DNA of 64,000 bases from Modicisalibacter xianhensis (GTDB taxonomy: Bacteria > Pseudomonadota > Gammaproteobacteria > Pseudomonadales > Halomonadaceae), in contig NZ_FOPY01000014.1 in the NCBI RefSeq assembly GCF_900113605.1, positions 62,001 to 126,000 of the forward strand, read 5' to 3'. Below, piece by piece: positions 1 to 64,000 of the stretch. Numbering within the stretch: the first letter of the stretch is position 1; the number at the start of each line of letters is the position of its first letter. The position numbers were made by a program, and so were the translations under genes. Below the pieces are notes generated by a model. It was given only the letters and a program-made list of their open reading frames with translations. It had not been told where the DNA came from and made no database searches.

Positions 1-1
1 A

Positions 2-691
2 GCCTACTGGCAGCCAGGGCCTAGAGGTTTGCAATGCCAGCGTCTCCCGTATTCTCCAGCCGCGGGGCTCACAACGACCACCTACGATGACAACTTCAGT
101 TGCTCGATCAGGGACATCATTTCCTTGGCATCGGGGAAAGGCGATCTTGTCGACTACGCCACTCTCGACTCCTATGCCTTCGGCGAATGCCGCGGATTGG
201 TTCATAGCGATCGCGCCAGCATCGAACCCTTACTCAGCTGGCATGAACTCCGCTTCCATGGCGGCGCTGGAGAGTCACTGGAAGGCTTCAGCTGGCAACC
301 CGGGGGTTATCACTTACACAACCAGGGCGGCGCCCATCACTTCGCCGCGGCCCGCCTGATTGCAGGCTTCTTCGATCCTGAGCTACACATAAAGGCTCCC
401 CTGACCAGGCATGCACTGAATCCCGAGGTCGCCCTGAGCATCCTCGCCGCTTTCGACATCTTCTGTGAGCCAGAGGATCACACGATGAACGAGGCCTTCA
501 TGAAGCGCATGGCGGCAGCGCAGATACCATTCGCCACCTGTGCAGCACCCCCACCGTGGCAGGATGGCCATCGCCTCCTACTGTTCCCCCGACAACACAA
601 CAAAGCCACGGCAGCAGCAGACATATTCCGGGCCTACGGCTGGCTCGATGTCGGCGCATTTCTTGGCAGGCACGCGATGTTACAGCAGTAG
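2..691 (+). CDS. hypothetical protein, 5'-partial at window edge
   Basis: I do not recognise this family. The reading frame is open from base 2 to the stop at 691. The first possible internal start is a TTG at 29, with no clear ribosome binding site, so the true start probably lies left of the window. The product looks like a soluble globular protein with a His-rich stretch around residues 94-105 of the TTG-started form and no membrane segment. Its last ~35 codons have a decayed second copy at 1115-1248. That the fragment has kept matching codons suggests that this was a real gene. Function unknown. Confidence 0.55.
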   Translation, partial: AYWQPGPRGLQCQRLPYSPAAGLTTTTYDDNFSCSIRDIISLASGKGDLVDYATLDSYAFGECRGLVHSDRASIEPLLSWHELRFHGGAGESLEGFSWQPGGYHLHNQGGAHHFAAARLIAGFFDPELHIKAPLTRHALNPEVALSILAAFDIFCEPEDHTMNEAFMKRMAAAQIPFATCAAPPPWQDGHRLLLFPRQHNKATAAADIFRAYGWLDVGAFLGRHAMLQQ

Positions 692-717
692 CCAAGCAGC
701 ACGATCCCATCTATTGG

Positions 718-1008
718 TCAGGGCCAACGTCGCCCCAAACGCCTTGAAATGGCTAACGCCAACACCGCCCCCACCGCGATCAGTCCCAAAGCCACCGGCA
801 GGGAGGGTGCTGTGAGAATGGTAACAACTGCCCCAAGCAAGCCAGTGAATATGTCCGGGTATTCCAGAAGACAAAGGAAGAGATAAGCCCCAAGAAGCAA
901 GGTAAAGGGGGCAAATGCGATAAGTCGGGTGTACCAGCGGGAATCTTTGCCCACCATTGCGTCGAGGCACTTATCGAGTAGTTTTTGCAGAGAGTTTTTG
1001 GATTTCAT
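718..1008 (-). CDS. small multi-pass membrane protein, hypothetical
   Basis: A 96-residue protein. A charged N-terminus (about residues 1-28) is followed by two or three hydrophobic segments (about 30-50, 53-68 and 70-88) and ends in an Arg-rich tail, so it is probably an inner-membrane protein with positive residues inside. A good ribosome binding site (AAGGAG) lies 6 bases before the ATG. It is convergent with the gene ending at 691. I see no family motif, and function is unknown. Shadow frames here are weaker in codon pattern than this one. Confidence 0.55.
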   Translation of the reverse strand: MKSKNSLQKLLDKCLDAMVGKDSRWYTRLIAFAPFTLLLGAYLFLCLLEYPDIFTGLLGAVVTILTAPSLPVALGLIAVGAVLALAISRRLGRRWP

Positions 1009-1114
1009 GGGGTCTCCTTATTTGAATCCAGGGCGCCAACGTGGCGCTTCCTGTCTTATTTACCCCCAACGAAAAAAACCCCTTTGAATCCCTGCAAATT
1101 TCTCGCTTCGAACC

Positions 1115-1248
1115 CTGATCCCCCGCCGTGTCAGGTAGGCCATCGCCTCCTATAGTTACCCCGTGAGCACGACAAAGCCACGGCGGCAACTGGCCTACTC
1201 CGGGAGGCCTGCGACTGGCTCTATGCCTGCAGTCTCCTACGCCAATAG
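1115..1248 (+). pseudogene. decayed duplicate of the 3' end of the gene ending at 691
   Basis: Translated in the matching frame, this stretch reads like residues ~175-208 of the upstream hypothetical protein: a P-P-x-x-Q-x-G-H-R-L-L block, then a K-A-T-A-A block, then a D-W-L block. A TAG interrupts the frame directly after the HRLL block and another ends it at 1246-1248. It has no start or ribosome binding site. The DNA similarity to 545-650 is visible by eye. It is best read as the remnant of a tandem or segmental duplication. The rest of 1009-1338 holds nothing else that I can support. Confidence 0.55.
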
Positions 1249-1338
1249 GCAATTCCTCTGCCTTAGCCGAACAGATCGGCCCTATCCATTGGAAAGGGCC
1301 GATGCCGGTTAGCTCTAGTGCTGGCGCCAGCGCAGAGG

Positions 1339-1674
1339 CTATACGCCTAGCTGAACGCTGGTGGCCTGAATATACCCTTCTTCAATCTTGATTAGGACAC
1401 ATGTTTCATAGGGATCGTTCGGGTAAGGGCTACCGGCTTCAGAGAGATTGATGCCTCGCTGGCGCAGCGCTGTGATGGCCCTGCGGTTGGGAGAGCCATC
1501 AGGCTTGAAAAGCACGTCTTTCGAAAGTTCAATAATCTGCTCGATCAATTGCCGAGTACGGTCATCCGTTACGCTAAGAAACTCCCCATTGAGCAAGTTG
1601 CTCTCATCGTCCGGGTTGTATATGTCGTGAGCATCCAAATCGTTAATCGTCTGCGCCAGCGCATCTATGCTCAT
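1339..1674 (-). CDS. hypothetical acidic protein (111 aa)
   Basis: A small, soluble, rather acidic protein of unknown function. I chose the ATG at 1674 over one 20 codons upstream because AGGAGA sits 7 bases in front of it, and the extra upstream residues are Arg/Gln/Gly-rich like untranslated sequence. The C-terminal half reads like an alpha/beta fold ending in a predicted strand. It is first of a run of minus-strand backbone genes (1339-4625), each with its own ribosome binding site. No recognisable domain. Confidence 0.6.
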   Translation of the reverse strand: MSIDALAQTINDLDAHDIYNPDDESNLLNGEFLSVTDDRTRQLIEQIIELSKDVLFKPDGSPNRRAITALRQRGINLSEAGSPYPNDPYETCVLIKIEEGYIQATSVQLGV

Positions 1675-1808
1675 GCTGTGTCTCCTGTCCGGTTGCGATC
1701 GCCCCTGGCCACCCTGCGCCCTGGGTCCATTCAACTCTATGGTGTTGGTAACATAGTTTTACAAGCTAGAGAGGCGTATCGATAGCCTGCGCAGCCATCG
1801 GCCGCAAC

Positions 1809-1840
1809 GAAAAAGCCCCTGCCAGCAAGTGGTAGGGGCT
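1809..1840 (-). terminator. rho-independent terminator after the 1865-2119 gene
   Basis: On the minus strand the arms at 1834-1840 and 1814-1820 (AGCCCCT and its complement) form a stem extended by a GGTA/TGCC pair, followed by a run of T residues. It lies 25 bases past the stop of the minus-strand gene. Confidence 0.65.
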
Positions 1841-1864
1841 TGGAATGGATCAAAGATCCCTGTG

Positions 1865-2119
1865 TCACACTTCAGTGCTACCGACCCATTGGGTGCCGAG
1901 AAAAGCGTCTACGCCATCAGCAACCTCTTGGGGCAGCATCTGCTCAATACCTCTACCAGTCTCCTCCAAGGCCTCATGAGTCCAAGGTCCAGAGGGCAGG
2001 ACACGCAACAGCACCTTCGTGCGATCGAGATCCTGGATGGTCAATGGCTCAAGCTGATGTCCCGCAAGAATATCGGGTTCACCGGGCCACTGATCCGTCA
2101 CAAACTTGATACTGGACAT
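1865..2119 (-). CDS. hypothetical protein (84 aa)
   Basis: A small soluble protein with no recognised domain. The ATG at 2119 is preceded by GGAGGTAAGC, a strong ribosome binding site. The longer frame starting 16 codons upstream lacks one. The sequence has a short beta-rich N-terminus, a central L-D-R-T-K-V-L-L strand and a helical acidic C-terminal half. It is bracketed by two terminators, so it looks like a monocistronic plasmid gene. Confidence 0.6.
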   Translation of the reverse strand: MSSIKFVTDQWPGEPDILAGHQLEPLTIQDLDRTKVLLRVLPSGPWTHEALEETGRGIEQMLPQEVADGVDAFLGTQWVGSTEV

Positions 2120-2154
2120 GCTTACCTCCACGCGGGCATGTAGCCCAGATTGTG

Positions 2155-2186
2155 AAAGCCCCTCCACCTCTCGGTGTTGGGGCTTG
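2155..2186 (-). terminator. terminator after the 2211-2888 gene
   Basis: Arms at 2156-2162 (AAGCCCC) and 2179-2185 (GGGGCTT), with an inner CACC/GGTG pair, form a long hairpin. On the minus strand the stem runs into TTT. It lies directly after the stop of the minus-strand gene. Confidence 0.6.
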
Positions 2187-2210
2187 AAGGATCATGCGAT
2201 CCGATTCAGT

Positions 2211-2888
2211 TCAACGGCACCAATCCTGGATCTTTCTGGATAGCCGGTCAGCTTCATCCCAGCTCCAGAATTTCCCGCTCACCAGGGGCACTGCCACGAG
2301 GCCAGCATGTGGCAGCAGTCGCGTTAGGTATGCAGTACATACATACCCTTCGCAGTTCCCTCTGCGGGATTCAGTCATCAAGCCCACCGTGTTGGAGAAT
2401 GATGCAACCTGACAGAGTGAATACACTTCATTCGCGCCATCCTTGAATTCCAACAGATTCGCGACCCATTCATGCTCAGGGAGCATGACGTTGCAGTAGC
2501 GCTGGGCACGATCCTGGAGGTGCTCAGCGTATTTGCAGATGGTCTGCGCATTCAGCTCGTCTGCCCGGGGCAGCTCAATCAGCTGATCCTCAAGGTACTC
2601 GACGCTATCGCCTAGCAGCTCCGGCCGATAGTGAGCCAGCCGCTCTACCCAATCATCATCCTCATGGACTTGCTCACTGATGGATAGCTCCACCAGCTTA
2701 TCCTCGAGCACAAGCTCAACCAGCCTTGCGTCAGGACGGTCCCGGAGGTAGATGAACCGATCATCCGTGCGGTTCTGGCGAGACAGGCGATGGTCGATGC
2801 CCAATCCCTTCACGATCGGCTTCGGCAACTGCAGCCAGGCTAAGTCAGAGTTGGCATCACGGTGCAATACAGCTTCGATGGTCTTCAT
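2211..2888 (-). CDS. hypothetical protein with radC-motif-type leader (225 aa)
   Basis: A 225-residue soluble, acidic protein of unknown function. The start at 2888 is fixed by AGGAGAG 7 bases upstream, within the conserved leader at 2889-2927. The upstream codons of the longer frame are translation of the leader hairpin. The C-terminal third contains a conserved-looking stretch with Cys, Asn-Thr-Val-Gly and an F-W-S-W motif. Sharing its leader with the ardC-like and radC-like genes suggests a plasmid-establishment or DNA-related role, but that is inference only. Confidence 0.65.
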   Translation of the reverse strand: MKTIEAVLHRDANSDLAWLQLPKPIVKGLGIDHRLSRQNRTDDRFIYLRDRPDARLVELVLEDKLVELSISEQVHEDDDWVERLAHYRPELLGDSVEYLEDQLIELPRADELNAQTICKYAEHLQDRAQRYCNVMLPEHEWVANLLEFKDGANEVYSLCQVASFSNTVGLMTESRRGNCEGYVCTAYLTRLLPHAGLVAVPLVSGKFWSWDEADRLSRKIQDWCR

Positions 2889-2927
2889 TGGTTCTCTCCT
2901 CTCATTCCTGCGTTGTGCAGGTCTCAA
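2889..2927 (-). ncRNA. radC-motif-like 5' leader (copy 1)
   Basis: Read on the minus strand: GAGA, a CCTGC (2917-2921)/GCAGG (2907-2911) hairpin with a 5-nt loop, then AATGAGAGGAGAG and the ATG. The same layout occurs at 3468-3510, 54929-54973 and 55026-55061. It resembles the published radC RNA motif, which lies before radC, antirestriction and integrase genes. Confidence 0.6.
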
Positions 2928-2969
2928 GGGGAGGTAGGGGGGAGGGTGACACTGCTCGGCCTGGCGACG

Positions 2970-2999
2970 AAAAGAGCACCATCCCGGTAGGAATGGTGC
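2970..2999 (-). terminator. terminator after the 3012-3467 gene
   Basis: Arms at 2993-2999 and 2976-2982 (GCACCAT and complement) form a 7-bp stem. On the minus strand it is followed by TCTTTT. It lies 13 bases beyond the stop of the minus-strand gene. Confidence 0.65.
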
Positions 3000-3011
3000 C
3001 CTGTTGGAAGG

Positions 3012-3467
3012 TTACTCGAGGTGGGTGTCATCCCACATCGCAATCGTTACATCGCCTTCTGCAAGGCCCATGCAGACGATCTCGCTAATATCTTCCCGGG
3101 ATGAACCGTCCGCTGCCTCAAAGTGCCAGCCCCAGTCACGGGCACAGGCACATCGAGCCTGGTAGACAGCTTCCATTTGCTCATCTTCCCGGTAGTCCCG
3201 GATAGGAACCTCAACGGTGCCTATCCAGATCGTGCCAACGCCATTTCTTTGGTGGCAGAACGCGGTGTACGTCCGGGTCTCCGGCTCGGTCGTTGGCTCA
3301 TCCTTGGTCAGGCCAAAGCGCGTACCAAGAGCATGCTGAATACGAGCTGGCCAACAAGACAGCACGGCCCGCGCCATCTGGCTTTCAGGGTCGTTGGCAA
3401 GCAACCGTTTCGTGTAGTCGAGATTCCAACGGCGCCAGCTCAAGCGGTCCTGTGTCGACATCGGCAT
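3012..3467 (-). CDS. hypothetical protein with radC-motif-type leader (151 aa)
   Basis: A 151-residue soluble protein that I do not recognise. It begins with an Arg/Trp-rich helical segment and has a central beta-rich part (about residues 85-105) and an acidic C-terminus ending M-W-D-D-T-H-L-E. GGAGAG lies 6 bases before the ATG at 3467, and the leader upstream is the second copy of the hairpin leader. It lies between the truncated nuclease gene and the 2211-2888 gene, all in one direction, so it belongs to the same backbone block. Confidence 0.65.
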   Translation of the reverse strand: MPMSTQDRLSWRRWNLDYTKRLLANDPESQMARAVLSCWPARIQHALGTRFGLTKDEPTTEPETRTYTAFCHQRNGVGTIWIGTVEVPIRDYREDEQMEAVYQARCACARDWGWHFEAADGSSREDISEIVCMGLAEGDVTIAMWDDTHLE

Positions 3468-3510
3468 AACATTCTCTCCTCTCTCATTCCTGCTGGATTG
3501 CAGGTCTCAG
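3468..3510 (-). ncRNA. radC-motif-like 5' leader (copy 2)
   Basis: On the minus strand GAGA is followed by a CCTGC/GCAGG hairpin (arms 3500-3504 and 3489-3493), then AATGAGAGAGGAGAG, 6 bases before the start codon. Similarity to copy 1 extends further upstream through CCCTAACTCCC and GTCACC (to about 3533), so a promoter may be part of the conserved block. Confidence 0.6.
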
Positions 3511-3629
3511 AGGGAGTTAGGGGACAGGGTGACGCTTGAAGAGACGGGGGAAAGGGGCAGCGGACACCACCACGGTGCCCGTGTCATTTAACTAGATGGT
3601 GGTCGGCCTTGAGTGTGGCTCAGGTTCCA

Positions 3630-4625
3630 TTACCCGGCCAACGGGCACAGGAGGCCGCTATCGCGGATGTCAGCCACTCTGGCCTGCCCTAGGCCGCCGA
3701 TGTCCGTCAGCTGGCCCACAGAGCCCCAGGGGCGCATATCTGCAATCTGGCTGGCCCGTACCGGCCCGATGTGTGGCAGCCCCTCCAGAGCGCTCTCCGG
3801 GCTCGTGTTCAAGTCGATGCAATCGGATGCGAGCTGACCCGTATCGACAGTTGGGGAGCTGGCGCCAGGCCAGGCGTATAGCTTCAGCTCGGTGTTTCCC
3901 AACGCCATAAAGACCGGGGCATGGTCAGACACTGCAGAACGAGCTTCGTCGTGTTCCATCTGAAACAAGCTGGGGAAAGGGATCATCCCTTGATCCGTCA
4001 CGGGCAAGCCGGTGCTCTCGTACCAGAAATTATCGTAAAGGTTGCGGTAAACCCCTGTCTCGTGTGCCAGGGTGGTGGCCACTCGCTCCAAAGCCGGCAT
4101 GGCCCCAGCAGCTCGAAGTGCAGCCCATGCCACATGATCAGGTTCCAGGTTGAAATCTCCCGCTACCACTCGTGGCGTGTCGGGGTAGACCTCCCCAAGC
4201 CATTCCCAATAGTCGGCCAAGGCCTCAATCTCCGGGACGCGATCGCCGACTGAATCGCCATATACGACATGCACATTGGCCAGCGCCAGCTCGAGGCCAG
4301 ACTCTACATCTCGGAACACAGCCGAATAAGGCTCCCGGGCGAATACGTCATCATGATCGAGGAAGACTACCGCGCCCTCGGCATACTCCACCTCCGAAAC
4401 GCGCCAGACGAAGCCATAGTGCTCTCGATACCGCTCCCCCTTGCCAAGGGAATGGCTGGCCATCGATTCCCAGTCCTCGCCGGTCGTCTTCTCGAGCTGG
4501 TTGACCAGTGCTACCAAGGCATCCTCACTCATCAGCTCCTGCACGGCGATGAGATCCATCGACTGCATGATATGAGCCAGTTTTTCGATGTCCTTGCCGT
4601 TGTCCCAGCCCAGCTGGCGCACATT
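3630..4625 (-). pseudogene. DNase I-like nuclease with C-terminal HhH domain, 3' part (split by the island)
   Basis: This encodes an endonuclease/exonuclease/phosphatase-family domain followed by a helix-hairpin-helix domain. Counting from a GTG at 4622, I see the metal ligand Glu in A-V-Q-E (residue 29), G-D-F-N (155-158) and the catalytic S-D-H-A-P (232-236). A ComEA-like HhH segment spans about 265-328. The family normally starts with a signal peptide and a strand ending S-W-N; here only N-V-R-Q-L-G remains, and a stop lies 7 codons upstream. The missing signal peptide and S-W are found at 52507-52596, so the island at 4626-52506 split the gene. The remaining piece may still be translated from the GTG but would lack export. 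Confidence 0.85.
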
Positions 4626-4737
4626 TTTAGTCGGTCTGCTGCACTATCATTTAGCTTGTGAGTAAATTTATCAATTTAATAAATATCAGTTTTAAAAAGG
4701 AATTATTTTCGGTCTCTTCCTGATAACTACGCTACGC

Positions 4738-4749
4738 TTCTAAATGACA
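4738..4749 (+). repeat. 12-bp repeat near the island's left end
   Basis: TTCTAAATGACA. An identical 12-mer in the same orientation lies at 52456-52467, about 40 bases inside the right end. Here it overlaps the ATG of the first recombinase gene. It could be a recombinase binding site or a trace of an earlier recombination. Confidence 0.5.
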
Positions 4750-6717
4750 ACAATCATAAAGAAGCAATGGTGCTATATGACAGTCGGGCGCTCTGACATA
4801 GGTACCAATTTTACCCTCACATGCATCCTCCCGGGAGGGCGAAAGACCCGAACCTACCAGTTCTCGGGGCTGCGCCACCTTCCTGTCTCTGAAGCTGATC
4901 GGCTGCGTTCAGGTATGGAGAGGCAACTGGCGGGGAGGTCGCAGACCACCCAGCAGCATGTTATTTATCCGATAAATAACTATCTGGAGTGGTGCACCAC
5001 CCATGGTCGGAACCCATCCTTCTACCAATCGAGCGCAACCAAAGTCTTTGATAATCTTCATAGCTGGCTGATTTCGTGGCTCAGCTCGGAAGAGCGGGAA
5101 TATCTCTCCTCTCATCGCTATTGGGAAGCCGGTCGCCTACACCTGCGGCAATTACAACAGATCAAAGTAATCCCGGTTTTTCCACTGCCTCCGTTAGATA
5201 AGAAAGTGCCGGGACTTCGAAAAATTCATCGCTCTACTCCGACCGTTTTGGACAAGCTCGCCATTACGAGTAGCAGTGCACGCAAACTTGCACTCCCGAG
5301 CGTGAAAGATGGAGAGTTCTTCGACGACGTTCACAGAGCCAGCAGCGAGCTTTTGCGAGCTATTCGGGAGGCGGCTCAGCAGGAGGCCAGCGAATCCATC
5401 GAACTCTTCAAGAGAGGTCAGGAAATGGCTAGAGCCTGTGACATCGAGCGCTTGGAGTACTTCCTGGGCCGGGGCGTTACGTGTGACCCTGATCTGCGGC
5501 ATGGCAAATACCAGGCTCGCATCAGTTTCTTCTCGACGTACCACCCAAATGGTTTGCAGAATCTCGTGGGCTACCTTCATCACCGCCACAACGGAATCGC
5601 CGTCCTGGAGGCACTGCCCTTTTCATGGGGAAGTGTGACACAGAGTTACGGTCGAGAATTTGTTCGTCGCCATCTTGGGCTGACTCGAACAACCTCCGTA
5701 GCGTTCTTCATTCTGCTGGTGATTGAGCTAGGAGTGAACGTGGAGTCACTGGATTCGGCTCGCCTGCAAAATTTAAATGGCGAATTGCGTCTAACTAGCT
5801 CATTCGACGACCCCGCCCTGACCCGTGTTGCTGTTGTGAAGCCAAGGGCGGCGAAGGTCGTTCATAAGCTTGCAGGCCCAAGCGAGGCGATCAGTGTCTC
5901 GGAGATCATGTCCGCACTGTATGCGATGACGGAGCACTGGCGGCAAGATGGCGAAATGGCCCTGTGGCTGGCACCAAGAAGGGGCGATGTGCCGGCTCCG
6001 ATAGGAAAGCATCAGAGCCTTTGGAAAGCGTTCTTGCGTCGCTGGCCTAGTATCAGCGCGCTTATCTCGAAGCCTATAACCCGAGCGGATGTCCGTGTCC
6101 TGGGGGGCGTTGTGGTTTGGTTCGAAGCCGGAGGCGATATGCAGGTCGCCGCCGCGTATCTTAATAACAGACCCGACGTCGCCCTCCGCAACTACATTCC
6201 CAAAGAGATCCAGGACGCCTTCTATGAGCATCAGATTCGCAAATTCCAAAACCTCTTAGTTATCGCTGCAACGCAGCAAGATGCCGATATTTTGGTGAAA
6301 GCGCTGCGTTTTGAGTCCCTTGATGGGCTGAGTACCGAGCTGGAGGCGATTCGCCAAGACAAGGCCTTGTCCGGGTCCCCCATGTTCAAAAGAAGAGATC
6401 GGGAGATCGTGGCCGAATCCACTCCGCAACAGCAATCGGTATTTATGCTCAGCCCGAGGAATGTCGCGGTGCTTGAGCGGCTGTGCGATGCGCTCAAGGA
6501 GTTGCAGGCGAGGCACCCCCGATTCAGTCTAGATAGAGTCTATAAACGCTTTCTGGCTCGCGATTGGCTCGACCTGCGCAATTGTCTACATGGCGTCATG
6601 CGCAGTTGTATGGACCGCGAACTTGCGAGCATCTATCGAGAAGGCCTCGCGCTGGCGCGCAATACAGACTGCGAAATCGAGTTCCCATGTCTCAACGAGC
6701 TCCTGGAGGCTACATGA
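4744..6717 (+). CDS. large tyrosine-recombinase-like protein, catalytically degenerate (island gene 1)
   Basis: A 657-residue protein whose C-terminal half follows the tyrosine-recombinase layout but lacks the full catalytic set. The HxxR box reads A448-D-V-R451, so the His is replaced by Ala. The second histidine position (L-N-N-R) has no His either. The presumed nucleophile survives as Y484 in N-Y-I-P. No clear first Arg box is seen near residue 325. This suggests a structural or DNA-binding partner of the two intact recombinases downstream. I kept the ATG at 4744 although no ribosome binding site is evident. Its stop overlaps the next ATG (ATGA), so it is translationally coupled. The promoter probably lies in the AT-rich 4660-4740 stretch. 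Confidence 0.75.
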   Translation: MTTIIKKQWCYMTVGRSDIGTNFTLTCILPGGRKTRTYQFSGLRHLPVSEADRLRSGMERQLAGRSQTTQQHVIYPINNYLEWCTTHGRNPSFYQSSATKVFDNLHSWLISWLSSEEREYLSSHRYWEAGRLHLRQLQQIKVIPVFPLPPLDKKVPGLRKIHRSTPTVLDKLAITSSSARKLALPSVKDGEFFDDVHRASSELLRAIREAAQQEASESIELFKRGQEMARACDIERLEYFLGRGVTCDPDLRHGKYQARISFFSTYHPNGLQNLVGYLHHRHNGIAVLEALPFSWGSVTQSYGREFVRRHLGLTRTTSVAFFILLVIELGVNVESLDSARLQNLNGELRLTSSFDDPALTRVAVVKPRAAKVVHKLAGPSEAISVSEIMSALYAMTEHWRQDGEMALWLAPRRGDVPAPIGKHQSLWKAFLRRWPSISALISKPITRADVRVLGGVVVWFEAGGDMQVAAAYLNNRPDVALRNYIPKEIQDAFYEHQIRKFQNLLVIAATQQDADILVKALRFESLDGLSTELEAIRQDKALSGSPMFKRRDREIVAESTPQQQSVFMLSPRNVAVLERLCDALKELQARHPRFSLDRVYKRFLARDWLDLRNCLHGVMRSCMDRELASIYREGLALARNTDCEIEFPCLNELLEAT

Positions 6718-8669
6718 AAAAGTCTCTCGACCGCGCCCAACTCATTAGCTTTCTTGATGCTCCTGACTTCTCGGAGACTCCTATAGCCGATTGGCTGCTG
6801 TCCGACTGGCACGCCCCGGTGTGGTACATCAAAAGGGGGTTCGGCAAAGAAGAGCGAGTCCCCGGCACCGATCGGTGGCGTAGAGCCAATCGTATCAACT
6901 GGGACGTTAGGTTGCTGAAGGGAAGGACTTTGCTAGACCCGGAGATGGCGGATCTGCTGGAGACGATCCGGCGTCTGGTGTGGCTCTCCCGCTCCGGCCC
7001 TTCGATGTTCACATCGAATGCAAGGGTGCAGCTAAAACTTGCCCATGGCGCTATAGCCCTCATACGTTGGATGATCTTGCGAGGCTTGAGCGAGCCTTTA
7101 ACCATGCTCCGATTCGGGGCCCTGACAGTGAAGCACTTCGAATGGTTTCTTGAGGATGTCCAGCGGGGTTTGGAGGGCCTTCTCGGTGTCTCTGAGAACA
7201 TTCAGGCGTATCTTGCGGACCTAGAAGATAACGAGGACTACAGCTCAATACTGAATGCAGATGGCTTGGTTTCCTATCAGAAGTTGGCCGATGCGACCGA
7301 TCTCCCGATGGTACATTTAGCCAAGAGTCCAGCAGTGAGGGCCATTCTGGAGGAGAGCGGGTTATCAATGCCGCGACGCAATGACCGAAGTGCCTATACA
7401 ACTGAGCTGGTCGATCTTCGAATCGCGAATGGCTGGGGTGATGACGTAGAGCCTACCGTTGGCAAGCACACGATCTATAGTCTTCTGCTACCCTGGCGAG
7501 AACTTTTCACCCAACGTCCGTATCTGCCAGACGGCATTGGCTTTGACGCCTTCGGTATCGAATCAAGCCCAAGCTTATACGCAGAACAACTCGGTCGCGG
7601 CACCAACAGAACCCCTACCATTCCATACCCAATCGCACTGCACTACCTCAATCACGCGATCAAATGGGTGGTTGAGTATGGCCACGAGCTGGTCGGCTAT
7701 TATTTCGACCTAGTGGATGCGACTGGCGGCCAAAGACTAAGCAAATACAGTGGCACAGCTGCGTTTGGCAAGGTACGCCAGCCTGTAGCCCTTGATTCAC
7801 TGAATATAGTTCGTGCCCACAGATATCACACCGGCGTCAAACACCGTACCCGGCGCGAATCCCCCTCTATTTTCGATGCGATAGATTGTCTCATCGGCGC
7901 TTGCTTCCTAGTGCTTGGCGCGTTCTCAGCGCGGCGAGTCGAGGAGCTTGTTGCGCTCCGTGGAGACGGTTTGGTCGGCGAGCCGGGCTGCTATCGGCTG
8001 CGCTTTTACCTGGAAAAGGGAAGTGACTATGGACCTATGCAGGAAGTGTTGCGGCCGATACCCGATGTCGGCGCACAGGCATTCGGGCTTATTGCGTCGC
8101 TCTCGGGGACTGCCAGCACGAGCGGCTTCATCTTTCGCTTCGGGGACGCGCTTCGAGATATAGAGGGGAGGCATCTGATTATCAATCGCATGGCGCAGTT
8201 CGCCGACATGATCGAAGTACCAGCCCAGACCGTCAATGACGTTCTTGCTCGCTGGTACGTGCAGCCACACGAACTGCGTCGCTTCTTCGCGATGGCCTTC
8301 TTTTGGCATCGCCGCGACGCCTCCCTCGACGCCCTGTCATGGTTCATGGGTCACCTGAACAAAGAGCAAACCCTCCGCTACATCCAAGAGTCCATGGGTG
8401 GGGCAGAACTCTTCGAGGAGGAGGCGCGCTTTACGATGGAAGCCCTGCGTAGGCACATCGCCAATGTTGAAAACCGGGAAAAGCTTGAGGCGGATGTGGA
8501 GCGCCATTTCAATGTCAACCGCCTCGAAGTCATTCCTGACGAGGATCTCCAAGACTATCTTGAATACTTGCACGAATCAGGAGCGCTCAACATCGAGGTC
8601 GTTGCCAGTCCGGATGTGAAGAGCGCAGGCGAAGCGCTCATTATCCGATATCAGAGGGAGGTTGCATAG
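6714..8669 (+). CDS. tyrosine recombinase, large form (island gene 2)
   Basis: A 651-residue site-specific integrase. The catalytic residues look complete: Arg407/408 in S-A-R-R-V-E-E-L, a Lys in L-E-K-G-S, H519-E-L-R522, H547 in M-G-H-L and the nucleophile Y556 in L-R-Y-I. The ~400-residue N-terminal part would hold the core-binding and arm-binding domains. It starts at an ATG overlapping the upstream stop, with GGAGG 4 bases before it; a longer upstream extension would overlap gene 1 deeply and is rejected. The size recalls TnpB of Tn554-type elements. It probably acts with genes 1, 3 and 4 to excise and insert the island. Confidence 0.85.
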   Translation: MKKSLDRAQLISFLDAPDFSETPIADWLLSDWHAPVWYIKRGFGKEERVPGTDRWRRANRINWDVRLLKGRTLLDPEMADLLETIRRLVWLSRSGPSMFTSNARVQLKLAHGAIALIRWMILRGLSEPLTMLRFGALTVKHFEWFLEDVQRGLEGLLGVSENIQAYLADLEDNEDYSSILNADGLVSYQKLADATDLPMVHLAKSPAVRAILEESGLSMPRRNDRSAYTTELVDLRIANGWGDDVEPTVGKHTIYSLLLPWRELFTQRPYLPDGIGFDAFGIESSPSLYAEQLGRGTNRTPTIPYPIALHYLNHAIKWVVEYGHELVGYYFDLVDATGGQRLSKYSGTAAFGKVRQPVALDSLNIVRAHRYHTGVKHRTRRESPSIFDAIDCLIGACFLVLGAFSARRVEELVALRGDGLVGEPGCYRLRFYLEKGSDYGPMQEVLRPIPDVGAQAFGLIASLSGTASTSGFIFRFGDALRDIEGRHLIINRMAQFADMIEVPAQTVNDVLARWYVQPHELRRFFAMAFFWHRRDASLDALSWFMGHLNKEQTLRYIQESMGGAELFEEEARFTMEALRRHIANVENREKLEADVERHFNVNRLEVIPDEDLQDYLEYLHESGALNIEVVASPDVKSAGEALIIRYQREVA

Positions 8670-8671
8670 CC

Positions 8672-9304
8672 TTGCCAAGATTACAGTCTGGTCAAATTGC
8701 GTCCGGGATCGCCGAGAAGCAGGCGAGAATTCATAAGAGCTTGATATGGAAACAGAGGCATCTGCAGGAAATGCTCACTGAAGGCCGAATCCCTGATGGT
8801 TTTGAAGCCTACGCGTCTGTGGCATGCATTTGCGCGTGGGAGTTTAAGAGTAAGGAGAAGGGCCTGGAGATTGTCTGCTGCTCGGTCAACGCTGCAAAGA
8901 ATTGTGACCTGAATCTGTATAAGGACTTAAAAGGACTTTCGAAGCAACTCCGCGCCCTTCATAAGACCCAAGAGCAAAAAGCGCTCCGAGAACATTCTCA
9001 GGACACCTTAATCAATAAGAAGCGGTCGGATACCAAGACCGGGCTCAAAGCACGCAACAGCGACCTTAACCACCAGGTGAGCGTCCTCACAGATGCTCTC
9101 CTTCAGTTGCGCGCTGCTTACCTGGACGCAGTAAGCACGCTGGAAGCCGAAGCTCAAATGAATGCCCATCGACAAGAGGCGATGCGGCGCCACCATGCCA
9201 AGTACCGTCTTGCGCTCGTTGCTGCAAAGCAGCCTTTACCTGGCAGCCAAGTGGCTGAGGATGAGAATGATGAGAAAAATTCTCCGCTCGACGCAGGCCG
9301 CTAA
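8672..9304 (+). CDS. coiled-coil accessory protein of the recombinase operon (island gene 3)
   Basis: A 210-residue basic, helical protein, rich in Lys, Arg, Gln and Leu, with long heptad-like stretches (about residues 75-115 and 125-180). It has no catalytic motif. The position between two recombinases matches TnpC-type accessory proteins of Tn554-like elements or the small member of recombinase trios. Homology is not proven. The TTG start is supported by GGGAGG 10 bases upstream and the absence of an earlier ATG after the preceding stop. Its 3' end overlaps the next gene by about 44 bases. Confidence 0.65.
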   Translation: MPRLQSGQIASGIAEKQARIHKSLIWKQRHLQEMLTEGRIPDGFEAYASVACICAWEFKSKEKGLEIVCCSVNAAKNCDLNLYKDLKGLSKQLRALHKTQEQKALREHSQDTLINKKRSDTKTGLKARNSDLNHQVSVLTDALLQLRAAYLDAVSTLEAEAQMNAHRQEAMRRHHAKYRLALVAAKQPLPGSQVAEDENDEKNSPLDAGR

Positions 9305-10682
9305 TATCCGCGATCCGGCATTCAAAAGAGCGTACAAGTGCGATGACGCTGGTATGCCATTGATTCTCGACAATGCCGGGTATCCTTTTTGGCCGTTCAT
9401 AGACTATCTGCTACGGTACTTCGGCACGGGTACGAAGGCCGTGGGCTCACTCCAGACATATGCCGCCAATCTATCGCTCTTCGTCCAATACCTAGACAGT
9501 CTCAGGCTCCCGCTCGTCGCCATTGATGGCCAGACGATGGTCGACTTTCGCAACCACCTTCTCCGGGATAAAACAGAGCGGAGTAACAACCAGATCAACA
9601 CCATTCTGCGTCGTTGTTTCCATGCTCTTAGTTGGCTACAGCGTAGGCACTACTTCGGCGACAGTTTGGTTATTGGTACCGAGGATCCTGCGCAGATTGT
9701 CATTGGTATGGAAACGTATCAGATCCGCACTAAGCGTGGAGCAATCGCAAAGAGCACTTTCGCTCATGCTTCACTTCTACCGGTGAGTGCCCGGGTCCCG
9801 CGCTTCCCGGTATCTTCGGAGACGATTGAAGCGCTTTGGAACGCGATTCCCAGATTAGGAGTGCCAGGTGAGAGCGGCAAGTTTCGCCGGGATAGGATGA
9901 AGCTACTTCTCTCGTGCGCGGAGCAGACAGGAGCACGACGTATCGAGTTGTCGCGTTTGACAGTGAAGGATATTGAAGAGGCTAAGCGCCGTTTGGAGGA
10001 ACAGAGGCGCAGCCCCGAGAGTCAGCAGAGCGTCAGAGTTGCCATGACAGTCGCGAAGTCCGGCATCGTTAACGATGAGCGAGTTGTCGCTTTTGCACCG
10101 GAACTGATCATGCGAGCGATCCGCTGGATCAAGGGGCCGAGAAAGCGGGCGATCTTACGTGGCAAGACTAACGGTATCATAGATGCCGATCCCGGACTCC
10201 TTTTCGTCGCAAGCGATGGCCGGTCATGGGCGACGCGCTCGTTCAGCGATGAAGTGCTACAACTGAAGAAGCTGGCCGGGTTGCATGAGCCTGCGCACCT
10301 TCATCTGCTGCGCCATAACTGGATCGACATCCTGGCTTGCGCCTATGCCCTGGACACCCGGGGATCTGCGGCGGCCCAGGCCGGTATAGGCGTGCGGCTG
10401 ATGAGCCAGACAGGCCACAAATCAATGCAGGGCGTAGCGCCATACCTGCATATGGCCCATGAAAAGGCAGGCTACTTCAGCAGTGCCGAAAGGATGGCCT
10501 ATTTCGAGCGGCAAATTGCTGCCTTCTCTCACGAGCTTCAAGGCTTACGCAACGCTCTTGAGTCGGCTACCTCGCTTGAGGAGGCCAAGTTGCTCGGCAG
10601 GAATATTGATACATTACTGAGCGCTGCGAAAGAAACCCGCCCCATCGCGAGAATTAAAGACCAGAGAACGCCTGAGTTTTGA
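9261..10682 (+). CDS. tyrosine recombinase (island gene 4)
   Basis: A 473-residue integrase with an intact catalytic set: Arg226/227 in T-G-A-R-R-I-E, H348-L-L-R351, H386 in T-G-H-K-S and nucleophile Y395 in P-Y-L-H. A SAM-like core-binding domain is seen at about 35-130. The start is uncertain: ATGs at 9261, 9267 and 9270 lie within the end of gene 3; longer forms would run far into that gene. A C-terminal helix of about 60 residues follows the Tyr. As the last gene of the overlapping four-gene operon, it is expected to be coexpressed with genes 1-3. Confidence 0.85.
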   Translation: MRMMRKILRSTQAANIRDPAFKRAYKCDDAGMPLILDNAGYPFWPFIDYLLRYFGTGTKAVGSLQTYAANLSLFVQYLDSLRLPLVAIDGQTMVDFRNHLLRDKTERSNNQINTILRRCFHALSWLQRRHYFGDSLVIGTEDPAQIVIGMETYQIRTKRGAIAKSTFAHASLLPVSARVPRFPVSSETIEALWNAIPRLGVPGESGKFRRDRMKLLLSCAEQTGARRIELSRLTVKDIEEAKRRLEEQRRSPESQQSVRVAMTVAKSGIVNDERVVAFAPELIMRAIRWIKGPRKRAILRGKTNGIIDADPGLLFVASDGRSWATRSFSDEVLQLKKLAGLHEPAHLHLLRHNWIDILACAYALDTRGSAAAQAGIGVRLMSQTGHKSMQGVAPYLHMAHEKAGYFSSAERMAYFERQIAAFSHELQGLRNALESATSLEEAKLLGRNIDTLLSAAKETRPIARIKDQRTPEF

Positions 10683-10852
10683 GGAGTGCTCGGGCTTGGT
10701 GCGGCTAATATACACGGCGTTAATTGCACATAGGTTGATCCAAGCGGGTTTCAGGCAGAACCGCCATAAATACCTGATCCCCTGTACGACACCGGCGGAG
10801 CTGGCTCAGTACGGCCGGCTTGGCCACTCCAGCGGCCAGCAGGAGGTGACCC

Positions 10853-11593
10853 ATGGGGCAGCTTGAGCTGACCGTCGGGCGCTACCGCAGCCTGCGCCTG
10901 GGCGCCATCGCCGGCGGCCTCACCGCGCTGCTGGCTCAGGCCGAGGCTAACGAGGTCTCCTACCTGGCCTTTGCCGACATGCTGGTCGAGCACGAGCGCC
11001 AGACCCGCGAGGCGAAGCGCATCGACCTCTACCGGCGCCAAGCCGGCTTCCCCAGCGACAAGCGGCTGGAGGGGTTCGACTACCGGCACCAGACCACCAT
11101 CACCAAGCGCCAGATCAACGCCCTGCTGGACTTCTCCTTCCTCGATAACCGCGAGAATCTGGTGTTCATCGGCCCGCCAGGGGTGGGCAAGACTCATCTA
11201 AGCATCGGTATCGGCCAGAAGGCCATCGAGGCCGGCTACCGGGTGCTGTTCCGCAACGCCCTGGACCTGGTCGAGGAGCTGGAGCTAGCGGAGATGAAGG
11301 GCGAGCTGAAGAAGACGCTGCACAAGCTCGCCAAGGTCGACGCCCTGGTGATCGACGAGCTGGGCTACCTGCCGATGAGCCGGCAGGCGCGCTACGCGCT
11401 GTTCCAGCTGATCAACCGGTTCTACGAGCACCGGTCGCTGATCATCACCACCAACAAGGACTTCACCAGCTGGGGCGAGTTCTTCCACGACGACAACGTG
11501 GCGGTGCCGATCGTCGACCGGATCATCCATCACTCGCACCTCTACCTGCTCGGCGGGGAGAGCTACCGGCTGAAGCAGAAGACGCTCAGCTGA
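10853..11593 (+). CDS. istB: IstB-type transposition helper ATPase
   Basis: A 246-residue AAA+ protein with Walker A G-P-P-G-V-G-K-T at residues 107-114 and a Walker B region V-I-D-E-L-G-Y. IS21 IstB loads on DNA and activates the IstA transposase. Length is normal for the family (about 240-260). AGGAGGTGACCC precedes the ATG. Its partner IstA survives only as a tail, so it is probably idle unless another IS21 copy supplies IstA. Confidence 0.92.
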   Translation: MGQLELTVGRYRSLRLGAIAGGLTALLAQAEANEVSYLAFADMLVEHERQTREAKRIDLYRRQAGFPSDKRLEGFDYRHQTTITKRQINALLDFSFLDNRENLVFIGPPGVGKTHLSIGIGQKAIEAGYRVLFRNALDLVEELELAEMKGELKKTLHKLAKVDALVIDELGYLPMSRQARYALFQLINRFYEHRSLIITTNKDFTSWGEFFHDDNVAVPIVDRIIHHSHLYLLGGESYRLKQKTLS

Positions 11594-11601
11594 CGATCAC
11601 G

Positions 11602-11637
11602 GGTGGGTCAGTTTTGTTGGCCACTGGTGGGTCAGTT
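11602..11637 (+). repeat. IS21-type terminal repeats (right end)
   Basis: GGTGGGTCAGTT occurs at 11602-11613 and again at 11626-11637, 24 bases apart, directly after istB. Multiple short repeats at the ends are typical of IS21-family elements. Confidence 0.7.
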
Positions 11638-11647
11638 CTGATGGCCA

Positions 11648-11676
11648 TTGACAATGCTCGTCCAACAGCGTTCTAT
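11648..11676 (+). promoter_or_regulatory. sigma70-type promoter reading out of the IS21 end
   Basis: A perfect -35 TTGACA (11648-11653), a 17-bp spacer and a -10 TTCTAT (11671-11676) lie just past the IS right end and point at the CDF/EamA pair. The rest of 11638-11968 holds no gene that I can support, so this promoter is the best candidate to drive that pair. Confidence 0.55.
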
Positions 11677-11968
11677 GCAGACGTTCGACAAACCCGTTGC
11701 TCTTCGGCCGGTGTACCTTGTTCGTGCGGTGCTCTTCTCAAGTTGGAGGAACCGCTCATGCATGCGGGCAGATTGACGGGGTTACTCTCGAGCCTTTCGG
11801 ATCAGTCGGTGACCCAATCAGATGTCGAGTCGAAAGGGGTACGTGGCAACACTGGGCAGGGGCCGCGTCATGAATGAATCTCTGGCCATGCCGGGGCCCG
11901 GACGTGATCGCTCGAACACGATGCCCATGATCGAATGGCACGTACTGAAACGGAGACAAGGTGCGCTT

Positions 11969-12910
11969 ATGAATCACGGCAACGGCGGTCACGGCCATGC
12001 GGGGCACATGCCTTCCAGTGGATCTGGAATGGCGATTTCGGCCTGGCTGACGGGGATCTACTTCTTCATCGAGATGGGCATCGGTCTTTGGACCGGCTCG
12101 GTCGCGGTGATCTCGGACGCCTTCCACACCTTCTCGGCGGTGGGTGGCGTGCTGGTGGCCATCACCGCTGCCCGGCTCGCCCGCCGCCCGGCTGATGAGG
12201 ACCGCAGCTTCGGCTGGTATCGCGCCGAGATCGTGGGTGCCCTGGTCAACGGCGGCTTTTTGCTGGGCATGGCGCTGATCGTGGTCGTGATGGCCGGCAT
12301 GCGGATGACCGACCCCATTGATCTGTCCACGGCACCCATGCTGTGGGCGGCGGCTGGCGGCCTGCTTACCGAGATCGTCTCGCTGGGCCTGATCTGGAAA
12401 CAAAGCCGCAGCGACCTGAACGTCAAAGGCGCATTGTGGCATATCATCCAGACTTTCGTCGGCAGCCTGCTCATCATCGTCACCGCGCTGGTGATTCGCT
12501 TCACCGGGTTCTTGCTGATCGACCCGCTGCTTGGCATGGCCTTCGGCTTCGTACTGTTGTGGGCGAGCTGGGGTATCCTGCGCGATGCCACCCATTTGCT
12601 GATGGAGGGTACGCCCTCCGAGATTCGACTGGCCGAGGTGACGGAAGCACTGATAGCGCTTGACGGCGTGGAAAATGCTCATCACGTGCACGCCTGGGCA
12701 CTGACCAGCGGCCGTTACGTATTCTCCGGTCACCTGCGAATCTCCGACGGCACCGATCCACAGGCCGTGCTCAAAGCCGGCTATAGCATGCTCAAGGATC
12801 ATTATGGCTTTTTCTTCGCCACACTGCAGGTGGAGACCACCTGTCTCGACGAGTCAGGTGCCGAAGTGATCGATGTCACGCGACCGGCGAGCAAGGGAGG
12901 GCAGGCATGA
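11969..12910 (+). CDS. cation diffusion facilitator (CDF) metal exporter
   Basis: A 313-residue inner-membrane metal/H+ antiporter of the CzcD/DmeF type. It has a His/Gly-rich N-terminus (residues 2-12), six membrane segments and metal-site motifs in TM2 (S-D-A-F-H) and in TM5, and a cytoplasmic C-terminal domain. TM2 has His where Zn transporters often have Asp pairs (H-T-F-S), so the ion could be Zn2+, Co2+ or Ni2+. I chose the ATG at 11969 because the N-terminal His loop is typical; ~50 upstream codons look non-coding. It is coupled to the next gene by ATGA. Confidence 0.88.
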   Translation: MNHGNGGHGHAGHMPSSGSGMAISAWLTGIYFFIEMGIGLWTGSVAVISDAFHTFSAVGGVLVAITAARLARRPADEDRSFGWYRAEIVGALVNGGFLLGMALIVVVMAGMRMTDPIDLSTAPMLWAAAGGLLTEIVSLGLIWKQSRSDLNVKGALWHIIQTFVGSLLIIVTALVIRFTGFLLIDPLLGMAFGFVLLWASWGILRDATHLLMEGTPSEIRLAEVTEALIALDGVENAHHVHAWALTSGRYVFSGHLRISDGTDPQAVLKAGYSMLKDHYGFFFATLQVETTCLDESGAEVIDVTRPASKGGQA

Positions 12911-13821
12911 ACACCCTCCTTCTGCTTGCGCTGATCACGGTCTCCGAGGCGACCATCGGTGTGTTCGTTAAGCTTACCGACGGGCGGATTCCGATCCAAA
13001 CTTTGACCTTCTATGCCATGGCCTTCGCGGCGGCCTTCCTATTCATAGCGCGGGCCCTGGCAACTCGGCAATGGCCTCGGTTTCCCAAAGGCAACGTCAA
13101 GGATACCGCCATCATCGGCGTACTGATCGCCGCCCAGGGCGGCGTCTTCAACTTCGCCATGTCACTTGTGCCGATCGCCAACGCGGTGATCTTCTGGAGC
13201 ATCGCGCCATTCTTCGTGTTCATCTTTTCGGCGCTGTTCTTGGGCGAGAAGGCGCGCAGGAGCTATGTCTTGATCTTCGCCATCGCCCTGATCGGTATCG
13301 CGCTCGCCAATCCGCTCGGCGGCGGCCATATGCTGGGCAACCTCGTGGCGCTGGCCACCGGGGCGATCTACGCCGCGATGGTTACCTACATGCGCTATGA
13401 GGGCAAGACCGAGACCGGGAATGACATCGCCTGGTCGCTGCTAGTCGCGGCGCTGGTGCTCTCGCCGTTCCTGTTGATCGCGGGTCCCGGCCAGGTGGCG
13501 ATGACGATCGCCTATCCGGCACTCGGCGTGGAACTGCCGGTGATGCTCTGGGCCGCAAGCCTGGGCATCGTGTCCACGGGCTTCGCCTATTTCGGCATCT
13601 CCATCGTCTTGAAGTCGCTCAATGCCAACGTCTATGCCCTGGTCGATATCATCGTCTCGCCGGTGGTGGCCTCGAGCCTGGGTTTTCTGATCTTCGCAGA
13701 GGTGCCGGGCCGAGGCATGATCTATGGCGGCGCCTTGCTGCTCGGCGCCGGCTTCTGGCTGACCCGCGAGATGTCGCGGGGTCGGGAAAGCCAGGCCGTG
13801 CATCCCTGTCAGTGCGTATAG
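12907..13821 (+). CDS. EamA/DMT-family permease
   Basis: A 304-residue drug/metabolite transporter superfamily protein. It has ten hydrophobic segments in two EamA repeats (about 1-140 and 150-290). The start overlaps the CDF stop by 4 bases, so both are translated together. The substrate cannot be predicted; members export amino acids, metabolites or drugs. The last 10 codons lead into a scrambled region, so the extreme C-terminus may be altered. Confidence 0.85.
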   Translation: MNTLLLLALITVSEATIGVFVKLTDGRIPIQTLTFYAMAFAAAFLFIARALATRQWPRFPKGNVKDTAIIGVLIAAQGGVFNFAMSLVPIANAVIFWSIAPFFVFIFSALFLGEKARRSYVLIFAIALIGIALANPLGGGHMLGNLVALATGAIYAAMVTYMRYEGKTETGNDIAWSLLVAALVLSPFLLIAGPGQVAMTIAYPALGVELPVMLWAASLGIVSTGFAYFGISIVLKSLNANVYALVDIIVSPVVASSLGFLIFAEVPGRGMIYGGALLLGAGFWLTREMSRGRESQAVHPCQCV

Positions 13822-13921
13822 ATTTTACCGAGGACGAAATACTTCGGCTGTTTGCCGCGAGCCTCGCCGGTGGGCACGCACCAACGGGTGCGTACCTGGG
13901 GATTCGGACGCTGCGGCACCA

Positions 13922-14258
13922 GCCCGCACTCGGTGAACAGCAACCCGACCCTGAAAGGGTCGAGCCCGATCGACTGTCGCGCCTGCAGGCTGAGTCCTAC
14001 CGCGAAGGCCCCAAGGCCGAGCATCGCCAGCAGCGTCAGCGTCAGGAAGCCACCGATGAGCCGGCTGTTCGTGAACATGATGGTAGAGCAACAGCCACAT
14101 CGCACCGGCGAGTCCTGCCGTGACCACGAAGGGCCAGGCCACGGGCCCGCCGAGCAGCCTCTCGGATTGCGGCATCACCATCGGTATGCTGGCGAGCCAA
14201 CCGTTGAGCATGGGGCCGGACAAAAACCCCAGTGTGGAGGCGGCACTGAGCCAGGCAA
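13922..14258 (-). pseudogene. internal fragment of an MFS transporter gene
   Basis: Close DNA and protein similarity to part of the intact transporter at 22354-23694 (the S-A-A-S-T-L-G-F-L-S-G-P block through to the L-L-F-T-E-C block). About 54 bases are missing internally and the frame shifts around 14050-14080. Between 13822 and 13921 lies another short in-frame tail of unknown origin. First piece of a three-gene graveyard. Confidence 0.85.
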
Positions 14259-14260
14259 AT

Positions 14261-14473
14261 GCCACGGTCCATCAACGGCTCAGCCAGCTGGACCATGAGG
14301 ATCAGCGAATGGCAGGACACCGTCATCGATTCCACGAAGCCCTCGGCCGAGCAATCGGTGAGGCGTCCATGCAGCTCCTCCTTGCGTGCCCAGGCGGTGG
14401 AGTGTATGAGGAAGTCCAGCCCCCCAACGCTGGTAGATCGCTTCGAATACCGCCTCCAGTTGCCTTGGCACCG
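14261..14473 (-). pseudogene. internal fragment of a fabI-like gene
   Basis: Matches the intact enoyl-ACP reductase at about 25455-25665, including the A-W-A-R-K-E-E-L-H-G-R-L-T-D-C block, with several substitutions and a frame change near 14420. The left junction with the MFS fragment falls at GCCACGGTCC; the right junction with the PhaC fragment at CACCGTCCCGCC. Confidence 0.85.
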
Positions 14474-14583
14474 TCCCGCCCTATGGCGGCCGCGGCGGTT
14501 GACAGCAGGGTTCCGTCCAAGCAATAGCCCACGCCGTGGACAGGCTGCGCCGGGTAGATGGCCGTGATCGCGTCGAGGGCCGC
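14474..14583 (-). pseudogene. internal fragment of a phaC-like gene
   Basis: Matches the intact PHA synthase around its active site (31363-31472), with the G-Y-C-L-x-G nucleophile block but one Gly replaced by Asp and flanking frames lost. Between 14584 and the V-ATPase stop at 14672 is the short tail of another unidentified minus-strand gene (ending L-A-I-V-D-G). Confidence 0.85.
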
Positions 14584-14671
14584 GTAGTGCACCAAGGTTC
14601 AGCCGTCGACGATGGCCAGACGGTCGTCCTGCTGGTCGATGCGGCCCGGCTCGGTGATGGATGAAGATATT

Positions 14672-16519
14672 TCATCTTTTCGACGTGGACTCATTCGACG
14701 CTTCCAGCGGTGCTGCCAGTTCGAGTCCCGCTTGTTGGGCCAATCGTTCTATCTCCCGGTAGTGACGACGATACTCGCTGGAATCCAGCGGGGCGTAGTT
14801 GAGGTTCTTCATCTCGCTGGCCAGGGCGGTGAAGTACTCGCGAATGGCGTCCTTCTCCTCGAAGGCGTATGTCGCGTTCACCAGCGGATGGATCAGTTCC
14901 AGGCTGCGCCGCTGGCGCGCCGGGGAGGTGCTGCCATCCACCGCATCGAAGGCATCCTGCTGGAGATAGACCAGATCGAGGAAGGCGGCCTTGTGGTAGG
15001 TGAGGAAGTCCTCGAGTGTGATGCCCTCGTCCCCGGTGACCTGCATCATCTGGTTGACGTCCTCCCCATCGTGAAGCAGCTGTAATAATTCGTCGATTCG
15101 CCCCGGCCACTCCTTGCCGAGACGCTCGGCGATGGCGGGTTCGAGCTCGGCTCGATAGCGTGACCAGGAGAGCAGGGGATCTACCGCCGGATAGAAGCGC
15201 TTGTAGGCGCGCTCGGATGACAGACCGAGAAACGCCTTGACCGTACTCAGGGTCGCCTGGGTCACCGGCTCCTCGAAGTTGCCGCCGGAGGGGGAGACGG
15301 TGCCGATCAGGGTCAGGCTGCCGCTGTCGCCGGCGTTGTTCCGAATCACGCCGGCGCGTTCGTAGACGCTGCGCACCGCCGAGTCCAGGTAGGCGGGGTA
15401 GGCCTCCTCGCCGGGAATCTCCTCCATGCGTCCGGAGGTCTCGCGCATCGCCTGGGCCCAGCGCGAGGTGGAGTCGGCGATCAGCAGCACGTCGAGCCCC
15501 ATCTGACGATAGTATTCGCCGAGGGTGATGCCGGTGTAGATGGAGGCCTCCCGGGCGGCCACCGGCATCGAGGAGGTGTTGCAGACGATCACGGTGCGGT
15601 CCATCAGCGAGCCGCCGGTGGTCGGGTCGCTGAGTCGCGGGAACTCGGTGATGGTCTCCACCACCTCGCCGGCCCGCTCGCCGCAGGCGACGATGATCAC
15701 GATATCCACGGTGGAGTAGCGGGCGATAAGGTTCTGCAGCACCGTCTTGCCGGCGCCGAAGGGGCCGGGAATGCAGGCGGTGCCGCCGGTGGCGATGGGG
15801 AAGAAGGTATCGATCACCCGAATGGTGGTGTCCAGGGGGCGGTCGGGATAGAGCCGCTCGCTGGCGTGGCTGGCGAGCAGGCGCTGCGGCAGCGGTGTGC
15901 GCACCGGCCAGCGCTGGGCCAGGGTGACCCGGCGCTCGACGCCCGCCTCGTCGACGAGGCGCGCCACCGGTACGTCCACGGCGAAGCTGCCCTCCTGGAT
16001 CCAACTCACCTCCTGCTCCCCCCGGGTGTCGAAGGGCACCATGATGCGGTGGGTGAAACGCCCCTCCTGCACGGTGCCCAGGGTGTCCCCGGCGCGCAGT
16101 TTGGCGCCCATGCGCACCCTGGGGGAAAAGGACCACTTGGTGGTCCTGTCCAGGGCCGCCAGGTGTAGCCCCCGAGGCAGGAAGAAGCCGGACTGCAGGG
16201 CGATCTGCTCCAGGGGGTTCTGCAGGCCGTCGTAGATCTGCCCCAGCAGACCCGGGCCGAGGGTGACCGAGAGCATCTCGCCGGTCTGCTCCACGCCGTC
16301 GCCCACCTTGATGCCGCCGGTATCCTCGAAGACCTGAACGTCCGCCCGCTTGCCCTGGACTCGCAGCACTTCGCCCTTGAGGCGGACGTCCCGTTCCTCC
16401 TCATCCTGGGCGGGACGGATATAGACCACCTCGTTCTTCATCAGCCCCTTCGAATCTTCAAGAGCCTCGATGACCACGATATCGTCCTGGACATTGACCA
16501 CCCGGCAATCCTTATCCAT
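14672..16519 (-). CDS. ntpA: V/A-type ATPase catalytic subunit A
   Basis: The 615-residue catalytic subunit of a bacterial V/A-ATPase. The P-loop G-P-F-G-A-G-K-T is at residues 252-259, with the family-specific A-C-G-E-R block about 25 residues later. An N-terminal beta-barrel (1-75) and the non-homologous insert (about 110-190) are present, and the length is normal (580-620). It binds and turns over ATP at the A3B3 head. ATG at 16519 has AGGAGG 9 bases upstream; a GTG one codon earlier is equally possible. It is last in the operon, whereas in Chlamydia/Borrelia-type operons A precedes B. Confidence 0.95.
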
Positions 16520-17231
16520 CACTCTCGACCTCCTGAAAAAGCACTCCGTAGTCGCCGAGCCCCCGCGCGATATCGGCTCGCAGACGACGCTGTGCCGCCT
16601 CGGCGTTGTAGCGCCGCCAGGCGGCGATCAGTCGCCAGCGCAGCCAGTAGATGACGACCTCGCGAAAGTCGAAGCGGTCATAGCGCCGCGCCCGCTCCAG
16701 CCGCCGCCAGTTCTCCTCGATGAGCCGTCGCTCCAGCTCCCGGGGACGGTCCTGCGCCAGATGCTCCCGGGCCTCGGCGAGCCAGGGAAAGACCGCTCCC
16801 AGGCCGAACAGCGCTGCCTGCCAGTGGGCGCCGATATGCGCCAGGCGCGGGCCGATTCCCCAGGTTTCGCCCAAGGCCGGAGCAGGGTCGCCGGACCGGC
16901 GTCGACGCAGGGCCGCCACCAGGGTGCACTGTTCGAGCTGGGCCTCGACGAGATCTTTCACACCCTGCTCCGCCAGCCGAGGCGCCGCCTGCCGGTAGCG
17001 ATGAATATAGGCCACGGTGGACAACTCCAGGCCCAGATGCCGCCAGTCGAGCAGGCTCTCCAGCGCCTCTAGCGTGTCGCGATGGGCGTCGCTCAGAGTC
17101 TCCAGGCGACGCTCCAGACGAATCGCCGAGATCGGCAGGGGCTCGCGGCCGAAGGGCGTGGCGGGCAGGGCCGGCAGGCTGGCGAGCAGGTCGACGTACT
17201 GGTGGCGTTTGGACATCGTTGTTAATGACAT
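16512..17231 (-). CDS. DUF2764 V-ATPase-associated subunit (subunit C analogue)
   Basis: A 239-residue protein, almost all helical, rich in Arg, Leu and Trp. It sits between subunits E and A, the place held by DUF2764 proteins in spirochaete and chlamydial V-ATPase operons. These are thought to replace subunit C, the link between central stalk and membrane motor. It overlaps the A-subunit start by a few bases and follows E after 2 bases. A second in-frame ATG at 17216 cannot be excluded as start. The DUF2764 assignment rests on context and helical pattern more than on a sharp motif. Confidence 0.7.
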   Translation of the reverse strand: MSLTTMSKRHQYVDLLASLPALPATPFGREPLPISAIRLERRLETLSDAHRDTLEALESLLDWRHLGLELSTVAYIHRYRQAAPRLAEQGVKDLVEAQLEQCTLVAALRRRRSGDPAPALGETWGIGPRLAHIGAHWQAALFGLGAVFPWLAEAREHLAQDRPRELERRLIEENWRRLERARRYDRFDFREVVIYWLRWRLIAAWRRYNAEAAQRRLRADIARGLGDYGVLFQEVESDG

Positions 17232-17233
17232 CG

Positions 17234-17923
17234 CTACTTGACGATGCCTTCGAGCATGGCGCGAAAGCGCGGCTGCAGATGCTGCAATAGCAGCTCCGCC
17301 ACCGCCTCGTCGCTGAAATCGAGCTCCATCTCGTGCTCGTGCAGGCGGATGCGCAGGCCGCTTGCGTGCTCGCCTGTGGTGAAGCGTACCCCCTCACGCA
17401 GCACCTCCCGGGCCTGGGCGGCCACGAACCAGGAAAGCGTGCCCTCCTTGAGCGCTTCCGGGCGGCGACGCAGCTCCTCCAGCCCCACCGCGTCCCGGGG
17501 CAGCATCACTTCGATGTCGTTCTCCGCCTCCAGCGGCGACTCGGCCCGGGTGCGGGCGGCGAGTTCGAGAATCAGCCGCTGCAGCAGGTCCTCCCGGGAC
17601 AGGGCCTCGCCCACCAGCCAGCGTAGATGATCGCGAAAGCGGTGGGTCAGGGTGGCCTGCATCTCCAGCACCGCGTCCCGGGCGGCGACCCGCAGCGCTT
17701 CCCTGGCGGCGTTTTCCAGGCGCCCGGCTTCCTCTCGGGCCTCCCGACGCAGTTCCTCGGCGTCCCGCTCCGCCTGCTCGATCATCCAGGTGGCGCGACG
17801 CTCCGCATCCCCCACGATGCGCCGGGCTTCCTCCCGGCCCTGCTCGACCCCCTCGCCGCGCAGCCGCTCGATCAGCGCCTCGACGCCGGAGGAGGCGCCC
17901 TGCAGGGATTCCGCTTGACTCAT
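17234..17923 (-). CDS. ntpE: V/A-type ATPase peripheral-stalk subunit E
   Basis: A 229-residue stator protein. The long N-terminal charged coiled coil (about residues 15-95, rich in Glu, Arg and Ala) and the C-terminal globular domain (about 100-229) are the subunit E pattern. No subunit G/H gene is found in the operon, so E may pair with itself or with a partner encoded elsewhere, as in other reduced bacterial sets. AGGAG lies 6 bases before the ATG. Confidence 0.88.
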   Translation of the reverse strand: MSQAESLQGASSGVEALIERLRGEGVEQGREEARRIVGDAERRATWMIEQAERDAEELRREAREEAGRLENAAREALRVAARDAVLEMQATLTHRFRDHLRWLVGEALSREDLLQRLILELAARTRAESPLEAENDIEVMLPRDAVGLEELRRRPEALKEGTLSWFVAAQAREVLREGVRFTTGEHASGLRIRLHEHEMELDFSDEAVAELLLQHLQPRFRAMLEGIVK

Positions 17924-17939
17924 GAGGATCTCCTCGAAC

Positions 17940-18389
17940 TCATTGGGCCGGAATATTGCCGCCGATCACCAGGGCGAAGATGAAGGCGAACACCCCGAAG
18001 CCTTCGACGATGGCCGCCGGGGCGATGGACAGGCCGAAGATCTCCGGCTTGCTCTTCGCGCTGTTGATCGCCGAAGCACAGCAGCTGCCCTGGTAGACCG
18101 CACTCAGCAATAGGGCCACCCCGGCGAGGATGCCCACGGAGAACAGCCCCGCGGAGGTCTCGAGGGTGATCGGGCGCTGCAGGGTGAACATCACCACGAT
18201 GCCATAGATGCTCTGGGAGGAGGGCATCGCCGAGAGCCCGATGAAGCGCCCGTGGCCGGACTCGGTCTCGAGCAGGGCACCGATGGCCGCCTGGCCGGCG
18301 ATGGCGCAGCCGATGATGCTGCCGATGGCCCCCAGGGCCATGGGGCCGTAAAGGCCCGCCCAGCCCAGGGCGAGAATCAGTTGCTCCAT
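17940..18389 (-). CDS. ntpK: V/A-type ATPase rotor ring subunit K, Na+-type ligand set
   Basis: A 149-residue double-hairpin proteolipid with four membrane helices. The essential carboxylate is E129 in A-I-V-E-G-F. The residues that bind Na+ in Enterococcus hirae NtpK (Leu61, Thr64, Gln65, Gln110, Glu139) appear here as Met55, Ser58, Gln59, Gln100 and Glu129. The Ser/Gln pair in P-S-S-Q-S-I-Y-G and the Gln in Y-Q-G are kept, which points to Na+ rather than H+ coupling, fitting a halophile and the NhaA gene in the array. The N-terminal hairpin lacks its own carboxylate, so the ring would carry one ion site per subunit. It overlaps the end of subunit I. Confidence 0.92.
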   Translation of the reverse strand: MEQLILALGWAGLYGPMALGAIGSIIGCAIAGQAAIGALLETESGHGRFIGLSAMPSSQSIYGIVVMFTLQRPITLETSAGLFSVGILAGVALLLSAVYQGSCCASAINSAKSKPEIFGLSIAPAAIVEGFGVFAFIFALVIGGNIPAQ

Positions 18390-20158
18390 GGTGTGGTCTC
18401 CGTTTTTGCGAATGCGGTAAAAGGGTAGCCCTCGTCCGAGATGCCCCAGTGGTAGAACTCGATCAGATTGAGCCGCAGTCCGTGCACCACGCCGCTGACC
18501 ACCGCCAGCACGAAGTTCAGGGCGTGGCCGACGATCAGGATCAGCGCGTTGAGCAGGATGCCGAGCCCCGGAAAGGCCGCCGCCGCGTCCGCGGCGAGCT
18601 GGTTGAAGGTGACCGCGAGCGACGCGCTGGCGAGCCCCAGGGCGAACAGGCGCAGGTAGCTCAGCACGTCGCCGAAGGCCCGGGTCACGTCGGTCAGGGC
18701 GTAGAGACCGCCACCGACCCGCTTGAGCAGGTCCAGCGGTTCACGTATGGGGCGGGTATCGGTAAAGACGAAGACGCCGATCAGCCCCAGGGTCATGGCG
18801 ACGGCACCGCCGGTCATGCCGTAGAAAAGCATGACACCGGCCAGCAGGGCGACAATCCAGCCCAGCGGCGCCAGCATGGCGGCTCGCCCCCGGTGGTGCC
18901 AGGCCACGGTGGCGTTGGCGACGATCAGGTGCGCCAGGCCGATGCCGATCGCCAGCTGCATCATCTGACCGAAGTCGTTGACGTCGAGGAGCCTCGAGTG
19001 AGAAAGCCAGCTTTCCGGTGGCGGGCTCCAGCCGAAATAGCTGCCCGCAAGCACGCCGTAGGCGAAGGCGAAGCCGACCAGGGCAAAACCCAGAGTGCGC
19101 ACTCGCAATCCCGTACGACTGCGTTTGAGGCGTGGTGAGAAGAACAGCAGCGCGCCGAGCAGCAGCAGGGCGTAGCCGGCGTCCGCGAGGATCATGGCGA
19201 AGAACGCCGCGAAGGAGAAGAAGATCACCCGGGAGGGGTCCCAGCTGCGATAGCCGGGCATCTGATAGAAGTGCACGATCTCCGCGCCGCCGGCGGTGCG
19301 CTCGTCGTTGTCGAGCAGAGTGGGGGGCTGATCCTCGGGACCCACCGGCTCGTCGAGCAGGGCAAGCCCTTGCTGCTCGGCGAGGCGTCGAACGTCCTCG
19401 ATCGCCGCCTCGGGCACCCAGCCCTGCACGGCGAAGATCGCATCCGTGTCGCGGGTGAGCTGCTGGGCCTGAGTCAGGCGGGTGGCATCCTCCGCCCGGG
19501 CCTGATGGCGATGGAGCAGATGAATCCAGCGGGTCAGCGCCTCTCGCTCGGCGGTGCACTCATCGAGGCGCACCACCAGGCGCTGCAGCTGCTCACGCAG
19601 CCGCCAGCGCGGCACGCTGCCGGTATGGGTGCGCGGCACCGGCAGGGCGTCCATGGCGGGCTCTTCCCGACTGATCACCGCGATATAGCGGTTGCGGTTG
19701 TCGCGATGCACTTCCTGCCAGGGCAGCTCGACTTCCGCGAGCTGGCGCGCCCTGTAGTGGGGTACCTCGTAGAACCACAGGCGATGCCCGGCGAGGCTTT
19801 CCAGGGGCGGGAAGTCGAAATCTCCCCAGGGCTCGAGATCCTTGAGACGCCGCCGGGCGAAGTCGATGCTGTCCTCCAGATCCCGCATCCGGCGCTGATT
19901 CTCCAGGGCGCGCTCGACGATGGCCTGATGATCGAAGTCCGGGTCGCTGGGCACCTGATGGCGCTTGGCCGGGCAGTCGAGCAGGTAGGCCAGCGCCTTG
20001 CGGGTGTCGCCGGCCACCGCGCCGGTGGGGGTGTCGCGCCTTGTCTCTCCCAGGTCGATCAGGTGCATGACGCCCAGGCGCTGCAGCTCGCGCAGCGTGG
20101 CCGGCTTGTCGCCGTGGCTGCCGACCAGGGTCACTCGGCGCAGGGACACGATGCTCAT
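18377..20158 (-). CDS. ntpI: V/A-type ATPase membrane stator subunit I (a subunit)
   Basis: A 593-residue protein with an N-terminal cytoplasmic half (about 1-290, coiled and Arg-rich) and a C-terminal half with seven or eight membrane helices carrying the ion half-channels. The essential Arg region is probably L-S-Y-L-R-L-F-A-L-G-L-A. The ATG at 20158 overlaps the D stop (ATGA). A longer open frame to 20770 is translation of subunit D in another frame and is rejected. Length is usual for bacterial I subunits. Confidence 0.92.
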   Translation of the reverse strand: MSIVSLRRVTLVGSHGDKPATLRELQRLGVMHLIDLGETRRDTPTGAVAGDTRKALAYLLDCPAKRHQVPSDPDFDHQAIVERALENQRRMRDLEDSIDFARRRLKDLEPWGDFDFPPLESLAGHRLWFYEVPHYRARQLAEVELPWQEVHRDNRNRYIAVISREEPAMDALPVPRTHTGSVPRWRLREQLQRLVVRLDECTAEREALTRWIHLLHRHQARAEDATRLTQAQQLTRDTDAIFAVQGWVPEAAIEDVRRLAEQQGLALLDEPVGPEDQPPTLLDNDERTAGGAEIVHFYQMPGYRSWDPSRVIFFSFAAFFAMILADAGYALLLLGALLFFSPRLKRSRTGLRVRTLGFALVGFAFAYGVLAGSYFGWSPPPESWLSHSRLLDVNDFGQMMQLAIGIGLAHLIVANATVAWHHRGRAAMLAPLGWIVALLAGVMLFYGMTGGAVAMTLGLIGVFVFTDTRPIREPLDLLKRVGGGLYALTDVTRAFGDVLSYLRLFALGLASASLAVTFNQLAADAAAAFPGLGILLNALILIVGHALNFVLAVVSGVVHGLRLNLIEFYHWGISDEGYPFTAFAKTETTPWSN

Positions 20159-20760
20159 CGGCGCGCTCCCTGAGCCTGCTTGCGCTTGGCGAGCTTGGCC
20201 CGCACCACCGCGGAGCGCTCGCCGTCGGCGAGATGGATGCGAATGCGGCGGATATGCTCCCGGGTGCGCGGAATCAATACCTTGTCGAACAGGTTGACCC
20301 GCTGGGTGACCCGCCTGACCGCCCGCTCCAGGCGATGCAGCCGCTCCCACTCCACCTGCAGGCGCACCGTCAATGCGAGCGCGTCGCGCAGGACTTCCCG
20401 ATAGCGATCCAACCAGTGGGGCGTGGTCAGCGCCGGATAGTCGGCGAGGTCGATATCGATACCCTCCAGCATCGGCAGATGCACGCCGAGCAGGTTGTGC
20501 TCGCGCAGCCGCACAGCCGTCACTTGGGCCAGATTCTCGATCTTCAGGGTGTCGTCCCCGGCCATGGGTAGCCGCTCGCGCACCCGGGCCACCAGGGCGT
20601 CCAGCTCCGCCTCGCTGGCCTGCACTGTTTCCCGGGCGCGCCGGCGCTCGGCGATCAGCTGGCGGCGCTTGAGGTCCAGGGACAGCAACAGCCGCTGGAA
20701 CTGCCGGAGCCGGGACTGTTCCCGGTGCAGGGCGGTCTTGTTTAATGAGAGTCGTGCCAC
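20155..20760 (-). CDS. ntpD: V/A-type ATPase central-shaft subunit D
   Basis: A 201-residue, very basic, long-helix protein. It starts with the typical N-K-T-A-L segment and ends in a Lys/Arg-rich tail. It would form the rotating shaft inside the A3B3 head. Start is a GTG with AAGGA 9 bases upstream. It follows B after 24 bases and overlaps I by 4. No F subunit gene is seen, as in other compact bacterial operons. Confidence 0.93.
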   Translation of the reverse strand: MARLSLNKTALHREQSRLRQFQRLLLSLDLKRRQLIAERRRARETVQASEAELDALVARVRERLPMAGDDTLKIENLAQVTAVRLREHNLLGVHLPMLEGIDIDLADYPALTTPHWLDRYREVLRDALALTVRLQVEWERLHRLERAVRRVTQRVNLFDKVLIPRTREHIRRIRIHLADGERSAVVRAKLAKRKQAQGARR

Positions 20761-20784
20761 GCCACCACATCCTTTTTCCGATGA

Positions 20785-22167
20785 CTACGCCATGCTATCG
20801 GCTGGCGTCTCCTCGCCGGGCTGTTGCTGCTTGCCGGGAAAAAACTTGTCGATCAGCTGCTGACGCATGAGCAGTTCCTGGGGCTCGAAGCATTCCGCCA
20901 GGGTCTTCCAGGCCAGGTCCAGGGCGCGCTCCAGGGGCAGGGAGACCGAGACATCCATGAAGCGGGTCTCGAACAGCTCACCGAAGCGCAGCAGCTTTTC
21001 GTCGAAGCGGGAGAGTTCGAAGGCCATGGCGCGCTTCTGCTGGGCGTCCCGTGCGCCGGCATACAGCCGGATCATGGTATTCATCAGCGCGCCGTGATCC
21101 TCCCGGGTGCTCTTGCCGATCACGTGCTGCTTGAGCCGGGACAGGGAGCCGAAGGGATCGATCCGGCCGTCGCGCAGGTAGAACTGGCCCTCGGTGATGT
21201 AGCCGGTGTTGTCCGGTACCGGGTGGGTGATGTCGTCGCCGGGCATGGTCGTGACGGTGAGCACCGTGACCGAGCCGGCGCCGTGGAAGTCGCAGGCCTT
21301 CTCATAGCGCCGCGCCAGTTGGGAGTAGAGATCCCCCATGTGGCCGCGATTCGACGGCACTCGCTCCATGCTGATGCCCACCTCCTTCAAGGCGTCGGCG
21401 AAGGCGGTCATGTCCGTGAGCAGCACCAGCACCCGCTTGCCCTCCTCCACGGCGAAACGCTCCGCCACCGCCAGTGCCATGTCCGGCACCAGCAGGCGCT
21501 CCACCACCGAGTCCGAGGCCAGGTTGGCGAACATCACCGTATGGGCGAACACGCCGGCGTCGAGGAAGCGCTGGCGAAAGTAGTGGTAGTCGTCGAAGAT
21601 CAGCCCCATGCCGCCGAACACCACCACGTCCGCATCGGCGTGAATGGCGATGCGAGCAAGCAAAGCATTGTAGGGCTCCCCGGCCACCGAGAAGATGGGA
21701 ATCTTCTGGCTCTCCACCAGGGTGTTGAAGACGTCGATCATCGGCACGTCGGTGCGGATCATGCGGCTCGGCATCACCCGGCGCATGGGATTCACCGAGG
21801 GGCCGCCGATGTCCACTCGACGATCCTCGCCGAGCGCCGGGCCGCGATCCATGGGCTCGCCGAGGCTGTTGAAGGCCCGCCCCAGCACATTCTGGGAGCA
21901 GATGACCCGCATGGGGTGACCGAGGAAGCGGATCGAGGCCTGGGTGGTCAGGCCGGCGGTACCGCCGAAGACCTGCAGCGAGACCACATCGTCATCGATG
22001 CGGATCACCTGGGCGAGCACCGTCTCGCCGTCGGCCTTGCGCAGGCTGGCGAGATCGCGAAAGCGCGCCGGGGAGGCTCGGTTTTCATCGCCTTGGGGCA
22101 CACGTACTCGGACGATGCCGCCGACGATACTGAGGATATTGCGATAGTGACTGAGGGGTTGTGACAT
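20785..22167 (-). CDS. ntpB: V/A-type ATPase regulatory subunit B
   Basis: A 460-residue non-catalytic head subunit. It has the conserved P-I-F-S-V-A-G-E-P block where catalytic subunits have a P-loop, and the family block D-M-A-L-A-V-A-E-R-F near the middle. I chose the ATG at 22167 because the M-S-Q-P-L-x-H-Y start fits the family. A GTG 14 codons upstream is possible; neither has a strong ribosome binding site. It is the first gene of the seven-gene ATPase operon, so the operon promoter should lie in 22170-22350, where an FNR-like box is found. Confidence 0.93.
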   Translation of the reverse strand: MSQPLSHYRNILSIVGGIVRVRVPQGDENRASPARFRDLASLRKADGETVLAQVIRIDDDVVSLQVFGGTAGLTTQASIRFLGHPMRVICSQNVLGRAFNSLGEPMDRGPALGEDRRVDIGGPSVNPMRRVMPSRMIRTDVPMIDVFNTLVESQKIPIFSVAGEPYNALLARIAIHADADVVVFGGMGLIFDDYHYFRQRFLDAGVFAHTVMFANLASDSVVERLLVPDMALAVAERFAVEEGKRVLVLLTDMTAFADALKEVGISMERVPSNRGHMGDLYSQLARRYEKACDFHGAGSVTVLTVTTMPGDDITHPVPDNTGYITEGQFYLRDGRIDPFGSLSRLKQHVIGKSTREDHGALMNTMIRLYAGARDAQQKRAMAFELSRFDEKLLRFGELFETRFMDVSVSLPLERALDLAWKTLAECFEPQELLMRQQLIDKFFPGKQQQPGEETPADSMA

Positions 22168-22311
22168 GCCGGGCCGATGACTCCACACAAGAGGGGGTTG
22201 TCTCGGCACGATGCAAGCGACGCTGCCGGGGACAACGCGAAATTCGTCGAGAGGGAAAGCCGCTGGTGGGAAGCGGTCCCCTTACTTTAGGCCAGTGATG
22301 CCATCTGCCCA

Positions 22312-22325
22312 TTGACCCATATCAA
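22312..22325. promoter_or_regulatory. FNR/ANR-like box upstream of the V-ATPase operon
   Basis: TTGAC-CCAT-ATCAA matches the FNR/ANR consensus TTGAT-N4-ATCAA at 9 of 10 positions. It lies 145 bases before the subunit B start and just past the stop of the upstream MFS gene, so it could tie ATPase expression to oxygen limitation. Confidence 0.5.
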
Positions 22326-22353
22326 GCTTGAAAAACACAGGAAACATTCCCCT

Positions 22354-23694
22354 TCAATCCTGACGCGGTGCGTGTTTAACCAGTGCTATCACGCGAGGAT
22401 GATAGTGAACAACGAAAGTGACGATGGCAGTAACGAAAAGCACGACCGCAAGCCCCCAGTACGTGCCGAGCGCACTACCCACGAACAGCATCCCGGCGCC
22501 CGCAGACCCCACGGCTTGCCCGAGGCTGGCCAAGGCGGTCTGCTTGCCCAGCGCCGCACCCTGTGCCGGCCCGCTGGCCAGGGAGACCTGATAGGCCAGC
22601 AAAGGAATCAGTAGTCCCGATCCGGCGCCCAACAGCCCCACCACGACGAATGCCTCCCAGAAGCCCGAGGCGTAGGGGAGGCCGAGAATGCCCCCGGCCA
22701 TCAGCAGGAAGGCCCCGCCGATCAGATGGCCGGGGGAGAGTCGTTTCGGTGGGTATGCCGACCACAGCAGCTGCACCGCCAGCATCACCAGGCTGCACTC
22801 CGTGAACAGCAATCCGACCCTGAAGGGGTCGAGACCGATTGACTGTCGCGCCTGCAGGCTGAGGCCCACCTCGAAGGCCCCCAGGCCCAGCATCGCCAGC
22901 AGCGTCAGCGTCAGAAAGCCACCGATGGCCCGAGGCGACGCCGGCTCACCGGCAGGCTCGTCGGCAGGCGGACGGTGTGCCGACTGTTCGCGAACGTGAT
23001 GGTAGAGCAACAGCCACACCGCACCGGCGAGTCCCGCCGTGACCACGAAGGGCCAGGCCACGGGTCCGCCGAGCAGCATCTCGGATTGCGGCATCACCAT
23101 CGGAATGCTGGCGAGCCAACCGCTGAGCATGGGGCCGGACAGGAAGCCCAGGGTGGAGGCGGCACTGAGCCAAGCGAAACGACGTGCACGGCGTGTCGCA
23201 TCGTCACACTCGGCCGCCTGCGCCAGTGCCACCGGGATCACCGCCGCCGCGAAGGCGCCGGCAAGGGCCCGTACTCCATAGGCGAGTGGCAGGTTTCGAG
23301 TCAGGCTGAACCCCAGCATGGCCAGTGCAAACCCTGCCAGCCCCCACAGCAGGACGGGCCGCCGGCCCAGGCGGTCGGAGAGACTTCCCCATAGTGGGGC
23401 GAAGCCGAACAAGGCCAGCGTATACACCCCCGTCAGCAGCCCGGTGTGCAGCGATACGTCCCCGGGGATAGTCACTGCCAGCACGCGGTCGAGGAACAGC
23501 GGCAGGATCGGCAGCACCGTGCCGTAGCCGAGGAAGACGACGAAAGTGGCGGCGAGCAGGGTATTGAAACCAGCGCTAGATTTTGCCACCACACCAATCG
23601 AACGGTCGCTCGCATTGCCGTTCGGGTCTCGCGGATGCCCGAGATCAAGGCTCACGTCGGTGTCGCCATTACTTAGCTTTCCGTTCTCGCTCAT
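22354..23694 (-). CDS. MFS transporter, drug-efflux type
   Basis: A 446-residue major facilitator with twelve membrane helices. The loop 2-3 signature G-S-L-S-D-R-L-G-R-R-P is present, and a TM5 G-P-M-L-S-G-W-L motif C-like block points to an exporter of the 12-helix drug:H+ antiporter group (TetA-like). A hydrophilic, Asp/Asn-rich N-terminus of about 40 residues is unusual. A decayed fragment of a sister copy is at 13922-14258. The ribosome binding site is weak. Substrate unknown. Confidence 0.88.
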   Translation of the reverse strand: MSENGKLSNGDTDVSLDLGHPRDPNGNASDRSIGVVAKSSAGFNTLLAATFVVFLGYGTVLPILPLFLDRVLAVTIPGDVSLHTGLLTGVYTLALFGFAPLWGSLSDRLGRRPVLLWGLAGFALAMLGFSLTRNLPLAYGVRALAGAFAAAVIPVALAQAAECDDATRRARRFAWLSAASTLGFLSGPMLSGWLASIPMVMPQSEMLLGGPVAWPFVVTAGLAGAVWLLLYHHVREQSAHRPPADEPAGEPASPRAIGGFLTLTLLAMLGLGAFEVGLSLQARQSIGLDPFRVGLLFTECSLVMLAVQLLWSAYPPKRLSPGHLIGGAFLLMAGGILGLPYASGFWEAFVVVGLLGAGSGLLIPLLAYQVSLASGPAQGAALGKQTALASLGQAVGSAGAGMLFVGSALGTYWGLAVVLFVTAIVTFVVHYHPRVIALVKHAPRQD

Positions 23695-23821
23695 GCGGTA
23701 CCGTACTCATGAGCCAGACGGCTGAAGAATGCCAAAAATACCATGAAGTCTCCTTACTCACCTCAGTGGAATCCGGCGAGCACCGCTCCCAACAGTAAAA
23801 CCACCTTCCGACCCGACCCGC

Positions 23822-25045
23822 TCACGCGACTTCGTTGGCGTCGTTTTCCAGGGCATGCTCCCAATCCGCGATGTAGTTCCGGTGCGAGGGAACGGCGTCC
23901 CGCTGGCGTGTGAGCTGGATCTGGAAGACCATTATCGGTCCGTTGCGAAAGGCCATCTCGCACATGTTTAGATAGAATTCCCACATGCGACAGAAGCGTT
24001 CGTCGTAGAATGCACGCACCTGCTCGCGGTTGGCCGCGAAGCGTCGCGCCCACTCCCGCAGCGTCTCCGCATAGTCGAGGCGCAGCACCTCGATGTCCGT
24101 TACCCACAGGCCGGCCTTTTCCACCGCGGCCAGCACCTCCGAGAGCGCGGGGCAATAGCCGCCCGGGAAGATGTACTTGCGCAGCCAGGGATTGGTTTGC
24201 CCCGGCGGCTCCATGCGCCCGATGGCATGAATCAGAGCGACGCCGTTGGGCTTGAGCAAGCCCTTCAAGGTGCGGAAGAATCCCCCATAGTGCGACACCC
24301 CGACGTGCTCGAACATGCCGACCGAGACGATCCGGTCGTAGACCTCGTGCTCCGCTCGGTAGTCGAGCAGCTCGAAGCGCGCACGCTCGCCCAGCCCGGA
24401 GCGCACCGCCCGCTGCTGGGCGACGTGCAACTGCTCCTCGGAGAGGGTGATCCCCTTGACACGGGCCCCGGCGCTCTCGGCGATATGAAGGGCGAGGCCG
24501 CCCCAGCCCGAGCCGATATCGAGCACGCGCATGCCCGGCTGCAACAACAGCTTGGCGGCGAGATGGCGCTTCTTTTTCTCCTGCGCCTGCTCGAGACTCT
24601 CGTTGCCGTCAGGGAAATAGGCGCAGGAATACTGGCGATCCGCGTCGAGAAAGAGATCGAACAGCTCGGCCGAGAGATCGTAATGATGGGCGACATTCGC
24701 GCGCGAGCGGCCGAGCGGATTGTACTGTTGTAGATAACGCAGGGGTCGGCCAAGCCGCTGGCGCAGCCGCTGCATCGGATGGCGATCGAGGGCTTCGACG
24801 CTGGCGGTGCAGAGGTCGAGGAAGTCGCGCAGGCTCCCCTCCTCCACGGTCAAGGTCCCATCCATGTAGGCCTCGCCCAGATACAGGTCGGGGTTAATGA
24901 TCAGTTTGCGATAGAGCGCCCGGTGGTGGAGCCGCACCGTGACAGAAGGCGCGCCACCAGGCCCGAAACACTGCCGCTTCCCGGACGGTGTTATCACCGT
25001 GAGCTCTCCGGCCTGAACGATGCGACTGAGGAATGCCGACAACAT
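23822..25045 (-). CDS. cfa: cyclopropane-fatty-acyl-phospholipid synthase family methyltransferase
   Basis: A 407-residue SAM-dependent enzyme that adds a methylene across cis double bonds of membrane lipid acyl chains. The SAM loop V-L-D-I-G-S-G-W-G-G is at residues 174-183. The preceding H-Y-D-L-S block and the C-A-Y-F segment are typical of CFA synthases. Length fits (380-420). AAGGAGG precedes the ATG. Such lipids stiffen membranes and lower proton and solvent leak, matching the ATPase/antiporter context. A plain CFA-like methyltransferase with another lipid substrate is the alternative. Confidence 0.92.
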   Translation of the reverse strand: MLSAFLSRIVQAGELTVITPSGKRQCFGPGGAPSVTVRLHHRALYRKLIINPDLYLGEAYMDGTLTVEEGSLRDFLDLCTASVEALDRHPMQRLRQRLGRPLRYLQQYNPLGRSRANVAHHYDLSAELFDLFLDADRQYSCAYFPDGNESLEQAQEKKKRHLAAKLLLQPGMRVLDIGSGWGGLALHIAESAGARVKGITLSEEQLHVAQQRAVRSGLGERARFELLDYRAEHEVYDRIVSVGMFEHVGVSHYGGFFRTLKGLLKPNGVALIHAIGRMEPPGQTNPWLRKYIFPGGYCPALSEVLAAVEKAGLWVTDIEVLRLDYAETLREWARRFAANREQVRAFYDERFCRMWEFYLNMCEMAFRNGPIMVFQIQLTRQRDAVPSHRNYIADWEHALENDANEVA

Positions 25046-25085
25046 TACGCAAGCCTCCTTGCTAGTTGCAGTGAAATGTCATGAC

Positions 25086-25868
25086 TCAGTGAAAGACCAT
25101 GCCGGCGACATGAAAGCCGCCATCGACGTGGAGCACCTCGCCGGTAATGCCGGTGGTATAGTCGCTGGCCAACATCAGCGCAGTGCGACCCACCTCATCG
25201 GCGTCCACGGTACGGCGCAGGGGAGCCCGCTTCGCGGACTCGTTGAGCAGCTCGTCGAAGTGCTCGATGCCGGAGGCCGCCCGGGTCCTGACCGCGCCGG
25301 CGGAAAGGGTATTGACACGGATGTTGCGGGGGCCCAGTTCGTGGGCCAGATAGCGCACCGAGGCCTCCAGCGCGGCCTTGACGGGCCCCATGACGTTATA
25401 GTGATCGACGACCTTCTCGGCACCGAAGTAGCTCAGCGTCATGAGGCTGCCGCCACGGTCCATCAAGGGTTCGGCCAACTGGGCCATGCGGATCAGGGAG
25501 TGACAGGAAATCACCATCGATTCGGCGAAGCCCTCGGCCGAGCAGTCCGTGAGTCGCCCGTGCAGTTCCTCCTTGCGGGCCCAGGCGATGGCGTGCAGGA
25601 GAAAGTCCAGCCGTCCCCAGCGCTGACGGATCGCCTCGAATACCGCCTCCAGTTGCCCCGGCACGGTGACATCGCAGGGCAGCAAGAGCCCGGCGTTCAC
25701 CTCCCGGGCCAGTGGCTCGACATGGGGCCGCGCCTTGTCGTTGAGGTAGGTGAGCGCCAGCTCCGCGCCGGCATGGTGGAAATGCCGGGCGGCCGACCAG
25801 GCCAGGCTGTGTTCGTTGGCGGCCCCCACGATCAGGCCCTTGCGTCCTTTCATGTCGATGAGTTCCAT
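25086..25868 (-). CDS. fabI: enoyl-[acyl-carrier-protein] reductase FabI
   Basis: A 260-residue SDR-fold NADH reductase for the last step of the fatty acid elongation cycle. It has the FabI-type cofactor loop G15-A-A-N-E-H-S21 rather than the usual Gly-rich loop. The catalytic Y157-x6-K164 in Y-N-V-M-G-P-V-K is preceded by Tyr147. The start is set by GGAAGG before the ATG at 25868; the longer frame is not supported. It is an accessory copy: a chromosomal FabI must exist, so this one may change chain supply or triclosan tolerance under stress. A fragment of a second copy is at 14261-14473. Confidence 0.93.
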   Translation of the reverse strand: MELIDMKGRKGLIVGAANEHSLAWSAARHFHHAGAELALTYLNDKARPHVEPLAREVNAGLLLPCDVTVPGQLEAVFEAIRQRWGRLDFLLHAIAWARKEELHGRLTDCSAEGFAESMVISCHSLIRMAQLAEPLMDRGGSLMTLSYFGAEKVVDHYNVMGPVKAALEASVRYLAHELGPRNIRVNTLSAGAVRTRAASGIEHFDELLNESAKRAPLRRTVDADEVGRTALMLASDYTTGITGEVLHVDGGFHVAGMVFH

Positions 25869-25885
25869 GTTCGTCCTTCCTCTCT

Positions 25886-27085
25886 CTAGGATGTCGGTGG
25901 TCGGGTCTTCAGCTGTGGCTCGACAACCCCTGAGGTGACGTGGCGCTGGCACAGGCAGCGCACACAGGTGCAGGCGTCGTCGCAGCAGTCCGGGTCGTGC
26001 TGGGGTATGCGCCCGTGCCGTCGCGCGAATGGATACAGGATCCGGCCCAACAGGCTCGGGCTGTATAGCCTGGCGAGCATCGGGCGCGCATCCCCCACCG
26101 CCATCCGGCGAAACATGGCCCGTCGCCCTCGATCACCGGCCTTGGCGTACAGCAGTCGGTTGCCGATGCTCTGGCGGATGGCCGGCAGCAGCGAGTGCCG
26201 CCACAGCGAGTCGTAATCGCTACCCTCCAGCAGGCTGCGCGCGGCCAGGATGCCCGAGCGCAGGGCGTAACGCATGCCGAAGCCCGCGAGTGCGTCCTGA
26301 AAGCCCGCATGCTCACCCACCAGCAGGCGTCCCACGTGTTCGCCCCGGCAGGGCGGCCCATAGTTGCCGACCCCGCCGAAGGGGCGAGCGGTGCGCATGT
26401 CCAGCCCGGCATGCTCGGTAAAGAAGGCGATCGTGCGCGCCAGGAATTCGTCGTTGCGGGTGAACTCCCTGAACAGACAGGTGGCGACGGTCCCCCGCCC
26501 ACCCTGCACCAGCAGGTAGGCATAGCCGTCCGGCGCCAGGCGGTCGCTGAAGCAGGCCCACTGGCCGTCCGGCATAGCGGTCTCGAACAGGTAGCCCACC
26601 GCCATGATGTTGGCGAGCACCGGCCCCGTGGCCACGACGGCGAGGCCGGGAGCGCTCTTGAGGGGAGAGGAGAGCCTTACCTCCACGCCGCTGGCCTGGG
26701 CCTGCTCGAGCAGCGCCTGATCCAGCGTGTCCGTCCCCGACCCGCGCCGGACCAGGTAGTACAATGGCTTCTCCGCACGAATCTCGTGGCGAGCGTCCCG
26801 GCCGTCGAAGGCCGTCACGTGCGAGATGGCATGATGCTCGAAGCTGGGTCGGATCCCCGCGCTCGCGAGTTCATCGAGCACATCGATGTCGTCACTCCAG
26901 CTCTCGAGCCCTTGGAAGTCACCGTGAAAGCGGGCGCCAACGCGACGGCGGCGCTCGTGCACGATCACGCGCTGCCCGGCGCGCGCCAGCACGATGGCGC
27001 AGGCCAACCCGGCGGGGCCCGCGCCGATCACGGTCACGGGCTCCCGGCGCGTGGGGACGGCGCAGACGGTCTGGGCCTGGATCAC
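25886..27085 (-). CDS. FAD-dependent oxidoreductase, geranylgeranyl-reductase-like, Cys-rich tail
   Basis: A 399-residue flavoprotein. The N-terminal FAD-binding loop V-I-G-A-G-P-A-G-L-A is at about residues 16-25 and a later G-E-H-A-G-F-Q-D-A motif closes the FAD site, as in geranylgeranyl reductases and related hydroxylases. The C-terminus has a cluster of six Cys (C-C-D-D-A-C-T-C-V-R-C-L-C), which could hold an iron-sulfur centre or metal. The GTG at 27085 lies 20 bases past the YHS stop, with weak ribosome binding. A longer start would cover the YHS gene. Its substrate may be an isoprenoid, lipid or quinone; undetermined. Confidence 0.8.
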   Translation of the reverse strand: MIQAQTVCAVPTRREPVTVIGAGPAGLACAIVLARAGQRVIVHERRRRVGARFHGDFQGLESWSDDIDVLDELASAGIRPSFEHHAISHVTAFDGRDARHEIRAEKPLYYLVRRGSGTDTLDQALLEQAQASGVEVRLSSPLKSAPGLAVVATGPVLANIMAVGYLFETAMPDGQWACFSDRLAPDGYAYLLVQGGRGTVATCLFREFTRNDEFLARTIAFFTEHAGLDMRTARPFGGVGNYGPPCRGEHVGRLLVGEHAGFQDALAGFGMRYALRSGILAARSLLEGSDYDSLWRHSLLPAIRQSIGNRLLYAKAGDRGRRAMFRRMAVGDARPMLARLYSPSLLGRILYPFARRHGRIPQHDPDCCDDACTCVRCLCQRHVTSGVVEPQLKTRPPTS

Positions 27086-27104
27086 GGCTGAAGGGCCTCG
27101 ACGT

Positions 27105-27305
27105 TCACCCACGTCTCGACCTATGCTGCCACTGCGCACGAGCGTACCGTTCGGGATCCGCCTCGAACTGTTCGCGGCAAGCCGCTGAACAGAAGTAATA
27201 GCGCTTTCCCCGGTATTCACTCCCCACGGCGGCAGTCTGGAAGCTGATCGCCATGCCACATACCGGATCCACGAAAGACTTCCGTTCCGCTTGTTCGTGT
27301 TTCAT
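27105..27305 (-). CDS. YHS-domain protein, small
   Basis: A 66-residue protein that is almost entirely one YHS domain: D-P-V-C-G-M at 13-18, then Y-Y-F-C-S-A-A-C and E-Q-F-E-A-D-P. The spaced Cys residues suggest metal (often Cu or heme-related) binding. AAGGG lies 9 bases before the ATG. It is directly upstream of the FAD oxidoreductase, perhaps as an accessory. A second YHS protein and a YHS remnant are found in the copper region. Confidence 0.88.
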   Translation of the reverse strand: MKHEQAERKSFVDPVCGMAISFQTAAVGSEYRGKRYYFCSAACREQFEADPERYARAQWQHRSRRG

Positions 27306-27359
27306 CGCTGTTTGCCCTTTTCATGATTCAGAACGGTGCATGCTGGCTGCGTCCCCCGT

Positions 27360-28142
27360 CTACAAACGCAGCCCACCATCCAACGCCAGGACCCGGCCAT
27401 TGAAGTAGTCGTTTTCGAAGATGAACTGCGCCGCGTGAGCGACTTCCGCGGGGTCCCCCAGCCGTCCCACCGGGATCTGGGCCCGCAGCTTGTCGAGGAC
27501 CTTGTCGGGCATCGCCTCGACCATGGCCGTGCGAAAGAACCCGGGAGCGATGGCGGCGACGCGGATGTTGTGGCGGGCGAGCTCCTTGGCCCAGGTGACG
27601 GTCATCGCATCCACCCCCGACTTGGCCGCCGAGTAGTTGGTCTGGCCGATATTGCCCGCACGGCTGATACTCGAAATATTAAGGATCAGCCCAGGGGATT
27701 GGCGGGTGGTGTCATCCGCCCGCATCTCGATCATCCGCGCCACCGCCTCCCGGGCGCACAGAAAGACGCCACGCATATCGATATGCGAGACTGCGTCCCA
27801 GTCCGCCAATGACATCTTCTTGACGACATGGCCATCCTTGGCCTTGACCAGCAGGCCATCCTGGGTGATGCCGGCGTTGTTGATCACCCCGTCCAGCGCG
27901 CCGAAATCATTCGCCAGCGCCTGGAAACAGGCTTCCACATGGGTTTCCTCGGTAATATCCACGGGATAGTACCGGCTTCGCACTCCCGCTTGCTCGCAAG
28001 CGGCGTGGGTCTGTTGCAGGCCGTCCTCATCCCTGTCCAGCAGAGCGGTCCGCGCGCCATATTGCGCCAGGCGTACCGCCATGGCGCGGCCAAGCCCTTG
28101 GGCGGCGCCGGTGATCGCGATCGTCTTGCCGTTCAACTCCAT
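27360..28142 (-). CDS. SDR oxidoreductase, FabG/PhaB-like (acetoacetyl-CoA or 3-oxoacyl-ACP reductase)
   Basis: A 260-residue short-chain dehydrogenase. It has T-G-A-A-Q-G-L-G (11-18), N-N-A-G (88-91), catalytic Ser157/158, Tyr170 and Lys174 in Y-S-A-A-K. It is close to FabG by pattern. With thiolase and PHA synthase genes upstream on the same strand it most likely supplies 3-hydroxyacyl-CoA for polymer synthesis, although sequence alone does not separate PhaB from FabG. AAGGAG precedes the ATG. It is longer than PhaB (about 246), with an insert around 99-112. Confidence 0.85.
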   Translation of the reverse strand: MELNGKTIAITGAAQGLGRAMAVRLAQYGARTALLDRDEDGLQQTHAACEQAGVRSRYYPVDITEETHVEACFQALANDFGALDGVINNAGITQDGLLVKAKDGHVVKKMSLADWDAVSHIDMRGVFLCAREAVARMIEMRADDTTRQSPGLILNISSISRAGNIGQTNYSAAKSGVDAMTVTWAKELARHNIRVAAIAPGFFRTAMVEAMPDKVLDKLRAQIPVGRLGDPAEVAHAAQFIFENDYFNGRVLALDGGLRL

Positions 28143-28215
28143 GCTTGAGCTCCTTGATTGACAGGATCGATATCGGTGACCTCGAGGTGACCGCCATTCG
28201 CGGTGCGGGTGAGCA

Positions 28216-29247
28216 TCACTCGGCGGTCAGCAGCATCTTGATGGCCTGCTCCTTCGCCGCCTGGGAAAACACGTCGTAGGCTTTCTCGATGTCGTCAAGC
28301 TTGAAGCGGTGGGTCACCAAACCCGCGGGCTCGACGCCACCGGCCTCGACGATGCGCATCAGCACCGGAGTCGTGTTGGTGTTCACTAGGCCGGTACGCA
28401 CCGTGACATTCTTGATCCACAGATCCTGTAGGCGGAACTCGACGCTCTTGCCGTGTACGCCGATGTTGGCGATATGCCCCCCCGGGCGCACGATGCGCTG
28501 GCAGATATCGAAGGTCTCGGGAATGCCTACCGCCTCCATGGCCACGTCCACGCCTTCGCCACCGGTCAGCTTGTCGATGGCTTCAAGTGGGTCCCGGGCA
28601 ATGGTGTCGGTGGCACCCAATTGGCGGGCCATGGCCAGTCGGTTCTCGTCGGGGTCGATCATGATAATCCGTGCGGGAGAATAGAAACGTGAGGTCATCA
28701 GGGCCGCCAGACCGATGGGGCCGGCGCCGACGATGGCCACCGTGTCGCCGAGCCCCACCTCGCCGTTCAGGGCGCCGATCTCATGACCGGTAGGCAGAAT
28801 GTCGCTGAGCATTACCGCCGCGGCGCGGTCCATGTCCTTGGGTAAACGGTGCAGGCTGTTGTCCGCGTGCGGGATACGCACGTACTCGGCCTGGGTGCCG
28901 TCGATCAGGTGACCGAGGATCCAGCCGCCGTCGCGGCAGTGGGCATAGAGACCCCGCTTGCAATAGTCGCAGCGGCCACACGAGGTGATGCAGGAAATCA
29001 GCACCTCATCGCCGACCTGAATATGGCTCACGCCGTCGCCGACCTCCTCGACGACGCCGACGCCCTCGTGGCCGAGGATACGACCATCCTCCACGGCGGG
29101 TACGTCGCCCTTGAGGATGTGCAGGTCGGTGCCGCAGATGGTGGTATGGGTAATGCGCACCACCGCATCCGTGGGCTTGGTGATGCCTGGGCGCGGTTTG
29201 TCCTCCCAGCGACGCTGGCCAGGACCATGATAGACGAGTGCTTTCAT
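28216..29247 (-). CDS. zinc-dependent alcohol dehydrogenase
   Basis: A 343-residue medium-chain dehydrogenase. Catalytic zinc ligands are C38 and H60-E61; structural zinc ligands are C90, C93, C96 and C104. The NAD(P) loop I-V-G-A-G-P-I-G-L follows. The start at 29247 is set by AAGGAGG, while the longer frame has none. It is of the type found in hypoxia-linked ack/pta clusters, where it may oxidise or form short alcohols, or act on formaldehyde or aldehydes to rebalance NADH. The exact substrate is unknown. Confidence 0.88.
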   Translation of the reverse strand: MKALVYHGPGQRRWEDKPRPGITKPTDAVVRITHTTICGTDLHILKGDVPAVEDGRILGHEGVGVVEEVGDGVSHIQVGDEVLISCITSCGRCDYCKRGLYAHCRDGGWILGHLIDGTQAEYVRIPHADNSLHRLPKDMDRAAAVMLSDILPTGHEIGALNGEVGLGDTVAIVGAGPIGLAALMTSRFYSPARIIMIDPDENRLAMARQLGATDTIARDPLEAIDKLTGGEGVDVAMEAVGIPETFDICQRIVRPGGHIANIGVHGKSVEFRLQDLWIKNVTVRTGLVNTNTTPVLMRIVEAGGVEPAGLVTHRFKLDDIEKAYDVFSQAAKEQAIKMLLTAE

Positions 29248-29316
29248 GATGTTGCCTCCTTGAGTGGCGCGGCTCGGCACTTTCATAGCGAGCCGCGCGT
29301 ACGGGTTGATTCGCGG

Positions 29317-30504
29317 TTACGCTAGGCGCTCCAGCGCCAGCGCCACCCCCTGGCCGCCACCGATGCACAAGGTGACCACGCCGCGGCGCACGTCGTCCCG
29401 GGCCATGGCGTGCAGCAGCCGGGTGGTCAGCACCGCCCCGGTGGCGCCGATGGGATGGCCATGGGCGATCGCGCCGCCTTCCACATTGACGATGTCCTCG
29501 GCCAGCCCGAGCTCCCCGATCAGGGCAAGGACGATGGCCGCGAAGGCCTCGTTGATCTCGATGCGCTCGACATCACCCATGCGCCAGCCGGCGCGTGCTA
29601 GTGCCTGTTGCACCGCCGGCACCGGGCCGAGGCCGAAGTAGCCGGGCTCGACGGCGCCGACGCCGTAGCTCACCAGACGCGCCATGGGCGCGAGGCCCTG
29701 GCGTTCCGCCCAGGCGCGATCGGCGACGATCATCGCCGCCGCGCCCGTGTTCAGCCCGGGGGCGTTGCCGGCGGTGATGGTGCCCTCCTTGCGGAAGGCC
29801 GGCCTGAGTTTGCCGAGGCCCTCGGCGGTGGCGTCGGGGCGGTTGTGCTCATCGCGCCCGAAGGCCACCGTGCCCTTGCGGGAGTTGACTTCGACCGGCA
29901 CGATCTCGGCGTCGAAGCGTCCTGCCGCCTGCGCCTCGCCGAAGCGCTGCTGGCTGCGCGCCGCCCATCGGTCCTGATCCTCGCGGCTGATGCCGAAGCG
30001 GCTGACCAGATCCTCGGTGTGCCACCCCGAGTGCTGATCGGAGAAGGCATCATTGAGCCCGTCGCGCAGCATGCTGTCGTAGATTTCGGCATTGCCCATG
30101 CGATGGCCCCAGCGTCCGGCGAGATCCAGGTAGGGCGCGAGGTCCATATTCTCCATTCCGCCGGCGATGGCACAGTCGAGATGCCCGAGCATCACCTCCT
30201 GGGCGGCGCTGGCCACGGCTTGGGCGCCGGAGCCGCAGACCCGGTTGACCGTCATCGCCGGCACCGACACCGGCAAGCCGGCATGGATCGCGGCCTGGCG
30301 CGCCGGGTTCATCTTGGCGCCGGCCTGGACCACCTGACCCAGCACCACGCTCTGCACGTCCTCGGGGGCCAAGCCCGAGCGGCGCAGGCTCTCGGCGATG
30401 GCGGTGGCGCCGAGCTCGGGTGCCGGCGTGGCCTTGAGTGTGCCGCCGTAGGTGCCGATGGCCGTGCGCACCGGGGCGCAGAGAACGACGTTGGATTCCT
30501 TCAT
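29317..30504 (-). CDS. acetyl-CoA C-acetyltransferase (thiolase)
   Basis: A 395-residue thiolase that joins two acetyl-CoA to acetoacetyl-CoA, the first step towards PHB. The catalytic nucleophile is C90 in N-R-V-C-G-S-G; H350 lies in G-H-P-I-G-A-T-G and C380 in C-I-G-G-G-Q-G. The block usually reading G-N-A-S-G is here G-N-A-P-G-L-N-T, a small departure. Length is normal. GAGGTGAGC precedes the ATG. Its neighbours (PHA synthase upstream, reductase downstream) favour a PhaA role, but a degradative AtoB role cannot be excluded. Confidence 0.92.
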   Translation of the reverse strand: MKESNVVLCAPVRTAIGTYGGTLKATPAPELGATAIAESLRRSGLAPEDVQSVVLGQVVQAGAKMNPARQAAIHAGLPVSVPAMTVNRVCGSGAQAVASAAQEVMLGHLDCAIAGGMENMDLAPYLDLAGRWGHRMGNAEIYDSMLRDGLNDAFSDQHSGWHTEDLVSRFGISREDQDRWAARSQQRFGEAQAAGRFDAEIVPVEVNSRKGTVAFGRDEHNRPDATAEGLGKLRPAFRKEGTITAGNAPGLNTGAAAMIVADRAWAERQGLAPMARLVSYGVGAVEPGYFGLGPVPAVQQALARAGWRMGDVERIEINEAFAAIVLALIGELGLAEDIVNVEGGAIAHGHPIGATGAVLTTRLLHAMARDDVRRGVVTLCIGGGQGVALALERLA

Positions 30505-30601
30505 GATTGCTCACCTCGCTGACTATGACATTGGCCGCGCCCTTCGGCACGGCTGCTCTGGGGCCATCGATGGCAGCGGCCCCCTTCCCCGCAGGACGGG
30601 C

Positions 30602-32368
30602 TCATTTCTCCAGGACATAACGTCCTGGCGCTTCGTCCAGCGCCGGATAGCCTTGGGTCTCCCCCGGCTCCCGGGCGGGCACGCGCTGGGTGCTGTGATC
30701 GGTCAGCCAGCCCTGCCAGCAGGGCCACCAGGAGCCGTCATGATGCGCGGCAGAGGCCTGCCAGCCATCCGGATCCATGAAGGGGTCCTCAGGCTGGATG
30801 GTCGAGATCTGGTGGAAGCGGTGTGAATCGCCGGGCGGGTTGACGATACCGGCGTTGTGTCCACCGCTGGAGAGTACGAAGGTGACGTCCGCCGGCGTCA
30901 GCCACTGAACCTTGTAGACGGAGCGCCAGGGGGCGACATGATCCTTGAGCGTGCTGACGGCGAACACGGGGATCTCGATGTCGGTCAGCGATACGGGCCG
31001 TTCGTCCACCCGGTAGCGCCCACCGGCGAGATCGTTGTCGAGGAACAGCCACCGGAGGTACTCGCTGTGCATGCGTGCCGGCATGCGGGTGCCGTCGGCG
31101 TTCCAGGCCATCAGGTCGAACATGGGCGGACGCTCGCCGGCCAGATAACTGCGCACCATCTTCGACCAGATCAGGTCCTGGGAACGCAGCAACTGGAAGG
31201 CGCCCGCCATCTGGCGCGTATCCAGATAGCCCCTGACCGCCATGAGGTCCTCGAGGAAGCGTACCTGGTCCTCGTCGATGAACAGCATCAGCTCGCCGGC
31301 CTCGCTGAAGTCGGTCTGCGCGGCGAGCAGCGTCAGGCTGGCCAGGCGAGTGTCACAGTCCCGCCCCATGGCGGCCGCGGCGATCGACAGCAGCGTCCCG
31401 CCCAGGCAATAGCCCACGCCGTGGACGCGCTGCTCCGGGCAGATGGCCGTGACCGCGTCGAGGGCCGCCATGACCCCCAGCCGGCGGTAGTCGGCCATGC
31501 CCAGGTCTCGCTCGTCGCTGCCCGGGTTCTTCCAGGAGACGACGAACACCGTATGGCCCTGGGCCACCAGGTAGCGGATCAGGGAGTTCTCCGGGGAGAG
31601 GTCGAGGATGTAGTACTTCATGATCCAGGCCGGCACGATCAGCACCGGTTCGGCATGGACCTCCTGGGTGGTGGGCGCGTACTGGATCAGCTCGATGAGC
31701 CGGTTGCGGTAGACCACCTTGCCAGGCGTCACCGCCACGTCTCGGCCGACCCGATACGCTTCGACCCCCACCGGCCCTTCGCCGGCCTGGCGTCGCTGCC
31801 AGTCCTCCAGCAGATTGGAGGCACCACGGGCCAGGTTGGCGCCACCCTCGCGCCGCGTCTGCTCCTGCAGTTCGGGGTTGGTGGCGAGGAAGTTTGACGG
31901 CGACCAGATGTCGAGCATCTGCCGCGCGCCGAAATTCACCATCGCCTCATGGTGGCGCGAGACGCCCGGTACGCCGGTGGTGGCCACATGCCACCACTGC
32001 TGCTGCAGCAGGAAGCCCTGATAGAGCATGTTGAAGGGCCAGCGCTGCCAGGCCTCGTCGCGAAAGCGTTTGTCCTGGGGCAGCGGCTCGATGCAGGGCT
32101 CACACGGCGCCTGGCCGGCGCGCTCGCAGTAGCTGCCGAAACGTTGCCACTTGCGCAGGGCCTTGCCGACGAGTTCCGTCTGCTTGTCCGGTGACAGCAG
32201 CAGGTGTTGCGCCCAGTCCCACCAGGCCTGCTGGACGGCGGTCGGTGACAGCCCCCCTGTGAAGAGGCTCATCATGGCGTGCAGGCGCGCGTCGGTGGTC
32301 GTCGCCGGTGGGCTCGCTGTCGTCCCGTCGATGGTGGCTCGGGTGGTGGTTCGGGTCGTGGTGTCCAT
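30602..32368 (-). CDS. phaC: class I poly(3-hydroxyalkanoate) synthase
   Basis: A 588-residue enzyme that polymerises 3-hydroxyacyl-CoA at the granule surface. The lipase-like box G-Y-C321-L-G-G carries the nucleophilic Cys; Asp476 lies in L-K-D-H-V and His504 in G-G-H-N-A-G. The size and single gene without PhaE/PhaR point to class I. The N-terminus has an unusual Thr-rich run (residues 2-25). The start overlaps the Pta stop (TGATG), so it is coupled to the acetate pathway genes. A fragment around the active site of another copy is at 14474-14583. Confidence 0.95.
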   Translation of the reverse strand: MDTTTRTTTRATIDGTTASPPATTTDARLHAMMSLFTGGLSPTAVQQAWWDWAQHLLLSPDKQTELVGKALRKWQRFGSYCERAGQAPCEPCIEPLPQDKRFRDEAWQRWPFNMLYQGFLLQQQWWHVATTGVPGVSRHHEAMVNFGARQMLDIWSPSNFLATNPELQEQTRREGGANLARGASNLLEDWQRRQAGEGPVGVEAYRVGRDVAVTPGKVVYRNRLIELIQYAPTTQEVHAEPVLIVPAWIMKYYILDLSPENSLIRYLVAQGHTVFVVSWKNPGSDERDLGMADYRRLGVMAALDAVTAICPEQRVHGVGYCLGGTLLSIAAAAMGRDCDTRLASLTLLAAQTDFSEAGELMLFIDEDQVRFLEDLMAVRGYLDTRQMAGAFQLLRSQDLIWSKMVRSYLAGERPPMFDLMAWNADGTRMPARMHSEYLRWLFLDNDLAGGRYRVDERPVSLTDIEIPVFAVSTLKDHVAPWRSVYKVQWLTPADVTFVLSSGGHNAGIVNPPGDSHRFHQISTIQPEDPFMDPDGWQASAAHHDGSWWPCWQGWLTDHSTQRVPAREPGETQGYPALDEAPGRYVLEK

Positions 32369-33387
32369 CAGCGCACCTCCCTGGGGCAGCAGGCCGACTC
32401 GGGTTGCGGGGAACAGCAGAAGGTGGATTCCGCTTCGTCAGGGGAGGGCACGGGCAGGCGGATCCCCGCGCGGTACATCAGCGCCGCCACGGCCAGTCCG
32501 GCCAGGCGCGCCTCGGGCGGGTCGGCCCGGGAACTCAGTACCGCCGGCACCGTCAGCCCCATGACCACCCCGGCCGCCGTGGCGCCGGCATGGTACTCGA
32601 GGTTCTTGGCCAACACGTTGCCTGACACCAGATCCGGCATGAGCAGGATGTCGGCCTTCCCCGCCACCGGGGAGTCGATGCCCTTTTCGCGCGCGGCCCG
32701 TTCCGAGATGGCGTTGTCGAAGGCCAGTGGCCCGTCGACCTCGGCGCCGGCAATCTGGCCGCGGCGGGCCATCAGGGTCAGGCAGGCCGCATCCAGGGTA
32801 GAGACGATGGCCGGATTGACCGTTTCCACGGCGGAAATGACCGCGGCATGTGGCCGCTCGAGCCCGATCATGTGCATCAGCTCGATGGCGTTCTGGAGAA
32901 TCTGCGCCTTGGCATTGAGGTCGGGGGTAATGTTCACGGCCGCATCGGTCACGGCCAGCAGGCGTGGGCAGTCGGGCACGTCCACCAAAAAGACGTGGCT
33001 CACTCGCCGGCCGGGCTGTCGCAGGCCATTGCCCAGCAGGGCATGCATGAAGGTATCGGTGTGGAGGTGCCCTTTCATCAGCGCATCCGCGCGTCCGGCC
33101 TGCACGAGCTCCACCCCGATGCGGGCGGCCTCCACATCCGAATCGGCCTCGATCATCGCTTGTGGATCGAGGTCCCACCCGATCGCCGCGGCGGCCTCGA
33201 CGACCTCGGCGGGGCGGCCGATGAGCACCGGCTCGGCGATGCGTCGCCTCGCCGCCTCGCGAAGCGTCTCCAGCACCGCCGCCTGGGCCGCATTGACCAC
33301 GGCGACGCGGATCGGGTCACCGCCACCGGCCTGCTGAATCAGGTCATCGAGCGTCGCAAGGGCCACTGGCGTTGCCATCTGGGTCAT
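32368..33387 (-). CDS. phosphate acetyl/butyryltransferase
   Basis: A 339-residue Pta/Ptb-type enzyme interconverting acyl-CoA and acyl phosphate. Typical blocks: M-K-G-H-L-H-T-D near residue 104, D-A-A-V-N-I near 148 and P-D-L-V-S-G-N near 250. It ends in a Cys-rich tail (C-C-S-P… C-C-P) absent from most relatives, of unknown meaning. It overlaps acetate kinase by ATGA and the PHA synthase start by 1 base, an obvious three-gene translational unit. With AckA it either makes ATP from acetyl-CoA when respiration fails or activates acetate for polymer synthesis. Confidence 0.92.
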   Translation of the reverse strand: MTQMATPVALATLDDLIQQAGGGDPIRVAVVNAAQAAVLETLREAARRRIAEPVLIGRPAEVVEAAAAIGWDLDPQAMIEADSDVEAARIGVELVQAGRADALMKGHLHTDTFMHALLGNGLRQPGRRVSHVFLVDVPDCPRLLAVTDAAVNITPDLNAKAQILQNAIELMHMIGLERPHAAVISAVETVNPAIVSTLDAACLTLMARRGQIAGAEVDGPLAFDNAISERAAREKGIDSPVAGKADILLMPDLVSGNVLAKNLEYHAGATAAGVVMGLTVPAVLSSRADPPEARLAGLAVAALMYRAGIRLPVPSPDEAESTFCCSPQPESACCPREVR

Positions 33388-34586
33388 GTCACCTCCTGGG
33401 TGTTGGTTAATGTGCGCTGCACGTGCCGGGCGATCATCCGTTCTTCATCGGTGGCCACGGCCTCTACCCGGACCGGGCCCTCGTCGGCGGAAATCACCGG
33501 CCCGAGCGTGCGGTTGCGTCCTTCCTCCAGTGTGATGCCGAGATACCCCATTCCTGCGCAGATCTGTGCCCGGATCGCCGGTGAGTTCGCGCCGATGCCG
33601 CCGGTGAAGATCAGCCGGTCCAGCCCGCCGAGCGCGGCGCTCAGGGCACCGATGAAGTGGCGGGCACGATGGCAGAAGAAGTCGACGGCTTGCGTGGCCT
33701 CCGGCGTGTCCTCGCGGTGCGTCAGGAGTTCCCGCATGTCGGCACTCACCCCGGAAAGCCCCAGCAGCCCCGAGCGTCGATAGAGAAGTTCCTCGATCTC
33801 TGCGGCATCGAGCCCGTCATGACCGGCCAAATAGAGCAGGATACCGGGGTCCAGATCGCCGCTGCGGGTACCCATGGGCATGCCGCCCAAGGCGCTGAAG
33901 CCCATCGTGGTCTCGACGCTGCGCCCGTGGCGGATCGCCGCCATCGACGCCCCGTTGCCCAGGTGTGCGACGATCAGTCGTTCGTCGAGCGCTGCGGGGC
34001 CGTGGCGCCGTCTCAGGTCGTCGACGATGAACTCGTAGGAGAGGCCGTGGAAACCGTAGCGACGCACCCCTTGGGCCGCGTATTCCCGGGGCAGGCCGGT
34101 GTGCCGGGCGACCGCGGGCAGGCCGTGATGAAACGCCGTGTCAAAGCAGGCGAGTTGGGGCACGTCGGGGAACTGCGTGCGCATGGCGGTGATGCCGGCC
34201 AGGTTGTGTGGCAGGTGCAGCGGAGCCAGTGGCACCAGAGCGTGAAGCCGGTCCAGCAGGGAGGCATCGATCCTTTGGGGGCAGTCGCAATCGGGGCCAC
34301 CATGGACCACCCTGTGCCCGATGCCGACGAGGTCCAGTCGGCTTGTCTGCTGTTGAAGAAGGGTGTCGACCTTCTCGATGGCGGTGGCATGATCAGCCAG
34401 TCGCGCGGGGTGGTCGTCAACCGTTCCCTGTGCACTCGACATCTGGAGCCGGCCTTGTGACGTGCCGATCCCACTGGCCGATCCCCAAACCAGCCGTGCG
34501 AGCCCTTCCGTCAGACCGAATACGGCAAACTTCAGGCTGGATGACCCGCAGTTGACCACCAGAATGGCCGATCGGCGGCTTGGCAT
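33384..34586 (-). CDS. ackA: acetate/propionate kinase
   Basis: A 400-residue sugar-kinase/Hsp70-fold enzyme forming ATP from acetyl phosphate. Signature blocks: N-C-G-S-S-S-L-K-F at 12-20, the D-T-A-F-H block with active-site Asp and His, H-L-G-N-G-A-S near 212, and the M-G-T-R-S-G-D-L-D-P block. Length is normal. The stop overlaps the phosphotransacetylase start by 4 bases. It follows the small four-helix protein after 52 bases. Confidence 0.95.
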   Translation of the reverse strand: MPSRRSAILVVNCGSSSLKFAVFGLTEGLARLVWGSASGIGTSQGRLQMSSAQGTVDDHPARLADHATAIEKVDTLLQQQTSRLDLVGIGHRVVHGGPDCDCPQRIDASLLDRLHALVPLAPLHLPHNLAGITAMRTQFPDVPQLACFDTAFHHGLPAVARHTGLPREYAAQGVRRYGFHGLSYEFIVDDLRRRHGPAALDERLIVAHLGNGASMAAIRHGRSVETTMGFSALGGMPMGTRSGDLDPGILLYLAGHDGLDAAEIEELLYRRSGLLGLSGVSADMRELLTHREDTPEATQAVDFFCHRARHFIGALSAALGGLDRLIFTGGIGANSPAIRAQICAGMGYLGITLEEGRNRTLGPVISADEGPVRVEAVATDEERMIARHVQRTLTNTQEVT

Positions 34587-34638
34587 CGTCGAGTCCTCCT
34601 TCTCCGGGGGCGAAAGGTGATCCCTGTTCAGCGCCTGG

Positions 34639-35097
34639 CTACAGGTCTCGGGCTCGGTTGATCTGTTGGGACAGACGCATCGCCTCGTGTTCCTCCAGCT
34701 TCAAGAGCTCGCGAACGAGATCCCGAGCCTCGGGGATGTCGGCGCGTCCTTCCAGGTAGCGGTATAGCGCGATGACCTGATCGTGCAGCGAGAAGACTTC
34801 CCGGCTGATGTCTTCGAAGCCCATCTCGGCATAGGGCAAATTGCACGCCTGATGGGGTTTGATGGGCGCATGCGATAGATAGTCGTAAACCCACGTGTGC
34901 AGGGCCTTGGGGTCGGCCTGCTTCTCGAAGCTGGCCACGGTGTGCTCCAGGACCGCCTCGTGATCGGCGAGGTACTCCAGCAGCGATTTGGCCCGTGCCT
35001 CCTCCTGCTGGGTGGCACAGTGCCTGAAGCATTCGGCCAACTGGGCATGCAGCTGGCGAGTCCAGTCGATCAGGTCATGAAAGGTCTCGATCTTCAT
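34639..35097 (-). CDS. small four-helix-bundle protein, ferritin/hemerythrin-like
   Basis: A 152-residue all-helical protein with many His and Glu: H-A-Q-L-A-E-C-F near 17, D-H-E-A-V-L-E-H near 45, H-D-Q-V near 104 and L-E-E-H-E-A-M near 134. The repeated E/H pairs, one per helix, suggest a di-iron or other metal site as in ferritin-like or hemerythrin-like proteins, but I do not see an exact family signature. GGAGAG precedes the ATG. It lies between DUF3141 and acetate kinase, so it is probably part of the same hypoxia or storage programme. Confidence 0.7.
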   Translation of the reverse strand: MKIETFHDLIDWTRQLHAQLAECFRHCATQQEEARAKSLLEYLADHEAVLEHTVASFEKQADPKALHTWVYDYLSHAPIKPHQACNLPYAEMGFEDISREVFSLHDQVIALYRYLEGRADIPEARDLVRELLKLEEHEAMRLSQQINRARDL

Positions 35098-35163
35098 TTA
35101 TTGCTCTCCATTAGTGGGTTGCTCTATAGGTATTGGCTGTAAACCGGGTTGGCTTCGACTGGG

Positions 35164-36957
35164 TCACTCGTTCTCGCTCCACCATCCCCCGCCGTAGAGG
35201 CTGTGAAACCCCATCTCGTACACGCTGTCGCGGGTCGTGCCGGCCAGCTCCAGCGTCGAGGCGATAGAGTCGCTCACCAGCGTCTCCCATTGCCGATAGG
35301 GGGTGTCACTATCGACCGGCGCCGGCGCGGTCTCCACCATCTCGGCCAGCCACTTCACTCCGGTCATCCAGGGGGAGAAGCGTTCCGAGAACATCAGCCG
35401 GCTGGTCCGCGCCGGATGCAGTTGTCGCAGCGCCTCGGCGGACCAGGGGGTGGTGTAAAACCGCACCCAGGGCCCGACGAAGGTCTCGTAGAGGGCCACA
35501 TTGTGCTCGGAGAGCGCTCGCACCCGATCGAAGGCCGGGGCCTGGTCGGGATAGTCCAGGTCCTCCACGCGGCGCTCCTCGAAGCGCACCTGGAACTGGG
35601 GCTTGTGACAGTCGGGGTCGCCGGTGGGATTGTCGATGCGCATCTCGTAGAGGCCAGGGGCCAGGTCATTCAGCTCGCCGACGCTCTCGAGGATCGCTCG
35701 GTGCTCGAGGCGCGCCACCTTGGAGGAGACGAAGATGCCCAGATGCCCGACGTGGGGATTGAGCAGGTAGACGATGCGCTGGTCGGCGGCCTTGAGTGCC
35801 GCGGTATCGGGGTAGACCGCGGGGATCCAGTTGAGCGCCTGATGGGGCGGGGTGATGTTGTCACCGCTGGAGGCGAAGATCACCAGGGGGTTGCGGATGC
35901 GCTTGAGATCGACGGTGCAGCCCGGGCAGACCTGCAGCTCCCCGCGTTCGAGCCGGTTGCCGACGAAGAGGTTCTCGACGATGGCGGTGATCTCTTCCTT
36001 GCTCAGGCTATAGAACCCCGTCCACCAGCGCTCGAAGTCGAGGAAGCGCTCGCGCTGGCCGTCGATGTCGGCGAACAACCGATAGTCCTTCTGCCACAGG
36101 GTATTGGCCGGCTTGAGGGATTCGAAGTTGGCGGCCAGGTGGGCGCCATCGAAGCGGCCATCGCCCAGGTCCGCCGCCAGGTGCGTCAGCCAGGCGCCGC
36201 CCAGCAGCCCACCGGCCAGCCGCATGGGATTGACGCCGGATTCACCCGACCAGTAGGAGAGCGGCGAGCCGTTGAGCACCGCCGGCCCCACCAAGCCCTC
36301 GCAGTCGGCGGAGAGCAGGGCGATGGCCCAGCCCGCCTGGCAGTTGCCGTAGAGCACCGGCGGCTTGCCGGGATGGCGCTCGGCCAGCGTCTCGACGAAG
36401 CGCCGCAGGACGTGCAGCACGTCCTCCAGGGTCTGGCCGGGGACGGGCTCGGGGAAGAAGATCACGAAGTAGACCGGGTGCCCCTCATGCAGTGCCATGC
36501 CGACCTCGGAGTCGCGCTTGAAGCCGCCGATGCCTGGGCCGTGGCCGGCACGCGGGTCGACGATCATCACCGGCGGCCTAGTCTCGTCGAGGCAGTCCTC
36601 CAGGCAGTCATCCCCCACGCGGGTGATGCGCAGCAGGGCATAGTTGGCGGGGCGCGCTAGTCGACGGCCATCCACGAGCATCTCGTAATCGAAGTCGAGC
36701 AGTGGCGGCTTGCCCGCCTGCTCATGCTCGAGCATGTTGTCCGCGCGCTCACGCAGGGTATCCAGGTAGCGCAGGCCGCGCCGCCACAGGTCGGTCTGGT
36801 AGGCGAGCAGTTCCGTCGCCGGGTGGCTCGGGAGGAGGCCCTCTTCGGGCTCGGGTACGGTCATCGGGGCGGCCATCTCTGGTGGGGCGGTGGGTTGGCG
36901 CTTGCGCGGGGCTTTACGCGCCGCGGGGGCCTTGGTGGTCGATGTCTTGGCGGTCAT
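35164..36957 (-). CDS. DUF3141 alpha/beta-hydrolase-like protein (PHA synthase relative)
   Basis: A 597-residue protein. A Lys/Ala/Pro-rich N-terminus (1-45) recalls granule- or DNA-binding tails; the core resembles PHA synthases. The nucleophile elbow reads G-N-C206-Q-A-G, with an acid in S-G-D-N-I-T-P-P and a His in N-P-H-V-G-H-L-G. Such DUF3141 proteins usually lie next to ack/pta genes; their reaction is not known to me. It may be a hydrolase, depolymerase or second polymerase. GAGAGGT precedes the ATG. Confidence 0.82.
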   Translation of the reverse strand: MTAKTSTTKAPAARKAPRKRQPTAPPEMAAPMTVPEPEEGLLPSHPATELLAYQTDLWRRGLRYLDTLRERADNMLEHEQAGKPPLLDFDYEMLVDGRRLARPANYALLRITRVGDDCLEDCLDETRPPVMIVDPRAGHGPGIGGFKRDSEVGMALHEGHPVYFVIFFPEPVPGQTLEDVLHVLRRFVETLAERHPGKPPVLYGNCQAGWAIALLSADCEGLVGPAVLNGSPLSYWSGESGVNPMRLAGGLLGGAWLTHLAADLGDGRFDGAHLAANFESLKPANTLWQKDYRLFADIDGQRERFLDFERWWTGFYSLSKEEITAIVENLFVGNRLERGELQVCPGCTVDLKRIRNPLVIFASSGDNITPPHQALNWIPAVYPDTAALKAADQRIVYLLNPHVGHLGIFVSSKVARLEHRAILESVGELNDLAPGLYEMRIDNPTGDPDCHKPQFQVRFEERRVEDLDYPDQAPAFDRVRALSEHNVALYETFVGPWVRFYTTPWSAEALRQLHPARTSRLMFSERFSPWMTGVKWLAEMVETAPAPVDSDTPYRQWETLVSDSIASTLELAGTTRDSVYEMGFHSLYGGGWWSENE

Positions 36958-36976
36958 GGTGGATTACCTCTCGGTG

Positions 36977-37558
36977 TCAGGATGTCGTGGGCTTCGGGTC
37001 GACGCCGATCTCGACCCGGGACTCGGACAGGAAGCGGTACGGCGGAACCTCCAGGTTGGTCGGCGCCGGCACCGCCTTGTACACGCGGCCGGCGAAGTCG
37101 AACTTGGAACCGTGGCAGGGGCAGAAGTAGCCGCCCGGCCAGTCGTCGCCGACCGAGCCTGGCTCCGGTCGAAACAGGGGCACGCAGCCGAGGTGGGTAC
37201 AGATGGCGATGACCACCAGATACTCCTCCTCGAGCGAGCGCAGTGGCCCGGTGATATAGGTCGGCTGCTGTGATTCCACCTCGGCGAGGGGATCGCGGAG
37301 CCGGTCGGAGTCGGTCAGTGTCGCCAGGCGCTCGAGGATCGCCGGGGTGCGGCGCAAGACCCAGACGGGCTTGCCGCGCCATTCCACGGTCAGCTGCTGC
37401 CCCGGCTCCAGCTTGTCGACGTCGACCTCGATGGGGGCGCCGGCGGCCCTGGCGCGCGCACTGGGCTGCCAGGAGGCAATGAACGGCACCGCCGTGAAGG
37501 CCGCCCCGACGCCGCCGACCACCACCGTCGCGCCGACGAGAAAGCGTCTGCGTTTCAT
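36977..37558 (-). CDS. Rieske iron-sulfur protein (ubiquinol-cytochrome c reductase type)
   Basis: A 193-residue protein. A twin-arginine-like N-terminus (R-R-R-F-L-V-G) and one membrane segment (about 8-28) are followed by a Rieske domain. The 2Fe-2S ligands are C120-T-H122-L-G-C125 and C146-P-C148-H149-G-S. Cytochrome b and c1 genes are absent, so it could be spare or used by a chromosomal bc1 complex. Start at 37558 with GGGAGG upstream; it overlaps the NhaA stop by 4 bases, so antiporter and Rieske protein are coupled. Confidence 0.92.
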   Translation of the reverse strand: MKRRRFLVGATVVVGGVGAAFTAVPFIASWQPSARARAAGAPIEVDVDKLEPGQQLTVEWRGKPVWVLRRTPAILERLATLTDSDRLRDPLAEVESQQPTYITGPLRSLEEEYLVVIAICTHLGCVPLFRPEPGSVGDDWPGGYFCPCHGSKFDFAGRVYKAVPAPTNLEVPPYRFLSESRVEIGVDPKPTTS

Positions 37559-38760
37559 GACAACCTCCCAGGATCGATAGTCGAATCCTCCGCCGGTGGT
37601 GCAGACTGCCGGGGCAGCGTCGCCGCCAGCACCGCAGCGCCGACCAGCGCCGCGACGGCTGAGGCGAGTAACACGCCCTGGCGGGCCGCGGTCAGGGCCG
37701 CCGGGGTATCGAAGGCGAGCCCGGCGATGAACAGGCTCATGGTGAACCCGATACCCGCCAGCACGGCCACCCCGTAGAGGTGGCGCCACCGAACGCCCGC
37801 GGGCAGCCGCGCGAGGCGCAGCCGGATCGCCAGCCAGGCGAAGGTGAACACCCCCAACTGCTTGCCCAGCAAGAGACCGAGAGTCACCCCGAGGAAGACG
37901 TTGCCGAAGCCCTCGCCTCCTGCTCTCACCGCGATCCCCGCGTTGAAGAAGGCGAACACGGGCACGACGCCGAAGGTGACCCAGCGCCTCAGATCATGGT
38001 AGGTGCGATCGAGTGGGGAGCCTTCCCGGTGGCCATCCCGCGTCCTGGCGGGAATGGCCAAAGCGATCACGACCCCGGCCAGGGTCGCGTGAACCCCGGA
38101 CTTGAGTACCGCGACCCACATCACCAGCCCCAGCAGCACGTAGGGCAGGGCGCGCATGACCCGAAAGCGATTGAGGAGTACGAGGCCGGCGAGGGCGGCA
38201 CCGGCGATGAGCAGTGCCTCCCCGGCGAGGCGCTCGGTATAGAACAGCGCGATGATCACGATGGCACCGAGATCGTCGAAGACCGCCAGGGCCATCAGGA
38301 ACACCCGCAATGCCGGGGGCACGCGCTCGCCGAATAGCGACAGCACCGCCAGGGCCAGCACGATGTCGGTGGCGGTGGGCACGGCCCAGCCGTGGGCGGC
38401 GATCCCCGCGGTGCCGTTGACGATCAGGTAGACCAGCGCCGGCAGCAGCATGCCACCGGTCGCCGCGATCGCCGGCAATGCCACCTGCCGGGCCGAGCCC
38501 AGCAGACCACCGAGCATCTCGCGCTTGAGTTCGACGCCCATCAGCAGGAAGAAGAACACCATCAGCCCGTCGTTGATCCACAGGATCAACGGCTTGTCGA
38601 TGCCCAGGGTGCCGACCTGCAGCGACACGGGGGTATGGTGCACCAGTTGGTAGAAGTCACGCAGTGGCGAGTTGGCGAGTATTAGCGCCACGAGCATGGC
38701 GCCGACGGTGACCAGCCCCGCCGCCCGTTCTTCCTTGCCCTGTTGCGCCAACGTCGTCAC
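37555..38760 (-). CDS. nhaA: Na+/H+ antiporter NhaA
   Basis: A 401-residue inner-membrane antiporter with about twelve helices. The TM5 aspartate pair is seen in A-V-F-D-D-L-G-A, and P-T-A-T-D-I lies before it (TM4). The GTG at 38760 has AGGAG 9 bases upstream; the longer frame adds a Lys/Arg-rich stretch without support. NhaA uses the proton gradient to expel Na+, whereas the Na+-type V-ATPase could expel it with ATP. The two together can set Na+ and pH under stress. Confidence 0.94.
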   Translation of the reverse strand: MTTLAQQGKEERAAGLVTVGAMLVALILANSPLRDFYQLVHHTPVSLQVGTLGIDKPLILWINDGLMVFFFLLMGVELKREMLGGLLGSARQVALPAIAATGGMLLPALVYLIVNGTAGIAAHGWAVPTATDIVLALAVLSLFGERVPPALRVFLMALAVFDDLGAIVIIALFYTERLAGEALLIAGAALAGLVLLNRFRVMRALPYVLLGLVMWVAVLKSGVHATLAGVVIALAIPARTRDGHREGSPLDRTYHDLRRWVTFGVVPVFAFFNAGIAVRAGGEGFGNVFLGVTLGLLLGKQLGVFTFAWLAIRLRLARLPAGVRWRHLYGVAVLAGIGFTMSLFIAGLAFDTPAALTAARQGVLLASAVAALVGAAVLAATLPRQSAPPAEDSTIDPGRLS

Positions 38761-38785
38761 GGTGGATAATCTCCTGAAGGTCGAC

Positions 38786-39445
38786 CTAGGCGCGCCAATC
38801 GCTCGTACGCGCTGTCCGCCACTGGGGAATGAATCGTGGCGTGTGTGTCGCATAGGCTTGCCACGCCTCACCGAACCGACGCGCTACCTCGCGCTCTTCG
38901 TGGATCGCCAGTCGTGAGTACATCCACACCAATACCGGGAACATGACCAGGGTCAGCAGGGTGGGCCACTGCAGCAGGAAGCCGGTCATCACCAGCACGA
39001 AGCCGGCGTACTGCGGATGCCGGACATGGGCATAGAGTCCGGTGGTGGCCAGTTCTCCCCGCCGCTGGGCGGCATAGAGCACCCGCCAGCCGGCGGCGAT
39101 GAGCCAGAAACCCGCGACGATGAATACCATGCTCAGGAGGTGGAACGGCCCGAAATGCGGGTTGGCCTGCCAGCCGAAGAGCATCTCCAGTAGGTGGCCC
39201 GAGTCGTGGGCGAACCAGTCCACCTCCGGGTAGCGCGACTGCAGCCAACCGGAGAGGAAGTAGAGGGTCAGCGGGAAGCCGTACATCTCGGTGAACAGCG
39301 CCACCAGGAAGGCGCTGAAGGCCCCGAGCGAGCGCCAGTCCCGGCGCGTCTGTGGCTTGAAGAAGCTGAAGGCGAAGAAGATGAAGATCGCCGAGTTGAG
39401 GATGACCAGGCTCCACAGGCCATAGGACGGTATCTCGCTACTCAT
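38786..39445 (-). CDS. isoprenylcysteine carboxyl methyltransferase-like membrane protein (copy 1)
   Basis: A 219-residue integral membrane protein with five helices. The C-terminal ICMT/PEMT motif reads G-L-Y-A-H-V-R-H-P-Q-Y-A-G, followed by E-E-R-E-V. These bacterial ICMT-like proteins often accompany copper ATPases; the methyl acceptor is unknown. AAGGAGG precedes the ATG at 39445, and the gene overlaps the DUF2933 stop. A related copy is at 42642-43313. Confidence 0.85.
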   Translation of the reverse strand: MSSEIPSYGLWSLVILNSAIFIFFAFSFFKPQTRRDWRSLGAFSAFLVALFTEMYGFPLTLYFLSGWLQSRYPEVDWFAHDSGHLLEMLFGWQANPHFGPFHLLSMVFIVAGFWLIAAGWRVLYAAQRRGELATTGLYAHVRHPQYAGFVLVMTGFLLQWPTLLTLVMFPVLVWMYSRLAIHEEREVARRFGEAWQAYATHTPRFIPQWRTARTSDWRA

Positions 39446-39698
39446 CGCGATCCTCCTTGTGCGGTGCCTGATGGTCGCCATTCGTTCCGTGGCCGCCGTG
39501 TCCACCATGCCCGCCGTGCATGAACACATGCATCAGCAGACAAGCACCCAGCAGGATCACCCAGGGCAGGGCACCGAGCAGATGCACTCGGTGCTCCTCC
39601 CAGAGCAGGAAGACCACGGCCGCCAGGGAGAGCCCCACGACGATCCAGAAGCGAAGCTTCCCTGGTTGCCGGTCTAACCAGCGCTGGTCGTTGGCCAT
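39438..39698 (-). CDS. DUF2933 small membrane protein
   Basis: An 86-residue protein with two hydrophobic helices (about 16-33 and 42-60), followed by a His/Gly-rich tail with three H-G-G repeats that could bind Cu or Ni. The pattern fits DUF2933. It lies 2 bases after the P-ATPase stop and overlaps the methyltransferase start, so all three form one copper operon. Confidence 0.82.
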   Translation of the reverse strand: MANDQRWLDRQPGKLRFWIVVGLSLAAVVFLLWEEHRVHLLGALPWVILLGACLLMHVFMHGGHGGHGGHGTNGDHQAPHKEDRDE

Positions 39699-39700
39699 GC

Positions 39701-42109
39701 TCAGATCCTCACCCGGCGCAGGCGCAGCGAGTTCAAGACCACCGATAGCGAGGAGGCGCTCATCGCGAAGGCGGCGAAGATCGGCCCGATCAGGATGCCG
39801 AGGAAGGGATAGAGGATCCCGGCGGCGATCGGCACGCCGGCCCCGTTGTAGATCAGCGCGAAGAACAGGTTCTGCTTGATATTGCGCATGGTGGCCAGCG
39901 ACAGCTTGCGGGCGCGTACGATGCCGTCGAGGTTGCCCTTGACCAGCGTGAAGCCGGCGCTTTCGATCGCCACGTCGGCGCCGGTGCCCATGGCGATGCC
40001 CACATCGGCCTGGGCCAGGGCGGGAGCGTCGTTCACCCCGTCGCCCGCCATGGCCACCTTGCGGCCTTGTTCCTGCAATTCGCGGATGATGCGGGCCTTG
40101 TCCTCGGGCAGCACGTCGGCGCGGATCTCGTCGATACCCAGTCGCCCGGCCACCGCCTTGGCCGTCCGCTCGTTGTCGCCGGTGGCCATGATGATGCGAA
40201 AGCCAAGTTTGTGCAGCGCCTTCAGGGCCTCGGGGGTGGTCTCCTTCACCGGGTCGGCGACGCTGACCAGGCCGGCGATCTGGCCATCGAGCACGACGAA
40301 CATCACCGTTTCGCCTTCATCGCGGCGGGCGTTCGCGGTCTCGGAGATCCGGCCGCCATCGAGGCCCAGTTCGGCCATCAGCTTGGCGTTGCCGAGGGCC
40401 ACCGACTGGCCGTCCACGACCCCCTTGACGCCCATGCCGGTCACGGCTTCGAAATCGGTGGCATCGGCGAGGGATACGCCGCGCTCCTCGGCGCCGGCGA
40501 CGATGGCCTCGGCCAGTGGGTGTTCCGAGCCACGTTCGAGGCTGGCCGCCAGGCGCAATACCTCGGCCTCGTCATGCCCTTCCTCGGGCAGCACCGCCAC
40601 CAGCTTCGGCTTGCCTTCGGTCAGGGTGCCGGTCTTGTCGACCATCAGCGTATCGACCTTGGCGAAGCCTTCCAGCGCCTCGGCATTCTTGATCAGTACG
40701 CCGGCCTGCGCGCCGCGTCCGGTGGCCGTCATGATCGACATCGGCGTGGCCAGCCCCAGTGCACAGGGGCAGGCGATGATCAGCACCGCCACCGCCGAGA
40801 CCAGCGCATAGGACAGCGCCGGCGCCGGCCCCCAGATCGCCCAGGCGATGAAGGAGAGGATGGCGACGCCGATCACCGCGGGCACGAACTTGCCCGCCAC
40901 CTTGTCGGCGAATTTCTGGATCGGTGCGCGGCTGCGCTGGGCGGCAGCCACCATCTCGACGATCTGGCTGAGCATGGTGTCGGCGCCGATGCGGGTGGCC
41001 TCCATGACCAGGCTGCCGGTGCCGTTGATCGTGGCCCCGGTGACCTTGTCGTCTTTGACCTTTTCCACCGGCACCGGCTCGCCCGAGATCATCGACTCGT
41101 CGATCGAGGAGCGGCCCTCGACCACCACGCCGTCCACCGGCACCTTGTCGCCGGGGCGCACCCGCAGGTGGTCGCCCACCTGCACGTCTTCCAGCGCGAC
41201 CTCTTCTTCGCTGCCGTCGGGCCGGATCACCCGCGCGGTCTTGGCGGCCATGTCCATCAGCGCGCGGATCGCCTTGCCGGTGCCTTCACGGGCGCGCAAC
41301 TCCATCACCTGACCCAGCAGTACCAGGGTGACGATCACCGCCGCGGCCTCGAAATAGACGCCGACGGTGCCGTCTTCCCGGCGAAAGCCGTCGGGGAAGA
41401 CGCCCGGCACCAGCACCGCCACGATGCTGAACAGATAGGCCGCGCCGACCCCCATGCCGATCAGGCTGAACATGTTGAGGTTCATGGTGCGGAAGGAGTT
41501 GTAGCCGCGCACGAAGAACGGCCAGCCCGACCACAGGATCACCGGCGTGCTGAGCACCAGCTCGATCCACATCGCGTTGCGTTCACCGAAGAAGTCGCGA
41601 ATGGCCCCGAGGCCCAGGTAGGGGCTCATCGTCAGAATCAGGACCGGAAGCGTGAGCACGGCCGCGACCCAGAAGCGTCGGGTAAAATCGACCAGCTCGG
41701 GATTCGGCCCTTCATCGCCGACCGCCGCCGATTCCAGCTCCAGACCCATACCGCACAGGGGGCAGGCACCGGGAGTGGTTTGGCGCACCTCGGGGTGCAT
41801 CGGGCAGGTGTAGACGGCGCCGGCATGCCCGGCCGGCACCTTGTCGTACTTGCCGCCGTGGGCCGGCGCGGAGGCCCCATGACCATGCCCGTCATGCGTC
41901 TGCGAGTCGTCGCTTCCCACGGGCACGAGGTGCATGCCGCACTTGGGGCAGTCACCCGGCTGGTCGGAGACGACCTCCGGGTGCATCGGGCAGGTGTATT
42001 GGGCGCCACCCTGGCTGCCGGCGGCGTGTTGGTCCGTATCGCCGCTGCCTCGTGTCGGTGCCTCGTGCGAGGAGTGCCCGTGACAATGGTCGTGTTGGTG
42101 TTGCGTCAT
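39701..42109 (-). CDS. copA: copper-translocating P-type ATPase
   Basis: An 802-residue P1B-type pump exporting Cu+ (or Ag+). The His-rich N-terminus holds two heavy-metal-binding domains, each with Y-T-C-P-M-H-P-E (38-45 and 100-107) and a later C-P-x-C-G-M. Other motifs: the transport site C-P-C (447-449), phosphorylation D491-K-T-G-T-L-T, the T-G-E-S-type loop S-G-E-P near 342 and G-D-G-V-N-D-A in the hinge. These Y-T-C-P-M domains are typical of CopA/SilP-like pumps instead of the classical GMTCxxC domain. Upstream is the SHOCT gene and a MerR-type promoter. A fragment of another pump's C-terminus is at 49301-49392. Confidence 0.95.
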
Positions 42110-42209
42110 GGAATCGTCTCCGTCGCTTCCGCGTCTTGATTCAACCTCGTGGCCCTATCTCGATAGGGTCGAAACTAATAGTGCCGTATCCAATAATCAG
42201 GAGGTGCGA

Positions 42210-42464
42210 TCAAAGCAGAAGATCGCGCTTGCGTTGCTCGTACTCCTCGCGGTCGATTTCTCCCCGGGCGTAGCGTTCTTGAAGAAGGTCCAGGGCCGTT
42301 GGCCGCCGTTGAGAAAATGGCTCGCCCCGGCCTCGGGTCAGGCCACGCACCAGGAGAACGGCCAAGGCAATGACGGCGCCCCAGAACAACACCATCATGA
42401 CCCCGCCGAAGAGCATATGTCCCCAGCCGTAACTCCCCATATACGCCGTCATGTCGTCCCACAT
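42210..42464 (-). CDS. SHOCT-domain small membrane protein
   Basis: An 84-residue protein. One hydrophobic helix (about 17-39) with several Met residues before it is followed by a C-terminal SHOCT motif (L-Q-E-R-Y-A-R-G-E-I-D-R-E-E-Y). AAGGAG sits 9 bases before the ATG at 42464. The Met-rich start may bind Cu+. It is the first gene behind the MerR-type promoter at 42502-42533 and leads into copA. Confidence 0.82.
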   Translation of the reverse strand: MWDDMTAYMGSYGWGHMLFGGVMMVLFWGAVIALAVLLVRGLTRGRGEPFSQRRPTALDLLQERYARGEIDREEYEQRKRDLLL

Positions 42465-42501
42465 GGTCGGATCTCCTTTCAAGTTGAATCATCCTGATAT
42501 C

Positions 42502-42533
42502 AGGCTAAAACCTGTGGGAGACCCAAGGGTCAA
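42502..42533 (-). promoter_or_regulatory. MerR-family-type promoter of the copA operon
   Basis: Minus strand: -35 TTGACC (42528-42533), 20-bp spacer, -10 TAGCCT (42502-42507). The long spacer with an ACC…GGT dyad is the mark of promoters untwisted by CueR/PbrR/CadR-like regulators. No merR-type gene is in the window. Confidence 0.65.
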
Positions 42534-42561
42534 GATAATATGAGGTGAAAGCATGCGGCTC

Positions 42562-42575
42562 TTGATCCCGGTCAA
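42562..42575. promoter_or_regulatory. FNR/ANR-like box
   Basis: TTGAT-CCCG-GTCAA matches the consensus at 9 of 10 positions. It lies 29 bases upstream of the -35 of the copA promoter, a place where FNR-type activators can act. Confidence 0.45.
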
Positions 42576-42641
42576 CGTTCGGCATCTTCAGTGGGATGAA
42601 ATCAACGCCGCCCGCGTGTGTTGATGTGTGAATCCAGGATG

Positions 42642-43313
42642 TCAGTGAACCCCCGGCTCATCGTGAGTATTGCGTGAGCTACCCGCTAGCTTCCGCCACT
42701 GTCCCCAGCGAGGAATGAACATCGGCACCCGCCGCTGGTAGGCGCGATAGGCGTCACCGAACCAGGCCAGCATCTGCCGTTCCTCGCGGTGGGCCAGCCA
42801 GGTATAGGCAAGCACGATCACTGGAAACAGGCCGATCGAGAATAGTGTCGGCCAATGCACCACACCTTCGCCGAACAAGGCGATGAACAAGCCGGTGTAT
42901 TGGGGATGCCGTACCAGGGAATAGAGTCCGCCGGTCACCAGGTGGTTCTCGCGCCGTGCCTTGTAGACTTGCCGCCAGCCTTGGATAAAGATCCCGATGC
43001 CGGTAAACGCGAGCCCGTAGCCAAGCAGCATGGAGACAAGCATGCCGGTTTCTCCCAGCCCCACCAGCGTCGACCAGAGGCTGGCGCTGACATACTCGCT
43101 ATCCAGACCGAAGAAACGCACCAACAGATAGATAGTGAGCGGAAAGCCATACATCTCGGCGTAAAGCGCGATGATAAAGGCCTGCACCGCGCCGGCACCG
43201 GTCCATTCGCGCCAGTTCTTCGGTGCGAAATAGCGATAGAAGAACCAGGACACCAAGACGATGACGATCAGCGCGAGGCCCCAGGCGCCGGTATGGTTGA
43301 GGGATTCGTTCAT
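42642..43313 (-). CDS. isoprenylcysteine carboxyl methyltransferase-like membrane protein (copy 2)
   Basis: A 223-residue relative of the protein at 38786-39445. It shares the E-M-Y-G-F-P-L-T block near residue 53, G-L-Y-S-L-V-R-H-P-Q-Y-T-G near 128 and a C-terminal I-P-R-W. Five membrane helices are predicted. The two copies are clearly diverged, so the duplication is old. It follows the DUF5676-like gene after 3 bases and belongs to the operon from 44001. Confidence 0.85.
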   Translation of the reverse strand: MNESLNHTGAWGLALIVIVLVSWFFYRYFAPKNWREWTGAGAVQAFIIALYAEMYGFPLTIYLLVRFFGLDSEYVSASLWSTLVGLGETGMLVSMLLGYGLAFTGIGIFIQGWRQVYKARRENHLVTGGLYSLVRHPQYTGLFIALFGEGVVHWPTLFSIGLFPVIVLAYTWLAHREERQMLAWFGDAYRAYQRRVPMFIPRWGQWRKLAGSSRNTHDEPGVH

Positions 43314-43316
43314 GGC

Positions 43317-43661
43317 CTACGCTCCGCTGCGCCGGTTGAGGCGTGTGACAAAGAAGTTGTAGAGCGGGCCGAAGACCAGGGCCACGTACCAGCCGTAGCC
43401 GAAGCTTTCAGCCAGGCCCAGGAAGAAGCTTGGCCAACTCAACCAGGTGAAGCCAGGCAGCAGGCGCAGCCAGCTCTCATACATCGCCCGGTCGGGAAAC
43501 AGCAGGCCGAAGCCGACGCACAGGATGAAGGTCACGGCCAGAAACAGCCCCAGGCTCATACCCAGTGCGATCACCGGGATCCGCGGCACGGCTTGAACCG
43601 GCAAGCGGGTTCCGTAATGCGGCTTGGCTGTCGGCGGAACATCGGCATCAGGCATGTTCAT
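43317..43661 (-). CDS. DUF5676-like membrane protein
   Basis: A 114-residue protein with two long hydrophobic segments (about 30-54 and 72-100). The second contains a block (G-Y-G-W-Y-V-A-L-V-F-G-P-L-Y-N-F-F) typical of a small family found beside ICMT-like and copper genes. It overlaps the YHS gene's end by 14 bases, so it is probably coupled to it. Function unknown; the family name is by recollection of context and motif. Confidence 0.7.
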   Translation of the reverse strand: MNMPDADVPPTAKPHYGTRLPVQAVPRIPVIALGMSLGLFLAVTFILCVGFGLLFPDRAMYESWLRLLPGFTWLSWPSFFLGLAESFGYGWYVALVFGPLYNFFVTRLNRRSGA

Positions 43662-44001
43662 TCTCCGGCTGGGCGGGCGGGCTCATGGCTTCAGCGGCGA
43701 GATATTGCTCGGGCGCGGCCTCGAAGCGTTCTCGGCAGTCACGTGAGCAGAAGTAATAGACATGGCCCTCGTGGACGCTCGACTTGGCCTTTTCGGTGCT
43801 GACGGTCTTGCCACAGACGGGATCGACGTCCTCGGCTGGCGGAATCCAGCGCAGGCTCTCGGTGGTCGCCTGCCTCTCTGATGCCCCCTCGCCATGCTTG
43901 GCCTTGCCACGACCATGACCCATCACGTGAGCACCGCAGCCGAAGCGCATCATCAGAAAGATGATTCCCGCCCAGAGCATGAAATATACGAGCTCGTTCA
44001 T
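43648..44001 (-). CDS. membrane-anchored YHS-domain protein
   Basis: A 117-residue protein. One N-terminal membrane helix (3-20) is followed by a His/Gly-rich linker and a YHS domain: D-P-V-C-G-K near 61, Y-Y-F-C-S-R-D-C near 82 and E-Q-Y-L at the end. The Cys set suggests Cu handling. It is the first gene of the 42642-44001 operon and is preceded by a MerR-type promoter. A truncated copy of its YHS part is at 51170-51322 under a similar promoter. Confidence 0.85.
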   Translation of the reverse strand: MNELVYFMLWAGIIFLMMRFGCGAHVMGHGRGKAKHGEGASERQATTESLRWIPPAEDVDPVCGKTVSTEKAKSSVHEGHVYYFCSRDCRERFEAAPEQYLAAEAMSPPAQPENEHA

Positions 44002-44083
44002 GGACTCTCTCCTGCTATTTCATTATCGGGACCCGTGTCATATCGGCCGCCTTCTTCGTTATGCCGAGAAGCTGTCCAGAGAA

Positions 44084-44115
44084 AGGCTAGAGCCTATGTG
44101 TGACACAATGGTCAA
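44084..44115 (-). promoter_or_regulatory. MerR-family-type promoter of the YHS-DUF5676-ICMT operon
   Basis: Minus strand: -35 TTGACC (44110-44115), 20-bp spacer, -10 TAGCCT (44084-44089), 83 bases before the YHS start. Same geometry as the copA promoter. Between 44116 and 44375 I see no supported gene. Confidence 0.65.
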
Positions 44116-44375
44116 GGCCGGAGTCGCTGCCCTACGCCTCTCGGTTTCGCGGAGTGTCTCAAAGCATACGCAACGAAACTGAATTGACGCTGAAAAGCGA
44201 AGCACCCCGACGCCTGGCAGTGGTTTATAGCTCGAGATGCTGATAAGTCTGGTGGGAAGAGTCTCTGCACGCACAGCGGCCACTCCGGCAGTCGCCTGGT
44301 TCGATACGAGGGCGGGCACGAGTTATCTCCCCGCGTATCCGTCTGGAGTCGTGGGGCTGGGGAAATGGGGATGAC

Positions 44376-44804
44376 TTAGACTCTGAAGCGTTGGCTCAAC
44401 AGGTAGACTGCAACCGGAGAAGGGGCGGGAAGGGCACGTGGCGTGCCGCTGGCGGTGACAACCCGGGGCGCTATGGTCGGGGCAGCCATGCTCAAGGGAA
44501 GAAGCTTGCACTCGAGGTCCTGGCGTTCCAGGCGCAACAGGGCACTGCCGGCATGGCGAGCGCCATGGCCATGGTGGCAGCGCGGCCGAGGGTGTTCCGT
44601 GTCGATGCGTTCGGCGCTCGAGTGCGTGTCCGAGAGAAACTCGACGCCAACCTGGCCAAACGCGGTCGAGGAAGGCACAGGCGCCGCCGTGGCGGCACTG
44701 AAGAGAAGCACCAGCACCATGCCCAGCAGGATGCCCATCCCAAGGCGCGGCCAGGCGACGTCAGGCCGCGTGGAATGCTTGGGAAAGAGGGCATGCCTGG
44801 CCAT
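44376..44804 (-). CDS. hypothetical exported or membrane-anchored protein
   Basis: A 142-residue protein with an N-terminal signal or anchor (about residues 20-40, [12 protein letters not shown]) followed by A-A-P. The rest is low in secondary-structure clues, with a His-rich C-H-H-G-H-G-A-R-H block near residue 76. CAGGAG lies 10 bases before the ATG. A perfect FNR-like box is 63 bases upstream. The His-rich block and place suggest a metal-related periplasmic protein, but I do not recognise it. Confidence 0.5.
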
Positions 44805-44866
44805 GTTGCAGGGCTCCTGTGGCAGGTTATGTCCCCACCATATAGCCCAGAACCGGATCCTGTCGA

Positions 44867-44880
44867 TTGATCCAGATCAA
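44867..44880. promoter_or_regulatory. perfect FNR/ANR-type box between divergent genes
   Basis: TTGAT-CCAG-ATCAA is an exact match to the FNR consensus. It lies between the minus-strand gene starting at 44804 and the plus-strand lgt remnant/LemA genes, and could control either side. Confidence 0.6.
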
Positions 44881-44904
44881 GTCAGATGGCGCTGCAAACC
44901 TCGG

Positions 44905-45060
44905 TTGCAGTATCCTCAGATCGATCCGGTTGCCATCGCCATCGGGCCGGTGCAGATTCACTGGTATGGCCTGATGTACGTTGTCGGCTTCGTGGCGGCA
45001 TGGCATCGCTTCCTTCGCATCAAGCTGAGCTGTACCTTGGACCTCATCGATTCGCAATGA
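44905..45060 (+). pseudogene. lgt: N-terminal fragment of lgt (prolipoprotein diacylglyceryl transferase)
   Basis: The frame encodes the well-known Lgt N-terminus: Y-P-Q-I-D-P-V-A, then [12 protein letters not shown]. It continues for about 50 residues to a TGA at 45058-45060, where the full protein has some 260. No ATG start is left. A broken piece of a chromosomal-type housekeeping gene, probably picked up with neighbouring DNA. Confidence 0.88.
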
Positions 45061-45077
45061 CAGGGATGACTGACCCC

Positions 45078-45698
45078 ATGCTGACGAGATACACCACGCT
45101 TCCCGACCCTCGCGTCTGGCGGTTTGTCCTTGTGCTGATCATGGCGATGCTGTTGACGGGTTGCGGCGTCAACAACATCCCCACCTATGACGAACAGGTG
45201 AAGTCGGCCTGGGCGCAGGTGGAGAACCAGTACCAGCGACGCGCGGACCTGGTGCCCAACCTGGTCGAGACGGTCGAGGGCTTTGCCCGCCAGGAGCAGG
45301 AGACCCTGACCGCCGTGGTGGAGGCGCGGGCCAAGGCCACGTCCATCCAGATCGACGCCGAGTCGCTCGACGACCCGGAAAAGCTGCGCCAGTTCGAGCA
45401 GGCCCAGCAGCAACTCACCGGGGCACTGAGCCGCTTGATGGCGGTGTCCGAGCGCTATCCCGACCTGAAGTCGAATCAGAACTTCCTGGCCCTGCAGTCC
45501 CAGCTGGAGGGTACGGAAAACCGCATCGCCGTGGCGCGGCGCGACTTCATCACCGCGGTCGAGCGCTACAACACCGAGATCCGCACCTTCCCCGGGCGGT
45601 TGTGGCACAGCATCCTCTACAGCGACATGCCGCTGCGCGAGACCTTCGAAGCCACGACCGAGAACGCGGACCAGGCCCCCCAGGTGGAGTTTGAATGA
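45078..45698 (+). CDS. lemA: LemA-family lipoprotein
   Basis: A 206-residue LemA protein. The signal peptide ends in lipobox L-L-T-G-C-G, so it is probably a lipoprotein. The LemA core follows: Y-D-E-Q-V-K-S-A-W-A-Q-V-E-N-Q-Y-Q-R-R, then D-L-V-P-N-L-V. ATGs at 45057 and 45066 are alternatives; I chose 45078 because it gives a normal signal peptide. Coupled by ATGA to the TPM gene, the classical LemA-YgcG pair. Role uncertain, membrane stress or protein quality control. Confidence 0.9.
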   Translation: MLTRYTTLPDPRVWRFVLVLIMAMLLTGCGVNNIPTYDEQVKSAWAQVENQYQRRADLVPNLVETVEGFARQEQETLTAVVEARAKATSIQIDAESLDDPEKLRQFEQAQQQLTGALSRLMAVSERYPDLKSNQNFLALQSQLEGTENRIAVARRDFITAVERYNTEIRTFPGRLWHSILYSDMPLRETFEATTENADQAPQVEFE

Positions 45699-46456
45699 GC
45701 GATCTTCTGCGCATCCCGCTATTGGCGCTGCTGCTGTCGGGGGGCCTCGGCCTTCAGGCACAAGGCCTCCAGGCCCAGGAGCTTGAGGAACAGGAACTCG
45801 ACTTTCCCGAATTGACCGGTCGTGTGGTGGACCAGGCCGGGCTGCTGGATCCGGCCACCGAATCACGCCTGAGCGAGAGGCTCGCGGCCCACGAAGAAGC
45901 CACCACCGAGCAACTGGTGGTGGCCACCCTGCCGGACCTGCAGGGCGTCACCATCGAGGAGTATGGCTATCAGCTGGGGCGCCACTGGGGCATCGGCCAG
46001 CAAGAGGAGGACAACGGCGCCCTGCTGATCGTCGCGCCGAAGGAGCGCAAGGTGCGCATCGAGGTCGGCTATGGCCTCGAGGGTCGACTGACCGACGCCC
46101 AGTCCTCGGTGATCATCAACCAGACCCTGACGCCGGCCTTCCGTGAGGGCGACTACGCCCGCGGCATCACCGAGGGCGTGGAGGCGATGATCCAGGTGCT
46201 GGGTGGCGAGCCCATGGACACCAGTGCCACCGCCAGCGCCCCGGCTCGGGAACAGGGACCTGAAGGACCGGCATCGATTCTCTTCTTCGTGATGTTCGTC
46301 ATCGTCATGACGCTGGTACGGGGCGGTCGCGGCGGCCTGCTGGCCGGCATGTTGCTGGGCGGTGCGCTCGGCGGCAGGTCGCGCGGCGGCGGCGGGGGCG
46401 GCTTCGGCGGTGGCGGCGGCGGCTTCGGTGGCGGCGGCGCTTCCGGCGGCTGGTAA
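45695..46456 (+). CDS. TPM-domain protein (YgcG family) with Gly-rich tail
   Basis: A 253-residue protein. A signal peptide (1-27) precedes a TPM_phosphatase-type domain (about 42-165; V-V-D-Q-A-G-L-L, then G-Y-G-L-E-G at the end). One membrane helix (about 193-215) is followed by a Gly/Arg and Gly/Phe-rich tail. The tail may be exposed or surface-bound. Translationally coupled to LemA. Confidence 0.88.
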   Translation: MSDLLRIPLLALLLSGGLGLQAQGLQAQELEEQELDFPELTGRVVDQAGLLDPATESRLSERLAAHEEATTEQLVVATLPDLQGVTIEEYGYQLGRHWGIGQQEEDNGALLIVAPKERKVRIEVGYGLEGRLTDAQSSVIINQTLTPAFREGDYARGITEGVEAMIQVLGGEPMDTSATASAPAREQGPEGPASILFFVMFVIVMTLVRGGRGGLLAGMLLGGALGGRSRGGGGGGFGGGGGGFGGGGASGGW

Positions 46457-46518
46457 GCCAGCCTTCCCGCCGGTGGCGACACCGACATGACAATCAGGAT
46501 TCGGAGATCACAACCCCC

Positions 46519-47136
46519 ATGGCCTTACTGAGTGAAAACGAGCAACGCCAGGTAGCCGAGGCGATTCATCGGGTCGAACGCGACACCGATGCCGAGCTGG
46601 TCACCGTGCTGGCTCCGCGAGCGGACAACTATGCCTATATCCCGCTGCTCTGGGCCGGCCTGCTGGCCCTGGTGGTACCGGGTGCGGTCAATTACTTTCC
46701 CGGCTGGTTGACGGCCTACGAGCTGACGCTGGTGCAGTGGGCGACCTTCATCGTGCTGGGACTGGTGTTTCGCATCCCCGCCATCACCACCCGGCTGATC
46801 CCGCGATCGGTTCGTCATTGGCGGGCGGCCAACCTCGCCCGGCGGCAGTTCCTGGAACAGGAGCTGCACCACACCGAGGGGGGAACGGGGATGCTGATTT
46901 TCGTCTCCGAAGCCGAGCGGTATGTGGAAATCCTGGTTGACCGGGGCATCTCGGCACGTATCAGCGACGAGACCTGGCAATCCATCGTGGCGGCGTTCAC
47001 CCAGCAGGTGAAGGCAGGTGAGACCCTGCGGGGTTTCCTGGCGTGCATCGAGGCATGCGGCGAACATCTCAAGGAGCAGGTACCAGCCACCCACGAGCGC
47101 AACGAACTGCCCAATCATCTGATCGTGCTGGATTGA
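46519..47136 (+). CDS. TPM-domain membrane protein, second family member
   Basis: A 205-residue protein. The TPM domain is split by two membrane helices (about 40-62 and 68-86); the second half has G-T-G-M-L-I-F-V-S-E-A-E-R-Y-V-E-I near residue 120. Such proteins regularly follow LemA-YgcG pairs, so the three form one unit. Function unknown, probably membrane stress. Ends 135 bases before the convergent CcdA stop. Confidence 0.85.
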   Translation: MALLSENEQRQVAEAIHRVERDTDAELVTVLAPRADNYAYIPLLWAGLLALVVPGAVNYFPGWLTAYELTLVQWATFIVLGLVFRIPAITTRLIPRSVRHWRAANLARRQFLEQELHHTEGGTGMLIFVSEAERYVEILVDRGISARISDETWQSIVAAFTQQVKAGETLRGFLACIEACGEHLKEQVPATHERNELPNHLIVLD

Positions 47137-47270
47137 CCCTCATCTGCCCATGCACCGGGGCATGACGAGTGCTTCTCCCCGGCAGAGGTGCCGCCGTCTG
47201 ACACGGAACACGTGGGGCGATACGTTGAGAAGTCGCAGGAGACTCGACGGTTGGATGTCGATCAACGCCC

Positions 47271-47993
47271 TCAGCCGATTGTGGCCAGGGCCGGAAACCA
47301 GTCCACCAGGATGCTGGAGAGCCGGGTGAGCGTCCCGGAGACGATCAGCAACCCCATGAGGATAAGGATCACTCCGGCGACTGGTCGGGCATAGGCACTC
47401 CACTTACCGAGGCGGCCCCGGTAGTGGCTGAACCTGTTGAGCAGCAGGGTGCTGGCCAGGAAGGGCAGGGCCAGGCCCAGGGAGTAGGTCGCCAGGTAGA
47501 GCATGCCGGCCTGGGCATTGGCGGTGGTCGAGGTGGCCATCAGGATCGCCCCCAGGATCGGGCCGATGCAGGGCGTCCAGCCGATGGCGAAGGAGATGCC
47601 GAAGAAGGTCGCCGCCATGGGAGAGCCCCCTCTCAGCTCGGGCGACCACTGAAAGCTGCGCTGCAGGACGGGCAGCCGGAACACGCCCGTCATGAATAGG
47701 CCGAGCACGATGACGATGCTGCCGGTGATCCAGTTGAGCTCCTGGCGATAACCACGCAGCAGCTGGCCGATGCTGGTGACCCCCAGGCCCATCAGGATGA
47801 AGACCACGCTGAAGCCGAAGACGAAGAAGGTGCTGAGCAGCAACGCCTCGAAGCGCCGATCCGCCTTGCCGGCACTGCCGCCGGTGACCACCGACAGATA
47901 GGCGGGCAGCAAGGGCAGGGTGCAGGGCGAGAAGAACGACAGCAGCCCGCCGAAGAGGGCGCCGATCAGGCCGATGGAGGAGAGCGTTTCCAC
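47271..47993 (-). CDS. ccdA: CcdA/DsbD-type thiol-disulfide transporter
   Basis: A 240-residue protein with six membrane helices. The redox Cys pair lies in S-F-F-S-P-C-T-L-P near residue 20 and W-T-P-C-I-G-P near 140. These proteins pass electrons from cytoplasmic thioredoxin to periplasmic partners, for cytochrome c or copper-protein maturation. The start is a GTG at 47993 with poor ribosome binding. No thioredoxin-like partner lies next to it. Confidence 0.9.
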   Translation of the reverse strand: METLSSIGLIGALFGGLLSFFSPCTLPLLPAYLSVVTGGSAGKADRRFEALLLSTFFVFGFSVVFILMGLGVTSIGQLLRGYRQELNWITGSIVIVLGLFMTGVFRLPVLQRSFQWSPELRGGSPMAATFFGISFAIGWTPCIGPILGAILMATSTTANAQAGMLYLATYSLGLALPFLASTLLLNRFSHYRGRLGKWSAYARPVAGVILILMGLLIVSGTLTRLSSILVDWFPALATIG

Positions 47994-48098
47994 AGAGCTT
48001 CTACCTGGGTGAAATGAAGGGAATGGCTATCGGCCGGCGATCGTCAGGGTCGCCGGCCTAGGTGCGGAAGCAGACTTCGCGGTCACCAACTCATTGGT

Positions 48099-49178
48099 TC
48101 ACCTGGAAGGCGATGCCCCGAGAGATATCTGGTGACCGATGCCCCCCAGCTCCACGGTCTGCAACACCTCGAGGGTGTCCGGGGCGATGATCCACAGGTG
48201 GGGTTCGGCGCGGCTGGTGACCAGCACCCGCCCATCGGTGGGCGAAACGGCGAGATGGTAGGGGGCCGGTGCCAGCTCGGCGGCATGCCGTGTGCCCTCC
48301 TCGAGGGAGATCCTGACGAGGCGGTTGTCGCCCTGACTCGTCGCATAGAGCGTCTGGCCATCCGGACTCAGGTCGATGCCGTGAGGCGCCGTGCCGATCT
48401 CATAATCCTCCGCCACACTGCCTGTCGTCAGATCCACCGCCAGGACGCGGCCCCCGGCATGATCGTTGACGTAGAGGGATTTACCGTCCTTCGAGAGCAC
48501 CATGTGTTCCGGGTTCCCGCCGACGCGCATGTTGCGCCGCACGAACCAGTGCTGAGGATCCACCTCGCTGATGGTGCCGTTACCGGCGTTGCTGACCAGT
48601 ATGCTACCCCCCTCCTCGTGCTGAACCAGGTAGTTCGGATTCGGCCCCGTGGCCAGGGAGGCGATGACCTGGCCGCTATCCAGCGACACCATGCTGATGC
48701 CTCCGCCCGTGGGGTGGGTCGAGACGGCATGACGCCCGTCTCGCGTGACCAGCACATGATGCACGGCCCCTGGCACTTCCAGGGTTCTGACGATGCGGCT
48801 CGTGGCCGTGTCGACGACGTAGAGCAGGCCGGTACTCGCTTCCTCCGGGGAGGTCGTTGCGCCATCGCCATGATGGGCCGCGTGCTCGTCTTCCGTCACC
48901 CCCTCGGGACGAACGATCTCGCGACCGGCATCCTGCGGGGAAAGGCTCCCCACGATGAGGTGTCGTCCGTCAGGAGTGAGGGCGGAGCCGTGCGTATTGA
49001 TCGTATCGGTCACGGTCGATATCACCTCCTGACGCTCCAGGTCGATGATACCCACGGCATCTGCCGTCCCCATCGGCACGAAGGCCCGGTCGCTCGCCGC
49101 CAGGGCGGTCGTTGAGGCTGCGAGGGCGATGCCGGCCATGAGACTAGCCAGCCAAGAACTGTGCAGAGAGTTCTTCAT
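48099..49178 (-). CDS. exported YncE-like beta-propeller protein
   Basis: A 359-residue periplasmic protein. A signal peptide of about 27 residues (A-A-S-T-T-A-L-A-A) is followed by repeated YVTN/NHL-type blades with D-G-R-x-L or D-G-K-S-L-Y-V turns, about seven blades. A His/Asp-rich insert (H-A-A-H-H-G-D-G near residue 100) may bind metal. I chose the ATG at 49178, ten bases after AGGA, over that at 49187, which lies too close to it. Possible roles are metal binding or redox scaffold. Confidence 0.82.
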   Translation of the reverse strand: MKNSLHSSWLASLMAGIALAASTTALAASDRAFVPMGTADAVGIIDLERQEVISTVTDTINTHGSALTPDGRHLIVGSLSPQDAGREIVRPEGVTEDEHAAHHGDGATTSPEEASTGLLYVVDTATSRIVRTLEVPGAVHHVLVTRDGRHAVSTHPTGGGISMVSLDSGQVIASLATGPNPNYLVQHEEGGSILVSNAGNGTISEVDPQHWFVRRNMRVGGNPEHMVLSKDGKSLYVNDHAGGRVLAVDLTTGSVAEDYEIGTAPHGIDLSPDGQTLYATSQGDNRLVRISLEEGTRHAAELAPAPYHLAVSPTDGRVLVTSRAEPHLWIIAPDTLEVLQTVELGGIGHQISLGASPSR

Positions 49179-49300
49179 GAGAGACATGTCCTAAGTATTG
49201 AGGCCCCTGTGGGGCGTGGGCGACCGTCAGCAGACGGTCGGGGCTATGGAAAACGTCGATGAGATCGACATCGATCAATAGCCATCGACAGACCTCGTGG

Positions 49301-49392
49301 TCAGATCCTCATTTGGCTCGAGCGCAGGGAGTGTCGTATCACCGATACCGAGCCGAACGACATGGCTGCGGCGGCGATGAAGAGAGCAGTCA
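49301..49392 (-). pseudogene. C-terminal fragment of a copA-like P-type ATPase
   Basis: In one frame the codons read A-L-F-I-A-A-A-A-M-S-F-G-S-V-S-V then L-R-S, ending in R-I and a stop. This resembles the last ~30 residues of the intact pump ([12 protein letters not shown]… V-R-I), so a second pump gene once ended here. It is joined directly to the end of the next gene upstream. Confidence 0.75.
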
Positions 49393-49728
49393 ATGGCAAC
49401 TCCATGGCTCCTTGCTGGCATTGTCCTTGATGTTCTGGTCGACGAACCGGTAGTGGTCTTCCTTGAAGCGCGTCCACCAGCCATGGCTGATCTCGATGGC
49501 GTGCCAGGCGAGGATCGCCTCGATATGGTCGATGCACAGCCGCGTCGCATCATAGGCCATACTGAGCTTGTGCTTCTCGGTGTCATAGGTGACTCGCTCG
49601 AGCCCGTATAGCCCATCGATCTCGTCCATGGCGACGCGTAACTCATCCTGATCGCAGGGCTCGAGCTTCAGCTTGCGAGTCACTAGATTGACCTCGGAGA
49701 CGCCGAGGCGGTGTTCGTTCTTTGACAT
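49390..49728 (-). CDS. small HMA-like protein of the copper region
   Basis: A 112-residue protein with a pattern that fits a ferredoxin-like metal-binding fold (strand-helix-strand around 14-90) but without the usual CxxC; single Cys at E-P-C-D-Q, R-L-C-I and W-S-C-H. Start at 49728 with GGGAG 8 bases upstream; the longer frame is unsupported. A MerR-type promoter lies about 200 bases upstream, so metal induction is likely. The C-terminus reaches the P-ATPase fragment, so it may be shortened or altered. Confidence 0.65.
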   Translation of the reverse strand: MSKNEHRLGVSEVNLVTRKLKLEPCDQDELRVAMDEIDGLYGLERVTYDTEKHKLSMAYDATRLCIDHIEAILAWHAIEISHGWWTRFKEDHYRFVDQNIKDNASKEPWSCH

Positions 49729-49933
49729 ACGAAACTCTCCCTTCTGCCATTTCGTCATGCACGGGTAGATCCACATCTGGTGGAAGTGCGGAGCATTGCC
49801 CGCCACCGACACCGAGCTGATCGCAATGACGATACTGATCTACTCCCCCTTCGGCCCAGGGCATCCTTGATGCCGTCGCCGGCCCTAGGCCTCTGGCGAT
49901 ACCTGGACGCTGGGAAGCCGCCGATTTGCTCGA

Positions 49934-49965
49934 AGCCTAAAGCCCTTGGGTAACGCAAAGGTCAA
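49934..49965 (-). promoter_or_regulatory. MerR-family-type promoter upstream of the HMA-like gene
   Basis: Minus strand: -35 TTGACC (49960-49965), 20-bp spacer, -10 TAGGCT (49934-49939), with an ACCTTTG…CAAGGG dyad. The stretch 49729-50212 holds no other supported element. Confidence 0.6.
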
Positions 49966-50212
49966 GCGAGTGGGGAGCACCAGGGTTGCGGATAGCTCCG
50001 AACCTTGATCGATGTCATGCAATTTCCGGTTTTGTGAGGCTCACCCCTAGCCTAGATGGCAAAGCTGAACCAACCCTGAATGGGCGGAGCCTGTTGGGGC
50101 GTCATGTCATTGGGATGTCGGCTAGGCATGCCGGGTTAGGCGTCCCCGTACCCCATGCCAGAACCCCATCATTGACGCTTCAAGCAGGGCGCTTGGCGGG
50201 GCTGAGACTCGG

Positions 50213-50959
50213 CTACCCGAGATGCAGCCAGCGCCTTACGGTCGCGCGATAGCGCGCCGGAGCCGCCTTCCAGGCCAGGGGGAGCAGGGTGATGGTGCCG
50301 AGCGCGAGCACCGTGAGGCCCGCGCGGCGCAGATCGCTGGAGGCGAGCTCGTCACCGAAATGCGCCAGCAGGAAGCTCGCCGGAATGATCCCGAGCAGCG
50401 TCGCGACGGCAAAGCGCCAGGCCTTGAGGGGGGTGAGGCCGGCCGCGTAGCTGAGGACGTCGAAGGACAGGAACGGCATCAGCCGGGTCGCGAAAACCGC
50501 GACCATCAGGGCATTCTGCGAGCCGATGAAACGGTGTAGCAGGTTTGGAGTAGGGCGCACGCCCAACCAGGTCCTCAGGGCGTCATATCCCAGCAGGCGG
50601 GCAATGGAGAAGGCGATCAGCGCCCCCGTGCCGGAGCCGATGGCGACATAGAGCGTCCCCCAGGCATGGCCATAGGCCGCGCCGGCGGCAAGCGCTATCG
50701 GGGCGCTGGGAATCGGGCTCATGACGATGGCCAGGGTCATCAGGCCGATGACCAGGACCGGCCCCAACGGGCCAAGCCGTATCACTGCCTGCTCGAGGGT
50801 GTCGCCGGTCAGCAGGGTTTCCAGCGTCCCGGTGCGCCACAGCAGCAGGGTGGTGGCAAGGAAGGCGGCAAGCAGCCCAACGCCACACAGGATGCGCCGC
50901 CTCGAGGCTTGGGATAAGCGGGAAGGGGCGCCGTCTTCCGGCTTCTTCTGCCTGGCCAT
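50213..50959 (-). CDS. TVP38/TMEM64-family (VTT-domain) membrane protein
   Basis: A 248-residue protein of the DedA-like VTT superfamily with about six hydrophobic segments. The signature S-P-I-P-S-A-P-I-A-L-A-A-G-A-A-Y-G lies near residue 80 and the R-L-M-P-F-L-S-F-D block near 160. Such proteins are linked to lipid scrambling or metal stress. The ATG at 50959 is preferred over a TTG three codons earlier. It lies between damaged copper genes. Confidence 0.85.
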   Translation of the reverse strand: MARQKKPEDGAPSRLSQASRRRILCGVGLLAAFLATTLLLWRTGTLETLLTGDTLEQAVIRLGPLGPVLVIGLMTLAIVMSPIPSAPIALAAGAAYGHAWGTLYVAIGSGTGALIAFSIARLLGYDALRTWLGVRPTPNLLHRFIGSQNALMVAVFATRLMPFLSFDVLSYAAGLTPLKAWRFAVATLLGIIPASFLLAHFGDELASSDLRRAGLTVLALGTITLLPLAWKAAPARYRATVRRWLHLG

Positions 50960-51169
50960 GTTTTCCAATCCCGATCTCCCACGCTTGTCGTTGCACCCAC
51001 TCGGCCTCCTTGGGGATGAATGACAGCCGGCTGGCAGATGCCATCAAAGCCCGAGCGCTTTCCTCATGCTGTGCCTGCTTCAGTGGACGAAGCCCCAGGG
51101 CGGTGGCAATCGCCAGTGGCACCTTCACGCCGAGCACCCACAGCGGCGCATGTTTTGTCCTGCTCGTCC

Positions 51170-51322
51170 TCAATGGCAGTCACGGGAGCAGAAAAAGTAG
51201 TCATGGCCATCGTGAACACTCGGCTTGGCCTGTTCGGTACTGACGGTTTTGCCACACACGGGATCCACGTCTTCGGTGGGTGGAATCCAGTGCGGCCCCT
51301 CGGTAGTCGTCTGGCTCTCCTG
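51170..51322 (-). pseudogene. truncated copy of the YHS gene
   Basis: The frame reads T-T-E-G-P-H-W-I-P-P-T-E-D-V-D-P-V-C-G-K, then F-C-S-R-D-C-H and stops. It closely matches residues about 47-88 of the protein at 43648-44001, with about 30 C-terminal residues lost and no N-terminal membrane helix. A MerR-type promoter is still present about 190 bases upstream. The stretch 50960-51169 encodes an open but unrecognised frame, perhaps another remnant. Confidence 0.85.
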
Positions 51323-51510
51323 CCTCTACCGTGTAGTCAACGGTGCTGCGGTGATTCTATGAGCCCAGGCACTATAGCCTGTGCAGCTCAGAAGAGGGGG
51401 CTTCAGGTGATTCCTGCCTGTGGCATGAACAGCACCAGCCTGTTCATCGTCGCTGTCCTTTGCCGTCTGCCGTCAACCTATCGCCACGTTGCGAATGCGA
51501 GCTTGTTATC

Positions 51511-51542
51511 AGGATACAACCTATGGGTTGCTCAAGGGTAAA
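51511..51542 (-). promoter_or_regulatory. MerR-family-type promoter above the YHS remnant
   Basis: Minus strand: -35 TTTACC (51537-51542), 20-bp spacer, -10 TATCCT (51511-51516), with an ACCCTTG…CATAGGT dyad. One -35 base differs from the other three copies. Confidence 0.55.
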
Positions 51543-51863
51543 GTGAGGAAGTGGTTAAGGATTCTTTTCTTGACCCTTGTCAGCTGTCAGTCTGCGCAGC
51601 CAAGCTGAAATGGCGCTGAACATTGGGGGGTTGATTGTTGTTGGCCTAAAGGGTGTGGAAGCACAGCCATTTTCTGAAGAAGGGTAAAGGGGGAAAGTGG
51701 GACGTCTTTATGCTTGATTCATGGCGGTAGATTGTGGGAATATTTTGACTTTTGTTCAGTATTGATATTGGTTAATTGCGTGAAAGGAGTGAAAGAGATG
51801 CGAATGACTAAGAGTGCCTTTCAAAACCTTGAAAACCCCTTCAGTCATTCCTAGATTTTCGGT

Positions 51864-52148
51864 ATGGCTAAGAAAATCGTATCCGACGAACTCTGGTCCA
51901 TTGTCGAGCCACTGCTGCCACCACCGACGCCCAGGCCACGCGGTGGCCGGCCTCCCATCTCCAATCGCGCAGCCTTGACGGGCATCCTGTTTGTGCTGCG
52001 CTCGGGCATTCCCTGGGAGATGCTGCCCCAAGGCTTCGAGGGGAGCACCACATTGGAGCTGGCTGATTACGGTATCGATATGAGCCAATTCCCCGAAGTC
52101 ATGCATGAAGTCGAGTTATATGTTGTGCTTGAAGGTATTCGCCAATAA
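51864..52148 (+). pseudogene. IS5-family transposase, 5' remnant
   Basis: The first ~57 codons are the usual start of IS5/ISL2-type transposases: W-S-I-V-E-P-L-L-P-P, then R-G-G-R-P-P-I-S-N-R-A-A-L-T-G-I-L-F-V-L-R-S-G-I-P-W. After about 52034 the similarity ends and the frame runs into unrelated sequence to a stop at 52148. The DDE part is missing. From 52149 to 52455, close to the island's right end, I see nothing further. Confidence 0.85.
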
Positions 52149-52455
52149 GCCTGGTTAGGTACTTTATATCTTCAAGACTGAGCTACGGCATCAGCCGATA
52201 GTTCATGCAACAAGAGCCAGCTGACAGTGTCGGCTGGTTTTTCTTGGTTTCATACTCTCACCAATAGCGAACCCTGAGCTACTCAGAAGTTAGGCGGTAC
52301 AGCTGAATCTGGATGTTGCAAAACATTACCAATTGCGATTGCAGTATTCCCTCCACCTTCTGCGTCCCAGCAGCTTACGAAGGCGAGAGTTGATGGAACG
52401 TGGTGCGGGACGTAGGTAGTAGGTGCACCTGTCTAACTGATACCAAGTGGCTTCG

Positions 52456-52467
52456 TTCTAAATGACA
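52456..52467 (+). repeat. 12-bp repeat near the island's right end
   Basis: TTCTAAATGACA, identical to 4738-4749 and in the same orientation. Its TCATTTAG part, read on the minus strand, also mirrors 4647-4654 at the left end. Confidence 0.5.
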
Positions 52468-52506
52468 GACAGGAGGCCTGGTTGGGGCGCTCCGGCAAAA
52501 AACCTC

Positions 52507-52596
52507 CCAACTACCTACGATCATCTCCGCGGTGGCCACGGCTGGCGCCAGCGCCAGCAAGAGCCCGGCAAGCACGCGAGGTATTCTGCGCATCAT
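52507..52596 (-). pseudogene. DNase I-like nuclease, 5' part (signal peptide), cut by the island
   Basis: The codons give a signal peptide (M-M-R-R-I-P-R-V-L-A-G-L-L-L-A, cleavage after A-T-A) followed by E-M-I-V-G-S-W. Members of the nuclease family begin the mature domain with a strand ending in S-W-N; the expected N-V-R-Q-L-G is found at 4612-4625. The ATG overlaps the kfrA stop (ATGA), so kfrA and the nuclease were one operon. After W30 the frame enters island DNA and runs to a stop at 52375. Confidence 0.82.
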
Positions 52597-53642
52597 TTGT
52601 CTTCCTTCGATCCTTTGCTTTTCGTCGTCGGCGTTTGCCGTGCCTTTTGGTCAGCCAGTTGCTGGCGCAAATCCTCTTCTCGAGATTGGATGATCGCCAG
52701 TTGAGTTCTGGCTTCGGTCAGCTCCTGCTGGGTGTGAGCTAACTCATCGATCCGCTTATTCGCTGTCTTCAGCTCGCTACGTGCTTCACTGGCCGAGGCC
52801 TTGAATGTGTCTAGGTCAGTACGAAGCGCGGCATTCTCGCTCTGCAGCTCCTCATTGCGTTTCACTGCCGAGGCATTTTCTGCACGCAGGCTGGCATAGT
52901 CCTGCTGAAGGGAAGACAGGTCTTCGTTGACCGATTCGAGGGTCTGCTGAAGCCGCAGTTCCCGTTGGTTGGCAGCCTCCAGCTCCCGAGTAGCGGTCTT
53001 GAGTTCGCTTTCGAGGGTAGCCAATCGGGTACTGGTCTCGGCCTTCTCGTCTCGCAGCTTGTCGATCAGTGCTTGTTGCCGCTGACCTTCACCACGCATG
53101 GTCTCCAGCTGCTCATTCTGGCGGGCAAGTTGGTTATGCAGATCGGTGACGCGCTCCAGAGCATCCGCCGCCCTTTGCTTGGCCGTGGCATTCTCCGTCA
53201 TCAGGTTGTGGTTTTCGGCCGTCAGCTGCTCGATGCGCTTCTCATCCTGGTGGCCGTGCTCGCGCAATGTCGTGATGCTTGCCTCGAGGCGTTCGATTTC
53301 ACGCAGCGCCTCATCGCGCTCATCGTTGGCTGTTTTCTCACGCTGCTCTGACTCGGTGCGTATCCTCTCGACCTCTTCATCTGCGAGCTGGCTTGCAGAG
53401 CGCCACAGCTCGGCCCCGACCCGCTCCAGGACAGTACGGATCTCATTCGGCATTTCACGAACAGCAACGGCACTGACCTTCAAACTTTCGCGCCATTCCC
53501 TCATGACAGGTGAGATATGGGATAGGGAGCCACCCCCCAGGCGCTCGCGTACCTGCTCATTGGTGGGCCTGTCGATGCCTTCAGCAGCCAACTGCTCGGC
53601 AGCATCGAGGATGCGTTGACGGATTTCCGGCTTAATAGACAT
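52593..53642 (-). CDS. kfrA: KfrA-like plasmid DNA-binding coiled-coil protein
   Basis: A 349-residue protein. An N-terminal HTH domain (about 1-90; L-G-G-G-S-L-S-H-I-S motif, K-f-r-A_N type) is followed by a very long coiled coil (about 95-330) rich in Glu, Gln, Leu and Arg. KfrA of IncP plasmids binds its own operator and helps partition. The start at 53642 has AAGGAG upstream and lies just downstream of a perfect palindrome. The longer frame is not supported. Confidence 0.88.
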   Translation of the reverse strand: MSIKPEIRQRILDAAEQLAAEGIDRPTNEQVRERLGGGSLSHISPVMREWRESLKVSAVAVREMPNEIRTVLERVGAELWRSASQLADEEVERIRTESEQREKTANDERDEALREIERLEASITTLREHGHQDEKRIEQLTAENHNLMTENATAKQRAADALERVTDLHNQLARQNEQLETMRGEGQRQQALIDKLRDEKAETSTRLATLESELKTATRELEAANQRELRLQQTLESVNEDLSSLQQDYASLRAENASAVKRNEELQSENAALRTDLDTFKASASEARSELKTANKRIDELAHTQQELTEARTQLAIIQSREEDLRQQLADQKARQTPTTKSKGSKEDK

Positions 53643-53663
53643 GCTGGGCGGCTCCTTGTGTAT

Positions 53664-53694
53664 GTATTGTATGTACGTATTGTACATACAATAC
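53664..53694. promoter_or_regulatory. kfrA operator, perfect 13-bp inverted repeat
   Basis: GTATTGTATGTAC (53664-53676), 5-base gap, GTACATACAATAC (53682-53694), 22 bases before the kfrA start. This is the probable binding site for KfrA autorepression. Confidence 0.78.
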
Positions 53695-53782
53695 AAAATA
53701 CAGCAAACAATATCCTCTTCATCGATAAGCATGGTGCTGGCGCGGCCACCACCTAGATTACGATGTGTTGCCGGGGTTCAGC

Positions 53783-53966
53783 TGTGCAACATCCCCACCT
53801 TTCATGCTGACCACATGTTCGGTTGGAGCCCCGTGACGCTGCGATCGCAACTGCCAGCTGTGGCCAGTTATCGGTGCAACATCCCCACCGCTCCTGGTGC
53901 CCGGGGGGAGGGTGATTGGAAGTCAGCACACCCATAGAAATACGGTTGCTGTGCAACATCCCCACC
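53783..53966 (+). repeat. iteron group 1 (3 copies)
   Basis: Copies of TGTGCAACATCCCCACC at 53783-53799, 53873-53889 (first base changed) and 53950-53966, all in one direction, spaced 90 and 77 bases, between kfrA and ardC. Same repeat as in the origin at 55901-56539, so it may serve in copy control or handcuffing. Confidence 0.85.
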
Positions 53967-53982
53967 GCTGGATGCAGGTCAT

Positions 53983-54007
53983 AAAAAAGCCTCCCGGTTG
54001 GGAGGCT
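53983..54007 (-). terminator. terminator after ardC
   Basis: Arms AGCCTCCC (53988-53995) and GGGAGGCT (54000-54007) with a 4-base loop; on the minus strand it is followed by six T residues. 19 bases past the ardC stop. Confidence 0.8.
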
Positions 54008-54025
54008 GTTGAATGGTAAGGATAA

Positions 54026-54928
54026 TCAAGCTGCCGCGGTTGCTGCAGTTGAGTCATCTACTCCATCGATCAAGCCGCACTCTTGTGCCATTTGCTCGAT
54101 GAAGTTGACCGCTTTCTGCGCATCAGCCAGAGCACGGTCGATCTCTTTGGCCTGGTCACCTTTGAGCCGGGAAGCCCATCCAGTGAGGTAGGACGCCGAG
54201 TTTTCCGGGGTAGCAGGGAGGCCGAAGCGCATGGCAGCGAGCCAGGCGCCAGCTTCAGCCACTACTTCCTCTCGAGCGCGATCGCTCTTGTCCCGGTTGA
54301 GACGCGAGGCAGCTCCAGTTGCATGGATCAGCTCATGCAGGCCCGTGGCTGCGATTTCACTGACCTCATGGAACTGTTCGGGGCGAGGTAGGCGTATGCC
54401 GTCCGTAGAGGGCCTGTAGTAGGCCTTGTCGCCGCCCCAGCTCAGAGGGATGCCCGAAGCCTCAATCAGCCGTGCAACGAACTGCACGGGCTCAGGCTGG
54501 GCTTCTATGACAGGGGGCTTTGCAGCCTCTGTCAGTGGGTCCGCCAGCTGCTCCTCGTTGAAGACATAAAAGATCCGGTTCACGGGGATGACCTTCTCCT
54601 CCGTTGTCCCGTTTTCATTCTTCTCGCGCTTCTTGTGGAACTTCCAGAATTCCACCGGGGTGCCCTTCTCGCCCTTGCGGGGGTGAATGCCGAGATCCTT
54701 CGCTTGCTTGAAGGTTACCCAGGCAGGGCTGGTGTAGCCGCTTTTATCTGAAGCGATCCAGAGGCTAACAATGTTTGACCAGCCGGTATAGGCACGCCCT
54801 GAGGAGGCGTTATACGGCTGGCTCACATCCTTGTCGCCAGGCTTCCAAGGTTTCTGCCAAGGGGCTGTGCCTTCCATCAAGCCCTGGATGAGTGCTTCAC
54901 GGATACCATCGATTGCACGCTTGCTCAT
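54026..54928 (-). CDS. ardC: ArdC-like antirestriction protein (zincin)
   Basis: A 300-residue protein. The N-terminal ssDNA-binding domain (about 1-130; P-W-Q-K-P-W and W-V-T-F-K-Q-A motifs) is typical of ArdC/DUF1738. The C-terminal metallopeptidase-like domain carries H198-E-L-I-H202, with a further Glu about 20 residues on. These proteins protect incoming plasmid DNA from restriction. It has the third copy of the hairpin leader. ATG at 54928, with GAGGAG 9 bases upstream. Confidence 0.9.
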   Translation of the reverse strand: MSKRAIDGIREALIQGLMEGTAPWQKPWKPGDKDVSQPYNASSGRAYTGWSNIVSLWIASDKSGYTSPAWVTFKQAKDLGIHPRKGEKGTPVEFWKFHKKREKNENGTTEEKVIPVNRIFYVFNEEQLADPLTEAAKPPVIEAQPEPVQFVARLIEASGIPLSWGGDKAYYRPSTDGIRLPRPEQFHEVSEIAATGLHELIHATGAASRLNRDKSDRAREEVVAEAGAWLAAMRFGLPATPENSASYLTGWASRLKGDQAKEIDRALADAQKAVNFIEQMAQECGLIDGVDDSTAATAAA

Positions 54929-54973
54929 GATCCTACTCCTCTCTCATTCCTGCAGTAGCGCAGGTCTCAAGAG
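54929..54973 (-). ncRNA. radC-motif-like 5' leader (copy 3)
   Basis: Minus strand: TTGAGA, hairpin CCTGC (54960-54964)/GCAGG (54949-54953) with a 6-base loop, then AATGAGAGAGGAG, 8 bases before the ardC ATG. Confidence 0.65.
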
Positions 54974-55025
54974 GTGATAGGGCGCCAGGTGACAGCCATC
55001 AGTCAGTGATCCCCCTAACTTCCCT

Positions 55026-55061
55026 CGAGACCCGGCAACGGGAATGAGAGAGGAGAGTGAG
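55026..55061 (+). ncRNA. radC-motif-like 5' leader (copy 4)
   Basis: Plus strand: GAGA, hairpin CCCG (55031-55034), loop GCAA, CGGG (55039-55042), then AATGAGAGAGGAGAG and the radC-like ATG. The stem sequence differs from the other copies while the pairing is kept, which is covariation in favour of a structured RNA. Confidence 0.7.
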
Positions 55062-55637
55062 ATGAAACCCAGCAACCAAATGGATATGTTCGCGGCCGGG
55101 ACGACCGCAGCGGCTGTCGCTGAGCCAGCAAAACTCTATAGCCTGCCTGGAAAGGGAGCAGTTGAGACCACAGAGCAGCGCAGGGAGCGCGAGGATGCGG
55201 TTATCAGTGAGGCGCTGAACATTATCGAAACACGACTCATGGGCCAGTTTGAAGGCGATGGAGCGCTTCTGACGGCACCGTGGATCGTGGCCGACTACCT
55301 GAAGCTGAAGTATTCGGAGCTGCCTTATGAAGTGTTCTCAGTGACGTGGCTTAACTCACGGCACCGTGTCATTCAGCACGAAGAGCTGTTCCGAGGCACC
55401 CTGGCTCAAGCGCCTGTATTCCCTCGTGAGGTGGCTAGACGTGCGCTTGAGCTGAATGCAGCGTGTGTAGTCCTAAGCCATAACCATCCAGGTCAAGATC
55501 CTACCGAGAGCGATGCCGATCGCAAGATCACGAAGCGGCTCGAGGAGGTCCTGGGGATGATCGATGTTAGGGTGCTCGACCACATCATTGTGGGAGGCAC
55601 CGAGCATGTCAGCTTTGCAGAGAAGGGGCTGATATAA
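55062..55637 (+). CDS. radC: RadC-like JAB/MPN-domain protein
   Basis: A 191-residue plasmid-type RadC protein. The JAMM zinc motif is complete: H140-N-H142-P, then seven residues, S150-D-A-D153. The usual N-terminal HhH half of chromosomal RadC is missing, as in many plasmid versions; instead residues 1-50 are low complexity. It is divergent from ardC, both with the hairpin leader. Cellular role unsettled, possibly DNA-related or anti-defence. GGAGAG precedes the ATG. Confidence 0.92.
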   Translation: MKPSNQMDMFAAGTTAAAVAEPAKLYSLPGKGAVETTEQRREREDAVISEALNIIETRLMGQFEGDGALLTAPWIVADYLKLKYSELPYEVFSVTWLNSRHRVIQHEELFRGTLAQAPVFPREVARRALELNAACVVLSHNHPGQDPTESDADRKITKRLEEVLGMIDVRVLDHIIVGGTEHVSFAEKGLI

Positions 55638-55663
55638 CGCTAGCGGCCATGCCGTTTCCATAG

Positions 55664-55694
55664 CCCCTCAGCAGCGATGCTCGAGGGGTTTTTT
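55664..55694 (+). terminator. terminator after radC-like gene
   Basis: Stem CCCCTC/GAGGGG with an inner AGCA-GCGA-TGCT hairpin and six T residues, 26 bases after the stop. Confidence 0.85.
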
Positions 55695-55900
55695 AATGGC
55701 TATACTTAGAGGGCTGTTACGCTGCGATCCGTGGTTTATCTTCCTTGGTCATTCTTCCCGAGGATATGGCCTATCACCTCGAAGCCTCAATCTGTGGTTA
55801 ATACAAAAAGGTTCTAGGGATAAGGCGGGGGTAAGACAGGGTTACGGGCTGTTAAATGCGCCTCAAGCTGCTGAAAACTCGGGATAACCTTTCGATTATC

Positions 55901-56539
55901 GATGCAGCATTCCCACCGCTTGCTGTGCAACGTCCCCACCGCTTGCTGTGCAACGTTCCCACCTAGACCTTCAACTTATCCTTTCGATGTCCACAGAAAA
56001 CGGGATTTTGTCCACATTTCGGCTCGTTTCGTCATCTTCTGTGCAACATTCCCACCTGCTAATTGAATGGCATACCGGGTTGACAGATTCCTCGCGCTTC
56101 GATTCTTGCTAACTATGCAACATCCCCACCTAGGATTGATGCCGAAAAAGCTGGTCAAAAAATGATCTGTGCAATGTCCCCACCGAACGGATGCAACATC
56201 CCCACCTATCCAACGTCACTTTTCCACAGCCTTACCCACAGTAAATGTGGATACGTGAGACAGCCTTGCCGAGCATTTATACCGTTAACATTTGTGACTA
56301 TGCGAGCTGTTGCCAGCTTCAGTCATCAAGGTGGCACAGATCGATGCCCTGGGCCAGGCAAGGAGTAGGCAGATTTCACTTTCAAAGGACTGGTGATCAT
56401 TTCCAGCAGGTGATAGCTGGAAGAAGGCACAAGCCTGCTGTGCAACGTTCCCACCTAGGCGGTCCTGCCCTATGGATGTCTGTGAAGAGGTAGCCGCATG
56501 GTACGGGGAGGGAAGGTTTTCCTGTGCAGCATTCCCACC
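55901..56539 (+). other. oriV: replication origin with nine iterons and DnaA-box-like sites
   Basis: Iterons of the TGTGCAACATYCCCACC type lie at 55901, 55924, 55947, 56040, 56114, 56168, 56190, 56439 and 56523 (17 bases each), all in one direction. Five are spaced 22-23 bases from a neighbour, two helical turns. Between them are GTCCACA twice (near 55988 and 56010), TTTCCACAG (near 56221) and TGTGGATAC (near 56246), close to the DnaA box. An AT-richer stretch lies at 55970-56160. The repA-like gene is 400 bases away. The first region, 55695-55900, holds no supported gene. Confidence 0.88.
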
Positions 56540-56608
56540 GAATCGAGAGAGGGCTCAATAGCTCAAACCTGCAGGGCTGGCGCGGTGGCAGCGGGATCAA
56601 AGGGTAGG

Positions 56609-56902
56609 TCAGTTGCTCGTGTCCTTGCCGTCAGTGTCGAATGCCTGATAGATGGCCCAATCGGGCTTGTGTGGCTCAGCAGAGGTTGAATACGGCTCGT
56701 AAAAATCCGCATGGGGCAGGTCGTATCCGATGAGAGCATCACTCATCGAGGCCCTGTCCCGAACGCGCTTATATGCTGCCCAAGCGTCAGCCGGCCGCGC
56801 ACTGCCGGCTTATCGGCACCATGCCGCACGCTCGTAGCGTGAACATTGATTCCACCATTCCATCCCGTCTGCTTCTTCCTGGGCCAGCTCTCGATCACTC
56901 AT
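56609..56902 (-). pseudogene. small plasmid gene interrupted by an in-frame TAA
   Basis: From the ATG at 56902 the frame encodes M-S-D-R-E-L-A-Q-E-E-A-D-G-M-E-W-W then A-A-W-C-R and a TAA (56810-56812). Without a frame change it continues A-G-S-A-R-P-A-D-A-W-A-A-Y-K-R and runs 65 more codons to 56609. An internal ATG at 56746 could start a 45-residue product. The coherent coding look on both sides suggests a 97-codon gene with one nonsense change or a sequencing error. Function unknown. Confidence 0.55.
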
Positions 56903-56949
56903 GGCAATTTCCAAACCATCCTGTTATTTCCAGTGGCAGCAAACTTTAA

Positions 56950-57984
56950 TTATAGTGTAGCCTCCTCGCCGATCTCGCGAAGATCGCTTTTCAGGCGAAT
57001 AGAGTTGCTTTTATAGTTTGCCCGCTTCACTGTTTTTACAAATTTATCAGTCGGATAAATTGCATAGTGTATATCGACTAGTTTTTTGCCTTCTGTGATG
57101 CGCTTTGCCTTGTAGCTGGCTACCACTTCATGTTCAACAAGCACATCAAGGGCGATCTTCATGGCGCGTACATTGCTGCCCATGCGATCGGAAAGCCCGC
57201 GAGGGCTGCCTGCCAGGTATGAAACTAGGCGAGGGGTGTAGGGGTCTCGGGCTGACGCCTGGCTCCAATAGTGGCTCATACGCTTATGTATATAGCGAGC
57301 GAGAGGGCTCTTAATCGACATCGATGTGCGGTAGTCATACAAGCGAAACGTCTGTTTTTGAATACTCTCGGTGACTAAAGGGTTAAACTGCACATAGCAT
57401 TTAGTATCACCTTCGCGCATCTGTATATCCTTCCGAGTGGTTAAACCGACCATGGGGAAGAAACTAGAGGAGATGACTGTTTCATTGTCATGCGTGACAG
57501 TTTCAAGCTGGGCACCACGGCAAACTAGAATAGCCTCTTTTATTTCGCTGAGTTTAAACTCGTGATTATTTCTACGTAGCTCTGCCCGCAGCTCATAGAA
57601 AGTGAAAAGCACACCCGCTTTTCCATCGATCATGGCAATGCCGCCATTGACCGCTAACTTCCTAAGGGCGTCCTCGATAATCTCCTCGCGCTCGCCAGGA
57701 TAAACAAGCTCGTGCTTGCCTTTGCTGTTTTCAATGATGGCAGGTTTGACTTTAACCTTAATGGTGCGATCGCCAATACGACATTCACGCTCCCTAACGG
57801 CATTCGTGAGATCACTAAAACGACGCCGTTTTTCGAGCGAATATTTGGGTAAAGCATCATAAATGTCGATGCTGTTGCTATAATCCTTATCCCTTTCATC
57901 CTGCAGGCTGAAAAGGTCAAGCTGGGGTGGTTTGTTAACCGACACCGCTTGTATGTCCTTGTCCTTATTGCTTTTGCTGGCCAT
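56950..57984 (-). CDS. repA: plasmid replication initiator protein (RepA-like)
   Basis: A 344-residue initiator with the winged-helix pattern of iteron-binding Rep proteins: Y-D-Y-R-T-S-M-S-I-K-S-P-L-A-R-Y-I-H-K-R-M-S near residue 215, and S-D-R-M-G-S-N-V-R-A-M-K near 265. It should bind the iterons at 55901-56539 downstream of it. Base composition is clearly more AT-rich than in the neighbours. The upstream mvaT-like gene ends 33 bases before it in the same direction, so the two may be cotranscribed. Confidence 0.85.
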   Translation of the reverse strand: MASKSNKDKDIQAVSVNKPPQLDLFSLQDERDKDYSNSIDIYDALPKYSLEKRRRFSDLTNAVRERECRIGDRTIKVKVKPAIIENSKGKHELVYPGEREEIIEDALRKLAVNGGIAMIDGKAGVLFTFYELRAELRRNNHEFKLSEIKEAILVCRGAQLETVTHDNETVISSSFFPMVGLTTRKDIQMREGDTKCYVQFNPLVTESIQKQTFRLYDYRTSMSIKSPLARYIHKRMSHYWSQASARDPYTPRLVSYLAGSPRGLSDRMGSNVRAMKIALDVLVEHEVVASYKAKRITEGKKLVDIHYAIYPTDKFVKTVKRANYKSNSIRLKSDLREIGEEATL

Positions 57985-58017
57985 TTTAAACCCCTGTCAG
58001 CCTGCCGGTTAAAGCGT

Positions 58018-58374
58018 TTATCTCTCTTCGATTAGCCAAGAATCTACGGTCTCAGCCCCATGTTGATCCTTCCATTTCTTCAGGATCTTATGATTTCCGC
58101 CCCTTGTCTCAACAGTCTCGCCGCTGATTGGGTTACGATATACCTTTAATTTACGTTTTTTTCGGCGAGCGGGAGTTTCGCTACTATTCTCCCCAGGAGA
58201 AAGTAAACGTAATACGTCGCTACCTGATTTATCAAACTCTTGCATCAATCCTTTTAACTTATCAAGAAAGTCTTTTTCTTTCTTGAATTCATCACGACTT
58301 TCGAGCGCTTGTAGCTCGGTACTCAAAGATGCGGCTTGCTCCTGGAGCAGTTGGTAGTGACGCAATAGGGACAT
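58018..58374 (-). CDS. MvaT/MvaU-type H-NS-like silencer
   Basis: A 118-residue nucleoid protein. An N-terminal coiled coil (about 1-58, dimerisation) and basic linker (R-R-K-K-R-K-L-K) precede the C-terminal DNA-binding domain with the MvaT signature E-T-R-G-G-N-H-K-I-L-K-K-W, whose Arg-Gly-Asn part is the AT-pincer. Plasmid-encoded MvaT (Pmr-like) proteins silence AT-rich DNA and reduce the cost of carriage. The ATG at 58374 follows AGGA by 6 bases. Confidence 0.9.
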   Translation of the reverse strand: MSLLRHYQLLQEQAASLSTELQALESRDEFKKEKDFLDKLKGLMQEFDKSGSDVLRLLSPGENSSETPARRKKRKLKVYRNPISGETVETRGGNHKILKKWKDQHGAETVDSWLIEER

Positions 58375-58796
58375 GGGTATCCTAAGGATAGTAATTGAAA
58401 GTGTGCAAAGCACATTTTGCGGGTATCGCCGGTCCCTGTCAACGAGGCGTAGTCCATGGAAGGTGAACGTCGCGTCAACGCTAAGCCATCCAGCATCATG
58501 AGCGCAAGCGCTACCAAAACGGTCCTCTCTCGCGAAATTTCACCGGCTAGGCATCTGCTGAAGCTCCAGATTTTGCGTACAGCGGCGCAAAAATCGCGAT
58601 AAATTGACTGATAGCGCTTCTATATCAAATAGATACGGATATTTTTACCCTCGGTAAGTGACCTTGAAATTGGCTCATTTTCGACCTGATTCTGGCTCTT
58701 TCTATCTCTACTTATTAAAATAACTCTTTAAGAAAGTAGAGAAGGGTAATGAAGCCGTGTAGGCTGACTTCAAGCCCAACGATAAGGACCAGCTGA
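58375..58796. other. AT-rich divergent promoter region
   Basis: No gene. The stretch 58560-58740 is markedly AT-rich, with several TATAAT- and TTGAC-like words, and lies between the minus-strand mvaT-repA pair and the plus-strand recombinase operon. It is a natural target for MvaT autoregulation. Confidence 0.5.
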
Positions 58797-59093
58797 ATGA
58801 CCTGGAAGGCCATCTTCACCCTTGCCGTTGTCACCGACACCCTCGTGCTGGCCATCGACCAGAATGGACCGCGATCGGTGACCAATGATGCCCAGGGAGT
58901 CATCGATCGTATCAACGCTGACATAGGCGGGCTCGGCAAGCGCCGGATCTTCTATCGTGACACGGAAGGCCGGTTCGATGAGCTGCGGGTCGAAGGCGGG
59001 GTGTTCAAGGGTTTCTCGCCCTGTTCCGAACATCAGCAAGAGGCCTTTGCCAGCTGGTGCCGAAACGCATCCCAGACGGGCGCCATCGGCTAG
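58797..59093 (+). CDS. hypothetical protein upstream of the recombinase operon
   Basis: A 98-residue protein. A hydrophobic N-terminal stretch (about 5-20) might be a strand of an alpha/beta fold, not a clear signal. The middle is charged, and C-S-E-H-Q-Q and C-R-N near the end include two Cys. AAGGA lies 9 bases before the ATG. It heads a four-gene set with the recombinase. Not recognised. Confidence 0.6.
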   Translation: MTWKAIFTLAVVTDTLVLAIDQNGPRSVTNDAQGVIDRINADIGGLGKRRIFYRDTEGRFDELRVEGGVFKGFSPCSEHQQEAFASWCRNASQTGAIG

Positions 59094-59137
59094 CCCCTGA
59101 CCAAAGCAAAGAATCACAACGACACAGGAGCATCTGG

Positions 59138-59461
59138 ATGTTCGATCATTCGATAATGCCGCCTCGAGCAGGATATACAGTTCTCAGCACCAACGACTTC
59201 ATGGCCATCCTTCGGGACACGGGCGAAATCGTCAATGTCCTGGATGACGCTGACTCTGTGCTCGAGCACTTGAGCCACACCCTTCCGGGCGGGCTTCGTC
59301 GCCAGCGTGTCTACGTCGAGGCGGCGCCAGGCTCAACAGAATTCCATGAGCTAGTGCATCAGGGCGGGGATCTCCTCGAGGTCGTGGCGTGCTCTGCCGA
59401 CCAGGCTGATCATTTGCAGCGACTCGTTGCTGGCGCGGGAGGGAGTGGCTGGAATGGCTGA
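59138..59461 (+). CDS. hypothetical protein overlapping the recombinase gene
   Basis: A 107-residue, soluble, acidic protein without known motif. CAGGAG lies 8 bases before the ATG. Its last eight bases overlap the start of the recombinase gene, so they are translationally coupled. The name cannot be improved without a search. Confidence 0.65.
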   Translation: MFDHSIMPPRAGYTVLSTNDFMAILRDTGEIVNVLDDADSVLEHLSHTLPGGLRRQRVYVEAAPGSTEFHELVHQGGDLLEVVACSADQADHLQRLVAGAGGSGWNG

Positions 59462-60410
59462 CTCCTTGGCGATCGTTCCTAGCTCTACTACAGGGAACCT
59501 GGCCATAGCAGCCGATTCATTGGCAGAGGCCAAAGGAAACCCTGCGCTTTCTTACCTTATGGGTCTCGGCTCGCGCCGAAGCCGGATTACGATGCGATCG
59601 CACCTCCTACACATTGCTCACCTGAGCGGTGGACACGACATCAAGAGCTGCCCGTGGCATCTGCTTCGACGTGAACATGTACGATCGATTATCGAGCTGT
59701 TGAGCGAGCTGGATAAGGCTCCCGCGACCATCAATACATCGCTGTCCGCGATGAAGGGTGTGGCTCGTGAGGCTTGGGTCGCTGGTCGCATGGACAGTGA
59801 AAGCTATCAGCAGATCAATGATCTGAAGTCAGTTCGGGGCTCGAGGTTGCCTAAGGGCATCCACTTGGATGATGTCACGATCCGTGCCCTTTGTTCCGCA
59901 TGCGAAACAGACGAGACCCCCAAAGGGGAGCGAGATGCCGTCTTGCTTCATTTGCTGGTCAATACTGGGTTGCGACGTTCGGAGTCTGTCTCCATTGACC
60001 TAGAGATGATCGACCGCGGCCGGCAATCGATCAGGATAGTGGGCAAGGGCAACAAGGAACGTCTCGTCTTCATGCCCAAGGATACGTTCCTGAGAGTCAC
60101 GGCATGGCAAAGTAAGCTAGGGCGAGATACCGGCCCGTTGTTCACCAGGGTGCGTCGCCACGGGGTTATCACAGACCATCGCATAACCGATCAGGCCGTG
60201 TACTTCATCATCAAAGAGAGGGCCGCTCAGGCGGGCGTCGAGGAATGCGCACCGCATGACTTCCGGCGCACATTCGCCACGAACATGCTGGATCGAGGCA
60301 TTGACGTTCTCACTGTGCAATACGCTTTGGGCCATACCAACCTGGCCACCACGCAACGCTATGACCGTAGCGCCGAAAGACGCCTTGAGGAGGCGATGAA
60401 AGGGATATGA
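59454..60410 (+). CDS. XerC/D-like tyrosine recombinase
   Basis: A 318-residue enzyme with full catalytic set: R174 in T-G-L-R-R-S-E, Lys near 200 in G-K-G-N-K-E, H268-D-F-R271, H294 in L-G-H-T-N and nucleophile Y303 in Q-R-Y. The start follows GGGAG. It is unrelated to the island recombinases in size and style. On a plasmid close to par genes it may resolve dimers; a mobile role is possible. It overlaps genes on both sides. Confidence 0.92.
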   Translation: MADSLAIVPSSTTGNLAIAADSLAEAKGNPALSYLMGLGSRRSRITMRSHLLHIAHLSGGHDIKSCPWHLLRREHVRSIIELLSELDKAPATINTSLSAMKGVAREAWVAGRMDSESYQQINDLKSVRGSRLPKGIHLDDVTIRALCSACETDETPKGERDAVLLHLLVNTGLRRSESVSIDLEMIDRGRQSIRIVGKGNKERLVFMPKDTFLRVTAWQSKLGRDTGPLFTRVRRHGVITDHRITDQAVYFIIKERAAQAGVEECAPHDFRRTFATNMLDRGIDVLTVQYALGHTNLATTQRYDRSAERRLEEAMKGI

Positions 60411-60775
60411 CACTTCAAGCCAAGGCCTCAGCTGAAGTCGTGGACGTGATCCAACGCCTGGCAGAGGGCGGAATTTCCTTCAGCGCCAGCCACGATGGCC
60501 CAGCTGGGAAAACCACCGTGACGCTAACTCCAAAGCAGCTCGAGCTATTCTGGTGCGATCCGGCCGCGGCTTTCGCCAGTGTCTATGGTGTCAGTCGCAG
60601 TGAATACATCGCCTGGCATGAATCCGGGTACATGGTTCGATGTTCTGAGCTTACCTCAAAGGGCAAAAGGTGCCGTAACGCTGCCGTCGATGCGCATCTG
60701 GTGCCTTCGCCAGACCGCTGGGTGGCCATGCAGGGTGGGTATTGCAAAATCCACAGCGAAGGGTGGAACGGATAA
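60407..60775 (+). CDS. hypothetical protein coupled to the recombinase
   Basis: A 122-residue protein. It has a C-x9-C-x-N pattern (R-C-S-E-L… R-C-R-N) and a later Y-C-K-I-H, so C-C-C-H could bind zinc. The start overlaps the recombinase stop (ATGA). Possibly a recombination directionality or DNA-binding helper, but unproven. Confidence 0.7.
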   Translation: MTLQAKASAEVVDVIQRLAEGGISFSASHDGPAGKTTVTLTPKQLELFWCDPAAAFASVYGVSRSEYIAWHESGYMVRCSELTSKGKRCRNAAVDAHLVPSPDRWVAMQGGYCKIHSEGWNG

Positions 60776-60800
60776 AAAAAGGGAGCCCAGCGGGGCTCCC
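60774..60800 (-). terminator. terminator between convergent genes
   Basis: Hairpin GGGAGCCC/GGGGCTCCC (60781-60800); on the minus strand followed by seven T residues, so it ends the parA-parB-HTH transcript. On the plus strand it has no T run. Confidence 0.8.
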
Positions 60801-60820
60801 TGTCGGTATTGCTTGGCCCT

Positions 60821-61090
60821 TCAGCCAAAGTGCTCGCGAAAAGAGGCAGGGTCCAGAATGCCCCAGCCTTCGAGTGCGTAGTAGCCCAAAGCCCCTTCCG
60901 GGGAGCTTGGGTCACGAATGAAGAGAATCTTCACCTTAAACTCCTCCCGGATGGAGGTCAGTTGGCGCTTGACCGTGCCGGCCGGTATGCCGGTTGCATC
61001 CGCGATGTCCTGAAGGCTCGGCCGTTCCATGTGATCTATTGCACGTATGATCGCGTACTTCCGCTGCGTGTCACGGGATAGGTTCGGCAT
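60821..61090 (-). CDS. small winged-helix regulator behind parB
   Basis: An 89-residue protein with an HTH: L-Q-D-I-A-D-A-T-G-I-P-A-G-T-V-K-R-Q-L near 25-43, like the wHTH of IclR/MarR-type proteins. It starts 5 bases after the parB stop and ends before the shared terminator. It may regulate the partition operon; such third genes occur in par loci. Confidence 0.78.
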   Translation of the reverse strand: MPNLSRDTQRKYAIIRAIDHMERPSLQDIADATGIPAGTVKRQLTSIREEFKVKILFIRDPSSPEGALGYYALEGWGILDPASFREHFG

Positions 61091-61095
61091 AGAGG

Positions 61096-62265
61096 TCAGT
61101 CCTCACCCTCGACACCGAGTAACTGCACATCGGAAACACTTACCCTCTGCACGTCTTCGCCATCATTGTCGAGACGTACCCAGCAATACCCGGGTTCAGG
61201 ATCGATGCGATCAGTTAGAAGCATGCCGCTTCGCCGAGAGCCCTTCGTGGTGATGCTCACAACGATGCGAGCGCGTGTCGGTTCCTTGGCCAACATAGGA
61301 GCAGGGGCTGCAGGTTTGCCACCACCCGTCTCTTTCGGCTTGGGCTGCTCAGTCGCTGGCGCTGGATTGGGGGCCGGTGACTCTGACGGTGCAACATCCC
61401 CCTTCCCAGAGGGTGTGTTTTCATCCTTTTGGGGCTGGGGAGGCGGTGCTGGCCCGCGGTCCTCCTCGTGGCCTCCAGAGGTCGTATCTCCTGATGTGGA
61501 GGGAGTATCGAAACCACTCAATGGCGGCTGATCATCATGCGTACCAACAGCCGGTGCTGGCGCTTGCGGCGCCATTGGATCTGTTCCTGGATCTTCTGGC
61601 AGGGTGCCGGCCTTTGCCTGCTTCAGCAGCTCGCGGCATGCTTTACGGCTGATGCCTTCGACAAGCGCCTTTTCGCAGATGCGTTCGGCCTTGTCAGGTG
61701 CAATCTGATGCAGCTGTCTCAGCGAATTCAGCGATTCCGGGTCGGCAGTGACCTCTTCCTCGTAGAGCTTCTGAACGCACTCAGGGAGCTTGAGTAGCGA
61801 TAGATGCTGCGAAATGTATCCGCGTGACTTGCCGAGCCGCTTGGCCACATCAACGGGCTTCCATCCGCCGTCCACAAACTTCTGTATCCCCTTGGCAATT
61901 TCCATAGGGGTCAGATTCTCGCGCTGGATGTTCTCGATCAGCTCGCCGGCAGTCTCGTCCAGCTCGTCTTGGTCCTTCTTGTTGACGATCGCCTCGACGG
62001 GCACGCCGGCCAGCTTACAGGCACGCCAGCGGCGCTCGCCTTTTTGAATGCGGTACTTGCCGGTGTCATCCTTGGGATAGACGATGATCGGTTGTTCCTG
62101 GCCATGCGACTTTATGGAGTCGGCAAGCTCATCGATGCCGGCGAACTTCTCACGGACCTGGCCCTCCTTCGGCACCACATCAGCTGTATCCAGCACCAAA
62201 ACTTCCTTGGCGCCTTTCGAGCGGCGTGAAAGGCTCTGCAGGTTGTCTAATTTTCCCAGTGCCAT
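61096..62265 (-). CDS. parB: ParB-family partition protein
   Basis: A 389-residue centromere-binding protein. The N-terminal ParB/Srx domain has G-Q-E-Q-P-I-I-V and the G-E-R-R-W-R-A box (about residues 75-82), then an HTH (G-K-S-R-G-Y-I-S-Q-H-L). A long Pro/Gly-rich linker of about 110 residues (about 230-335) is unusual in length and is followed by a beta-rich C-terminal domain. The CTP-site Arg pair in the box is intact. The ATG at 62265 lies 3 bases from the parA stop. Confidence 0.93.
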   Translation of the reverse strand: MALGKLDNLQSLSRRSKGAKEVLVLDTADVVPKEGQVREKFAGIDELADSIKSHGQEQPIIVYPKDDTGKYRIQKGERRWRACKLAGVPVEAIVNKKDQDELDETAGELIENIQRENLTPMEIAKGIQKFVDGGWKPVDVAKRLGKSRGYISQHLSLLKLPECVQKLYEEEVTADPESLNSLRQLHQIAPDKAERICEKALVEGISRKACRELLKQAKAGTLPEDPGTDPMAPQAPAPAVGTHDDQPPLSGFDTPSTSGDTTSGGHEEDRGPAPPPQPQKDENTPSGKGDVAPSESPAPNPAPATEQPKPKETGGGKPAAPAPMLAKEPTRARIVVSITTKGSRRSGMLLTDRIDPEPGYCWVRLDNDGEDVQRVSVSDVQLLGVEGED

Positions 62266-62267
62266 GG

Positions 62268-63044
62268 TCAGCCTACCTTTTCCATGAGTTCTTCGATTAC
62301 TGCACGGATCTCTTTCGCGGCTTCTCGAGCCGAGGTTTTCTTGATACTCCAAACGGGGACACCGTTGAGGTTGGCCACGTCGAGCTGTCCACGGACACCG
62401 ATTTCTGCCTTGTAGACCAGATCCGGGACCGCCTTGCGAAGCTCATCCCGAGTAACCATGTCCTCCTCGAAGCCGCGCTTGAGGTTGTTGATTACCATCC
62501 CGGTATTTTCCAAGGCGGGATTCAGCTCTTCCTGGACACTGATGATCGTATTCAGCAGGCCCTCGACCCCATCCAGGGCGAAGCCACTCACTTGCACCGG
62601 GCAAATGACGTGCGTAGACATAGTGAGCGCGGCCACCAGCTTGCGACCCAGGCTGGGCGGGCAGTCGACCAGAACGTAATCGTAGTTGTCCAGGATGCCG
62701 GATGCCTTCAGGTTCGTGATCGGGTGCATAACGCAGCTCAGCGGCAGAGACTCGATTTCGGATAGCTCAGGATCGTTCTTGGTGGTCCAGATCAGATCCA
62801 TCCCCCGCTCGCACTTCATCGGCTGGATGTCAGGCATGCTCTCATCGAACAGTCTGACGGAGGGGGTGCCCGTATAGCTGCTCTCGTCACTCTGGCTAAG
62901 CCGGCTCGAGGTGTTGCCCTGAGGATCGAAATCAATCGCCAGTACGCGATAGCCCGCCTCTACGAGATAGAAGACTGACTGAAGGCAAATGGTCGACTTG
63001 CCGACCCCGCCTTTTTGATTGGAGAAACTGATTATCTTGGTCAT
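62268..63044 (-). CDS. parA: ParA-family partition ATPase
   Basis: A 258-residue Walker-type ATPase. The deviant Walker A K-G-G-V-G-K-S-T is at 11-18, with the D-F-D-P-Q-G-N block near 39 and Walker B V-L-V-D-C-P-P near 126. With ParB it moves plasmid copies over the nucleoid. It has no N-terminal HTH, so it is the small type Ib-like form; however its partner ParB is large, a mixed arrangement. Promoter and perhaps parS lie in 63045-63188, where I found no clear repeats. Confidence 0.94.
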   Translation of the reverse strand: MTKIISFSNQKGGVGKSTICLQSVFYLVEAGYRVLAIDFDPQGNTSSRLSQSDESSYTGTPSVRLFDESMPDIQPMKCERGMDLIWTTKNDPELSEIESLPLSCVMHPITNLKASGILDNYDYVLVDCPPSLGRKLVAALTMSTHVICPVQVSGFALDGVEGLLNTIISVQEELNPALENTGMVINNLKRGFEEDMVTRDELRKAVPDLVYKAEIGVRGQLDVANLNGVPVWSIKKTSAREAAKEIRAVIEELMEKVG

Positions 63045-63188
63045 GGTGTTCCCGGTAGCCGACCTGGAAGAGGCAGATTAGAAATGTCCTGGTGCAAACG
63101 GTGGCGATCCCTGCCAAGTTACGCATGCGAAACATGATAATCCACATAAACTGAGTCAGCAAACAGTATAAACCGCACTGACAGGCGC

Positions 63189-63217
63189 AAAAAAAAAGGC
63201 CTGGACAGGGCCAGGCC
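63189..63217 (-). terminator. terminator after rdgC
   Basis: Arms GGCCTGG (63198-63204) and CCAGGCC (63211-63217); on the minus strand followed by nine T residues. It lies 24 bases past the rdgC stop. Confidence 0.85.
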
Positions 63218-63240
63218 AAACGCTGGGAATGAAAGTGGGG

Positions 63241-64000
63241 TCAGGCGGCTTGAGTTGCCTCCGTGGGGCTGTCGGCAGTCTCCTCGCGCACTGGGCTTAC
63301 TTCACCGCCCAGGAGCGTGATCAACTCTTCGGCGACGGCCGCAAGGGTTGGAATGCGTATGTGGGCATCAGCATCGAATTGGGATGCTTCGTCTTCGCCG
63401 GTATCGGCCTGCTCGAGCAGCGCGTCATCGAATTTGATCTTCTTGAAGGCCAGATCGTCCTGAAGCTGAAGCGCCAGCTGGTCCGTCCTGGCGATGGCAA
63501 GCGCAGAGCAGATGCGGCCACCCTCGAGGTGCTGCAGAATCTCGTCGCTATCGAGGTCGACCTCCGCAGCTCTGATTACCCCCTCGCTACCTGATGGTGA
63601 TTCGAGCTGACAGAATTCTCCTATTGTCCACCCTTCGGCACGCTCATCAGGCTTGGAGAGCCATGTGGTCATCAAAGCCGTTGGCCGGTCGCGAGTTGCC
63701 AGCGGGGTGACCTTGAGTGACCCAAGGGTGATACGCAGCAGATCCAGTGCCTCTTCGGCTTTCTTCCGACTGGCAGCGTCGATAAGAATCCAGTTTCGCC
63801 TGGTGTCGATCGCAACCAGGAAATCCCCGGTACGTTTGAGAGCTTTGGGCAGTTCCTCCTCGTAAACCTGCTCTTTCAGCAACTGCTTTTCCGCACGGCG
63901 TAGCGGGCTTCCAGAGGCCTTTTCCATTTCAGCTGCCCTCTCCTCCACCAGCTCTTTAACTGCAGCTGCTGGGAGCAGACGCTCCTGCCGTCGAAAGCGA
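63241..64000 (-). CDS. rdgC: RdgC recombination-associated protein, 5'-partial at window edge
   Basis: The frame is open to the window's right edge, giving about 253 residues of the C-terminal part (complete RdgC has about 300-370). Typical blocks: L-L-P-A-A-A-V, K-A-E-E-A-L-D-L-L-R-x-T-L-G-S-L, then W-L-S near the middle, S-D-E-I-L-Q-H-L-E-G-G and L-A-F-K-K-I-K-F-D-D. RdgC forms a ring on DNA and restrains RecA. A plasmid copy may guard against recombination. An internal GTG at 63948 is not the true start. Confidence 0.92.
   Translation of the reverse strand, partial: RFRRQERLLPAAAVKELVEERAAEMEKASGSPLRRAEKQLLKEQVYEEELPKALKRTGDFLVAIDTRRNWILIDAASRKKAEEALDLLRITLGSLKVTPLATRDRPTALMTTWLSKPDERAEGWTIGEFCQLESPSGSEGVIRAAEVDLDSDEILQHLEGGRICSALAIARTDQLALQLQDDLAFKKIKFDDALLEQADTGEDEASQFDADAHIRIPTLAAVAEELITLLGGEVSPVREETADSPTEATQAA

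What the first reader, a model, noticed from the sequence alone, without database searches (positions are those of the whole stretch)
4626..52506. A 47.9-kb island has split a plasmid nuclease gene, with both halves still readable
The gene ending at 3630 lacks its first strand and starts N-V-R-Q-L-G. A signal peptide ending G-S-W, overlapping kfrA by ATGA, lies at 52507-52596 in the same orientation. Joined, they give a normal exported DNase I-like nuclease with HhH domain. This sets both borders of the island to within a few bases and separates backbone from cargo.
Basis: partly seen in the sequence, partly recalled or inferred. Interest (0 to 1): 0.93.

Follow-up and report, generated by a model that had tools for sequence, protein, structure and literature searches.

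The report
Site-specific island splits plasmid nuclease gene
A 47.9-kb mobile element has inserted at one exact codon of an exported-nuclease gene on a Halomonas-type plasmid, and related copies with the same ends sit at the same codon in other Halomonas-family genomes, once facing the other way, so the element appears to seek out this gene.

Summary
In pHAL1 the intact kfrA-nuclease operon aligns to window 52507-53695 and 3635-4625, and the two blocks abut at locus bases 9000|9001. The right piece matches nuclease residues 1-30, the left piece 31-359. The pieces were not joined.

The island is a mobile element. G008 carries it (52.95 kb) with the same ends, in the opposite orientation, at the same codon of a nuclease about 50% identical. 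A KO116 plasmid carries a third, truncated insertion there. The ends form imperfect inverted repeats (7/9) around a 6-bp crossover; in the window the target's own 6 bp lie at the left end and foreign 6 bp at the right, as in strand-biased circularizing elements (SEs).

Four left-end genes encode two complete tyrosine recombinases, a third large protein and a small one. Profiles pair them with SE IntB, IntA, Tfp (weak) and Srap (not significant), but ordered tfp-intB-srap-intA, not intA-tfp-intB-srap. Six related loci share this order.

Verdict: real, a new variant of a known kind. Mobility is inferred, not shown.

The parts
3630..4625 (-). 3' part of the split exported nuclease gene (residues 31 onward; endonuclease/exonuclease/phosphatase domain plus helix-hairpin-helix)
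4620..4625 (.). target's own 6-bp crossover sequence, CACATT on + (AATGTG in nuclease sense), at the left border
   Evidence: same position in intact homologs
4626..4642 (+). left element end; first 9 bp TTTAGTCGG pair 7/9 with the right end
   Evidence: same in the G008 copy; arm comparison
4744..6717 (+). O1: 657-aa protein, Tfp-like by profile (weak); R451 and Y484 invariant in 9 of 9 rows but no full recombinase residue set
6714..8669 (+). O2: 651-aa large tyrosine recombinase (R408, K435, H519-x-x-R522, H547, Y556; each in 8 or 9 of 9 rows), IntB-like
8672..9304 (+). O3: small protein (210 aa from the first possible start), Srap-like by position and weak profile evidence
9162..10682 (+). 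O4: ordinary tyrosine recombinase (R259, H381-x-x-R384, H419, Y428; each in 6 of 6 rows), IntA-like; true start probably downstream of 9162
10853..11593 (+). IS21-type istB gene inside the element, taken as not part of its core
11822..13821 (+). cargo: cation-efflux transporter and EamA transporter
14672..22209 (-). cargo: V-type ATPase operon
22354..38871 (-). cargo: MFS transporter, CFA-type synthase, enoyl reductase, thiolase, PhaC, phosphotransacetylase, acetate kinase, DUF3141, NhaA
39701..51268 (.). cargo: P-type ATPase with heavy-metal-binding domain, YHS proteins, LemA/TPM, DsbD-like, VTT protein
52484..52500 (+). right element end; last 9 bp CCGGCAAAA
   Evidence: same 17 bp, and the 40 bp before it, in window, G008, G013, KO116/G306 and G246
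52501..52506 (.). 6-bp footprint AACCTC, foreign to this target
52507..52596 (-). 5' part of the split nuclease gene: 30-residue leader (signal peptide) ending G-S-W
52593..53732 (-). kfrA (KfrA_N domain), upstream gene of the nuclease operon, ATGA overlap

Best explanation
[quoted passage not shown] Shown: base-exact split; the same element ends in different flanks; the same target codon in three replicons; both orientations; a 6-bp crossover with, in the window, target bases at one border and foreign bases at the other; two recombinases with complete catalytic residues. Inferred: O2 and O4, helped by O1 and O3, recombine the two ends into a circle and insert it between the W and N codons. 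Inferred: the window copy came from a donor sitting in a nuclease gene with AACCTC at this point. Inferred: the element spreads between cells by riding on plasmids, at the cost of one dispensable gene.
For: Empty site and split. Second copy, opposite orientation, alignment ends 4626 and 52506. O1 and O4 are 100% identical between these copies while the interrupted nucleases are about 50% identical. Third insertion in KO116 plasmid NZ_CP011053.1, same right junction in G246. The intact close relative of the G008 gene in G012 has AACCTC at the crossover. Recombinase residues; O4 hits Phage_integrase (E 5.2e-6, just under the cut-off) and a PHROGs integrase (E 2.4e-13). Profile links to SE proteins. 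SE rule that the target's 6 bp stay at the left border and the donor's 6 bp go to the right: PMC10214605 (abstract, sections 7 and 12, part 1 of section 3, passages) and PMC9345347 (passages only).
Against: No movement has been observed. Among the copies found only the window and G008 keep the recombinase module: in KO116 the part equivalent to window 4626-17765 is absent beside the insertion and O1 was found in no KO116 plasmid record; O1 was not found in G013. In G008 (both borders AACCTC) and KO116 (right border AATATT) the right-border 6 bp equal the real or likely native target bases, so the SE footprint rule is discriminated by the window copy alone. Profile support is strong for O4 (98.4%) and O2 (94.6%), weak for O1 (45%, and only 7.1% before the L099 protein, assigned by position, was added) and not significant for O3 (3.9%; 1.0% before). 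In one search one cross pairing (O2-IntA 10.5%) exceeded the O1-Tfp value. Structure models of O1 and O2 were useless (mean pLDDT 35.2 and 36.1). The 7/9 inverted repeat alone has chance probability 0.0013. Riding on plasmids is unproven: the replicon type of the G008 contig was not established, and some nuclease homologs lie in genomes made of a single contig (e.g. G042), that is, on chromosomes.
Confidence: 0.87

Rival explanations
1. The two pieces belong to different genes and the match of borders is coincidence.
For: None found; both Pfam hits of the left piece are slightly below cut-off.
Against: pHAL1 and pTHAF12_a encode both pieces as one protein without gap or overlap; 18 of 22 homologous loci examined have the leader running straight into the nuclease.
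Confidence: 0.01
2. The island reached the plasmid by homologous recombination between plasmids or by IS activity, and is not itself a mobile element.
For: IS remnants (istB at 10853-11593, IS5-type fragment at 51864) lie inside; the copies differ as mosaics, about 80-100% identity by segment.
Against: The ends agree to the base in opposite orientations with unrelated flanks, and the IS remnants found do not reach either end. Homologous exchange would carry flanking nuclease sequence along.
Confidence: 0.05
3. It is a plain member of the SE (or GInt) group and the gene order is of no account.
For: Each O protein has its best SE partner one-to-one; 6-bp crossover and inverted repeats at the ends; L101 has O-like proteins in the SE-like order A - 614-aa ORF - B - s; 47.9 kb lies within the SE size range of 6.4-58.5 kb (passage).
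Against: BLAST finds one marginal similarity to SE-6945 proteins (O2-IntB, E 0.002). The order tfp-intB-srap-intA recurs in six other loci, so it is not a local rearrangement. GInt proteins could not be compared.
Confidence: 0.3
4. It is an ICE or IME moved by a single integrase, and the other three genes are cargo.
For: One ordinary integrase (O4) is present.
Against: 44 island ORFs given to Pfam show no relaxase or type IV secretion domain at E 0.001 (not every ORF was scanned); the four genes occur together in the same order elsewhere; the 6-bp pattern fits the multi-recombinase group.
Confidence: 0.05

Closest known systems
Strand-biased circularizing integrative elements (SE-6945, SE-6283; PMC10214605, PMC9345347)
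   Same: Four recombination genes at the left end; [quoted passage not shown] imperfect terminal inverted repeats; 6-bp crossover with target bases at the left border and donor bases at the right (window copy); few selected targets; no transfer genes found; size within the published range.
   Different: Gene order is tfp-intB-srap-intA instead of intA-tfp-intB-srap; proteins barely detectable by BLAST against SE-6945; target is a nuclease gene of plasmids; both orientations at one site (not mentioned in the passages read).
GInts (PMC5385486; called Tn6571 family in PMC10121019, passages)
   Same: Three integrase-like proteins plus a small protein at one end, large cargo, site-specific insertion into a gene, excision compatible with 6-nt staggered cuts.
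   Different: The papers give the order ginA-ginB-ginC-ginD with the degenerate integrase third and the small gene last; here the degenerate-like gene is first and the small gene third. No GInt protein could be fetched for a homology test.
Gamma-mobile-trio islands (GmtY, GmtX and a VPA1269-family protein), one present in pTHAF12_a
   Same: Recombinase module with a large partner and a small protein, here next to the same kind of plasmid backbone genes (L030).
   Different: Three genes, not four; no convincing profile similarity to O1-O4.
Tn554-type transposons
   Same: 6-bp footprint and target specificity (as described in PMC10214605).
   Different: Three genes (tnpA, tnpB, tnpC), no Tfp counterpart according to that paper; sequences not compared here.
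RIT elements (recombinase in trio)
   Same: Several tyrosine recombinases in a row.
   Different: Three recombinases of 315-410 aa, all with catalytic tyrosine (table note in PMC10214605); here the set and sizes differ.

Membership tests
SE | intA, tfp, intB, srap homologs all present | tested here: inconclusive
   hhalign: O4-IntA 98.4%, O2-IntB 94.6%, O1-Tfp 45.1%, O3-Srap 3.9%; the other 12 pairings at most 7.3%. Before one relative per family was added: 98.2, 84.0, 7.1 and 1.0%, other pairings at most 10.5%. O3 not significant.
SE | gene order intA-tfp-intB-srap from the left end | tested here: not met
   window order O1-O2-O3-O4 = tfp-intB-srap-intA; SE order seen in L052, L086, L088 and L089
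SE | imperfect inverted repeats with a 6-bp spacer in the joined ends | tested here: met
   CCGGCAAAA and TTTAGTCGG pair at 7 of 9 positions (P 0.0013); longer stretches 8/13 to 11/20, P 0.003-0.006. SE repeats are given as 13-19 bp.
SE | split target sequence retained at both borders against an element-free relative | tested here: met
   pHAL1 breakpoints 4625 and 52507 abut at 9001/9000
SE | left-border 6 bp from target, right-border 6 bp from donor | tested here: inconclusive
   window copy fits (CACATT / AACCTC); G008 and KO116 copies cannot discriminate
SE | circular form made with strand bias and without an empty site | not testable with these tools
   needs PCR on a living host
GInt | ginA-ginB-ginC-ginD order, three integrase-like genes first and the small gene last | tested here: not met
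   order compared with the papers' text only; in the window the small gene is third
GInt | homology to Gin proteins | not tested
   no Gin sequence could be identified in the collections
Gamma-mobile-trio | GmtY, GmtZ (VPA1269 family), GmtX homologs | tested here: not met
   hhalign of O1-O4 profiles against the three single proteins of L030: best 20.8% (O4-GmtZ, 76 columns), all others below 1%; no Gmt model among NCBIfam hits
ICE/IME | relaxase or conjugation genes in the element | tested here: not met
   no such domain among 44 island ORFs scanned with Pfam; the remaining ORFs were not scanned
RIT | three tyrosine recombinases of about 315-410 aa, all with catalytic tyrosine | tested here: not met
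   657, 651, 210 and up to 506 aa; O1 lacks the full residue set

The most novel reading that the evidence does not exclude
A third arrangement of one ancestral four-protein recombination machine (tfp-intB-srap-intA, besides the SE and GInt orders) defines a separate group of mobile elements that attack the most conserved codons of protein genes. Here it uses the active-site codons of a plasmid nuclease in either orientation to ride on plasmids; in a relative (G017) the element appears to split recA and to carry a complete replacement recA at its left end.
Probability: 0.5. Interest if true: 0.72.

Novelty: new variant of a known kind. Interest (0 to 1): 0.6.

Why it matters
It separates backbone from cargo to the base on a Halomonas-type plasmid and turns one anecdotal island into a defined element with ends, target and recombinases. 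Three insertions at one codon in both orientations, with a readable 6-bp trace of the previous site in the window copy, give a natural record of transposition. They also make testable how SE, GInt and Tn554 machines relate, because similar components recur in a different order. The cargo (V-type ATPase, polyhydroxybutyrate genes, NhaA, metal P-ATPase) shows that such elements can move large stress-related blocks by using conserved genes as docking sites.

Tried and rejected
Rejected: two unrelated genes; IS- or homology-driven transfer; gamma-mobile-trio identity (first guess; no support in NCBIfam or hhalign); ICE/IME. The idea that the MFS gene at 22354-23694 is a tetracycline pump was not supported: best NCBIfam score 89.9 bits against a cut-off of 475.

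Led nowhere: single-sequence structure predictions of O1 and O2, so no fold search was made; PDB sequence searches with the O2 profile (best E 0.32, second an integrase chain at 0.86) and the O1 profile (best E 0.79); PHROGs for O1 (nothing) and O3 (E 0.077 only) (O2 had an integrase hit at 4.6e-4 and O4 at 2.4e-13); a conserved-peptide scan with the O1 alignment was impossible; Rfam on 4400-14000 found nothing; no GInt protein could be identified for comparison. L042 (weak O1 match) and L100 were fetched but their modules were not resolved and they are in no count; L098 has an integrase first and a small protein last with two unassigned ORFs between and is in no count either. Rows missing from the profiles because the gene was absent or outside the fetched stretch: O3 of L048; O4 of L040, L047 and L048. 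The broken Tfp gene of L089 and the truncated set of L087 after tfp were left out, and of the O1 gene in L045 only one of two ORFs was used. Literature: ten searches of the open-licence library, judged from the listings except for the four papers opened (PMC10214605, PMC5385486, PMC9345347, PMC10121019); no listing named this gene order or a kfrA-linked nuclease as target. Listed papers with SE terms that I did not open include PMC10782965, PMC11064530 and PMC12486829.

Full report
Bases 3630-4625 (minus) encode the body of an exported-type nuclease that starts without its leader (N-V-R-Q-L-G), and 52507-52596 (minus) encode a 30-residue leader ending G-S-W whose ATG overlaps the kfrA stop. 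The intact gene exists in Halomonas plasmids. In pHAL1 it is 363 aa and lies directly behind a gene annotated as DNA-binding protein that aligns to kfrA, and pTHAF12_a has the same arrangement. Aligned separately to the pHAL1 protein, the right piece covers residues 1-30 and the left piece 31-359; the right piece scores 103 against a maximum of 41 in 500 shuffles. At DNA level the pHAL1 alignment breaks at window 4625 and 52507, and the two blocks abut at bases 9000/9001 of the pHAL1 locus.

One search examined 22 nuclease loci: all 9, the 11 relatives stored (which listed more places than it stored), and the two plasmids. In 18 of 22 the leader runs in frame into the nuclease, 2 (G008 and G013) carry the right end of the window's element at this codon, and 2 (L009, L010) are decayed at their start. 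The residues are G/A-S/T-W/F, then N-x-x-x-L/A-G. From memory, this Asn is the first active-site residue of the DNase I/APE1-type nuclease family; no call tested that. The 6 bases after the W codon vary among the 18: AACCTC 3, AATGTG 3, AATATC 3, AACATC 2, AATCTG 2, and five others once each.

The island moves as a unit. In G008, contig C12, the same element lies at 65890-118840 with alignment ends at window 4626 and 52506. There it interrupts another nuclease, about 50% identical to the window's, at the same codon but in the opposite orientation. O1 and O4 are 100% identical between the two copies, while cargo segments are about 80-100% identical. A third insertion is in Halomonas sp. KO116 plasmid NZ_CP011053.1: the right end abuts a nuclease at the same codon, the element matches window 17766-52502 with an IS481-type gene inserted at 52030, and the left part is missing. 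G246 shows the same right junction as KO116 (G306 appears to be KO116 itself), and G013 the same as G008; I count these as the same insertions, so three independent insertions are claimed.

The borders read as a tyrosine-recombinase crossover. The left end starts TTTAGTCGG and the right end stops CCGGCAAAA; as inverted repeats they agree at 7 of 9 positions (P 0.0013). Outside the left end the window has CACATT, which is the target's own sequence (AATGTG in nuclease sense). Outside the right end it has AACCTC, which is not. AACCTC is the sequence at this point in an intact close relative of the G008 gene (G012). In SEs the target's 6 bp stay at the left border and the donor's 6 bp are placed at the right (PMC10214605, abstract, sections 7 and 12, part 1 of section 3 and passages; PMC9345347, passages). 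By that rule the window copy came from a donor in an AACCTC-type nuclease gene, such as the one interrupted in G008. This polarity is an inference from one informative copy: G008 has AACCTC at both borders, and KO116 has AATATT at the right border, which is probably its native sequence (an intact homolog with the same N-I-R-H-L-G codons, L020, has AATATT). Neither can test the rule, and that both match their own targets is not what the rule alone would predict.

The left end carries four genes. O2 (651 aa) and O4 (up to 506 aa) have complete tyrosine-recombinase residues. O1 (657 aa) keeps a conserved Arg and Tyr but not the full set. O3 is a small protein. Relatives of all four in the same order occur in L041, L044, L045, L046, L049 and L099; L040, L047 and L048 show the first two or three. 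The family links are direct or through intermediates, and the first gene of L099 is assigned by position only (no HMM hit). The genes are rare in the genomes searched: O1 in 4 of 275 family genomes (two near-identical, two distant), O4 in 5 of 97 relatives (two near-identical, one distant, two weak), and O2 in 1 of 369 genomes sampled from the class, the window's own.

Compared with SE-6945, plain BLAST finds only a marginal O2-IntB match (E 0.002). With profiles (7-10 rows per O family; 4 or 5 rows per SE family from L052 and L086-L089) the best partners pair one-to-one: O4-IntA 98.4%, O2-IntB 94.6%, O1-Tfp 45.1%, O3-Srap 3.9%, the other twelve pairings at or below 7.3%. Before one relative was added to each O family the values were 98.2, 84.0, 7.1 and 1.0%, with one cross pairing (O2-IntA) at 10.5%. 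In L099 the small protein matched both the O3 profile (4.5e-7) and the Srap profile (0.0019). The first two links are solid; O1 is suggestive and O3 rests mainly on position. The order here is tfp-intB-srap-intA; SEs have intA-tfp-intB-srap (seen in L052, L086, L088 and L089), and GInts are described as ginA-ginB-ginC-ginD with the degenerate integrase third and the small gene last (PMC5385486, abstract, part 1 of section 3 and passages). L101 on the G012 contig has O-like proteins in an SE-like order, so the orders may interconvert. I therefore place the element beside SEs and GInts as a variant and do not file it as a member of either. GInt proteins could not be compared.

Cargo: cation-efflux and EamA transporters, a V-type ATPase operon, a polyhydroxybutyrate/acetate block (thiolase, PhaC, phosphotransacetylase, acetate kinase, DUF3141), NhaA, a metal-type P-ATPase and membrane proteins. 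No relaxase or secretion domain was found among the 44 island ORFs scanned, so spread between cells presumably depends on the carrier replicon. The nuclease is found in 146 of 72,556 plasmid records at E 1e-5, 10 of them over at least 80% of the query; some homologs are fragmentary and some lie in single-contig genomes such as G042, so it is not plasmid-bound and its loss is probably tolerated; this is inference. The replicon type of the G008 contig was not established.

Limits: no movement was observed; two complete copies only; weak links for O1 and O3; structure models failed. Statements about print cover only the open-licence library, mostly at the level of search listings.

Noticed in passing
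L099, L110, L111 (genome G017, contig C22, 41625-75182): A relative of this element (L099) appears to split the native recA (fragments at 75003-75182 and 41625-42346, minus strand, about 32.7 kb apart) and to carry a complete recA copy (356 aa, 73865-74935) at its left end, resembling the bcp copy described for SE-6283 (passage). The exact 6-bp borders were not settled.
   Followed up: partly
L101 4190-9587 (G012 contig C11): A second recombinase cluster in the order integrase - 614-aa ORF - large integrase - small protein lies about 5 kb from the intact nuclease gene of G012; the same integrase match occurs in G008 and G013.
   Followed up: partly
L030 1297-6686: pTHAF12_a carries a gamma-mobile-trio module (gmtX, VPA1269-family gene, gmtY) next to a radC-type gene in the same backbone stretch.
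   Followed up: no
window 51864-52150: Near the right element end a 5' fragment of an IS5-type transposase is fused to sequence matching the end of a YceI-family gene; matches to one or other part of this end occur in 143 of 275 family genomes, many of the listed ones to about 52031-52150.
   Followed up: no
window 53785-53965, 56116-56205, 61390: A motif around GCAACATCCCCAC recurs upstream of kfrA (three copies at 77-90 bp spacing) and again at 56116 and 56192, with partial copies at 61390 and, inside the island, 45173; possibly binding sites of a plasmid regulator.
   Followed up: no
L029 6087-7454: pHAL1 has a group II intron reverse transcriptase gene between the ardC-like and kfrA-like genes, a further mobile element beside this operon.
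   Followed up: no
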